The notes beneath the pieces were generated by a model that did no database searches, was not told where the DNA came from, and worked only from the letters and a program-made list of their open reading frames with translations. From Chamaelirium japonicum (taxonomy: Eukaryota; Streptophyta; Magnoliopsida; Liliales; Melanthiaceae), in NCBI GenBank assembly GCA_947650365.1, contig OX393549.1, forward strand, positions 30,843,209-30,907,208: a DNA stretch of 64,000 nt, in the 5' to 3' direction. The translations under genes were made by a program, and so were the position numbers. Of the stretch, positions 1 to 64,000 are shown in pieces (the stretch's first letter is position 1; each line of letters begins with the position of its first letter).

Positions 1-106
1 GGATACATTCATGCGAATGAATTAGAATGGATCGTACAAATGAATTAGAATGGATCGTACGAATGAATTAGAATGGATCTTACGAATGAATTAGAATGGA
101 TCGTAC

Positions 107-129
107 GAATGAATTAGAATGGATCGTAC
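107..129 (+). repeat. Consensus 23-bp monomer (type copy)
   Basis: This copy has the unmodified core and the linker CGTAC. Together with the following core it creates the 8-bp dyad TCGTACGA, so every monomer border is a small palindrome centred on GTAC with two CpG sites. GAATG occurs twice in the core, 10 bp apart, giving a roughly helical-turn phase inside a 23-bp period. Confidence 0.95.
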
Positions 130-756
130 GTATGAATTAGAATGGATCGTGCGAATGAATTAGAATGGATCCTACGAATGGATTAGAATGGATACCTTTG
201 TGCATATGAATTAGAATGGATTGTGCGAATGAATTAGAATGGACTGTACGAATGAATTAGAATGGATCGTGTGAAAGAATTAGAATGGATTGTACGAATG
301 ATTTAGAATGGATCGTACGAATGAATTAGAATGGATCGTACAAATGAATTACAATGGATCGTGTGAAAGAATTAGAATGGATCGTATGAATGAATTAGAA
401 TAGATCGTATGAATGAATTAGAATGGATCGTACGAATGAATTAGAATGGATCGTACGAATGAACTAGAATGGATACATTCGTGCGAATGAATTAGAATGG
501 ATCATACGAATGAATTAGAATGGATCGTACGAATGAATTAGAATGAATCTTACGAATGAATTAGAATGGATTGTACGAATGCATGATCCATGCGAATGAA
601 TTAGAATAGATCGTACGAATGAACTAGAATGGATACATTCGTGCGAATGAATTTGAATGGATCGTACGAATGAATTAGAATGGATCGTACGAATGAATTA
701 GAATGGATCTTACGAATGAGGAATGGATCGTACGAATGAATTAGAATGGATCGTAC

Positions 757-784
757 GAATGAATTAGAATGGATACATTCGTGC
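757..784 (+). repeat. Consensus 28-bp monomer (type copy)
   Basis: The 28-bp form is the 23-bp monomer with five extra bases (ACATT) between GGAT and the CG of the linker, and CGTGC in place of CGTAC. The extra bases create CATTC four bases after GAATG, so GAATG-GATA-CATTC can fold into a hairpin with a 5-bp stem and 4-nt loop. CGAATG at the core start can also pair with CATTCG. In most blocks 28-bp copies are scattered singly, one for about every three to seven 23-bp copies, and never form a long pure run. Confidence 0.92.
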
Positions 785-2987
785 GAATGAATTAGAATGG
801 ATCCGACGAATGAATTAGAATGGATCGTACGAATGAATTAGAATGGATCGTACGAATGAATTAGAATGGATCGTACGAATAAATTAGAATGGATACATTC
901 GTCCGAATGAATTAGAATGGATCATACGAATGAGTAAGAATGGATCGTACGAATGAAATAGAATAGATTGTACGAATGAATTAGAATGGATTCGTACGAA
1001 TGAATTAGAATGGATATATTCGTGCGAATGAATTAGAATGGATCGTACCAATGAGTAAGAATGGATCGTACGAATGAAATAGAATGGATTGTGCGAATGA
1101 ATTAGAATGGATCATACGAATGAATTAGAATGGATTGTACGAATTAATTAGAATGGATACATTCGAGCGAATGAATTAGAATGGATCGGACAAATGAATT
1201 AGAATGGATCGTACGAATGAATTAGAATGGATCAAATGAATGAATTAGAATGGTTACATTCATGCGAATGAATTAGAATAGATCGTACGAATGGATTAGA
1301 ATGGATCGTACGAATGGATTAGAATGGATACATTCGTGCGAATGAATTAGAATGGATTGTATGAATGAATTAGAATGGATCGTACGAATGACTTAGAATG
1401 GATCGTACGAATGAATTAGAATGGATATATTCGTGCGAATAAATTAGAATGGATTGTATGAATGAATTAGAATGGATCGTACGAATGAATTAGAATGGAT
1501 CGTACGAATGAATTAGAATAGATTGCGCGAATGAATTAGAATGGATCGTGCGAATGCAATAGAATGGATACAAATGAATTAGAATGGATCATACGAATGA
1601 ATTAGAATAACGATCCATTCTTACTTATTCGTATGATCCATTCTAATTTATTCGCACGAATGTATCCATTCTAATTCATTCGTACGTCTAATTCATTCGT
1701 ACGGTCCATTCTAATTCATTCGCATAATCCATTCTATTTCATTCGTACGATCCATTCTTACTCATTCGTATGATCCATTATGGATATATTCGTGCGAATG
1801 AATTAGAATGGATCATACGAATGAGTAAGAACGGATCGTACGAATGAAATAGAATGGATTGTGCGAATGAATTAGAATGGATCGTACGAATGAATTAGAA
1901 TGAATCGTGTGAAAGAATTAGAATGGATTGTATGAATGAATTAGAATAGATCGTATGAATGAATTAGAATGGATCGTACGAATGAATTAGAATAGATCAT
2001 ACGAATGAATTAGAATGGATCGTACGAATGAATTAGAATGGATACATTCGTGCGAATGAATTAGAATGGATACATTCGTGCGAAAGAATTAGAATAGATC
2101 GTATGAATGAATTAGAATGGATCCTATGAATGAATTAGAATGGATTGTTCGAATGAATTAGAATGGATCGTACGAATGAATTAGAATGGATCGTGCTAAT
2201 GAATTAGAATTGATCGAGCGAATGAAATAGCATGGATCGTGCTAATGAATTAGAATGGAACGTACAAATGAATTAGAATGGATCGTGTGAAAGAATTAGA
2301 ATGGATTGTATGAATGAATTAGAATGAATTCGTACGATCCATTCGAATTCATTCGCACGATCCATTCTAATTCATTCATAAGATCCATTCTAATTCATTC
2401 ATACAATCCATTCTAATTCTTTAACACGATCCATTCTAATTCATTCGTAGGATCCATTCTAATTCATTCGTACATTCTATTCTAGTTCATTTGTACGATC
2501 CATTCTTACTCATTCGTATGATACATTCTAATTCATTCGGACGAATGTATCCATTCTAATTTTTTTGTACGATCCATTCTAATTCATTCGTACGATCCAT
2601 TCTTACTCATTCGTATGATCCATTCTAATTCATTCGTACGATCCATTCTAATTCATTCGTACGATCGATTCTAATTCATTCGCACTATCCATTCTAATTC
2701 ATTCATACGATCCATTCTAATTCATTCATATGATCCATTCTAATTTATTCATTCAAATATAACCATTCTAATTCATTCGTACGATCCATTCTAATTCATT
2801 CGCACGATCCATTCTAATTCATTCGCACGAATGTATCCATTCTAATTCATTTGCACGATCCATTCAAATTCATTCCTATGATCTATTCTAATTCATTCGT
2901 ATGATCCATTCTAATTCATTCGTACGATCCATTTTACGATCCATTCTAATTCATTCGTATATTCCATTCTAATTCATTAGCACGATC

Positions 2988-3016
2988 CATGCTAATGAAT
3001 TAGAATGGATCGTACG
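2988..3016 (+). repeat. Lone plus monomer inside a minus block
   Basis: A single complete plus core (AATGAATTAGAATGGATCG) sits between minus monomers, entered by CACGATCCATGCT and left by CGTACGATCCAATC. An almost identical arrangement is at 38992-39016, inside another minus block. Confidence 0.82.
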
Positions 3017-3238
3017 ATCCAATCTAATTCAATCATACGATCCATTCTTACTCATTCGTATGATCCATTCTAATTCAATCGTACGATCCATTCTAATTCA
3101 TTCGTACGATCCATTCTAATTCCTTCGTACGATCCATTCTAATTCATTCGTACGATCCATTCTAATTAATTCGTACGATCCATTCTAATTCCTTCGTACG
3201 ATCCATTCTAATTCATTCGTACAATCTATTCTAATTCA

Positions 3239-3275
3239 TTCGTACGAATGGATACATTCGTATGAATGAATTAGA
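3239..3275. repeat. Junction class J4 (minus to plus, CGTACGAATGGATACATTCG)
   Basis: Minus DNA meets plus DNA at CGTACG, and the first plus unit is a truncated 28-bp monomer (AATGGATACATTCG). Copies start at 3241, 11119, 26417, 33375 and 50063. Reverse complements are at about 44971 and 59485, and a shortened form is at 37213. The 33375 and 44971 copies share the GGGAAC/GTTCCC variant. Confidence 0.85.
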
Positions 3276-4844
3276 ATGGATCGTACGAATGATTAAGAAT
3301 GGATCGTACGAATGAAATAGAATGGATTGCACGAATGAATTAGAATTGATCGTACGAATGAATTAGAATGGATCGTGCGAATGAATTAGAATGGATCATA
3401 CGAATGAATTAGAATGGATCGTACGAATGAACTAGAATGGATACATTCGTGCGAATGAATTAGAATGGATCGTACGAATGAATTAGAATGGATCGTACGA
3501 ATGAATTAGAATGGATCGTACGAATGAATTAGAATGGATCGTACGAATGAATTAGGATGGATACATTCTTGCAAATGAATTAGAATGGATCGGACGAATG
3601 AATTAGAATGGATCGTACGAATGAATTAGAATGGATCAAATGAATGAATTAGAATGGTTACATTCATGCGAATGAATTAGAATGGATCGTACGAATGGAT
3701 TAAAATGGATCGTATGAATGGATTAGAATGGATACATTCGAGCGAATGAATTAGAATGGATCGGACGAATGAATTAGAATGGATCGTACGAATGGATTAG
3801 AATGGATCCTACGAATGGATTAGAATGGATACCTTTGTGCATATGAATTAGAATGGATCGTACGAATGAATTAGAATGGATCATATTAATGAATTAGAAT
3901 GGATCGTACAAATGAATTAAAATGGATCGTACGAATGAATTAGAATGGATACATTCGTGCGAATGAATTAGAATGGATACATTCGTTCGAAAGAATTAGA
4001 TTAGATCGTATGAATGAATTAGAATGGATCCTATGAATGAATTAGAATGGATAGTGCGAATGAATTAGAATGGATCGTACGAATGAATTAGAATGGATCG
4101 TGCTAATGAATTAGAATTGATCGAATGAATGAATTAGAATGGATACATTCGTGCGAATGAATTAGAATGGATCGGACGAATGAATTAGAATGGATCGTAC
4201 GAATGAGTAAGAATGGATTGTACGAATTAAATAAAATAGATCGTACGAATGAATTAGAATGGATCGTACGAAGGAATTAGAATGGATCGTACGAATGAAT
4301 TAGAATGGATATATTTGTGCAAATGAATTAGAATGGATCGTATGAATGTATTAGAATGGATCGTATGAGTGAATTAGAATGGATCGTATGAATGAATTAG
4401 AATGGATCGTATGAATGAATTAGAATAGATAGATTCGTGTGAATGAATTAGAATGGATCGTACGAATGAATTAGAATAGCTCATACGAATGAATTAGAAT
4501 GAATCGTATGAATGAATTAGAATGGTTACATTCGTGCGAATGAATTAGAATAGATCGTACGAATGAATTAGAATGGATCGTACGAATAAATTAGAATGGA
4601 TCGTGGGAATGAATTAGAATGGATCGTACGAATGAATTAGAATGGATCCACCGAATGAGTTAGAATGGATCATACGAATGAATTAGAATGGATTGTTCGA
4701 ATGAATTAGAATGGATTGTGCGAATGAATTAGAATGGATCGTATGAATGAATAAGAATGGATCGTACGAATGAATTAGAATGGATCATGCGAATGAATTA
4801 GCATGAATCGTACGAATGTATTAGAATGGATCGTACGAATGAAT

Positions 4845-4875
4845 TAGAATGAATCGTACGATCCATTCTAATTCA
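4845..4875. repeat. Junction class J5 (plus to minus)
   Basis: AGAATGAATCGTACGATCC joins plus to minus at about 4857. The only other copy, at about 12712, lies at the same place in the second 7.88-kb block, so this class has two members by simple duplication. Confidence 0.8.
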
Positions 4876-5185
4876 ATCGTCCGATCCATTCTAATTCTTT
4901 CGCATGAATGTATCCATTCTAATTCATTCGTACAATCCATTCTATTTCATTCGTACGATCCATTCTTACTCATTTGTATGATCCATTCTAATTCATTCGT
5001 ATAATCCATTCTAATTCATTCGTACGATCCATTCTAATTCATTCGTACGATCCATTCTAATTCATTCGCACGATCCATTCTAATTCATTCATACGATCCA
5101 TTCTAATTCATTCATACGATCCATTCTAATTCATTCCTACAATCCATTCTAATTCATTCGCCCGATCCATTCTAATTCATTCATA

Positions 5186-5225
5186 CGATCCATTCTATTC
5201 GAATGGATCATGCGATCCATTCGAA
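5186..5225. repeat. Double-flip sliver inside a minus block
   Basis: Within minus DNA, CCATTCTATTCGAATGG is followed by ATCATGC and then minus DNA again, so 15-18 bp are reversed. The same sliver recurs near 13053, 30285 and 55045, each time about 400 bp before a J3 palindrome, so it travels with that block. Confidence 0.8.
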
Positions 5226-7535
5226 TTCATTCGCACGATCCATCCTAATTCATTCATACGATCCATTCTAATTCATTCATACAATGCATTCTAATTCTTT
5301 CACATGATCCATTCTAATTCATTCGTACGATCCATTCTAATTCATTTGTACAATCCATTCTATTTCATTTGTACGATCCATTCTTACTCATTCGTATGAT
5401 CCATTCTAATTCATTCGTACGATCCATTCTAATTCATTTGTACGATCCATTCTAATTCATTCGTACAATCCATTCTATTTCATTCGTACGATCTATTCTT
5501 ACTCATTCGTATGATCCATTCTAATTCATTCGCACGAATGTATCCACTCTAATTCATTCATACAATCCATTCTAATTCATTCCGTACGATCCATTCTAAT
5601 TCATTCGTACGATCGTACGAATGAATTAGACTGGATCGTACGAATGAATTAGAATAGATTGTGCGAATGAATTAGAATGGATCGTACGAATGAATAAGAA
5701 TGGATCGTACGAATGAATTAGAATGGATCATACAAATGAGTAAGAATGGATCGTACGAATGAATTAGAATGGATCGTACGAATGAATTAGAATGGATCGT
5801 ACGAATAAATTAGAATGGATACATTCATCCGAATGAATTAGAATGGATCATACGAATGAGTAAGAATGGATCGTACGAATGAAATAGAATAGATTGTACG
5901 AATGAATTAGAATGGATCCTACAAATGAATTAGAATGGATCGTGTGAAAGAATTAGAATGGATTGTATGAATGAATTAGAATGGATCGTATGAATGAATT
6001 AGAATGGATCGTGCGAATGAATTCGAATGGATCGTACGAATTCATTCTATTTCATTCATACAATCCATACTAATTCTTTCACACGATCCATTCTAATTCA
6101 TTCGTACGTTCCATTCTAATTCATTAGCACGATCCATGCTAATTCATTCGTTCGATCAATTCTAATTCATTAGCACGATCCATTCTAATTTATTCGTACG
6201 ATCCATTCTAATTCATTCGTACGATCCATTCTAATTCATTCGCCACGATCCATTCTAATTCATTCATAGTATCCATTCTAATTCATTCATACGATCTATT
6301 CTAATTCTTTCGCACGAATGTATCTATTCTAATTCATTCGCACGAATGTATCAATTCTAATTCATTCGTACGATCCATTCTAATTCATTCGTACGATCCA
6401 TTCTAATTCATTCATACGATCTATTCTAATTCATTCATACAATCCATTCTAATTCTTTCACACGATCCATTCTAATTCATTCGTACGATCCATTCTTACA
6501 AAATGGTACGATCCATTCTAATTCATTCGCACGAATGTATCCATTCTAATTCATTCGTACGAATCCATTCTAATTCATTCGTACAATCTATTCTATTTCA
6601 TTCGTACGATCCATTCTTACTCATTCGTATGATCCATTCTAATTCATTCGGATGAATGTATACATTCTAATTTATTCGTACGATCCATTCTAATTCATTC
6701 GTACGATCCATTCTAATTCATTCATACGATCCATTCTAATTCATTCGTCCGATCCATTCTAATTCATTCGCACGAATGTATCCATTCTAATTCATTCGTA
6801 CGATCCATTCTAATTCATTCGTACGATCCATTCTAATTAATTCGTAAGATCCATTCTAATTCATTCATACGATCCATTCTAATTCATTCGTACGATCCAT
6901 TCTATTTCATTCGCACGAATGTATCCATTCTAGTTCATTCGTACGATCCATTCTAATTCATTCGTACGATCCATTCTAATTCATTCGCACGATCCATTCT
7001 AATTCATTTGTACGATCCATTCTAATTCATTCATACGATCCATTCTAATTCATTCGCACGAATGTATCCATTCTAATTCATTCATACGATCCATTCTAAT
7101 TCATTCGTACGATCCATTCTAATTCATTCGTACGATCCATTCTAATTCATTCGTACGTTCCATTCTAATTCATTAGCACGATCCATGCTAATTCATTTGT
7201 TCGATCAATTCTAATTCATTAGCACGATCCATTCTAATTCATTTGTACGATCCATTCTAATTCATTCGCACGATCCATTCTAATTCATTCGTACGATCCA
7301 TTCTAATTCATTCGCACGATCCATTCTAATTCATTCATAGGATCCATTCTAATTCATTCATACGATCTATTCTAATTCTTTCGCACGAATGTATCCATTC
7401 TAATTCATTCACACGAATGTATCCATTCTAATTTATTCGTATGATCCATTCTAATTCATTCGCACAATCCATTCTATTTCATTCGTACGATCCATTCTTA
7501 CTCATTCGTATGATCCATTCTAATTCATTCGCACG

Positions 7536-7572
7536 AATGTATCCATAATGGATCATACGAATGAGTAAGAAT
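7536..7572. repeat. Junction class J2 (minus to plus, CCATAATGG)
   Basis: Type copy, with CCATAATGG at 7543-7551. Others are at 15443, 19678, 28581, 43336, 56841 and 61453, all followed by ATCATAC and a monomer with GAGTAAG. The reverse complement J2' (CCATTATGG) is at 1775, 10264, 18141, 22274, 34933, 36447 and 57744, all followed by a 28-bp monomer. There are seven copies of each orientation. Confidence 0.88.
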
Positions 7573-8351
7573 GGATCATACGAATGAAATAGAATGGATT
7601 GTGCGAATGAATTAGAATGGATCGTACGAATGAACTAGAATGGATACATTCGTGCGAATGAATTAGAATGGATCGTACGAATGAATTAGAATGGATCGTA
7701 CGAATGAATTAGAACGAATGAATTAGAATGGATACATTCGTGCGAATGAATTAGAATGGATCGGACGAATGAATTAGAATGGATCGTACGAATGAGTAAG
7801 AATGGATCGTACGAATGAAATAGAATAGATCGTACGAATGAATTAGAATGGATCGTACGAAGGAATTAGAATCGATCGTACGAATGAATTAGAATGGATA
7901 TATTCGTGCAAATGAATTAGAATGGATCGTATGAATGTATTAGAATGGATCGTATGAGTGAATTAGAATGGATCGTACGAATGAATTAGAATGGATCGTA
8001 TGAATGAATTAGAATGGATACATTTGTGTGAATGCATTAGAATGGATCGTATGAATGAATTAGAATAGATTTTTTGAAGGAATTAGAACTGATCGTACGA
8101 ATGAATTAGAATGGATACATTCGTGCGAATGAATTAGAATGGATTGTATGAATGAATTAGAATGGATCCTATGAATGAATTAGAATGGATCGTGCCTATG
8201 AATTAGAATGGATCGTACGAATGAATTAGAATGGATCGTGCTAATGAATTAGAATTGATCGAACGAATGAATTAGCATGGATCGTGCTAATGAATTAGGA
8301 TGGAACGTACGAATGAATTAGAATCGATCGGGTGAAAGAATTAGAATGGAT

Positions 8352-8402
8352 TGTATGAATGAATTAGAATGAATTCGTACGATCCATTCGAATTCATTCG
8401 CA
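8352..8402. repeat. Junction class J1 (plus to minus, GAATTC centre)
   Basis: Type copy of the commonest switch. A plus monomer ending AGAATGAATTC joins minus DNA that begins CGTACGATCC and has a second GAATTC about 20 bp on. GAATTC starts at 2326, 8371, 10695, 16225, 18572, 20450, 22705, 26822 and 40499. The exact reverse complement (J1') is at 6038, 13870, 31102, 36088, 49109, 56413 and 60928, with a shortened form at 37828. Confidence 0.88.
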
Positions 8403-11062
8403 CGATCCATTCTAATTCATTCATACGATCCATTCTAATTCATTCATATAATCCATTCTAATTCTTTCACACGATCCATTCTAATTCATTCGTAGGATCC
8501 ATTCTAATTCATTCGTACAATCTATTCTATTTCATTCGAACGCTCGAATGTATCCATTCTAATCCATTCGTACGATCCATTCTAATTCATTCGCATGACT
8601 GTAACCATTCTAATTCATTCATACGATCCATTGTAATTCATTCGCACGATCCATTCTAATTCATTCGTACGATCAGTTCTAATTCATTCACAAAATCTAT
8701 TCTAATTCATTCATACGATCCATTCTAATTCATTCACACGAATGCGTCCATTCTAATTCATTCATATGATCCATTCTATTCATTCGTACGATCCATTCTT
8801 ACTCATTGGTACGATCCATTCTTATTCATTCGCACGATCCATTCTAATTCATTCGTACGATCCATTCTAATTCATTCGTATGATCCATTCTAATTCATTC
8901 GTACGATCCATTCTAATTCATTCGTAAGATCCATTCTAATTCATTCGTACGATCCATTCTAATTCATTCGTACGATCCATTCTAATTCATTCGCACGAAT
9001 GTATCCATTCTAGTTCATTCATACGATCCATTCTAATTCATTCGTACGATCCATTCTAATTCATTCGCACGATCCATTCTAATTAATTCGTACGATCCAT
9101 TCTAATTCATTCATACGATCCATTCTAATTCATTCGTACGATCCATTCTAATTCATTCGCACAAATGTATCCATTCTAATTCATTCGTACGATCCATTCT
9201 AATTCATTCGCACGATCCATTCTAATTCATTCGTACGATCCATTCGAATTCTTTCACACGATCCATTCTAATTCATTCGTACGATCCATTCTAATTCATT
9301 CGCACGATCCATTCTAATTCATTCGTACGATCCATATTAATTCATTCATACGATCCATTCTAATTCATTCGTACGAGCCATTCTAATTCATTCGTCCGAT
9401 CCATTCTAATTCATTCTATTCATTCGTACGATCCATTCTTACTCATTGGTACGATCCATTCTAGTTCATTCGTACGATCCATTCTAGTTCATTCGTACGA
9501 TCCATTCTAATTCATTCGTACGATCCATTCTAATTCATTCGTAAGATCCATTCTAATTCATTCGTACGATCCATTCTAATTCATTCGTACGATCAGTTCT
9601 TATTCATTCGCACAATCCATTCTAATTCATTCGCACGAATGTATCCATTCTAATTCATTCGTACGATCCATTCTAATTCATTCGTACGATCCATTCTAAT
9701 TCATTCGTATGATCCATTCTAATTAATTCGTATGATCCATTCTAATTCATTCGTACGATCCATTCTAATTCATTCATATAATCCATTCTAATTCATTCGC
9801 ACGAATGTATCCATTCTAATTAATTCGTACGATCCATTCTAATTCATTCGTACGATCCATTCTAATTCATTCGCACAATCCATTCTATTTCATTCTTATG
9901 ATCCATTCTTACTCATTGGTACGATCCATTCTAATTCATTCGCACGAATGTATCCATTCTAATTCATTCGTACGAATCCATTCTAATTCATTCGTACAAT
10001 CTATTCTATTTCATTCGTACGATCCATTCTTACTCATTCGTATGATCCATTCTAATTCATTCGGGCGAATGTATCCATTCTAATTTATTCGTACGATCCA
10101 TTCTAATTCATTCGTACGATCCATTCTAATTCATTCGTCCGATCCATTCTAATTCATTCGCACGAATGTATCCATTCTAATTCATTCGTATGGTCCATTC
10201 TAATTCATTCGCACAATCCATTCTATTTCATTTGTACGATCCATTCTTACTCATTCGTATGATCCATTATGGATACATTCGTGCGAATGAATTAGAATGG
10301 ATCATACAAATGAGTAAGAATGGATCGTACGAATGAAATAGAATGGATTGTGCGAATGAATTAGAATGGATCGTACGAATGAATTAGAATATATCGTGTG
10401 AAAGAATTAGAATGGATTGTATGAATGACCTAGAATAGATCGTATGAATGAATTAGAATGGATTGTACGAATGAATTAGAATAGATCGTACGAATGAATT
10501 AGAATGGATCGTACGAATAAATTAGAATGGATACATTCGTCCGAATGAATTAGAATGGATCATACGAATGAGTAAGAATGGATCGTACGAATGAAATAGA
10601 ATAGATTGTACGAATGAATTAGAATGGATCCTACGAATGAATTAGAATAGATCGTGTGAAAGAATTAGAATGGATTGTATGAATGAATTAGAATGAATTC
10701 GTGCGATCCATTCGAATTCATTCGCACGATCCATTCTAATTCATTCATACGATCTATTCTAATTCATTCATACAATCCATTCTAATTCTTTCACACGATC
10801 CATTCTAATTCATTCGTAGGATCCATTCTAATTCATTCGTACAATCTATTCTATTTCATTCGTACGATCCATTCTTACTCATTCGTATGATCCATTCTAA
10901 TTCATTCGGACGAATGTATCCATTCTAATTTATTCGTACGATCCATTCTAATTCATTCGTACGATCTATTCTAATTCATTCGTACGATCCATTCTAATTT
11001 ATTCCTACGATCTATTCTAATTCATTCATACGATTCATTCTAATCCATTCGCACGATCCATT

Positions 11063-14000
11063 CTAATTCCTTCGTACGATCCATTCTAATTCATTCGTAC
11101 AATCTATTCTAATTCATTCGTACGAATGGATACATTCGTGTGAATGAATTAGAATGGATCGTACGAATGAGTAAGAATGGATCATACGAGTGAAATAGAA
11201 TGGATTGCACGAATGAATTAGAATTGATCGTACGAATGAATTAGAATGGATCGTGCGAATGAATTAGAATGGATCATACGAATGAATTAGAATGGATCGT
11301 ACGAATGAACTAGAATGGATACATTCGTGCGAATGAATTAGAATGGATCGTACGAATGAATTAGAATGGATCGTACGAATGAATTAGAATGGATCGTACG
11401 AATGAATTAGAATGCATACATTCGTGCGAATGAATTAGAATGGATCGGACGAATGAATTAGAATGGATCGTACGAATGAATTAGAATGGATCAAATGAAT
11501 GAATTAGAATGGTTACATTGATGCGAATAAATTAGAATGGATCGTACGAATGGATTAGAATGGATCGTACGAATGGATTAGAATGGATACATTCGAGCGA
11601 ATGAATTAGAATGGATCGTACGAATGAATTAGAATGGATCGTATGAATGGATTAGAATGGATCCTACGAATGGATTAGAATGGATACCTTTGTGCATATG
11701 AATTAGAATGGATCGTACGAATGAATTAGAATGGATCATATTAATGAATTAGAATGGATCGTACGAATGAATTAAAATGGATCGTATGAATGAATTAGAA
11801 TGGATACATTCGTGCGAATGAATTAGAATGGATACATTCGTGCGAAAGAATTATAATAGATCGTATGAATGAATTAGAATGGATCCTATGAATGAGTTAG
11901 AATGGATAGTGCGAATGAATTATAATGGATCCTACGAATGAATTAGAATGGATCGTGCTAATGAATTAGAATTGATCGAACGAATGAATAAGAATGGATA
12001 CATTCGTGCGAATGAATTAGAATGGATCGGACGAATGAATTAGAATGGATCGTACGAATGAGTAAGAATGGATCGTACGAATTAAGTAGAATAGATCGTA
12101 CGAATAAATTTGAATGGATCGTACGAAGGAATTAGAATGGATCGTACGAATGAATTAGAATGGATATATTTGTGCAAATGAATTAGAATGGATCGTATGA
12201 ATGTATTAGAATGGATCGTATGAGTGAATTAGAATGGATCGTACGAATGAATAAGAATGGATCGTATGAATGAATTAGAATGGATACATTCGTGTGAATG
12301 AATTAGAATGGATCGTACGAATGAATTAGAATAGCTCATACGAATGAATTAGAATGAATCGTATGAATGAATTAGAATGGTTACATTCGTGCGAATGAAT
12401 TAGAATAGATCATACGAATGAATTAGAATGGATCGTACGAATAAATTAGAATGGATCATGGGAATGAATTAGAATGGATCGTACGAATGAATTAGAATGG
12501 ATCCACCGAATGAGTTAGAATGGATCATACGAATGAATTAGAATGGATTGTTCGAATGAATTAGAATGGATTGTGCAAATGAATTAGAATGGATCGTATG
12601 AATGAATAAGAATGGATCGTACGAATGAATTAGAATGGATCGTGCGAATGAATTAGCATGAATCGTACGAATGTATTAGAATGGATCGTACGAATGAATT
12701 AGAATGAATCGTACGATCCATTCTAATTCAACCGTCCGATCCATTCTAATTCATTCGCATGAATGTATCCATTCTAATTCATTCGTACAATCCATTCTAT
12801 TTCATTCGTACGATCCATTCTTACTCATTCGTATGATCCATTCTAATTCATTCGTATGATCCATTCTAATTCATTCGTACGATCCATTCTAATTCATTCG
12901 TACGATCCATTCTAATTCGTTCGCATGATCCATTCTAATTCATTCATACGATCCATTCTAATTCATTCATACGATCCATTCTAATTCATTCCTACAATCC
13001 ATTCTAATTCATTCGCCCGATCCATTCTAATTCATTCATACGATCCATTCTATTCGAATGGATCATGCGATCCATTCGAATTCATTCGCACGATCAATCC
13101 TAATTCATTCAAACGATCCATTCTAATTCATTCATACAATGCATTCTAATTCTTTCACATGATCCATTCTAATTCATTCGTACGATCCATTCTAATTCAT
13201 TTGTACAATCCATTCTATTTCATTTGTACGATCCATTCTTACTCATTCGTATGATCCATTCTAATTCATTCGTACGATCCATTCTAATTCATATGTACGA
13301 TCCATTCTAATTCATTCGTACAATCCATTCTATTTCTTTCGTACGATCCATTCTTACTCATTCGTATGATCCATTCTAATTCATTCGCACGAATGTATCC
13401 ATTCTATTTCATTCATACAATCCATTCTAATTCATTCCGTACGATCCATTCTAATTCATTCGTACGATCGTACGAATGAATTAGAATGGATCGTACGAAT
13501 GAATTAGAATAGATTGTGCGAATGAATTAGAATGGATCGTACGAATGAATTAGAATGGATCATACGAATGAGTAAGAATGGATCCTACGAATGAATTAGA
13601 ATGGATCGTACGAATGAATTAGAATGGATCGTACGAATAAATTAGAATGGATACATTCGTCCGAATGAATTAGAATGGATCATACGAATGAGTAAGAATG
13701 GATCGTATGAATGAAATAGAATAGATTGTACGAATGAATTACAATGGATCCTACGAATGAATTAGAATGGATCGTGTGAAAGAATTAGAATGGATTGTAT
13801 GAATGAATTATAATGGATCGTACGAATGAATTAGAATGGATCGTGCGAATGAATTCGAATGGATCATACGAATTCATTCTAATTCATTCATACAATCCAT
13901 TCTAATTCTTTCACACGATCCATTCTAATTCATTCGTACGTTCCATTCTAATTCATTAGCACGATCCATGCTAATTCATTCGTTCGATCAATTCTAATTC

Positions 14001-17000
14001 ATTAGCACGATCCATTCTAATTCATTCGTACGATCCATTCTAATTCATTTGTACGATCCATTCTAATTCATTCGCACGATCCATTCTAATTCATTCATAG
14101 TATCCATTCTAATTCATTCATACGATCTATTCTAATTCTTTCGCACGAATGTATCCATTCTAATTCATTCGCACGAATGTATCAATTCTAATTCATTCGT
14201 ACGATCCATTCTAAATCATTCGTACGATCCATTCTAATTCATTCGTACGATCCATTCTAATTCATTCATACGATCTATTCTAATTCATTCATACAATCCA
14301 TTCTAATTCTTTCACACGATCCATTCTAATTCATTCGTACGATCCATTCTAATTCATTCGCACAATCCATTCTATTTCATTCGTATGATCCATTCTTACT
14401 CAATGGCATGATCCATTCTAATTCATTCGCACGAATGTATCCATTCTAATTCATTCGTACGAATCTATTCTAATTCATTCGTACAATCTATTCTATTTCA
14501 TTCGTACGATTCATTCTTACTCATTCGTATGATCCATTCTAATTCATTCGGATGAATGTATCCATTCTAATTTATTCGTACGATCCATTCTAATTCATTC
14601 GTACGATCCATTCTAATTCATTCATACGATCCATTCTAATTCATTCGTCCGATCCATTCTAATTCATTCGCACGAATGTATCCATTCTAATTCATTCGTA
14701 CGATCCATTCTAATTCATTCGTACGATCTATTCTAATTCATTCGTAAGATCCATTCTAATTCATTCATACGATCCATTCTAATTCATTCGTACGATCCAT
14801 TTTATTTCATTCGCATGAATGTATCCATTCTAGTTCATTCGTACGATCCATTCTAATTCATTCGTACGATCCATTCTAATTCATTCGCACGATCCATTCT
14901 AATTCATTCGTACGATCCATTCTAATTCATTGATACGATCCATTCTAATTCATTCGCACGAATGTATCCATTCTAATTCATTCATACGATCCATTCTAAT
15001 TCATTCGTACGATCCATTCTAATTCATTTGTACGATCCATTCTAATTCATTCGTACGTTCCATTCTAATTCATTAGCACGATCCATGCTAATTCATTTGT
15101 TCGATCAAATCTAATTCATTAGCACGATCCATTCTAATTCATTTGTACGATCCATTCTAATTCATTCGCACGATCCATTCTAATTCATTCGTACGATCCA
15201 TTCTAATTCATTCGCACGATCCATTCTAATTCATTCATAGGATCCAGTCTAATTCATTCATACAATCTGTTCTAATTCTTTCGCACGAATGTATCCATTC
15301 TAATTCATTCACACGAATGTATCCTTTCTAATTCATTCTTACGATTCATTCTAATTCATTCGCACAATCCATTCTATTTCATTCGTACGATCCATTCTTA
15401 CTCATTCGTATGATCCATTCTAATTCATTCGCACGAATGTATCCATAATGGATCATACGAATGAGTAAGAATGGATCGTACGAATGAAATAGAATGGATT
15501 GTGCGAATGAATTAGAATGGATCGTACGAATGAACTAGAATGGATACATTCGTGCAAATGAATTAGAATGGATCGTACGAATGAATTAGAATGGATCGTA
15601 CGAATGAATTAGAACGAATGAATTAGAATGGATACATTCGTGCGAATGAATTAGAATGGATCAGACGAATGAATTAGAAAGGATCGTACGAATGAGTAAG
15701 AATGGATCGTACGAATGAAATAGAATAGATCGTACGAATGAATTAGAATGGATCGTACGAAGGAATTAGAATCGATCGTACGTATGAATTAGAATGGATA
15801 TATTCGTGCAAATGAATTAGAATGGATCGTATGAATGTATTAGAATGGATCGTATGAGTGAATTAGAATGGATCGTACGAATGAATTAGAATGGATCGTA
15901 TGAATGAATTAGAATGGATACATTCGTGTGAATGAATTAGAATGGATCGTATGAATGAATTAGAATAGATTTTTTGAATGAATTAGAACTGATCGTACGA
16001 ATGAATTAGAATGGATACATTCGTGCGAATGAATTAGAATGGATTGTATGAATGAATTAGAATGGATCCTATGAATGAATTAGAATGGATCGTGTGAAAG
16101 AATTAGAATGGATTGTATGAATGAATTAGAATGGATCGTGCTAATGAATTAGAATGGAACGTACGAATGAATTAGAATGGATCGTGTGAAAGAATTAGAA
16201 TGGATTGTATGAATGAATTAGAATGAATTCGTACGATCGATTCGAATTCATTCGCACGATCCATTCTAATTCATTCATACGATCCATTCTAATTCATTCA
16301 TATAATCCATTCTAATTCTCTCACACGATCCATTCTAATTCATTCGTAGGATCCATTCTAATTCATTCGTACAATCTATTCTATTTCATTCGTACGCTCG
16401 AATATATCCATTCTAATCCATTCGTACGATCCATTCTAATTCATTCGCATGACTGTAACCATTCTAATTCATTCATACGATCCATTGTAGTTCATTCGCA
16501 CGATCCATTCTAATTCATTCGTACGACCAGTTCTAATTCATTCACAAAATCTATTCTAATTCATTCATACGATCCATTCTAATTCATTCACATGAATGTA
16601 TCCATTCTAATTCATTCATACGATCCATTCTATTCATTCGTACGATCCATTCTTACTCATTGGTACGATCCATTCTAATTCATTCGCACGATCCATTCTA
16701 ATTCATTCGTACAATCCATTCTAATTCATTCGTACGATCCATTCTAATTCATTTGTACGATCCATTCTAATTCATTCGCAAGATCCATTCTAATTCATTC
16801 GTACGATCCATTCTAATTCATTCGTACGATCCATTCTAATTCATTCGCACGAATGTATACATTCTAGTTCATTCGCACGATCCATTCTAATTCATTCGTA
16901 TGATCCATTCTAATTCATTCGCACGATCCATTCTAATTCATTCGTACGATCCATTCTAAGTCATTCATACGATCCATTCTAATTCATTCGTACGATCCAT

Positions 17001-18785
17001 TCTAATTCATTCGCACAAATGTATCCATTCTAATTCATTCGTACGATCCATTCTAATTCATTCGCACGATCCATTCTAATTCATTCGTACGATCCATTCT
17101 AATTCTTTCACATGATCCATTCTAATTCATTCGTACGATCCATTCTAATTCATTCGCACGATCCATTCTAATTCATTCGTACGATCCATATTAATTCATT
17201 CATACGATCCATTCTAATTCATTCGTACGATCCATTCTAATTCATTCGTCCGATCCATTCTAATTCATTCTATTCATTCTTACGATCCATTCTTACTCAT
17301 TGGTACGATCCATTCTAGTTCATTCGTACGATCCATTCTAATTCATTCGTACGATCCATTCTAATTCATTCGTACGATCCATTCTAATTCATTCGTACGA
17401 TCCATTCTAATTCATTCGTACGATCCATTCTAATTCATTCGTAAGATCCATTCTAATTCATTCGTACGATCCATTCTAATTCATTCGTACGATCATTTCT
17501 TGTTCATTCGCACAATCCATTCTAATTCATTCGCACGAATGTATCCATTCTAATTCATTCGTACGATCCATTCTAATTCATTCGTATGATCCATTCTAAT
17601 TAATTCGTATGATCCATTCTAATTCATTCGTACGATCCATTCTAATTCATTCATACAATCCATTCTAATTCATTCGCACAAATGTATCCATTCTAATTAA
17701 TTCGTACGATCCATTCTAATTCATTCGTACGATCCATTCTAATTCATTCGCACAATCCATTCTATTTCATTCGTACGATCCATTCTTACTCATTGGTACG
17801 ATCCATTCTAATTCATTCGCACGAATGTATCCATTCTAATTCATTCGTACGAATCCATTCTAATTCATTCGTACAATCTATTCTATTTCATTCGTACGAT
17901 CCATTCTTACTCATTCGTATGATCCATTCTAATTCATTCGGACGAATGTATCCATTCTAATTTATTCGTACGATCCATTCTAATTCATTCGTACGATCCA
18001 TTCTAATTCATTCGTCCGATCCATTCTAATTCATTCGCACGAATGTATCCATTCTAATTCATTCGTGCGGTCCATTCTAATTCATTCGCACAATCCATTC
18101 TATTTCATTTGTACGATCCATTCTTACTCATTCGTATGATCCATTATGGATACATTCGTGCGAATGAATTAGAATGGATCATACAAATGAGTAAGAATGG
18201 ATCGTACGAATGAAATAGAATGGATTGTGTGAATGAATTAGAATGGATCGTACGAATGAATTAGAATGTATCGTGTGAAAGAATTAGAATGGATTTTATG
18301 AATGAATTAGAATAGATCGTATGAATGAATTAGAATGGATTGTACGAATGAATTAGAATAGATCGTACGAATGAATTAGAATGGATCGTACGAATAAATT
18401 AGAATGGATACATTCGTCCGAATGAATTAGAATGGATCATACGAATGAGTAAGAATGGATCGTACGAATGAAATAGAATAGATTGTACGAATGAATTAGA
18501 ATGGATCCTACGAATGAATTAGAATAGATCGTGTGAAAGAATTAGAATGGATTGTATGAATGAATTAGAATGAATTCGTGCGATCCATTCGAATTCATTC
18601 GCACGATCCATTCTAATTCATTCATACGATCCATTCTAATTCATTCATACAATCCATTCTAATTCTTTCACACGATCCATTCTAATTCATTCGTAGGATC
18701 CATTCTAATTCATTCGTACAATCTATTCTATTTCATTCGTACGATCCATTCTTACTCATTCGTATGATCCATTCTAATTCATTCG
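11063..18785. repeat. 7.88-kb higher-order block, copy 2
   Basis: This is the tandem neighbour of copy 1 with the same order of orientation blocks: plus 11122-12712, minus to 13467, plus to 13872, minus to 15446, plus to 16227, minus to 18145, plus to 18574, then minus. It has private differences from copy 1, such as CGTGCAAATG near 15554, ATCAGACG near 15661 and a rearranged stretch at about 16080-16150. Those differences recur in the next block, so this copy was the template for the 4.2-kb duplication that follows. Confidence 0.85.
13439..13496. repeat. Junction class J3: 58-bp perfect palindrome
   Basis: A minus monomer and a plus monomer meet at GTACGATCGTAC (13462-13473), and the pairing continues without mismatch for 29 bp on each side. 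A second perfect copy is at 55431-55488. Copies at about 5607 and 30694 have the same centre with one or a few arm mismatches. Arms this long without a spacer could extrude as a cruciform or hairpin. Confidence 0.87.
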
Positions 18786-21700
18786 GACGAATGTATCCAT
18801 TCTAATTTATTCGTACGATCCATTCTAATTCATTCGTACGATCCATTCTAATTCATTCATACGATCTATTCTAATTCATTCGTCCGATCCATTCTAATTC
18901 ATTCGCACGAATGTATCCATTCTAATTCATTCGTACGATCCATTCTAATTCATTCGTACGATCCATTCTAATTCATTCGTAAGATCCATTCTAATTCATT
19001 CATACGATCCATTCTAATTCATTCGTACGATCCATTCTATTTCATTCGCACGAATGTATCCATTCTAGTTCATTCGTACGATCCATTCTAATTCATTCGT
19101 ACGATCCATTCTAATTCATTCGCACGATCCATTCTAATTCATTCGTACGATCCATTCTAATTCATTCATACGATCCATTCTAATTCATTCGCACGAATGT
19201 ATCCATTCTAATTCATTCATACGATCCATTCTAATTCATTCGTACGATCCATTCTAATTCATTCGTACGATCCATTCTAATTCATTCGTACGTTCCATTC
19301 TAATTCATTAGCACGATCCATGCTAATTCATTTGTTCGATCAATTCTAATTCATTAGCACGATCCATTCTAATTCATTTGTACGATCCATTCTAATTCAT
19401 TTGCACGATCCATTCTAATTCATTCGTACGATCCATTCTAATTCATTCGCACGATCCATTCTAATTCATTCATAGGATCCATTCTAATTCATTCATACGA
19501 TCTATTCTAATTCTTTCGCACGAATGTATCCATTCTAATTCATTCACACGAATGTATCCATTCTAATTCATTCTTACGATTCATTCTAATTCATTCGCAC
19601 AATCCATTCTATTTCATTCGTACGATCCATTCTTACTCATTCGTATGATCCATTCTAATTCATTCGCACGAATGTATCCATAATGGATCATACGAATGAG
19701 TAAGAATGGATCGTACGAATGAAATAGAATGGATTGTGCGAATGAATTAGAATGGATCGTACGAATGAACTAGAATGGATACATTCGTGCAAATGAATTA
19801 GAATGGATCGTACGAATGAATTAGAATGGATCGTACGAATGAATTAGAACGAATGAATTAGAATGGATACATTCGTGCGAATGAATTAGAATGGATCAGA
19901 CGAATGAATTAGAAAGGATCGTACGAATGAGTAAGAATGGATCGTACGAATGAAATAGAATAGATCGTACGAATGAATTAGAATGGATCGTACGAAGGAA
20001 TTAGAATCGATCGTACGAATGAATTAGAATGGATATATTCGTGCAAATGAATTAGAATGGATCGTATGAATGTATTAGAATGGATCGTATGAGTGAATTA
20101 GAATGGATCGTACGAATGAATTAGAATGGATCGTATGAATGAATTAGAATGGATACATTCGTGTGAATGAATTAGAATGGATCGTATGAATGAATTAGAA
20201 TAGATTTTTTGAATGAATTAGAACTGATCGTACGAATGAATTAGAATGGATACATTCGTGCGAATGAATTAGAATGGATTGTATGAATGAATTAGAATGG
20301 ATCCTATGAATGAATTAGAATGGATCATGTGAAAGAATTAGAATGGATTGTATGAATGAATTAGAATGGATCGTGCTAATGAATTAGAATGGAACGTACG
20401 AATGAATTAGAATGGATCGTGTGAAAGAATTAGAATGGATTGTATGAATGAATTCGTACGATCGATTCGAATTCATTCGCACGATCCATTCTAATTCATT
20501 CATTCGATCCATTCTAATTCATTCATATAATCCATTCTAATTCTCTCACACGATCCATTCTAATTCATTCGTAGGATCCATTCTAATTCATTCGTACAAT
20601 CTATTCTATTTCATTCGTACGCTCGAATGTATCCATTCTAATCCATTCGTACGATCCATTCTAATTCATTCGCATGACTGTAACCATTCTAATTCATTCA
20701 TACGATCCATTGTAATTTATTCGCACGATCCATTCTAATTCATTCGTACGACCAGTTCTAATTCATTCACAAAATCTATTCTAATTCATTCATACGATCC
20801 ATTCTAATTCATTCACACGAATGTATCCATTCTAATTCATTCATACGATCCATTCTATTCATTCGTACGATCCATTCTTACTCATTGGTACGATCCATTC
20901 TAATTCATTCGCACGATCCATTCTAATTCATTCGTACGATCCATTCTAATTCATTCGTACGATCCATTCTAATTCATTTGTACGATCCATTCTAATTCAT
21001 TCGCAAGATCCATTCTAATTCATTCGTACGATCCATTCTAATTCATTCGTACGATCCATTCTAATTCATTCGCACGAATGTATACATTCTAGTTCATTCG
21101 TACGATCCATTCTAATTCATTCATACGATCCATTCTAATTCATTCGTACGATCCATTCTAATTCATTCGCACAAATGTATCCATTCTAATTCATTCGTAC
21201 GATCCATTCTAATTCATTCGCTCGATCCATTCTAATTCATTCGTACGATCCATTCTAATTCTTTCACATGATCCATTCTAATTCATTCGTACGATCCATT
21301 CTAATTCATTCGCACGATCCATTCTAATTCATTCGTACGATCCATATTAATTCATTCATACGATCCATTCTAATTCATTCGTACGATCCATTCTAATTCA
21401 TTCGTCCGATCCATTCTAATTCATTCTATTCATTCGTACGATCCATTCTTACTCATTGGTACGATCCATTCTAGTTCATTCGTACGATCCATTCTAATTC
21501 ATTCGTACGATCCATTCTAATTCATTCGTACGATCCATTCTAATTCATTCGTACGATCCATTTTAATTCATTCGTAAGATCCATTCTAATTCATTCGTAC
21601 GATCCATTCTAATTCATTCGTCCGATCATTTCTTATTCATTCGCACAATCCATTCTAATTCATTCGCACGAATGTATCCATTCTAATTCATTCGTACGAT

Positions 21701-22920
21701 CCATTCTAATTCATTCGTATGATCCATTCTAATTAATTCGTATGATCCATTCTAATTAATTCGTACGATCCATTCTAATTCATTCATACAATCCATTCTA
21801 ATTCATTCGCACGAATGTATCCATTCTAATTAATTCGTACGATCCATTCTAATTCATTCGTACGATCCATTCTAATTCATTCGCACAATCCATTCTATTT
21901 CATTCGTACGATCCATTCTTACTCATTGGTACGATCCATTCTAATTCATTCGCACGAATGTATCCATTCTAATTCATTCGTACGAATCCATTCTAATTCA
22001 TTCGTACAATCTATTCTATTTCATTCGTACGATCCATTCTTACTCATTCGTATGATCCATTCTAATTCATTCGGACGAATGTATCCATTCTAATTTATTC
22101 GTACGATCCATTCTAATTCATTCGTACGATCCATTCTAATTCATTCGTCCGATCCATTCTAATTCATTCGCACGAATGTATCCATTCTAATTCATTCGTG
22201 CGGTCCATTCTAATTCATTCGCACAATCCATTCTATTTCATTTGTACGATCCATTCTTACTCATTCGTATGATCCATTATGGATACATTCGTGCGAATGA
22301 ATTAGAATGGATCATACAAATGAGTAAGAATGGATCGTACGAATGAAATAGAATGAATTGTGCGAATGAATTAGAATGGATCGTACGAATGAATTAGAAT
22401 GTATCGTGTGAAAGAATTAGAATGGATTTTATGAATGAATTAGAATAGATCGTATGAATGAATTAGAATGGATTGTACGAATGAATTAGAATAGATCGTA
22501 CGAATGAATTAGAATGGATCGTACGAATAAATTAGAATGGATACATTCGTCCGAATGAATTAGAATGGATCATACGAATGAGTAAGAATGGATTGCACGA
22601 ATGAAATAGAATAGATTGTACGAATGAATTAGAATGGATCCTACGAATGAATTAGAATAGATCGTGTGAAAGAATTAGAATGGATTGTATGAATGAATTA
22701 GAATGAATTCATGCGATCCATTAGAATTCATTCGCACAATCCATTCTAATTCATTCATACGATCCATTCTAATTCATTCATACAATCCATTCTAATTCTT
22801 TCACACGATCCATTCTAATTCATTCGTAGGATCCATTCTAATTCATTCGTACAATCTATTCTATTTCATTCGTACGATCCATTCTTACTCATTCGTATGA
22901 TCCATTCTAATTCATTCTGA
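18786..22920. repeat. 4.2-kb tandem duplicate of 14551-18785
   Basis: It matches 14551-18785 with an offset of 4235 bp at the start (14551 to 18786; J2 15443 to 19678). The offset shrinks to 4133 bp near the end (J2' 18141 to 22274), meaning about 100 bp was lost on the way, mostly near 21090-21130. Blocks are minus to 19681, plus to 20452, minus to 22277, plus to 22707 and minus. After 22920 the sequence resumes what followed position 10930 in copy 1, as expected if this segment was inserted by tandem duplication. Confidence 0.83.
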
Positions 22921-24934
22921 CGAATGTATCTATTCTAATTTATTCGTACGATCCATTCTAATTCATTCGTACGATCTATTCTAATTCATTCATACGATCC
23001 ATTCTAATTCATTCCTACGATCTATTCTAATTCATTCATACGAGTCATTCTAATTCATTCGCACGATCCATTCTAATTCATTCGTACGATCCATTCTAAT
23101 TCATTCGCACGAATATATCCATTCTAGTTCATTCGTACGATCCATTCTAATTCATTCGTATGATCCATTCTAATTCATTCGTACGATCCATTCTAATTCA
23201 TTCACACGATCCATTCTAATTCACTCATACGATCCATTCTAATACATTCATACGATCCATTCTAATTCATTTGCACGAATATATCCATTCTAATTCATTC
23301 GTATTTCACACGATCCATTTTAATTCATTTGTAGGATCCATTCTAATTCATTCGTACAATCTATTCTATTTCATTCGTACGATCCATTCTTACTCATTCG
23401 TATGATCCATTCTAATTCATTCGGACGAATGTATCCATTCTAATTTATTCGTACGATCCATTCTAATTCATTCGTACGATCCATTCTAATTCATTCGTAC
23501 GATCCATTCTTACTCATTCGTACGATCCATTCTAATTCATTCGTACGATCCATTCTAATTCATTCGCACAATCTATTCTAATTCATTCGTACGATCCATT
23601 CTAATTCATTCGTACGATCCCTTCTAATTCATTCGTCCGATCCATTCTAATTCATTCGCACGAATGTATCCATTCTAATTCATTCGTACGATCCATTCTA
23701 ATCCATTATAATTCTTTCACAAAATCTATTCTAATTCATTCATACGATCCATTCTAATTCATTCACACGAATGTATCCATTCTAATTCATTCATACGATC
23801 CATTCTATTCATTCGTACGATCCATTCTTACTCATTGGTACGATCCATTCTAATTCATTCGCACGATCCATTCTAATTCATTCGTATAATCCATTCTAAT
23901 TCATTCGTACGATCCATTCTAATTCATTTGTACGATCCATTCTAATTCATTCGTAAGATCCATTCTAATTCATTCGTACGATCCATTCTAATTCATTCGC
24001 ACGATCCATTCTAATTCATTCGTACGATCCAATCTAATTCATTCGCACGATCTGTTCTTATTCATTCGCACAATCCATTCTAATTCATTCGTATGATCCA
24101 TTCTAATTAATTCGTATGATCCATTCTAATTCATTCGTACGATCCATTCTAATTCATTCGTACGTAGGATCCATTTTAATTCATTCGTACAATCTATTCT
24201 AATACATTTGTACGATCCATTCTAATTCATTCGCATGAATGTAACCATTCTAATTCATTCATTAGATCCATTCTAATTCATTCGTACGATCCATTCTAAT
24301 TCATTCATCCGATCCATTCTAATTCATTCGCACGAATGTATCCATTCTAATTCATTCGTAAGATCCATTCTAATTCATTCGTAAGATCCATTCTAATTCA
24401 TTCGTACGATCCATTCTAATTCATTCGTACGATCCATTCTAATTCATTCGCACGAATGTATCCATTCTAGTTCATTCGTACGATCCATTCTAATTCATTC
24501 GTACGATTCATTCTAATTCATTCGCACGATCCATTCTAATTCATTCGTACGATCCATTCGAATTCATTCGCACGATCTGTTCTTATTCATTCGCACAATC
24601 CATTCTAATTCATTCGCACGAATGTATCCATTCTAATTCATTCGTACGATCCATTCTAATTCATTCGCACAAATGTATCCATTCTAATTCATTCGTACGA
24701 TCCATTCTAATTCATTCGCACAATCCATTCTAATTCATTCGTGCGATCCATTCTAATTCTTTCACACAATCCACACTAATTCATTCGTACGATCCATTCT
24801 AATTCATTCGCATGATCCATTCTAATTAATTCATAGGATCCATTCTAATTCATTCATACGATCTATTCTAATTCTTTCTCACGAATGTAGCCATTCTAAT
24901 TCATTCGCACGAATGTATCCATTCTAATTCATTC
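22921..24934 (-). repeat. Satellite region 5: minus-strand mosaic block
   Basis: A long minus run without a strand switch. Its start follows copy 1 (positions 10930-11085) to about 23095. It then becomes a patchwork of short pieces seen elsewhere: for example the stretch at about 23710-23850 repeats 8700-8830, 16540-16660 and 20765-20890. Irregular joins such as CGTATTTCACACG near 23300 and CGTACGTAGG near 24160 break the 23-bp phase and look like deletion or recombination scars. Confidence 0.75.
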
Positions 24935-27900
24935 AGAATGGATACATTCGTCCGAATGAATTAAAATGGATCATACGAATGAGTAAGAATGGATCGTACG
25001 AATGAAATAGAATAGATTGTACAAATGAATTAGAATGGATTCGTACGAATGAATTAGAATGGATACATTCGTGCGAATGAATTAGAATGGATCGTACCAA
25101 TGAGTAAGAATGGATCGTACGAATGAAATAGAATGGATTGTGCGAATGAATTAGAATGGATCATACGAATGAATTAGAATGGATCGTACGAATTAATTAG
25201 AATGGATACATTCGTGCGAATGAATTAGAATGGATTGTATGAATGAATTAGAATGGATCGTACGAATGAATTAGAATGGATCATACGAATTAATTAGAAT
25301 GGATCATACGAATGAATTAGAATGGATCGTACGAATGAATTTGAATGGATCGTACGAATGAATTAGAATGGATACATTCGTGCGAATGAATTAGAATGGA
25401 TTGTGCGAATGAATAAGAACAGATCGTGCGAATGAATTAGAATGGATCGTATGAATGAATTAGAATGGATCATGCGAATGAATTAGAATGGATCGTACAA
25501 ATGAATTAGAATGGATACATTTGTGCGAATGAATTAGAATGGATCGTACGAATGAATTAGAATGGATCGTATGAATGAATTAGAATGGATCGTACGAATG
25601 AATTAGAATGGATCCTGTGAATGAATTAGAATGGATAGTACGAATGAATTAGAATGGATCATACGAATGAACTAGAATGGATACATTCGTGCGAATAAAT
25701 TAGAATGGATCGTACGAATGAATTAGAATGGATCGTACGAATGAATTAGAATGGATCTTACGAATGAATTAGAATGGATCATATGAATGAATAAGAATGG
25801 ATCGTACGGATGAATTAGAATGGATCTTACGAATGAAATAGAATAGATTGTACAAATGAATTAGAATGGATTCGTACGAATCAATTAGAATAGATACATT
25901 CGTGCGAATGAATTTGAATGGATCGTACCAATGAGTAAGAATGGATCGTACGAATGAAATAGAATGGATTGTGCGAATGAATTAGAATGGATTGCACGAA
26001 TGTATCCATTCTAATTCATTCGTACGATCCATTCTAATTCATTCGTACGATCCATTCTAATTCATTCGTATGATCCATTCTAATTAATTCGTATGATCTA
26101 TTCTAATTCATTCGTACGATCCATTCTAATTCATTCATACAATCCATTATAATTCATTCATACGATCCATTCTAATTCACTCATACGATCCATTCTAATA
26201 CATTCATACGATCCATTCTAATTCATTTGCACGAATATATCCATTCTAATTCATTCGTACGATCCATTCTAATTCCTTCGTACGATCCATTCTAATTTAT
26301 TCGTACGATCTATTCTAATTCATTCGTACGATCCATTCTAATTCATTCGTACGATCCATTCTAATTGATTCGTTCGATCCATTCTAATTCATTCGTACAA
26401 TCTATTCTAATTTATTCGTACGAATGGATACATTCGTGTGAATGAATTAGAATGGATCGTACGAATGAGTAAGAATGGATCGTACGAATGAAATAGAATG
26501 GATTGCACGAATGAATTAGAATGGATCGTACGAATGAATTAGAATGGATCGTACGAAGGAATTAGAATGGATCGTACGAATGAATTAGAATGGATCGTAC
26601 GAATAAATTAGAATAGATCGTACGAATGAATTAGAATGGATCGTACGAAGGAATTAGAATGGATCGTATGAATGAATTAGAATGGATCGTGCTAATGAAT
26701 TAGAATTGATCGAACGAATGAATTAGCATGGATCGTGCTAATGAATTAGAATGGAACGTACGAATGAATTAGAATGGATCGTGTGAAAGAATTAGAATGG
26801 ATTGTATGAATGAATTAGAATGAATTCGTACGATCCATTCGAATTCAATTGCACGATCCATTCTAATTCATTCATACGATCCATTCTAATTCATTCATAC
26901 AATCCATTCTAATTCTTTCACACTATCCATTCTAATTCATTCATAGGATCCATTCTAATTCATTCGTACAGTCTATTCTATTTCATTCGTACGATCCATT
27001 CTTACTCATTAGTATGATCCATTCTAATTCATTCGGACGAATGTATCCATTCTAATTTTATCGTACGATCCATTCTAATTCATTCGTACGATCTATTCTA
27101 ATTCATTCGTACGATCTATTCTAATTCATTCGTACGATCCATTCTAATTTCATTCGTACGATCCATTCTAATTCATTCGCTCGAATGTATCCATTCTAAT
27201 CCATTCGTACGATCCATTCTAATCCATTCGTACGATCCATTCTAATTCATTCACATGAATGTAACCATTCTAATTCATTCATTTGATCCATTCTAATTCA
27301 TTCGTACGATCCATTCTAATTCATTCGTCCGATTCATTCTAATTCATTCGCACGAATGTATCCATTCTAATTCATTCGTACGATCCATTCTAATTCATTC
27401 GTACGATCCATTCTAATTCTTTCGTAAGATCCATTCTAATTCATTCGTACGATCCATTCTAATTCATTCGTACGATCCATTCTAATTTATTCGCACGAAT
27501 GTATCCATTCTAGTTCATTCGTACGATCCATTCTAATTCATTCGTACGATCAATTCTAATTCATTCGCACGATCCATTCTAATTCATTCGTACGATCAAT
27601 TCTAATTCATTCGCACGAATGTATCCATTCTAATTCATTCGTACGATCCTGAATTAGAATGGATCGTACGAATGAATTAGAATGGATCGTACGAATGAAT
27701 TAGAATGGATCATATTAATGAATTAGAATGGATCGTACGAATGAATTAGAATGGATCGTACGAATGAATTAGAATGGATCTTACGAATGGATTAGAATGG
27801 ATACATTCGTGCGAATGAATTAAAATGGATCGGACGAATGAATTAGAATGGATCGTACGAATGAATTAGAATGGATCAAATGAATGAATTAGAATCGTTA

Positions 27901-29378
27901 CATTCATGCGAATGAATTAGAATGGATCATACGAATGGATTAGAATGGATCGTACGAATGGATTAGAATGGATACATTCGAGCGAATGAATTAGAATGGA
28001 TCGTACGAATGAAATTAGAATGGATCGTACGAATGAATTAGAATAGATCGTACGAATGAAGTAGAATGGATCATACGAATGAATTAGAATGGATCGTGTG
28101 AAAGAATTAGAATGGGTCGTACGAATGAATTAGAATGGATCGTGCGAATGAATTAGAATGGATCATACGAATGAATTAGAATGGATCGTGCTAATGAATT
28201 AGAATTGATCGAACGAATGAATTAGCATGGATCGAGCATTCGTACGATCCATTCTAATTCATTCGTAAGATCCATTCTAATTAATTCGTACGATCCATTC
28301 TAATTCATTCGTACGATCCATTCTAATTCATTCGCACGAATGTATCCATTCTAGTTCATTCGTACGATCCATTCTAATTCATTCGTACGATCCATTCTAA
28401 TTCATTCATACGATCTATTCTAATTCATTCATGCAATCCATTCTAATTCTTTCACACGATCCATTCTAATTCATTTGTACGATCCATTCTAATTCATTCG
28501 CACAATCCATTCTATTTCATTCGTACGATCCATTCTTACTCATTCGTATGATCCATTCTAATTCATTCGCACGAATGTATCCATAATGGATCATACGAAT
28601 GAGTAAGAATGGATCGTACGAATGAAATAGAATGGATTGTGCGAATGAATTAGAATGGGCCGTATGAATGAATTAGAATGGATACATTCGTGCGAATGAA
28701 TTAGAATGGATCGGACGAATGAATTAGAATAGATCGTACGAATGAATTAGAATGGATCGTACGAATGAATTAGAATAGATCGTACGAATAAATTAGAATG
28801 GATACATTCGTCCGAATGAATTAGAATGGATCATACGAATGAGTAAGAATGGATCGTACGAATGAAATAGAATAGATTGTACGAATGAATTAGAATGGAT
28901 CGTGTGAATAAATTAGAATGGATCGTACGAATGAATTAGAATGGATCGTACGAATGAATTAGAATGGATCGTGCGAATGAATTAGAATGGATCATATTAA
29001 TGAATGAGAATGGATCATACGAATGAATTAGAATGGATACATTCGTGCGAATGAATTAGAATGGATCGTGCGAATCCATTAGACTGGATCATGCGAATGA
29101 ATAAGAATGGATCATACTAATGAATTAGAATGGATCGTACGAATTAATTAGAATGGATACATTCGTGCGAATGAATTAGAATGGATTGTATGAATGAATT
29201 AGAATGGATCGTACGAATGAATTAGAATGGATCATACGAATGAATTAGAATGGATCGTACAAATGAATTAGAATGGATCGTACAAATAAACTAGAATGGA
29301 TCGTACGAATGAACTAGAATGGATACATTCGTGCAAATGAATTAGAATGGATCGTACGAATGAATTAGAATGGTCGTA
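24935..29378. repeat. Satellite region 6: alternating blocks with unique joins
   Basis: Blocks are plus 24935-25995, minus to 26419, plus to 26824, minus to 27649, plus to 28236, minus to 28585 and plus to 29378. Switches at 24935, 25995, 28236 and 29378 are not shared with other places in the window. Those at 26417 (J4), 26822 (J1), 27649 (J8) and 28581 (J2) are recurrent types. It holds a higher share of one-off junctions than the left 23 kb. Confidence 0.78.
27641..27668. repeat. Junction class J8 (GATCCTGAATTAG)
   Basis: A minus linker (GTACGATCC) joins a plus core missing its first bases (TGAATTAGAATGG) at 27649. The exact reverse complement, CTAATTCAGGATC, forms the switch at 51544, about 23.9 kb away. 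Confidence 0.82.
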
Positions 29379-30705
29379 CGATTCATTCTAATTCATTCGT
29401 ACGATCCATTCTAATACATTCGTATGATTAATGCTAATTCATTCGCACGATCCATTCTAATTCATTCGTACGATCCATTCTTATTCATTCATATGATCCA
29501 TTTTAATTTATTCGCACAATCCATTCTAATTCATTCGTACAATCCATTCTAATTCATTCGTTTGATCCATTCTAACTCATTCGGTGGATCCATTCTAATT
29601 CATTCGTACGATCCATTCTAATTCATTCCCATGATCCATTCTAATTTATTCGTACGATCCATTCTAATTCATTCGTACGATCTATTCTAATTCATTCGCA
29701 CGAATGTAACCATTTTAATTCATTCATACGATTCAATCTAATTCATTCGTATGAGCTATTCTAATTCATTCGTACGATCCATTCTAATTCATTCGTACGA
29801 TCCATTGTAATTCATTCATACAATCCATTTAGATTCATTCGCACAAATGTATCCATTCAAATTCATTCGTACGATCCAGTCTAATTCATTCGTACGATCC
29901 ATTCTAATTCATTCGCACGAATATATCTATTCTAATTCTTTCGTACGATGCATTCTAATTCATTCGTACGATCCATTCTAATTCATTCGTACGATCCATT
30001 CTAATTCATTCGCACGAATGTATCCATTCTAACTGATTCGTACAATCCATTCTATTTCATTCGTACGATCCATTCTTACTCATTCGTATGATCCATTCTA
30101 ATTCATTCGTATGATCCATTCTAATTCATTCGTACGATTCATTCTAATTCATTCGCACGATCCATTCTAATTCATTCGCACGATCCATTCTAATTCATTC
30201 ATACGATCCATTCTAATTCATTCCTACAATCCATTCTAATTTATTCGCCCGATCCATTCTAATTCATTCATACGATCCATTCTATTCGAATGGATCATGC
30301 GATCCATTCGAATTCATTCGCACGATCCATTCTAATTCATTCATACGATCCATTCTAATTCATTCATACAATGCATTCTAATTCTTTCACACGATCCATT
30401 CGAATTCATTCGTACGATCCATTCTAATTCATTCGTACAATCCATTCTATTTCATTTGTACGATCCATTCTTACTCATTCGTATGATCCATTCTAATTCA
30501 TTCGTACGATCCATTCTAATTCATTTGTACGATCCATTCTAATTCATTCGTTCAATCCATTCTATTTCATTCGTACGATCCATTCTTACTCATTCGTATG
30601 ATCCATTCTAATTCATTCGCACGAATGTATCCATTCTAATTCATTCATACAATCCATTCTAATTCATTCTGTACGATTCATTCTAATTCATTCGTACGAT
30701 CGTAC
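29379..30705 (-). repeat. Minus block duplicated at 54330-55465
   Basis: From about 29620 this block is a direct long-range copy of 54330-55465, about 24.7 kb away. Shared oddities include CCATTTAGATT (29827 and 54538), the plus sliver after CTATTCGAATGG (about 30285 and 55045) and the terminal J3 palindrome (30694-30705 and 55454-55465). A truncated third relative lies at about 38130-38480. Confidence 0.82.
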
Positions 30706-33377
30706 GAATGAATTAGAATGGATCGTACGAATGAATTTGAATAGATTGTGCGAATGAATTAGAATGGATCGTACGAATGAATTAGAATGGATCATACGAA
30801 TGAGTAAGAATGGATCGTACGAATGAAATAGAATGGATCGTACGAATGAATTAGAATGTATCGTACGAAAAAATTAGAATGGATACATTCGTCCGAATGA
30901 ATTAGAATGGATCATATGAATGAGTAAGAATGGATCGTACGAATGAAATAGAATAGATTGTATGAATGAATTAGAATGGATCCTACGAATAAATTAGAAT
31001 GGATCGTGTGAAAGAATTAGAATGGATTGTATGAATGAATTAGAATGGATCGTATGAATGAATTAGAATGGATCGTGTGAATGAATTCGAATGGATCGTA
31101 CGAATTCATTCTAATACATTCATACAATCCATTCTAATTCTTTCACACGATCCATTCTAATTCATTCGTACGTTTCATTCTAATTCATTAGCACGATCCA
31201 AGCTTATTCATTCGTTCGATCAATTCTAATTCATTAGCACGATCCATTCTAATTCATTCGTACGATCCATTCTAATTCATTCGCATGAATGTATCCATTC
31301 TAATTCATTCGCACGAATGTATCCATTCTAATTCATTCGTACGATCCATTCTAATTCATTCGTACGATCCATTCGAATTCAATCGCACGATCCATTCTAA
31401 TTCATTCATATGATCCATTCTAATTCATTCATACAATCCATTCTAATTCTTTCACACGATCCATTCTAATTCATTCGTACGATCCATTCTAATTCATTCG
31501 TACGATCCATTCTTACTCATTCGTATGATCCATTCTAATTCATTCGTATGATCCATTCTAATTCATTTGTACGATCCACTCTAATTCATTCGTACGATCC
31601 ATTCTAATTCATTCGTACGATCCATTCTAATTCATTCGCACGAATGTATCCATTCTAGTTCATTCGTACGATCAATTCTAATTCATTCGTACGATCCATT
31701 CTAATTCATTCGCACGAATGTATCCATTCTAGTTCATTTGTACGATCCATTCTAATTCATTCGTACGATCCATTCTAATTCATTCGCACGAATGTATCCA
31801 TTCTAGTTCATTCGTACGATCCATTCTAATTCATTCGTACGATCCATTCTAATTCATTCGCACGATCCATTCTAATTCATTCGTACGATCCATTCTAATT
31901 CATTCGTACGATCCATTCTAATTCATTCGCACAAATGTATCCATTCTAATTCATTCGTACGATCCATTCTAATTCATTCGCACGATCCATTCTAATTCAT
32001 TCGTACGATCCATTCTAATTCATTCGCACGATCTGTTCTTATTCATTCGCACAATCCATTCTAATTCATTCGCACGAATGTATCCATTCTAATTCATTCG
32101 TACGATCCATTCTAATTCATTGGTACGATCCATTCTAATTCATTCGTATGATCCATTCTAATTAATTCGTATGATCCATTCTAATTCATTCGTACGATCA
32201 TTCTAATTCATTCATACAATCCATTCTAATTCATTCGCATGAATGTATCCATTCTAATTAATTCGTACGATCCATTCTAATTCATTCGTATGATCTATTC
32301 TTATTCACTCACACGATCCAGTCTAATTGATTCGCACGATCCATTCTAATTCATTCGCACCAATGTATCCATTCTAATTCATTCGTACGATCCTTTCTAA
32401 TTCATTAATATGATCCATTCTAATTCATTCGTACGATCCATTCTAATTCATATGCACAAAGGTATTCATGCTAATCCATTCGTAGGATCCATTCTAATCC
32501 ATTCGTACGATCCATTCTAATTCATTCGTACGATCCATTCTAATTCATTCGCTCGAATGTATCCATTCTAATCCATTCGTACGATCCATTCTAATTCATT
32601 CGTAAGATCCATTCTAATTCATTCGTACGATCCATTCTAATTCATTCGTACGATCCATTCTAATTCATTCGTACGATCCATTCTAATTCATTCGCATGAA
32701 TGTAACCATTCTAATTCATTCATTTGATCCATTCTAATTTATTCGTACGATCCATTCTAATTCATTTGTCCGATCCATTCTAATTCATTCGAACGAATGT
32801 ATCCATTCTAATTCATTCGTACGATCCATTCTAATTCATTCGTACGATCCATTCTAATTCATTTGTAAGATCCATTCTAATTCATTCGTACGATCCATTC
32901 TAATTCATTCGTACGATCCATTCTAATTCATTCGTATGATCCATTCTAATTCATTCGTACGATCCATTCTAATTCATTCGCACTATCCATTCTAATTCAT
33001 TCGTACGATCCATTCTTATTCATTCGTACGATCCATTCTAATTCATTCGTACGATCCATTCTAATTCATTCATACAATCCATTCTAATTCATTCGTACGA
33101 TCCACTCTAATTCACTCATACGATCCATTCTAATACTTTCATACGATCCATTCTAATTCATTTGCACGAATATATCCATTCTAATTCATTCGTACGTTCC
33201 ATTCTAATTCCTTCGTACAATCCATTCTAATTCATTCGTACGATCTATTCTAATTCATTCGTACGATCCGTTCTAATTCATTCGTACGATCCATTCTAAT
33301 TCCTTCGTACGATCCATTCTAATTCATTCGTACGATCCATTCTAATTCATTCGTACAATCTTTTCTAATTCATTCGT
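30706..33377. repeat. Satellite region 8: short plus block, long minus block
   Basis: A 405-bp plus block (30700-31104) ends in J1' (GAATTC, 31102-31107). A minus run of about 2.27 kb follows to J4 at 33375. The 405-bp J3-to-J1' plus block has the same size and content as 13468-13872. The last 450 bp of the minus run is the left arm of an inverted duplicate of the 44.5-45.4 kb region. Confidence 0.8.
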
Positions 33378-33820
33378 ACGAATGGGAACATTCGTGTGAA
33401 TGAATTAGAATGGATCGTACGAATGAGTAAGAATGGATCGTACGAATGAAATAGAATGGATTGCACGAATGAATTAGAATAGATCGTACGAATGAATTAG
33501 AATGGATCGTGTGAAAGAATTAGAATGGATCGTACGAATGAATTAGAATGGATCGTGCGAATGAATAAGAATGGATCGTACGAATGAATTAGAATGGATA
33601 CATTTGTGCGAATGAATTAGAATGGATCGTACGAATGAATTAGAATGGATCGTATGAATGAATTAGAATGGATCGTACGAATGAATTAGAATGGATCGTG
33701 CGAATGAATTAGAATGGATCGTACGAATGAACTAGAATGGATACATTCGTGCGAATGAATTAGAATGGATCGTACGAATGAATTAGAATGGATCGTACGA
33801 ATGAATTAGAATGGATCCTA
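32930..33820 (+). repeat. Inverted duplicate, arm A (partner 44530-45420)
   Basis: Read in reverse complement, this stretch follows 44530-45420 monomer by monomer for about 890 bp, across a strand switch. Rare private variants are shared: AATGGGAACATTCG at the switch (TTCCC in the partner), AATCTTTTC just before it (GAAAAG in the partner), and single monomers with GAACGG, GGAACG and AGAGTGG. Such private marks make an independent origin very unlikely. The two arms are about 11.6 kb apart. Confidence 0.85.
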
Positions 33821-36450
33821 CGAATGAATTAGAATGGATCGTACGAATGAATTAGAATGGATCCTATGAATGAATTAGAATGGATCGTGTGAAAGAATTA
33901 GAATGGATTAGAATGGATCGTACGAATGAATTAGAATGGATACATTCGTGCGAATGAATTAGAATGGATCGGACGAATGAATTAGAATGGATCTTAAGAA
34001 TGAATTAGAATGGATCAAATGAATGAATTAGTATGGTTACATTCATGCGAATGAATTAGAATGGATCATACGAATGGATTAGAATGGATCGTACGAATGG
34101 ATTAGAATGGATACATTCGTGCGAATGAATTAGAATGGATTGTATGAATGAATTAGAATGGATCGTACGAATGAATTAGAATGGATCGTATGAGTGAATT
34201 AGAATGGATACGAAGGAATTAGAATGGATCGTACGAAGGAATTAGAATGGATCATACGAATGAAATAGAATGGATCGTACGAAGGAATTAGAATGGATCA
34301 TACGAAGGAATTAGAATGGATCGTACGAAGGAATTAGAATGGATCGTACGAATGAATTAGAATGGATATATTCGTGCAAATGAATTAGAATGGATCATAT
34401 GAATGAATTAGAATGGATCGTATGAGTGAATTAGAATGGATAGTACGAATGAAGTAGAATGGATCGTATGAATGAATTGGAATCGATACATTCGTGCGAA
34501 TGAATTAGAATGGATCGTATGAATGAATTAGAATAGATTGTGCGAATGAATTAGAATGGATTGTACGAATGAATTAGAATGGATACATTCGTGCGAATAA
34601 ATTAGAATGGATTGTATGAATGAATTAGAAAGGATCGTACGAATGAATTAGAATGGATCGTACGAATGAATTAGAATAGATTACGCGAATGAATTAGAAT
34701 GGATCGTGAGAATGAAATAGAATGGATACAAATAAATTAGAATGGATCATACGAATGAATTAGAATGACGATCCATTCTTACTCATTCGTATGATCCATT
34801 CTAATTTATTTGCACGAATGTATCCATTCTAATTTATTCGTACGTCTAATTCATTCGTACGATCCATTCTAATTCATTCGCACAATCCATTCTATTTCAT
34901 TCGTACGATCCATTCTTACTCATTCGTATGATCCATTATGGATACATTCGTGCGAATGAATTAGAATGGATTATACGAATGAGTAAGAATGGATCGTACG
35001 AATGAAATAGAATGGATTGTGCGAATGAATTAGAATGGATCGTACGAATGAATTAGAATGGATCGTGTGAAAGAATTAGAATGGATTGTATGAATGAATT
35101 AGAATAGATCGTATGAATGAATTAGAATGGATCATACGAATGAATTAGAATGGATCGTACGAATGAATTAGAATGGATCGTACGAATGAATTAGAATGGA
35201 TACATTCGTGCGAATGAATTAGAATGGATCGTACGAATGAATTAGAATGGATCGTACGAATGGATTAGAATGGATCCTACGAATGAATTAGAATGGATAC
35301 ATTCGTGCGAATGAATTAGAATGCATTGTGCGAATGAATAAGAACATATCGTGCGAATGAATTAGAATGGATCATACGAATGAATTAGAATGGATCGTGC
35401 GAATGAATTAGAATGGATCATACGAATAAATTAGAATAGATACATTTGTGCGAATGAATTAGAATGGATCGTACGAATGAATTAGAATGGATCGTATGAA
35501 TGAATTAGAATTGATCGTACGATTGAATTAGAATCGATCGTGCGAAAGAATTAGAATGGATCGTACGAATGAATTTGAATGGATCGTACGAATGAACTAG
35601 AATTGATACATTCATGCGAATGAATTAGAATGGATCGTACGAATGAATTAGAATGGATCGTACGAATAAATTAGAATGGATCTTACGAATGAATTAGAAT
35701 GGATCGTACGAATGAATTAGAATGGATCGTACGAATGAATTAGAATGGATACATTCTTGCGAATGAATTAGAATGGATCGGACGAATGAATTAGAATGGA
35801 TCGTACGAATGAATTAGAATGGATCGTGCGAATGAATTAGAATGGATCGTACGAATAAATTAGAATGGATACATTCGTCCGAATGAATTAGAATGGATCA
35901 TACGAATGAGTAAGAATAGATCGTACGAATGAAATAGAATAGATTGTACGAATGAATTAGAATGGATCCTACGAATGAATTATAATGGATCGTGTGAAAG
36001 AATTAGAATGGATTGTATGAATGAATTAGAATGGATCGTATGAATGAATTAGAATGGATCGTGCGAATGAATTCGAATGGATCGTACGAATTCATTCTAA
36101 TTCATTCATACAATCCATTCTAATTCTTTCACACGATCTATTCTAATTCATTCGTAGGATCCATTCTAATTCATTCGTACAATCTATTCTATTTTATTCG
36201 TACGATCCATTCTTACTCATTCGTATGATCCATTCTAATTCATTCGGACGAATGTATCCATTCTAATTTATTCGTACGATCCATTCTAATTCATTCGTAC
36301 GATCCATTCTAATTCATTCGTCCGATCCATTCTAATTCATTCGCACGAATGTATCCATTCTAATTCATTCGTACGATCCATTCTAATTCATTCGCACAAT
36401 CCATTCTATTTCATTCGTACGATCCATTCTTACACATTCGTATGATCCAT
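33821..36450. repeat. Satellite region 9: alternating blocks
   Basis: The plus block begun at 33378 runs to 34768. A 168-bp minus insert (34769-34936) lies between J6 and J2' (34933-34941). A plus block runs to J1' at 36088, and a minus block runs to J2' at 36447-36455. The short J6-minus-J2' insert also occurs at 1611-1779 and 57580-57747, always at about 168 bp, so it behaves as one module. Confidence 0.8.
34755..34790. repeat. Junction class J6 (plus to minus, GAATGACGATCC)
   Basis: The plus core is cut after GAATGA and joined to a minus monomer with TCTTACTC. Copies are at 1611 (GAATAACGATCC), 34769 and 57580. The reverse complement J6' (GGATCGTCATTC) is at 43509 and 58067. J6 is always followed about 168 bp later by J2', and at 43509 J6' is preceded by J2 at the same distance. 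Confidence 0.85.
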
Positions 36451-39400
36451 TATGGATACATTCGTGCGAATGAATTAGAATGGATCATATGAATGAGTAA
36501 GAATGGATCGTACGAATGAAATAGAATAGATTGTGCGAATGAATTAGAATAGATCGTACGAATGAATTAGAATGGATCGTGTGAAAGAATTAGAATGGAT
36601 TGTATGAATGATTTAGAATATATCGTATGAATGAATTAGAATGGATCGTACGAATGAATTAGAATGGATCGTACAAATGAACTAGAATGGATACATTCGT
36701 GCGAATGAATTAGAATGGATCATACGAATGAATTAGAATGGATCGTACGAATGAATTAGAATGGATCTTACGAATGAATTAAATGGATCGTACGAATGCA
36801 CGATCCATGCTAATTCATTCGTTCGATCAAGTCTAATTCATTAGCACGATCCATTCTAATTCATTCGTACGATCCATTCTAATTCATTCGCACGATCCAT
36901 TCTAATTCATTCGTACGATCCATTCTAATTCTTTCACACGATCCATTCTAATTCATTCGTACGATCCATTCTAATTCATTCGTACGATATATTCTAATTC
37001 ATTCGTACGATCCATTCTAATTCATTCGTACGATCCATTCTAATTCTTTCGTACGATCCATTCTAATTCATTCATACAATCCATTCTAATTCTTTCACAC
37101 GATCCTTTCTAATTCATTCGTACAATCCATTCTAATTCATTCGTGCAATCCATTCTATTTCATTCGTACGATCCATTCTTACTCATTCGTACGATCAATT
37201 CTAATTCATTCACACGAATGAATTAGAATGGATCGTACGAAGGAATTAGAATTGATCGTACGAATAAATTAGAATGGATCGTACGAATGAATTAGAATAG
37301 ATCGTACGAATGAATTAGAATGGATCGTATGAAGGAATTAGAATGGATCGTACGAATGAATTAGAATGGATATATTCGTGCAAATGAATTAGAATGGATC
37401 GTATGAATGTATTAGAATGGATCGTATGAGTGAATTAGAATGGATCGTACGAATGAATTTGAATGGATTATATGAATGAATTAGAATGGATCGTACGAAT
37501 GAATTAGAATGGATCGTGCGAATGAATTAGAATGGATCGTACGAGTGAATTAGAATGGATGGATCGTGCGAATGAATTAGAATGGATCGTACGAATAAAT
37601 TAGAATGGATACATTCGTCCGAATGAATTAGAATGGATCATACGAATGAGTAAGAATGGATCGTACGAATGAAATAGAATAGATTGTACGAATGAATTAG
37701 AATGGATCCTACGAATGAATTAGAATGGATTGTGTGAAAGAATTAGAATGGATTGTATGAATGAATTAGAATGGATCGTATTAATGAATTAGAATGGATC
37801 GTGCGAATGAATTCGAATGGATCATACGATCCATTCTAATTCATTCATACAATCCATTCTAATTCATTCGCACGAATGTATCCATTCTAATCCATTCGTA
37901 CGATCCATTCTAATCCATTCGTACGATCCATTCTAATTCATTCGCATGAATGTAACCATTCTAATTTATTCATTTGATCCATTCTAATTCATTCATACGA
38001 TTCATTCTAATTCATTCGTCCGATCCATTCTAATTCATTCGCACGAATGTATCCATTCTAATTCATTCGTACGATCTATTCTAATTCATTCATACGATCC
38101 ATTCTAAATCATTCGTAAGATTCATTCTAATTCATTCCCATGATCCATTCTAATTTATTCGTACGATCCATTCTAATTCATTCGTACGATCTATTCTAAT
38201 TCAATCGCACAAATGTAACCATTCTAATTCATTCATACGATTCATTCTAATTCATTCGTATGAGCTATTCTACTTCATTCGTACGATCCATTCTAATTCA
38301 TTCGTACGATCCATTGTAATTCATTCATACAATCCATTTAGATCCATTCGCACAAATGTATCCATTCAAATTCATTCGTACGATCCAGTCTAATTCATTC
38401 GTACGATCCATTCTAATTCATTCTCACGAATATATCCATTCTAACTCTTTCGTACGATGCATTCTAATTCATTCGTACAATCCATTCTAATTCATTCTCA
38501 CAAATGTATCCATTCTAATTCATTCGTACGATCCATTCTAATTCATTCCTACGATCTATTCTAATTCATTCGCTCGAATGTATCCATTTTAATTCATTCG
38601 TATGATCCATTCTAATTCATTCGTACGATCTAATTCATTCGTACGATCCATTCTAATTCATTCGTACGATCAATTCTAATTCATTCGCACTATCCATTAT
38701 AATTCATTCGTACGATCCATTCTAATTCATTCGTATGATCCATTCTAATTTATTCGTTCAAATATATCCATTCTAATTCATTCGTACGATCCATTCTAAT
38801 TCATTCGCACGATCCATTCTAATTCATTCGCACGAATGTATCCATTCTAATTCATTTGCACGATCCATTCTAATTCATTCCTATGATCTATTCTAATTCA
38901 TTCGTACGATCCATTCTAATTCATTCTAATTCATTCGTACGATCCATTCTAATTCATTCGTATATTCCATTCTAATTCATTAGCACGATCCATGCTAATG
39001 AATTAGAATGGATCGTACGATCCAATCTATTTCATTCATACGATCCATTCTTACTCATTCGTATGATCCATTCTAATTCAATCGTACGATCCATTCTAAT
39101 TCATTCGTACGATCCATTCTAATTCCTTCGTACGATCCATTCTAATTCATTCGTACGATCCATTCTAATTCATTCGTACGATCCATTCTAATTCATTCAC
39201 ACAATCTATTCTAATTCATTCGTACGATCCATTCTAATTCATTCGTACGATCCATTCTAATTCATTCATACAATCCATTCTAATTTATTCGCACGAATGT
39301 ATCCATTCTAATTCATTCGTACGATCCATTCTAATTCATTCGCACAATCTATTCTAATTCATTCATACGATCCATTCTAATTCATTCGCACGAATGTATC

Positions 39401-40501
39401 CATTCTAATTCATTCATACGATCCATTCTACTTCATTCGTACTATCCGTTCTAATTCACTCATACGATCCATTCTAATTCATTCATACGATCCATTCTAA
39501 TTAATTTGCACGAATATATCCATTCTAATTCCTTCGTACGATCCATTCTAATTCCTTCGTACGATCCATTCTAATTCCTTCGTACGATCCATTCTATTTC
39601 ATTCGTATGATCCATTCTAATTCCTTCGTACGATCCATTCTAATTTCTTCGTATCCATTCTAATTCACTCATACGATCCATTCTAATTCATTCGTACGAT
39701 CCATTCTAATTCATTCATACAATCCATTCTAATTCTTTCACACAATCGTGCGAATGAATTAGAATGGATTGGACGAATGAATTAGAATGTATCGTACGAA
39801 TGAATTAGAATGGATTGTACGAATGAATTAGAATGGATCATACGAATAAATTAGAATGGATACATTCGTCCGAATGAATTAGAATGGATCATACGAATGA
39901 GTAAGAATGGATCGTACGAATGAAATAGAATAGATTGTACGAATGAATTAGAATGGATTCGTACGAATGAATTAGAATGGATACATTCGTGCGAATGAAT
40001 TAGAACGGATCGTAACATTGAGTAAGAATGGATCGTACGAATGAAATAGAATGGATTGTGCGAATGAATTAGAATGGATCGTACGAATGAATTAGAATGG
40101 ATCGTGTGAAAGAATTAGAATGGATTGTATGAATGAATTAGAATAGATCGTATGAATGAATTAGAATGGATCGTACGAATGAATTAGAATGGATCGTACG
40201 AATGAATTAGAATGGATAAATTCATGCGAATGAATTAGAATGGATACATTCGTGCGAAAGAATTAGAATAGATCGTATGAATGAATTAGAATGGATCCTA
40301 TGAATGAATTAGAATGCATCATGCGAATGAATTAGAATGGATCGTACGAATGAATTAAATGGATCGTGCTAATGAATTAGAATTGATCGAACGAATGAAT
40401 TAGCATGGATCGTGCTAATGAATTAAAATGGAACATACGAATGAATTAGAATGGATCGTGTGAAAGAATTAGAATGGATTGTATGAATGAATTAGAATGA
40501 A
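36451..40501. repeat. Satellite region 10: alternating blocks
   Basis: Blocks are plus 36451-36799, minus to 37213, plus to 37828, minus to 39747 (lone plus monomer at 38992-39016, the same as at 2990-3015) and plus to J1 at 40499. The switch at 37828 is a shortened J1' in which GAATTCGAATGG is followed directly by a minus monomer. The stretch 39230-39750 is a relative of 43650-44140 and 58180-58950; all share ACTATCCGTTCTAATTCACT. Confidence 0.78.
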
Positions 40502-43500
40502 TTCGTACGATCCATTCGAATTCATTCGCACGATCCATTCTAATTCATTCATACGATCCATTCTAATTCATTCATACGATCCATTCTAATTCATTCGCAC
40601 AAATGTATCCATTCTAGTTCATTCGTACGATCCATTCGAATTCATTCGCAAGATCCATTCTAATTCATTCATACGATCCATTCTAATTCATTCATACAAT
40701 CCATTCTAATTATTCGCACGAATGTATCCATTCTAATTCATTCACACGAATGTATCCATTCTAATTCATTTGTACGATCCATTCTAATTCATTCGTACGA
40801 TCCATTCTAATTCATTCATACGATCTATTCTAATTCATTCATACGATCCATTCTAATTCATTCGTACGATCCATTCTAATTCATTTGCACAATCCATTCT
40901 ATTTCATTCGTACGATCCATTCTTACTCATTGGTACGATCCATTCTAATTCATTCGCACGAATGTATCCATTCTAATTCATTCGTACGAATCCATTCTAA
41001 TTCTTTCACACGATCCATTCTAATTCATTCGTATGATCCATTCTAATTCATTCGCACCATCCATTCTATTTCATTCGTATGATCCATTCTTACTCATTGG
41101 TACGATCCATTCTAATTCATTCGCACGAATGTATCCATTCTAATTCATTCGTACGAATCCATTCTAATTCATTCGTACAATCCATTCAATTTCATTCATA
41201 CGATCCATTCTTACTCATTCGTATGATCCATTCTAATTCATTCGCACGAATGTATCCATTCTAAATCATTCGTATGATCCATTCTAATTCATTCGTACAA
41301 TCCATTCTAAATCATTCGTACAATCCATTCTATTTCATTCGTACGATCCATTCTAATTCATTCGTACGATCCATTCTAATTCATTCGTACGATCTATTCT
41401 AATTCATTCATACAATCCATTCTAATTCTTTCACACGATCCATTCTAATTCATTCGTACGATCCATTCTAATTCATTCGTACGATCCATTCTTACTCATT
41501 GGTACGATCCATTCTAATTCATTCGCACGAATGTATCCATTCTAATTCATTCGTACGACTCCATTCTAATTCATTCGTACAATCCATTCTATTTTATTCG
41601 TACGATCCATTCTTACTCATTCATATGATCTATTCTAATTCATTCGCACGAATGTATCCATTCTAAATCATTCGCACGATCCATTCTAATTCATTCGTAC
41701 GATCCATTCTAAATCATTCGTACAATCCATTCTATTTCATTCGTACGATCAATTCTAATTCATTAGCACGATCCATTCTAATTCATTCGTACGATCCATT
41801 CAAATTCATTCGCACGATCCATTCTAATTCATTCGTACAATCCATTCTATTTCATTTGTACGATCCATTCTTACTCATTCGTATGATCCATTCTAATTCA
41901 TTCGCACGAATGTATCCATTCTAATCCATTCGTACGATCCATTCTAATCCATTCGTACGATCCATTCTAATTCATTCGCATGAATGTAACCATTCTAATT
42001 CATTCATTTGATCCATTCTAATTCATTCGTACGATCCATTCTAATTCATTCGTCCGATCCATTCTAATTCATTACCACGAATGTATCCATTCTAAACCAT
42101 TCATACGATCCATTCTAATTCATTCGTACGATCCATTCTAATTCATTCGTACGATCCATTCTAATTCATTCATAAGATCCATTCTAATTCATTCGTACGA
42201 TCCATTCTAATTCATTCGTACGATCCATTCTAATTCATTTGCACGAATGTATCCATTCTAGTTCATTCGTACGATCCATTCTAATTCATTCATACGATCC
42301 ATTCTAATTCATTCGCACGGTCCATTCTAATTCATTCGTACAATCCATTCTAATTCAATCGTACGATCCATTCTAATTCATTCGCACAAATGTATCCATT
42401 CTAATTCATTCGTACGATCCATTCTAATTCATTCGTACGATCCATTCTTATTCATTCGTACTATCCATTCTAATTCTTTCACACGATCCATTCTAATTCA
42501 TTCGTACGATCCATTCTAATTCATTCGCACGATCCATTCTAATTCATTCGTACGATCCATTCTAATTCATTCATACGATCCATTCTAATTCATTCGTACG
42601 ATCCATTCTTATTCATTCGCACAAATGTATCCATTCTAATTCATTCGTACGATCCATTCTAATTCATTCACACGATCCATTCTAATTCATTCGTACGATC
42701 CATTCTAATTCATTCGCACGAACTGTTCTTACTCATTCGCACAATCCATTCTAATTCATTCGCAGGAATGTATCCATTCTAATTCATTCGTACGATCCAT
42801 TCTAATTCATTCGTACGATCCATTCTAAATCATTCGTATGATCCATTCTAATTAATTCGTATGATCCATTCTAATTCATTCGTACGATCCATTCTAATTC
42901 ATTCATACAATCCATTCTAATTCATTCGTACGATCCATTCTAATTCACTCATACGATCCATTCTAATGCATTCATACGATCCATTCTAATTCATTTGCAC
43001 AAATATATCCATTTTAATTCATTCGTACGATCCATTCTAATTCCTTCGTAGGATCCATTCTAATTCATTCCTACGATCTATTCTAATTCATTCGTACGAT
43101 CCATTCTAATTCATTCGTACGATCCATTCTAATTCATTCGTACGATCCATTCTAATTGATTCATACGATCTATTCTAATTCATTCCTACAATCCATTCTA
43201 ATTCTTTCACACGATCCATTCTAATTCATTCGTACGATCCATTCTAATTCATTCGCACAATCCATTCTATTTCATTCGTACGATCCATTCTTACTCATTC
43301 GTATGATCCATTCTAATTCATTCGCACGAATGTATCCATAATGGATCATACAAATGAGTAAGAATGGATCGTACGAATAAAATAGAATGGATTGTGCGAA
43401 TGAATTAGAATGGACCGTACGAATGAATTAGACGTACGAATGAATTAGAATGGATACATTCGTGCAAATAAATTAGAATGGATCATACGAATGAGTAAGA

Positions 43501-44529
43501 ATGGATCGTCATTCTAATTCATTCGTATGATCCATTCTAATTCATTTGTATCCATTCGATTTCATTCTCACGATCCATTCTAATTCATTCGCGCAATCTA
43601 TTCTAATTCATTCGTACGATCCATTCTAATTCATTCGTACGATCCATTCTAATTCATTCATACAATCCATTCTAATTTATTCGCACGAATGTATCCATTC
43701 TAATTCATTCATACAATCCATTCTAATTCATTCGCACAATCTATTCTAATTCATTCATACGATCCATTCTAATTCATTCGCACGAATGTATCGATTCCAA
43801 TTCGTTCATACGATCCATTCTACTTCAATCGTACTATCCGTTCTAATTCACTCATACGATCCATTCTAATTCATTCATACGATCCATTCTAATTCATTTG
43901 CACGAATATATCCATTCTAATTCATTCGTACGATCCATTCTAATTCCTTCGTACGATCCATTCTAATTCCTTCGTATGATCCATTTTAATTCCTTCGTAC
44001 GATCCATTCTATTTCATTCGTATGATCCATTCTAATTCCTTCGTACGATCCATTCTAATTCCTTCGTATCCATTCTAATTCACTCATACGATCCATTCTA
44101 ATTCATTCGTACGATCCATTCTAATTCATTCATACAATCCATTCTAATTCATTCGCACGAATGTATCCATTCTAATCCATTCGTACGATCTATTCTAATT
44201 CATTCGCATGAATGTAACCATTCTAATTCATTCATTTGATCCATTCTAATTCATTCTTAAGATCCATTCTAATTCATTCGTCCGATCTATTCTAATTCAT
44301 TCGCACGAATGTATCCATTCTAATTCATTCGTATGATCCATTCTAATCCATTCTAATTCTTTCACACGATCCATTCTAATTCATTCGTAGGATCCATTCT
44401 AATTCATTCGTACAATCTATTCTATTTCATTCATACGATCCATTCTTACTCATTCGTATGATCCATTCTAATTCATTCGGTCGAATGTATCCATTCTAAT
44501 TTATTCGTACGATCCAATCTAATTCATTC
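40502..44529. repeat. Satellite region 11: long minus block, short plus insert
   Basis: A minus run of about 2.84 kb (40502-43339) ends in J2 (43336-43344). A 170-bp plus insert runs to J6' at 43509, and minus resumes. The J2-plus-J6' insert is the reverse complement of the J6-minus-J2' module seen at 1611, 34769 and 57580. The segment starting at J6' is a direct copy of the one starting at 58067. Confidence 0.8.
43509..44150 (-). repeat. Long-range direct copy of 58067-58975
   Basis: Both copies begin with the J6' switch (GGATCGTCATTC here, GGATCATCATTC at 58067). They share the shortened unit CATTTGTATCC, CGCGCAATC and ACTATCCGTTC. The copy at 58067 has roughly 300 extra bases near 58575-58780, made of monomers also found elsewhere in the array. 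Confidence 0.8.
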
Positions 44530-45420
44530 GTAAGATCCATTCTAATTCATTCGTACGATCCATTCTAATTCATTCGTACGATCCATTCTAATTCATTCGC
44601 ACGAATGTATCCATTCTAGTTCATTCGTACGATCCATTCTAATTCATTCGCACGATCCATTCTAATTCATTCGTACGATCCATTCTAATTCATTCATACG
44701 ATCCATTCTAATTCATTCGTACGATCCATTCTAATTCATTCGCACAAATGTATCCATTCTAATTCATTCGTACGATCAATTCTTATTCATTCGCACGATC
44801 CATTCTAATTCATTCGTACGATCCATTCTAATTCTTTCACACGATCAATTCTAATTCATTCGTACGATCTATTCTAATTCATTCGTGCAATCCATTCTAT
44901 TTCATTCGTACGATCCATTCTTACTCATTCGTACGATCCATTCTAATTCATTCACACGAATGTTCCCATTCATACGAATGAATTAGAAAAGATTGTACGA
45001 ATGAATTAGAATGGATCGTACGAATGAATTAGAATGGATCGTACGAAGGAATTAGAATGGATCGTACGAATGAATTAGAACGGATCGTACGAATGAATTA
45101 GAATAGATCGTACGAATGAATTAGAATGGATTGTACGAAGGAATTAGAATGGAACGTACGAATGAATTAGAATGGATATATTCGTGCAAATGAATTAGAA
45201 TGGATCGTATGAATGTATTAGAATGGATCGTATGAGTGAATTAGAGTGGATCGTACGAATGAATTAGAATGGATTGTATGAATGAATTAGAATGGATCGT
45301 ACGAATGAATTAGAATGGATCGTACGAATGAATAAGAATGGATCGTACGAATGAATTAGAATGGATCATGCGAATGAATTAGAATGGATCGTACGAATGA
45401 ATTAGAATGGATCGTACGAA
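44530..45420 (-). repeat. Inverted duplicate, arm B (partner 32930-33820)
   Basis: Partner of the arm at 32930-33820, in opposite orientation. Its strand switch at about 44971 is the reverse complement of the J4 switch at 33375, including the GTTCCC variant that no other J4 copy has. Similarity fades at about 44530, where a segment with CATTCGGTCGAATG begins, and beyond about 45420, so the borders are approximate. Confidence 0.84.
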
Positions 45421-47779
45421 TGAATTAGAATGGATCGTACGAAAGAATTAGAATGGATCGTGCGAATGAATTAGAATGGATCATACGAATGAATTAGAAT
45501 AGATCGTACGAATGAATTAGAATGGATCGTACGAAGGAATTAGAATGGATCGTACGAATGAATTAGAATGGATATATTTGTGCAAATGAATTAGAATGGA
45601 TCGTATGAATGTATTAGAATGGATCGTACGAATGAATTAGAATGGATCGTGTGAAAGAATTAGAATGGATCGTACGAATGAATTAGAATGGATCGTGCGA
45701 ATGAATTAGAATGGATCGTACGAATGAATTAGAATGGATACATTTGTGCGAATGAATTAGAATGGATCGTACGAATGAATTAGAATGGATCGTATGAATG
45801 AATTAGAATGGATACATTCGTGCGAATGAATTAGAATGGATCGGACGAATGAATTAGAATGGATCGTACGAATGAATTAGAATGGATCAAATGAATGAAT
45901 TAGAATGGTTACATTCATGCGAATGGATTAGAATGGATCGCACGAATGAATTAGAATGGATCGTGCGAATGAATTAGAATAGATCGTACGAATAAATTAG
46001 AATGGATCGTACGAAGGAATTAGAATGGATCGTACGAATGAATTAGAATGGATATATTCGTGCAAATGAATTAGAATGGATCATACGAATGAGTAAGAAT
46101 GGATCGTACGAATGAAATAGAATAGATTGTACGAATGAATTAGAATGGATCCTACGAATGAATTAGAATAGATCGTGTGAAAGAATTAGAATGGATTGTA
46201 TGAATGAATTAGAATGGATCGTACGAATGAATTAGAATGGATCGTACGAAGGAATTAGAATGGATCGTACGAATGAATTAGAATCGATCGTACGAAGGAA
46301 TTAGAATGGATCGTACGAATGAATTAGAATGGATATATTCGTGCAAATGAATTAGAATGGATCATACGAATGAGTAAGAATGGATCGTACGAATGAAATA
46401 GAATAGATTGTACGAATGAATTAGAATGGATCCTACGAATGAATTAGAATAGATCGTGTGAAAGAATTAGAATGGATTGTATGAATGAATTAGAATGGAT
46501 CGTACGAATGAATTATAATGGATCGTACGAAGGAATTAGAATGGATCGTACGAATGAATTAGAATGGATCGTACGAATGAATTAGAATGGATACATTTGT
46601 GCGAATGAATTAGAATGGATCGTACGAATGAATTAGAATGGATACATTCGTGCGAATGAATTAGAATGGATCAGACAAATGAATTCGAATGGATCGTACG
46701 AATGAATTAGAATGGATCAAATGAATGAATTAGAATGGTTACATTCATGCGAATGAATTAGAATGGATCGTACGAATGGATTAGAATGGATCGTACGAAT
46801 GGATTAGAATGGATACATTCGTGCGAATGAATTAGAATGGATTGTATGAATGAGTAAGAATGGATCGTACGAATGAAATAGAATAGATTGTACGAATGAA
46901 TTAGAATGGATCCTATGAATGAATTAGAATAGATCGTGTGAAAGAATTAGAATGGATTGTATGAATGAATTAGAATGGATCGTACGAATGAATTAGAATG
47001 GATCGTACGAAGGAATTAGAATGGATCGTGCGAATGAATTAGAATGGATCGTACGAATGAATTAGAATAGATCGTACGAATGAATTAGAATGGATCGTAC
47101 GAAGGAATTAGAATGGATCGTACGAATGAATTAGAATGGATATATTTGTGCAAATGAATTAGAATGGATCGTATGAATGTATTAGAATGGATCGTACGAA
47201 TGAATTAGAATGGATCGTGTGAAAGAATTAGAATGGATCGTACGAATGAATTAGAATGGATCGTGCGAATGAATTAGAATGGATCGTACGAATGAATTAG
47301 AATGGATACATTTGTGCGAATGAATTAGAATGGATCGTACGAATGAATTAGAATGGATCGTATGAATGAATTAGAATAGATACATTCGTGCGAATGAATT
47401 AGAATGGATCGGACGAATGAATTAGAATGGATCGTACGAATGAATTAGAATGGATCAAATGAATGAATTAGAATGGTTACATTCATGCGAATGAATTAGA
47501 ATGGATCGTACGAATGGATTAGAATGGATCGTACGAATGGATTAGAATGGATACATTCAAGCGAATGAATTAGAATGGATCGTACGAATGGATTAGAATG
47601 GATCCTACGAATGGATTAGAATGGATACCTTTGTGCATATGAATTAGAATGGATCGTACGAATGAATTAGAATGGATCATATTAATGAATTAGAATGGAT
47701 CGTACAAATGAATTAGAATGGATCATATTAATGAATTAGAATGGATCGTACGAATGAATTAGAATGGATACATTCGTGC
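44972..47779 (+). repeat. 2.8-kb plus block with recent internal duplications
   Basis: This is a long single-orientation run. A module beginning GATATATTCGTGCAAATG recurs at 46051 and 46332 (offset 281 bp) with nearly the same monomer series after it. The series after GATATATTTGTGCAAATG at about 45570 returns near 47140 (offset about 1.57 kb). These head-to-tail copies look like local unequal exchange or slippage, unlike the flip-and-copy pattern elsewhere. Confidence 0.78.
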
Positions 47780-47812
47780 ACGATCCATTCTAATTCATTC
47801 GCACGAATGTAT
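47766..47812. repeat. Junction class J7 (28-bp monomer into minus DNA)
   Basis: The 28-bp linker CATTCGTGC runs straight into ACGATCC, making GTGCAC at the join. One minus core and an inverted 28-bp monomer follow. The second copy is at about 51378. Confidence 0.8.
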
Positions 47813-50800
47813 CCATTCTAATTCATTCGTACGATCCATTCTAATTCATTCGTACGATCCATTCTAATTCATTCGTAAGATCCATTCTAATTCATTTGTA
47901 CGATCCATTCTAATTCATTAATACAATCCATTCTAATTCTTTCACACGATCCATTCTAATTCATTCGCACGATATATTCTAATTCATTCGTACAATCCAT
48001 TCTAATTCATTCGTACGATCCATTCTAATTCATTCGTCTGATCCATTCTAATTCATTCGCATGAATGTATCCATTTTAATTCATTCGTACGATCCATTCT
48101 AATTCATTCGTAAGATCCATTCTAATTCATTCGTACGATCCATTCTAATTCATTCGTACGATCCATTCTAATTCATTCGCACGAATGTATCCATTCTTGT
48201 TCATTCGTACGATCCATTCTAATTCATTCGTACGATCCATTCTAATTCATTCGCACGATCCATTCTAATTCATTCGTACGATCCATTCTAATTCATTCAT
48301 ACGATCCATTCTAATTCTTTCGTACGATCCATTCTAATTCATTCGCACAAATGTATCCATTCTAATTCATTCGTACGATCCATTCTAATTCATTCGCACG
48401 ATCCATTCTTACTCATTCGTATGATCCATTCTAATTCATTCGGACTAATGTATCCATTCTAATTTATTCGTACGATCCATTCTAATTCATTCGTACGATC
48501 CATTCTAATTCATTCGTAAGATCGAATGGATCGTACGAATGAATTAGAATGGATCGTACGAATGAATTAGAATGGATACATTCGTGCGAATGAATTAGAA
48601 TGGATACATTCGTGCGAAAGAATTAGAATAGATCTTATGAATGAATTAGAATGGATCCTATGAATAAATTAGAATGGATCGTGCGAATGAATTAGAATGG
48701 ATCGTACGAATGAATTAGAATGGATCATGTGAAAGAATTAGAATGGATCGTACGAATGAATTAGAATGGATCGTGCGAATGAATTAGAATGGATCGTACG
48801 AATGAATTAGAATGGATACATTTGTGCGAATGAAGTAGAATGGATCGTACGAATGAATTAGAATGGATCGTGCTAATGAATTAGAATTGATCGAACGAAT
48901 GAATTAGCATGGATCGTGCTAATGAATTAGAAAGGATCGTACGAATGAATTAGAATGGATCGTGCGAATGAATTAGAATGGATCGTACGAATGAATTAGA
49001 ATGGATACATTTGTGCGAATGAATTAGAATGGATCGTACGAATGAATTAGAATGGATCGTATGAACGAATTAGAATGGATCGTGCGAATGAATTCGAATG
49101 GATCATACGAATTCATTCTAATTCATTCATACAATCCATTCTAATTGTTTCACACGATCCATTCTAATTCATTCGTACGTTCCATTCTAATTCATTAGCA
49201 CGATTCATGCTAATTCATTCGTTCGTTCAATTCTAATTCATTAGCACGATCCATTCTAATTCATTCGTACGATCCATTCTAATTCATTCGCACGATCCAT
49301 TCTAATTCATTCATAGGATCCATTCTAATTCATTCATACGATCTATTCTAATTCTTTCGCACAAATGTATCTATTCTAATTCATTCGCACGAATGTATCC
49401 ATTCTAATTCATTCGTACGATCCATTCTAATTCATTCGTACGATCCATTCTAATTCATTCGTACGATCAATTCTAATTCATTCATACGATCTATTCTAAT
49501 TCATTCATACAATCCATTCTAATTCTTTCACACGATCCATTCTAATTCATTCGTACGATCCATTCTAATTCCTTTGTACGATCCATTCTAATTCATTCGT
49601 ACGATCTATTCTAATTCATTCGTAAGATCCATTCTAATTCACTCATACGATCCATTCTAATACATTCATACGATCCATTCTAATTCATTTGCACGAATAT
49701 ATCCATTCTAATTCATTCGTACGATCCATTCTAATTCATTCGTACGATCTATTCTAATTCATTCGTACGATCCATTCTAATTCATTCGTACGATCCATTC
49801 TAATTCCTTCGTACGATCCATTCTAATTCATTCGTACGATCCATTCTAATTCATTCATACAATCCATTCTAATTCTTTCACACGATCCATTCTAATTCAT
49901 TCGTACGATCCATTCTAAATCCTTCGTACGATCCATTCTAATTCATTCGTACGATCTATTCTAATTCATTCGTACGATCCATTCTAATTCCTTCGTACGA
50001 TCCATTCTAATTCATTCGTACGATCCATTCTAATTCATTCGTACAATCTATTCTAATTCATTCGTACGAATGGATACATTCGTGTGAATGAATTAGAATG
50101 GATCGTACGAATGAGTAAGAATGGATCGTACGAATGAAATAGAATGGATTGCACGAATGAATTAGAATAGATCGTACGAATGAATTAGAACGGATCGTGT
50201 GAAAGAATTAGAATGGATTGTATGAATGAATTAGAATGGATCGTACGAACGAATTAGAATGGATCGTACGAAGGAATTAGAATGGATCGTACGAATGAAT
50301 TAGAATGGATCGTACGAATGAATTAGAATAGATCGTACGAATGAATTAGAATGGATTGTACGAAGGAATTAGAATGGATCGTACAAATGAATTAGAATGG
50401 ATATATTCGTGCAAATGAATTAGAATGGATCGTATGAATGTATTAGAATGGATCGTATGAGTGAATTAGAATGGATCGTACGAATGAATTAGAAATGATC
50501 GTACGAATGAATTAGAATGGATCGTGCGAATGAATTAGAATGCATCGTACGAATGAATTAGAATGGATCGTACGAATGAACTAGAATGGATACATTCGTG
50601 CGAATGAATTAGAATAGATCGTACGAATGAATTAGAATGGATCGTACGAATGAATTAGAATGGATACATTCGTGCGAAGGAATTAGAATGGATCGTACGA
50701 ATGAATTAGAATGGATCGTACGAATGAATTAGAATGGATCGTATGAATGAATTAGAATGGATACATTCGTGCGAATGAATTAGAATTGATCGTACGAATG

Positions 50801-51543
50801 AATTAGAATGGATCGTGCGAATGAATTAGAATGGATAGTATGAATGAATTAGAATGGATCGTACGAATGAACTAGAATGGATACATTCGTGCGAATGAAT
50901 TAGAATGGATCGTACGAATGAATTAGAATGGATCTTACGAATGAATTAGAATGGATCGTACGAATGAATTAGAATGGATCGTACGAATGAATTAGAATGG
51001 ATACATTCGTGCGAATGAATTAGAATGGATCGGACGAATAAATTAGAATGGATCGTATGAATGAATTAGAATGGATCAAATGAATGAATTAGAATGGTTA
51101 CATTCATGCGAATGAATTAGAATGGATCATACGAATGGATTAGAATGGATCGTACGAATGGATTAGAATGGATACATTCGAGCGAATGAATTAGAATGGA
51201 TCGTACGAATGAATTAGAATGGATCATATGAATGGATTAGATTGGATCCTACGAATGGATTAGAATGGATACCATTGTGCATATGAATTATAACGGATCG
51301 TACGAATAAATTAGAATGGATCATATTAATGAATTAGAATGGATCGTACGAATGAATTAGAATGGATACATTCGTGCACGATCCATTCTAATTCATTCGC
51401 ACGAATGTATCCATTCTAATTCATTCGTACGATCCATTCTAATTCATTAATATGATCCATTCTAATTCATTCCTATGATCCATTCTAATTCATATGCACA
51501 AAGGTATCCATTCTAATTCATTCGTACGATCCATTCTAATTCA
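47780..51543. repeat. Satellite region 13: blocks flanked by two J7 junctions
   Basis: Blocks are minus 47780-48523, plus to 49111, minus to 50065, plus to 51378 and minus to 51543. J7 (GATACATTCGTGCACGATCC) opens this region at 47780 and recurs at 51378. In both cases a 28-bp monomer meets a minus monomer and an inverted 28-bp monomer follows one unit later, giving an imperfect palindrome of about 48 bp. The last switch, at 51544 (CTAATTCAGGATCG), is the reverse complement of J8 at 27649. Confidence 0.8.
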
Positions 51544-54329
51544 GGATCGTACGAATGAATTAGAATGGATACATTCGTGCGAATGAATTAGAATTGATCG
51601 TACGAATGAATTAGAATGGATCGTGAGAATGAATTAGAATGGATCGTACGAATGAATTAGAATGGATCATACGAATGAACTAGAATGGATACATTCGTGC
51701 GAATGAATTAGAATGGATCGTACGAATGAATTAGAATGGATCGTACGAATGAATTAGAATGGATCTTATGAATGAATTAGAATGGATCGTACGAATGAAT
51801 TAGAATGGATCGTACAAATGAATTAGAATGGATACATTCGTGCGAATGAATTAGAATGGTTCGGACGAATGAATTAGAATGGATCGTACGAATGAATTAG
51901 AATGGATCAAATGAATGAATTAGAATGGTTATATTCATGCGAATGAATTAGAATGGATCGTACGGAATGAATTAGAATGGATTGTATGAATGAATTAGAA
52001 TGGATACATTCGTGCGAATGAATTAGAATGGATCATACGAATGAGTAAGAATGGATCGTACGAATGAAATAGAATGGATTATACGAATGAATTAGAATGG
52101 ATCGTACAAATGAATTAGAATGGATCGTACGAATGAATTAGAATGGATTGCACGAATGAATTAGAATGGATCGTACGAATGAATTAGAATGGATCGTGTG
52201 AAAGAATTAGAATGGATTGTATGAATGAATTAGAATGGATCGTACGAATGAATTAGAATGGATCGTACGAAGGATTTAGAATGGATACATTCGTGCGAAT
52301 GAATTAGAATGGATACATTCGGGCGAAAGAATTAGAATAGATCGTATGAATGAATTAGAATGGATCCTATGAATGAATTAGAATGGATCGTGCGAATGAA
52401 TTAGAATGGATCGTGCTAATGAATTAGAATTGATCGAACGAATGAATTAGCATGGATCGTGCTAATGAATTAGAATGGAACGTACGAATGAATTAGAATG
52501 GATCGTGTGAAAGAATTAGAATGGATTGTATGAATGAATTAGAATGGATCGTACGAAGGAATTAGAATGGATCGTACGAATGAATTAGAATGGATCGTAC
52601 GAATGAATTAGAATAGATTGTACGAATGAATTAGAATGGATCGTACGAATGAATTAGAATGGATCGTGTGAAAGAATTAGAATGGATCGTACGAATGAAT
52701 TAGAATGGATCGTGCGAATGAATTAGAATGGATCATACGAATGAATTAGAATGGATCGTGCTAATGAATTAGAATGGATCATACGAATGAGTAAGAATGG
52801 ATCGTACGAATGAAATAGAATGGATTGTACGAATGAATTAGAATGGATCGTACAAATGAATTAGAATGGATCATACGAATGAAATAGAATGGATTGCACG
52901 AATGAATTAGAATGGATCGTACGAATGAATTAGAATGGATCGTGTGAAAGAATTAGAATGGATTGTATGAATGAATTAGAATGGATCGTACGAATGAATT
53001 AGAATGGATCGTACGAAGGAATTAGAATGGATCGTACGAATGAATTAGAATGGATCGTACGAATGAATTAGAATGGTTACATTTGTGCGAATGAATTAGA
53101 ATGGATCGTACGGAATGAATTAGAATGGATTATATGAATGAATTAGAATGGATACATTCGTGCGAATGAATTAGAATGGATCATACGAATGAGTAAGAAT
53201 GGATCGTACGAATGAATTAGAATGGATCGTACGAATGAATTAGAATAGATCTTACGAATGAATTAGAATGGATCGTACGAATGAATTAGAATGGATCGTA
53301 CGAATGAATTAGAATGGATCGTGCGAATGAATTAGAATGGATCGTACCAATGAGTAAGAATGGATCGTACGAATGAATAGAATGGATCGTATGAATGAAT
53401 TAGAATGGATACATTCGTGTGAATGAATTAGAATGGATCGTATGAATGAATTCGAATAGATTTTGTGAAAGAATTAGAATGGATTAGAATGGATCGTACG
53501 AATGAATTAGAATGGATACATTCGTGCGAATGAATTAGAATGGATCGGACGAATGAATTAGAATGGATCGTACGAATGAATTAGAATGGATCGTACGAAT
53601 GAATTAGAATAGATTGTACGAATGAATTAGAATGGATCAAATGAATGAATTAGAATGGTTACATTCATGCGAATGAATTAGAATGGATCGTACGAATGGA
53701 TTAGAATGGATACATTCGTGCGAATGAATTAGAATGGATCGTACGAATGAATTAGAATGGATCGTACGAATGAATTAGAATGGATCTTACGAATGAATTA
53801 GAATGGATCGTACGAATGAATTAGAATGGATACATTCGTGCGAATAAATTAGAATGGATCGGACGAATGAATTAGAATGGATCGTACGAATGAATTAGAA
53901 TGGATCAAATGAATGAATTAGAATGGTTACATTCATGCGAATGAATTAGAATGGATCGTACGGAATGAATTAGAATGGATTGTATGAATGAATTAGAATG
54001 GATACATTCGTGCGAATGAATTAGAATGGATCATACCAATGAGTAAGAATGGATCGTACGAATGAAATAGAATGGATTGTACGAATGAATTAGAATGGAT
54101 CGTACAAATGAATTAGAATGGATCGTACGAATGAATTAGAGTGGATTGCACGAATGAATTAGAATGGATCGTACGAATGAATTAGAATGGATCGTGTGAA
54201 AGAATTAGAATGGATTGTATGAATGAATTAGAATGGATCGTATGAATGAATTAGAATGGATCGTATGAAGGAATTAGAATGGATACATTCGTGCGAATGA
54301 ATTAGAATGGATACATTCGTGCGAAAGAA
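51544..54329 (+). repeat. 2.8-kb plus block with a 24-bp marker monomer
   Basis: This single-orientation run contains an unusual monomer with an extra G in the linker (CGTACGGAATG) at 51963, 53111 and 53961. Each is followed by the same series of monomers. The 1148- and 850-bp spacings show three head-to-tail copies of a local module of unequal length. The block ends at 54327-54332 with AGAATTCT, a GAATTC switch not related in flanks to J1. Confidence 0.8.
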
Positions 54330-57300
54330 TTCTAATTCATTCCCACGATCCATTCTAATTTATTCGTACGATCCATTCTAATTCATTCGTACGATCTATT
54401 CTAATTCATTCGCACGAATGTAACCATTCTAATTCATTCATACGATTCATTCTAATTCATTCGTATGAGCTATTCTAATTCATTCGTACGATCCATTCTA
54501 ATTCATTCGTACGATCCATTGTAATTCATTCATACAATCCATTTAGATTGATTCGCACAAATGTATCCATTCAAATTCATTCGTACGATCCAGTCTAATT
54601 CATTCGTACGATCCATTCTAATTCATTCGCACGAATATATCCATTCTAATTCTTTCGTATGATGCATTCTAATTCATTCGTACGATCCATTCTAATTCAT
54701 TCGTACGATCCATTCTAATTCTTTCGTACGATCCATTCTAATTCATTCGCACGAATGTATCCATTCTAATTCATTCGTACAATCCATTCTATTTCATTCG
54801 TACGATCCATTCTTACTCATTCGTATGATCCATTCTAATTCATTCGTATGATCCATTCTAATTCATTCGTACGATCCATTCTAATTCATTCGTACGATCC
54901 ATTCTAATTCATTCGCACGATTCATTCTAATTCATTCATACGATCCATTCTAATTCATTCATACGATCCATTCTAATTCATTCCTACAATCCATTCTAAT
55001 TCATTCGCCCGATCCATTCTAATTCATTCATACGATCCATTCTATTCGAATTGATCATGCGATCCATTCGAATTCATTCGCACGATCCATTCTAATTCAT
55101 TCATACGATCCATTCTAATTCATTCATACAATGCATTCTAATTCTTTCACACGATCCATTCTAATTCATTCGTACGATCCATTCTAATTCATTCGTACAA
55201 TCCATTCTATTTCATTTGTACGATCCATTCTTACTCATTCATATGATCCATTCTAATTCATTCGTACGATCCATTCTAATTCATTTGTACGATCCATTCT
55301 AATTCATTCGTACAATCCATTCTATTTCATTAGTACGATCCATTCTTACTCATTCGTATGATCCATTCTAATTCATTCGCACGAATATATCCATTCTAAT
55401 TCATTCATACAATCCATTCTAATTTATTCCGTACGATCCATTCTAATTCATTCGTACGATCGTACGAATGAATTAGAATGGATCGTACGAATGAATTAGA
55501 ATAGATTGTGCGAATGAATTACAATGGATCGTACGAATGAATTAGAATGGATCGTACGAATGAATTAGAATGGATCATACGAATGAGTAAGAATGGATCG
55601 TACGAATGAATTAGAATGGATCGTACGAATGAATTAGAATGGATCGTACGAATAAATTAGAATGGATACATTCGTCCGAATGAATTAGAATGGATCATAC
55701 GAATGAGTAAGAATGGATCGTACGAATGAAATAGAATAGATTGTACGATTGAATTAGAATGGATCCTACGAATGAATTAGAATGGATCGTGTGAAATACG
55801 AATGAATTATAATGGATATATTCGTGCAAATGAATTAGAATGGATCGTATGAATGTATTAGAATGGATCGTATGAGTGAATTAGAATGGATCGTGCGAAT
55901 GAATTAGAATGGATTGTATGAATGAATTAGAATGGATCGTACGAATGAATTAGAATGGATTGTACGAATGAATTAGAATGGATCGTACGAATGAACTAGA
56001 ATGGATACATTCGTGCGAATGAATTAGAATGGATCGTACGAATAAATTAGAATGGATCGTGCGAATGAATTAGAATGGATCGTATGAATGAATTAGAATA
56101 GATCGTATGAATGAATTAGAATGGATCATACGAATGAATTAGAATAGATCGTACGAATGAATTAGAATGGATCGTATGAATAAATTAGAATGGATACATT
56201 CGTCCGAATGAATTAGAATGGATCATACGAATGAGTAAAAATGGATCGTACGAATGAAATAGAATAGATTGTACGAATGAATTAGAATGGATCCTACGAA
56301 TGAATTAGAATGGATCGTGTGAAAGAATTAGAATAGATTGTATGAATGAATTAGAATGGATCGTATGAATGAATTAGAATGGATCGTGCGAATGAATTCG
56401 AATGGATCGTACGAATTCATTCTAATTCATTCATACAATCCATTCTAATTCTTTCACACGATCTATTCTAATTCATTCGTAGGATCCATTCTAATTCATT
56501 CGTACAATCTATTCTATTTCATTCGTACGATCCATTCTTACTCATTCGTATGATCCATTCTAATTCATTCGGACGAATGTATCCATTCTAATTTATTCGT
56601 ACGATCCATTCTAATTCATTCGTACGATCTATTCTAATTCATTCGTACGATCCATTCTAATTCATTCATACGATCTATTCTAATTCATTCATACAATCCA
56701 TTCTAATTCTTTCACACGATCCATTCTAATTCATTCGTACGATCCATTCTAATTCATTCGTACAATCCATTCTATTTCATTCGTACGATCCATTCTTACT
56801 CATTCGTATGATCCATTCTAATTCATTCGCACGAATGTATCCATAATGGATCATACGAATGAGTAAGAATGGTCGTACGAATGAAATAGAATGGATTGTG
56901 CGAATGAATTAGAATGGACCGTATGAATGAATTAGAATGGATACATTCGTGCGAATGAATTAGAATGGATCGGACGAATGAATTAGAATGGATCGTACGA
57001 ATGAATTAGAATGGATCGTACGAATGAATTAGAATGGATCGTACGAATAAATTAGAATGGATACATTCTTCCGAATGAATTAGAATGGATCATACGAATG
57101 AGTAAGAATGGCTCGTACGAATGAAATAGAATAGATTGTACGAATGAATTAGAATGGATTCGTACGAATGAATTAGAATGGATACATTCGTGCGAATGAA
57201 TTAGAATGGATCGTACCAATGAGTAAGAATGGATCGTACGAATGAAATAGAATGGATTGTGCGAATGAATTAGAATGGATCATACGAATGAATTAGAATG

Positions 57301-57579
57301 GATCGTACGAATTAATTAGAATGGATACATTCGTGCGAATGAATTAGAATGGATTGTATGAATGAATTAGAATGGATCGTACGAATGAATTAGAATGGAT
57401 CATACGAATTAATTAGAATGGATTATACGAATGAATTAGAATGGATCGTACGAATGAATTAGAATGGATCGTACGAATGAATTAGAATAGATTGCGCGAA
57501 TGAATTAGAATGGATCGTGCGAATGAAATAGAATGGATACAAATGAATTAGAATGTATCATACGAATGAATTAGAATGA
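54330..57579. repeat. Satellite region 15: includes inverted 430-bp module
   Basis: Blocks are minus 54330-55459 (copy of 29620-30705), plus to J1' at 56413, minus to J2 at 56841-56849 and plus to J6 at 57579. The minus block 56416-56844, bounded by J1' and J2, is the reverse complement of the plus blocks at 10267-10697, 18145-18574 and 22278-22707, which are bounded by J2' and J1. Size (about 430 bp) and monomer order agree throughout. Confidence 0.82.
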
Positions 57580-60500
57580 CGATCCATTCTTACTCATTCG
57601 TATGATCCATTCTAATTTATTCGCACAAATGTATCCATTCTAATTCATTCGTATGTCTAATTCATTCGTACGGTCCATTCTAATTCATTCGCACAATCCA
57701 TTCTATTTCATTCGTACGATCCATTCTTACTCATTCGTATGATCCATTATGGATACATTCGTGCGAATGAATTAGAATGGATCATACGAATGAGTAAGAA
57801 TGGATCGTACGAATGAAATAGAATGGATTGTGCGAATGAATTAGAATGGATCGTACGAATGAATTAGAATGGATCATGTGAAAGAATTAGAATGGATTGT
57901 ATGAATGAATTAGAATAGATCGTATGAATGAATTAGAATGGATCGTACGAATGAATTAGAATGGATCGTATGAATGAATTAGAATGGATCGTACGAATGA
58001 ATTAGAATGGATACATTCGTGCGAATGAATTAGAATGGATCATACGAATGAGTAAGAATGGATCATCATTCTAATTCATTCGTATGATCCATTCTAATTC
58101 ATTTGTATCCATTCTATTTCATTCGCACGATCCATTCTAATTCATTCGCGCAATCTATTCTAATTCATTCGTACGATCCATTCTAATTCATTCGTACGAT
58201 CCATTCTAATTCATTCTTACAATCCATTCAAATTTATTCGCACTAATGTATCCATTCTAATTCATTCGTACGATCCATTCTAATTCATTCGCACAATCTA
58301 TTCTAATTCATTCATACGATCCATTCTAATTCATTCGCACGAATGTATCCATTCTAATTCATTCATACGATCCATTCTACTTCATTCGTACTATCCGTTC
58401 TAATTCACTCATACGATTCATTCTAATTCATTTATACGATCCATTCTAATTCATTTGCACGAATTTATCCATTCTAATTCATTCGTACGATCTATTCTAA
58501 TTCCTTCGTACGATCCATTCTAATACCTTCGTACGATCCTTTCTAATTCTTTCGTACGATCCATTCTATTTCATTCGTACGATCCATTCTAATTCACTCA
58601 TACGATCCATTCTAATACATTCATACGATCCATTCTAATTCATTTGCTCGAATATATCCATTCTAATTCATTCGTACGATCCATTCTAATTCCTTCGTAT
58701 GATCCATTCTAATTCATTCGTACGATCTATTCTAATTCATTCGTACGATCCATTCTAATTCCTTCGTACGATCCATTCTAATTCCTTCGTACGATCCATT
58801 CTATTTCATTCGTATGATCCATTCTAATTTCTTCGTACGATCCATTCTAATTCCTTCGTATCCATTCTAATTTACTCATACGATCCATTCTAATTCATTC
58901 GTATGATCCATTCTAATTCATTCATACAATCCATTCTAATTCATTCGCACGAATGTATCCATTCTAATTCATTCGTACGATCAGTTCTAATTCATTCACA
59001 AAATCTATTCTAATTCATTCATACGATCCATTCTAATTCATTCACACGAATGTATTCATTCTAATTCATTCATACGATCCATTCTAATTCATTCGTACGA
59101 TCCATTCTAATTCACTCAAACGATCCATTCTAATACATTCATACGATCCATTCTAATTCATTTGCACGAATATATCCATTCTAATTCATTCGTACGATCC
59201 ATTCTAATTCCTTCGTACGATCCATTCTAATTTATTCGTACGATCTATTCTAATTCATTCGTACGATCCATTCTAATTCATTCGTACGATCCATTCTAAT
59301 TCCTTCGTACGATCCATTCTAATTCCTTCGTACGATCCATTCTAATTCATTCACACGATCCATTCTAATTCATTCGTACGATCCATTCTAATTCATTCGT
59401 GCAATCCATTCTATTTCATTCGTACGATCCATTCTTACTCATTCGTACGATCCATTCTAATTCATTCACACGAATGTATCCATTCGTACGAATGAATTAG
59501 AATAGATTGTACGAATGAATTAGAATGGATCGCACTAACGAATTTGAATGGATCGTACGAAGGAATTAGAATGGATCGTACGAATGAATTAGAATGGATC
59601 ATAAGAATGAATTAGAATAGATCGTACGAAGGAATTAGAATGGATCGTACGAATGAATTAGAATGGATATATTCGTGCAAATGAGTTAGAATGGATCGTA
59701 TGAATGAATTAGAATGGATCGTATGAGTGAATTAGAATGGATCGTACGAATGAATTAGAATGGATTGTATGAATGAATTAGAATGGATCGTACGAATGAA
59801 TTAGAATGGATCATACGAATTAATTAGAATGGATTATACGAATGAATTATAATGGATCGTACGAATGAATTAGAATAGATCGTATGAATGAATTAGAATG
59901 GTTACATTCGTGCAAATGAATTAGAATGGATTGTGCGAATGAATAATAACAGATCGTGCGAATGAATTAGAATGGATCGTACGAATGAATTAGAATGGAT
60001 CGTGCGAATGAATTAGAATGGATCGTACGAATGAATTAGAATGGATACATTTGTGCGAATGAATTAGAATGGATCGTACGAATGAATTAGAATGGATCGT
60101 ATGAATGAATTAGAGTGGATCGTACGAATGAATTAGAATGGATCGTGCGAATGAATTAGAATGGATCGTACGAATGAATTAGAATGGATCGTGTGAAAGA
60201 ATTAGAATGGATCGTACGAATGAATTAGAATGGATCGTGCGAATGAATTAGAATGGATCGTACGAATGAATTAGAATGGATACATTTGTGTGAATGAATT
60301 AGAATGGATCGTACGAATGAATTAGAATGGATCATATGAATGAATTAGAATGGATCGTACGAATGAATTAGAATGGATCGTGCGAATGAATTAGAATGGA
60401 TCGTACGAATGAATTAGAATGGATCATACGAATGAACTAGAATGGATACATTCGTGCGAATGAATTAGAATGGATCGTACGAATGAATTAGAATGGATCG

Positions 60501-61488
60501 TACGAATGAATTAGAATGGATCTTACGAATGAATTAGAATGGATCGTACGAATGAATTAGAATGGATCGTACAAATGAATTAGAATGGATACATTCGTGC
60601 GAATGAATTAGAATGGATCGGACGAATGAATTAGAATGGATCGTACGAATGAATTAGTATGGATCGTACGAATGAATTAGAATGGATCGTACGAATAAAT
60701 TAGAATGGATACATTCATCCGAATGAATTAGAATGGATCATACGAATGAGTAAGAATGGATCGTACAAATGAAATAGAATAGATTGTACGAATGAATTAG
60801 AATGGATCCTACGAATGAATTAGAATGGATCGTGTGAAAGAATTAGAATGGATTGTATGAATGAATTAGAATGGATCGTATGAATGAATTAGAATGGTTC
60901 GTGCGAATGAATTCGAATGGATCATACGAATTCATTCTAATTCATTCATACAATCCATTCTAATTCTTTCACACGATCCATTCTAATTCATTCGTACGTT
61001 CCATTCTAATTCATTAGCATGATCCATGCTAATTCATTCATTCGATCAATTCTAATTCATTAGCACGATCCATTCTAATTCATTCGTACGATCCATTCTA
61101 ATTCATTCGCACGATCCATTCTAATTCATTCATAGGATCTATTCTAATTCATTCATACGATCTATTCTAATTCTTTCGCACGAATGTATCCATTCTAATT
61201 CATTCGCACGAATGTATCCATTCTAATTCATTCGTACGATCCATTCTAATTCATTCGTACGATCCATTCTAATTCATTCATACGATCTATTCTAATTCAT
61301 TCTTGCAATCCATTCTAATTCTTTCACACGATCCATTCTAATTCATTCGTACGATCCATTCTAATTCATTCGCACAATCCATTCTATTTCATTCGTACGA
61401 TCCATTCTTACTCATTCGTATGATCCATTCTAATTCATTCGCATGAATGTATCCATAATGGATCATACGAATGAGTAAGAATGGATCG
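57580..61488. repeat. Satellite region 16: array end at the retroelement
   Basis: Blocks are minus 57580-57747, plus to 58067, minus to 59487, plus to J1' at 60928, minus to J2 at 61453-61461, then 32 bp of plus sequence that stops where the LTR begins. Since J2 flanks elsewhere continue with a plus run of at least 170 bp, the array is cut by the insertion here and does not end naturally. Confidence 0.85.
61484..61488. other. Candidate 5-bp target-site copy GATCG
   Basis: These five satellite bases directly precede the LTR. Ty3/Gypsy integrases usually duplicate 5 bp, so GATCG should reappear directly after the 3' LTR, which lies beyond the window. GATCG is part of the normal linker region of the 23-bp monomer, so the insertion split one monomer. 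Confidence 0.6.
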
Positions 61489-61642
61489 TGTTGGGGGTAG
61501 TCAAAAACCACATATCTTGGATAGCATTGCAAACACACCTGAGATAGAGTTCTCGAGGGAGCCCGTCCAGGAGTTGGAACCCTCGGAAGCCGAGCGTGCC
61601 CCCTTTCCAGCCCACAAGGAGCTCGCCCCCAGCCCGCAAGGA

Positions 61643-61848
61643 GCTCGCCCCCAGCCCGCAAGAAGCTCGCCCCCACAGGGAGCTGGATGGACACCTTGTA
61701 TCTGAGTGCAGCTCGCCCCCAGCCCGCAAGAAGCTCGCCCCCACAGGGAGCTGGATGGACACCTTGTATCTGAGTGCAGCTCGCCCTCTCAGCCCGCAAG
61801 AAGCTCGCCCCCATATGGAGCTGAATGGACACCTTGTATCTGAGTGCA
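61643..61848 (+). repeat. 68-bp tandem array in the LTR
   Basis: Three adjacent copies lie at 61643-61710, 61711-61778 and 61779-61848 (68, 68 and 70 bp). Each unit opens with GCTCGCCCCCAGCCCGCAAG and closes with ACCTTGTATCTGAGTGCA. A half unit precedes the array (61621-61642), and a decayed piece follows from 61849. The first two copies are identical or nearly so, which points to recent amplification inside the LTR. Confidence 0.9.
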
Positions 61849-61957
61849 GCTCGCCCCTCCCAGACCCCGCAGGAGTTCGCGCCCCCGTGCTCACTAAATC
61901 ATCTTGACAGTGGAGCGAGATCCACATTGGGCTGAAGGGGCCCAAGGCCAAGGCACA

Positions 61958-62171
61958 GGAGCTCGCCCAAGGCCTGGCTCGCATAGGAGCTCGCCCAAGT
62001 TCGCTCAGGAGCTCGCCTAGCTCGCGCATGAGCTCGCCTAGCTCGCTCAGGAGCTCGCCCATGCTCTCGCATGAGCTCGCCTAGCTCGCGCAGGAGCTCG
62101 CCCATGTTCGCTCAGGAGCTCGTCTAGCTCGCGCAGGAGCTCGCCCATGCTCGCTCAGGAGCTCGCCCAGA
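61958..62171 (+). repeat. 21-22-bp GGAGCTCGCC tandem array in the LTR
   Basis: About ten units start GGAGCTCGCC or a close variant. Two forms alternate, one with TAGCTCGCGCA and one with CATGCTCGCTCA or CATGTTCGCTCA, so the later part repeats as a dimer of about 43 bp. GAGCTC is its own reverse complement and recurs in nearly every unit. AGCTCGCC is shared with the 68-bp array, so both arrays may descend from one seed. Confidence 0.88.
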
Positions 62172-62289
62172 CCCCTGTTTATCGAAGAGTTTGCTCCCGC
62201 GAGGTCCGACTCTTGATAAAAACGGACGAAGGGGCGGAGCAGTGCAGGGCGAGCTTGCCTTTGCTTTCTCCCAGAGACCTCCCAGACTT

Positions 62290-62302
62290 GAACATTCTAG
62301 AA
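62290..62302 (+). promoter_or_regulatory. Perfect three-part heat-shock-element motif in U3
   Basis: GAACATTCTAGAA reads as GAA, TTC, GAA with 2-bp spacing, the full consensus bound by heat-shock transcription factors. It lies about 190 bp upstream of the TATA box. Heat-responsive plant retrotransposons are known to use such sites, but function here is inferred from the motif only. Confidence 0.55.
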
Positions 62303-62455
62303 TAGCCACCTGGCAGCGACAAGAAAGATGCTCTCCCACTCAAAACCACCTGGCAGGCTCGATGACAAAGAATGTCAGAGGTGCGAGTGCCAAGGACTGT
62401 CAGAGGCCCACGCGAGCCAGATCGTGGGGGGTCTAGAAGGCGCTGGAAGAATCTC

Positions 62456-62463
62456 CACGTGTC
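62456..62463 (+). promoter_or_regulatory. G-box / ABRE-like motif CACGTGTC
   Basis: CACGTG with a following TC matches the core bound by plant bZIP and bHLH factors, including abscisic-acid-response factors. It is about 30 bp upstream of the TATA box, a plausible proximal promoter position. An 8-bp motif can occur by chance. Confidence 0.45.
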
Positions 62464-62479
62464 GGGCCACCATAGGCCG

Positions 62480-62494
62480 CCAATGTCTATAAAT
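62480..62494 (+). promoter_or_regulatory. CCAAT and TATA boxes of the LTR
   Basis: CCAAT (62480-62484) is followed three bases later by TATAAAT (62488-62494). TATAAAT is the best TATA candidate in the LTR and places the start of transcription near 62520. CCAAT is closer to the TATA box than usual, so it may be incidental. Confidence 0.65.
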
Positions 62495-62694
62495 GCACAC
62501 CCCCAGGCTCCAAAGTACGGGTTCGAATACCATTTCCCTACCACTTTGGTATACAACAGCTCGCCATTGTGCTACGGGAACTGACTTGAGCGTCGGAGGG
62601 TCTGCGCTCCTAAGGGAGCCAGCCGTTCTCACGTTCTCTTTTCTTTTGTCTTGCAGGTGGCTCGCAAGGACCAGTGAAAAATCCCCCAAACATT

Positions 62695-62712
62695 TGGCAC
62701 CGTCTGTGGGAT
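62695..62712 (+). other. Primer-binding region
   Basis: TGGCACCGTCTGTGGGAT begins two bases after the LTR end, where reverse transcription is primed by a tRNA 3' end. A starting TGG is the complement of tRNA CCA. The block resembles the TGGCGCCGTCTGTGGG that I recall from Tat-lineage elements. The tRNA is uncertain; tRNA-Asp fits only the first bases. Confidence 0.65.
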
Positions 62713-62781
62713 CTCGACCGGTTCCTGCGAGAACGCCCACGACCGCACGGTTGAACGCCGTCGGCTCTCGTAAACCCAAAG
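62713..62781 (+). other. Retrotransposon leader
   Basis: A short GC-rich leader joins the primer-binding region to the first gag ATG. No separate open frame or clear structure is visible in it. The gag reading frame is closed at 62752-62754, so the ATG at 62782 is the first possible start. Confidence 0.6.
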
Positions 62782-64000
62782 ATGGCTCCGGCGACAAGGG
62801 GACGCAGGCGGACGAGGGCCCGTATGGGGTCTGTGCACAGCGAACCCCCCGCTGAGACTCCCCAGCCCGTTGTCCCGCTCAGTGACCAGCTCCTGTTGGA
62901 GATGTTGGCCACCCATCGGGCAATGATGGAGGAGTTGACGCGCTTGCGTCAGGCCCCGACGGCGAGCCGGCGATCGGGACCATCGAGGCTCGCATCCCTC
63001 GCGCGACCTCCCGTCTCGTCGCGTCTGCCCACGACCGTACCAGTGCGGCGAACTTCCCGCCCGGAACCCCCGGTTGAGAGGACGGCCGTGCGTGGAGCGA
63101 AGGAGACCCCACTCACAAGGTTACAGAAGCTTGTAACCCAGCGGTCTAGCAACCAGGCGACCTCGCATGTGACCATCCCTCGCCGCCGTAGCCGGAGCGT
63201 CGACTCTGACGGGTCGGAGGCAAGGTCTCAAGAGAGGGATCGCGACCCGCGCCATCGGCGACGAGGGAAAGAGCCCGCGGTGGCTATACCTTCCGAACCT
63301 CGAGAGGCGACGGCCTCCCATAGACCAACCGCCACGCTGAAGGGATCCACGGGTGAGCAGCCAGGAGGCCGCCGATCGGTGGCCCCCGAGGGTCGCCGCG
63401 GGGTGGATCTGAACCTCCCTAGAGGGAGTGCACACGGCCGCCTAGGACCTGCACAGCCGCCTTTGGGATTTCTCCCCGGGCACTGGCAGCGATCTAGTGC
63501 GCCAGTGGATTTACTAGAGGATCTCGCCGCCCACGGAGGAAGCTCGCCCTTCACCAGCGAGGTCCACCAAGGGGGTTTTCCGAACCATTGGACCCCCCCG
63601 AAGTTTGTTTTGTTCGACGGGTCGCAAGATCCTGTTGACCATCTCTTGGCCTACAGAAAGCTTCTATTTTTCCGGGACCAGGACCACGTCTTGTGCCGAG
63701 CGTTCCCGAGCAGTCTGACCGGATCGGCGTTGAATTGGTTCCACAAGTTGCCGTCCAGCGTGATTCCCGACTTTCCAACTCTCTCTAGGCTATTCCTGGA
63801 GCAGTATCGCTGCAATAGGCAGCCCCCGAAGAGGATCGAGTCTCTGTTTACTTTAGCCATGGAAGCTCGCGAAACGCTCCGGTGCTTCGCAACGCGATTC
63901 CGAAGCGCCTACCTCGCTCTGGAAGACGCGGCGGGCCAGGATCGTACCGTGGTGAGTGCTTTCAGAAGCGCCCTCCCCGAGGGGGGCAAGCTTCACGACG
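62782..64000 (+). CDS. Ty3/Gypsy Gag, N-terminal part, continues past the window
   Basis: Gag forms the virus-like particle that packages the element RNA. The frame is open for 406 codons from the ATG at 62782 to the window end. Residues about 34-57 are Leu/Met/Glu-rich and probably helical. Residues about 60-260 are Arg/Pro/Ser-rich and poorly ordered, with basic clusters at about 134-139 and 158-163 that resemble nuclear or nucleic-acid-binding stretches. From about residue 272 the retrotransposon Gag domain follows, with FDGSQDP (278-284), LCRAFPSSL (304-312) and ALNWFHKLP (316-324), a pattern typical of plant Tat/Athila Gag. Pol should follow. No start was preferred over this first in-frame ATG. 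The family is sure, the lineage likely. Confidence 0.88.
   Translation, partial: MAPATRGRRRTRARMGSVHSEPPAETPQPVVPLSDQLLLEMLATHRAMMEELTRLRQAPTASRRSGPSRLASLARPPVSSRLPTTVPVRRTSRPEPPVERTAVRGAKETPLTRLQKLVTQRSSNQATSHVTIPRRRSRSVDSDGSEARSQERDRDPRHRRRGKEPAVAIPSEPREATASHRPTATLKGSTGEQPGGRRSVAPEGRRGVDLNLPRGSAHGRLGPAQPPLGFLPGHWQRSSAPVDLLEDLAAHGGSSPFTSEVHQGGFPNHWTPPKFVLFDGSQDPVDHLLAYRKLLFFRDQDHVLCRAFPSSLTGSALNWFHKLPSSVIPDFPTLSRLFLEQYRCNRQPPKRIESLFTLAMEARETLRCFATRFRSAYLALEDAAGQDRTVVSAFRSALPEGGKLHD

Follow-up and report, generated by a model that had tools for sequence, protein, structure and literature searches.

Shared strand-flip junctions in a Chio1/Chio2 centromeric satellite array suggest copying between centromere units

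A tandem array that changes strand again and again raises two questions, i.e., which satellite it is made of, and whether its reversals were made anew at each place or inherited from a common source. We addressed both for the window (the whole 64,000-nucleotide stretch that was analyzed), most of which is occupied by the following feature.

1..61488, no single strand: Chio1/Chio2 centromeric satellite array, in 67 alternating-strand blocks

Monomers were located with a 19-base anchor (≤6 mismatches allowed), which detected 2577 in the window (1382 one way and 1195 in the opposite orientation), compared with 40–54 in three shuffles. The spacing between neighbors of the same orientation (n = 2510) was 23 bp in 2106 cases and 28 bp in 333; the other 71 included 23 of 24 bp, and the rest were scattered between 17 and 45 bp. 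The preliminary description, which gave the monomers as exactly 23 and 28 bp, was thus right about both lengths, and the exactness holds for 97% of spacings. It also proposed an array of more than 61 kb with frequent strand flips, and both proposals stand: the satellite fills bases 1–61488, its end coordinate being exact (the next base begins a long terminal repeat, LTR), with no anchor spacing above 60 bp, and orientation switches 66 times. Mean column agreement was 0.934 for the 23-mer and 0.962 for the 28-mer (consensus from 2106 and 333 monomers, respectively), and the two consensus sequences differ by one substitution and a 5-bp deletion. The 9-mer TTCGTACGA occurs 495 times on one strand of the array and 442 times on the other.

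These properties match those of Chio1/Chio2, the centromeric satellite of Chionographis japonica (Kuo 2023, PMC10264360), as the preliminary description had supposed. The published monomers have the same lengths and differ by 5 bp plus 1 base, and their cluster CL1, the most abundant repeat cluster at 16.11%, has mixed orientations (PMC10264360); TTCGTACGA is reported as common to the Chio and Chama satellites (PMC12722358). The abundance is also alike, as the consensus 23-mer occurs exactly 1,127,746 and 1,113,496 times on the two strands genome-wide (reversed-letter control, 0), and by extrapolation Chio totals about 273–281 Mb, ~18% of the assembly. That the array is instead a minisatellite or subtelomeric repeat from a different organism, unrelated to Chio and resembling it by chance, is scarcely credible: likeness of length alone would permit it and we found no other support, whereas the genome-wide abundance speaks against it, as does a 32-base piece without exact match in viral and prokaryote collections, where plants are not expected. 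Judged by its sequence, the satellite is of the already published kind, and its presumed association with CENH3 is carried over from genome-wide published data.

The preliminary description placed the window inside or at the edge of a centromere unit. The first part is upheld; the second is not, as position 61488 is where a Ty3-type LTR retrotransposon was inserted within the array, duplicating 5 bp of its target, and Chio monomers continue on the far side of the element. We therefore rejected this position as an array edge.

61484..61488, + strand: target site duplication GATCG, left copy, from retrotransposon insertion into the satellite
61489..62692, + strand: 5' LTR of the Ty3-type retrotransposon; the 3' LTR lies past the window end
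62782..63999, + strand: gag reading frame (Retrotrans_gag, E 1.2e-8), still open at the window end

Spot samples along scaffold C1 all contained Chio between 30.3 and 31.1 Mb, except within the retrotransposon, and none did at 30.0 or 31.3 Mb; published C. japonica arrays measure 0.24–4.46 Mb (PMC10264360). Such megabase arrays bear CENH3 nucleosomes, and roughly 100 units together make up the holocentromere (PMC10264360). The window could instead belong to a pericentromere-like part of a Chio array that lacks CENH3 and bears no kinetochore. In super-resolution images, Chio1 signals overlap those of CENH3 by only about 65% (PMC10264360), and the window contains a retrotransposon (K2P between its LTRs, 0.0189), both consistent with such a part; but in the published assembly CENH3 ChIP peaks fall on the Chio arrays in both uni- and multi-mapping modes (PMC10264360), and we consider this reading rather unlikely. 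We are highly confident that the window lies in the interior of a Chio1/Chio2 centromere unit, on the chromosome-scale scaffold C1 of C. japonica, a reading that includes the probable inheritance of its flips by copying.

To what extent the flips are related to one another was assessed from 286 flips at 32 loci in 21 sampled units or contigs. They cluster into 42 junction families, the ten largest of which contain 223, and 261 of the 286 belong to families present in at least two of the sampled units or contigs. Two common junctions are exemplified in the window, which also contains a direct duplication spanning several flips.

1750..1785, no strand assigned: flip junction J1 example; 13 in the window (seven in one orientation, six in the other) and 10,888 genome-wide at ≤2 mismatches
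2311..2355, no strand assigned: flip junction J2 example; 15 window flips of the J2 spacing class and 23,028 genome-wide at ≤2 mismatches
2798..11125, + strand: copy 1 of an 8.4-kb direct segmental duplication with several flips, 94.7% identical to 10697–19007
10697..19007, + strand: copy 2, partner of 2798..11125

The sequences flanking the junctions were compared with a null of flip-free, same-orientation windows (mean similarity 0.860), preferred over a null crossing flips (mean 0.833). When a given junction was compared across units, its flanks exceeded the 95th percentile of the null in 939 of 1870 comparisons; for different junctions, used as a control, this was so in 4.6% of 1504. Chio flips are not independent of one another. 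On average, units are as similar to one another as they are internally (0.860 for both), and gradual genome-wide homogenization could therefore also yield shared junctions.

Flips might alternatively recur independently at the same dyads through fold-back repair at TCGTACGA or GATC, in which case their sharing would be convergent. Of the 286 flips, 66 are spaced as a join at either dyad would predict, and family 6 (a GATC palindrome) and family 12 (TCGTACGA spacing) lack shared flanks. More broadly, no shared flanks clearly above the null were detected for families 6, 9, 12 and 15 and the small families 17, 21 and 23, so some flips may be recurrent. One flip illustrates how such a dyad might fold.

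5589..5636, no strand assigned: flip at a GATC dyad; in its consensus form a perfect palindrome of 50 bp (-23 kcal/mol)

A stable hairpin between neighboring Chio1 monomers is a predicted, not a defining, property of the family, and the preliminary description called the monomers palindrome-forming, but here one Chio1 dimer, in one phase and with DNA parameters, folded at -1.1 kcal/mol, which 152 of 200 shuffles equaled, leaving that claim weak at the monomer level. Against convergence, 220 of the 286 flips lack the spacing of TCGTACGA and GATC, the two dyads considered, and flanks are shared at 94–98% in three non-dyad families (0, 5 and 11) and on the right side of family 1, compared with a null mean of 86%. 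The order of rare junctions is also maintained across tens of kilobases. Convergence seems improbable as the general explanation.

In most of 13 families analyzed at fixed phase, flank similarity drops at offsets of 475 bp or more, which taken alone would suggest short tracts. Unlike this decay, the rare junctions A, C, D and E suggest long ones.

24924..24954, + strand: rare flip junction A; 503 genome-wide at ≤2 mismatches, 46 exact
29362..29394, + strand: rare flip junction C; 58 genome-wide at ≤1 mismatch, 9 exact
48509..48537, + strand: rare flip junction D; 104 exact genome-wide
54319..54351, + strand: rare flip junction E; 50 genome-wide at ≤2 mismatches, 20 exact

Junctions A and E keep their order and orientation over 11–88 kb at 22 sites on 11 contigs, i.e., 22 E sites with a same-orientation A upstream are distributed over seven chromosome scaffolds and four unplaced contigs. 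Block copies on C5 and C9 are 99.7% identical over 874 bp. The copy nearest to the window, also on C1 at a distance of 2.60 Mb, includes the same retrotransposon boundary and has 99.2% identity to the window over 1500 bp. This copy might be an allele, block copies on C5 and C7 occur in pairs 0.75–1.0 Mb apart, and the assembly, at 1.519 Gb, is larger than the genome as measured (1.368 Gb), all of which would fit an assembly effect in which both haplotypes of one array were kept in the primary assembly or Hi-C assigned satellite contigs to the wrong chromosome. However, haplotypes give at most two copies per locus, compared with the 22 sites linking A and E, and common junctions run to thousands; an assembly origin of the shared junctions and collinear blocks is a possible but minority explanation. 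With retained haplotypes and scaffold misplacement as caveats, the reuse and collinearity of the junctions favor long-tract copying between units.

We propose that many flips had one or few origins, and that local multi-kilobase duplication, together with the copying of array segments from unit to unit, then multiplied them; today's mixed orientation would then be largely inherited rather than remade in each unit. Candidate routes for long tracts would be break-induced replication, reinsertion of extrachromosomal circular DNA (eccDNA) and exchange in shared chromocentres. Flip junctions may in this way be heritable landmarks of fixed-order blocks of ~10–90 kb that were copied, in one orientation or the other, between units on about seven chromosomes, in some cases recently, as for the copies on C5 and C9; to this proposal we give about even credence. 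If true, the units would make up a single pool in mutual exchange, supplied by long-tract copying, rather than independent seeds grown from short repeats.

The satellite is known, and no account of shared flip junctions was found in PMC10264360 or PMC12722358, whose main texts do not contain the word "junction"; the literature titles and abstract openings searched likewise contained nothing on flip junctions in Chionographis. The mechanism that distributes centromere units along the chromosomes was called unknown in the 2025 Chionographis paper (PMC12722358), and gene conversion, inversions with a satellite breakpoint, or eccDNA were offered as routes (PMC10264360). Used as markers, junctions with copy numbers between about 50 and about 23,000, some of which keep their order over tens of kilobases, would let these routes be distinguished by tract length, orientation and age on existing data.

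Among known systems, the Chama satellite of Chamaelirium luteum, from the sister genus, is centromeric and has TTCGTACGA in common with Chio, but as published it consists of 60-bp monomers in consistent orientation, in arrays with no internal retrotransposons that form one macro-centromere per chromosome (PMC12722358). The macro-dyad satellites TmSat1/TmSat2 of Tribolium madens resemble Chio in that their arrays are often inverted; the sequence of their inversion sites is conserved across thousands of copies with little contig-specific clustering, and interchromosomal exchange has been proposed (PMC13081366). Chio inversion sites are likewise sequence-conserved across the genome, unevenly between families, and thus Tribolium-like by analogy. 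The likeness is one of description; the beetle satellites lie in putative (peri)centromeres, have monomers derived from a roughly 110-bp element and show three named inversion types (PMC13081366). Collinearity of rare junctions over tens of kilobases, as seen in Chio, did not come up in the passages on TmSat1/TmSat2 that were compared. With these differences, Tribolium beetles offer, by analogy, a close precedent for the Chio flip pattern.

A 19-base anchor shared by the 23- and 28-mer located 2577 monomers in the window (40–54 in three shuffles). Among the 2510 neighbour spacings in the same orientation, 2106 were 23 bp and 333 were 28 bp, and orientation switched 66 times to give 67 blocks, which confirms the intermixed monomers and frequent strand flips that the preliminary description had reported for an array of more than 61 kb. 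Tandem Repeats Finder agreed with the anchor count (period 23 with stretches of 28 bp). The consensus 23-mer is ATCCATTCTAATTCATTCGTACG, and the 28-mer, ATCCATTCTAATTCATTCGCACGAATGT, differs from it by five additional bases and one substitution. Since the monomers fit the published description of Chio1 and Chio2, the CENH3-associated satellites of Chionographis japonica, and the 9-mer TTCGTACGA given in a 2025 Chionographis paper (PMC12722358), we identify the satellite as Chio1/Chio2 (together, Chio), as the proposed Chionographis type implied; the array itself is already known. ATTC recurs three times as a sub-repeat within the monomer of 1–61488 (the autocorrelation at 4 bp is 0.47), a hint of short-microsatellite origin.

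The window lies at C1:30843209–30907208 in an assembly that comprises 1,518,659,071 bp in 3253 contigs, with scaffolds C1–C12 totalling 1,090,673,439 bp and an N50 of 81,106,678 bp (C8). Kuo et al. 2023 (PMC10264360) give 12 chromosome scaffolds of 1090.73 Mb (N50 81.11 Mb) for C. japonica and a primary assembly of 3786 contigs and 1,526,137,861 bp; the small size differences are compatible with a cleaned deposit. Exact copies of the consensus 23-mer number 1,127,746 on one strand and 1,113,496 on the other, against none for the control, and extrapolation at the sampled density gives 273–281 Mb of Chio, ~18% of the assembly, next to a published share of 16.11% for the Chio cluster (PMC10264360). 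CENH3 on Chio arrays has been published for this genome (PMC10264360), and ~100 units per genome, jointly acting as a holocentromere, for the species.

Spot samples on C1 contained Chio throughout 30.3–31.1 Mb outside a retrotransposon, partially only in L023 (30.3 Mb) and L011, and again at 28.0 and 29.0 Mb; it was absent at 29.5, 30.0 and 31.3–33.0 Mb. The left Chio stretch stops exactly at 61488 and an LTR starts at 61489, with its partner 11.9 kb further on, a 5-bp target duplication (GATCG) on both sides of the element and Chio starting again beyond. The insertion rules out 61488 as an array edge, and of the earlier placement "inside or at the edge of" a unit only the inside stands. Two of three reading frames searched had Pfam matches, one to Retrotrans_gag and the other to RVT_1, RNase H-like domains and an integrase zinc-binding domain. 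The order reverse transcriptase, RNase H, integrase is that of Ty3-type elements, to which we therefore assign it. K2P between its LTRs is 0.0189 over 1182 sites, dating the insertion to about 0.73 million years ago at a substitution rate of 1.3e-8 per site and year. The element (61489–64000 plus L009) totals 13.1 kb; its pol carries RNase H-like sequence in two distinct regions, and long open frames run on the opposite strand between pol and the 3' LTR. This LTR start adjoins the GGATCG monomer phase at 43 places genome-wide (29 forward, 14 reverse; ≤2 mismatches), which suggests that the family either inserted into Chio arrays more than once or was copied along with them.

The window's 66 flips belong to a small number of sequence types, and the commoner ones are seen in both orientations. 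For the junction analysis we took the window and L010–L056 (48 sequences, leaving out L001–L009), of which 32 with ≥50 anchors were used and 16 dropped; this sample is non-random, many stretches having been selected at distances of tens of kb from junction matches already identified and L029/L030 lying at or beside other junction matches. After one of 287 flips was dropped for lying close to a sequence end, the remaining 286 formed 42 families at 3 edits in 28 bases (21 singletons; 223 flips in the ten largest) and 28 families at 4 edits (9 singletons; 235 flips in the ten largest). Nineteen families, together 261 flips, occurred in at least 2 of 21 labelled units or contigs, labels that we assigned ourselves and under which C1 30.3–31.1 Mb, C1 28–29 Mb and unplaced contigs may share one unit. 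The families of 61 of the 66 window flips were also found outside C1:30.3–31.1 Mb. Three common junctions had near-equal forward and reverse counts genome-wide (≤2 mismatches; control 0 for each): J1 5449/5439, J2 11522/11506 and J3 7236/7550.

To separate copied from recurrent flips, we scored, in the 17 largest families, how similar the 150-base flanks are in different units (≤150 pairs per side), and set the scores against a null of 2000 flip-free, same-orientation pairs from different units (mean 0.860, 95th percentile 0.920). Same-junction flanks exceeded the 95th percentile in 939 of 1870 comparisons, against 4.6% of 1504 different-junction controls. The result was uneven among families: mean similarity was 0.94–0.98 for families 5, 0 and 11 and the right flank of family 1, and families 6, 9, 12, 15, 17, 21 and 23 and the left flanks of 2 and 4 were not clearly above the null. 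Independent recurrence is plausible for family 6, whose sequence is perfectly palindromic around GATC, and for family 12, whose spacing is that of the TCGTACGA dyad; for these two dyads only, 66 of 286 flips had the spacing expected for a join. Mean similarity within units equalled that between units (0.860), thus no private monomer pools are visible at the sampled scale.

The satellites had been called palindrome-forming, but between monomers the predicted hairpin is weak (−1.1 kcal/mol; 152 of 200 shuffles equally good). The GATC flip is a real palindrome (−23 kcal/mol; 0/200), the J2 piece is intermediate (−4.8 kcal/mol; 5/200) and the J1 piece is no real palindrome (−2.6 kcal/mol; 49/200). 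Should non-B DNA play a part, certain flips are likelier candidates than the monomer.

As markers, rare junctions are superior to common ones.

Rare flip junctions in the window and their genome-wide counts
24924, junction A, 503 places (≤2 mismatches)
29362, junction C, 58 places (≤1 mismatch)
48509, junction D, 104 places (exact)
54319, junction E, 50 places (≤2 mismatches)

Places with ≤1 mismatch numbered 65 for A, 58 for C and 33 for E. An A lay within 100 kb of 24 of the 33 E sites, versus ~1.7 expected. That expectation assumes even density over 250 Mb, and sites are not independent where segments have duplicated locally, as in the window with its 8.4-kb duplication (94.7% identity). 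In 22 of these 24 cases the nearest A had the orientation of E, and in 23 it was upstream; the 22 same-orientation pairs, 11–88 kb apart, lie on C1, C2, C3, C5, C6, C7, C9 and four unplaced contigs. Among the 100 D places listed, D occurred within 100 kb of 16 of 33 E sites, always upstream and in the same orientation (16/16; 5.0–6.0 kb off in 10), and near none of those on C2, C3, C5, C6 and C12, so the block exists in at least two versions. C lay within 100 kb of 22 of 65 A sites, the nearest in the same orientation in all 22 and upstream in 20, with a separation of 17–19 kb at nine sites (C3, C5, C6, C7, C9). Around the A of the window and that of its C1 copy, the closest C sits 4.4 kb downstream and other C-like places ≥47 kb upstream; the junction called C in the window may therefore differ from the one on C5 or C9. 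Same-orientation pairs of A–C block copies 0.75–1.0 Mb apart (C5 2.3/3.3, 80.8/81.8 and 83.9/84.9 Mb; C7 3.8/4.6 Mb) could represent either large-scale duplications or a pair of haplotypes set in tandem.

Few block copies were compared letter by letter, and high inter-chromosome identity is shown for one pair only, the C5 and C9 copies (99.66% over 874 bp, ungapped, opposite orientation); the window matched the C5 and C9 stretches at only 88%, with many gaps and not above the null. The window and C1:28.268 Mb are 99.2% identical over 1500 bp, ungapped. The retrotransposon boundary recurs exactly at the matching place (C1:28.30 Mb), so this pair split after the insertion or is allelic; on C5 and C6, no boundary among the matches listed lay close to an E site. 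Shared blocks may also stem from retained alleles or from Hi-C misplacement of satellite contigs, whose placing is uncertain: the assembly exceeds the measured genome (1.519 vs 1.368 Gb), so some copy pairs are possibly alleles, and the number of chromosomes carrying blocks could be overstated. However, 22 sites on 11 contigs are not easily removed in either way.

We suggest that flips had a limited number of origins, in part at dyads, would then have multiplied locally by multi-kb duplications, and may have been carried from unit to unit in long tracts, perhaps at shared chromocentres. We found no report of shared flip junctions in Chionographis in literature titles and abstracts or by word search of two main texts (PMC10264360, PMC12722358). 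Conserved inversion sites and genome-wide mixing have already been described in Tribolium madens (PMC13081366), which the shared Chio flips resemble; given this precedent, they are a plant, holocentric parallel and not wholly new, and the piece added beyond it is the collinear rare junctions.
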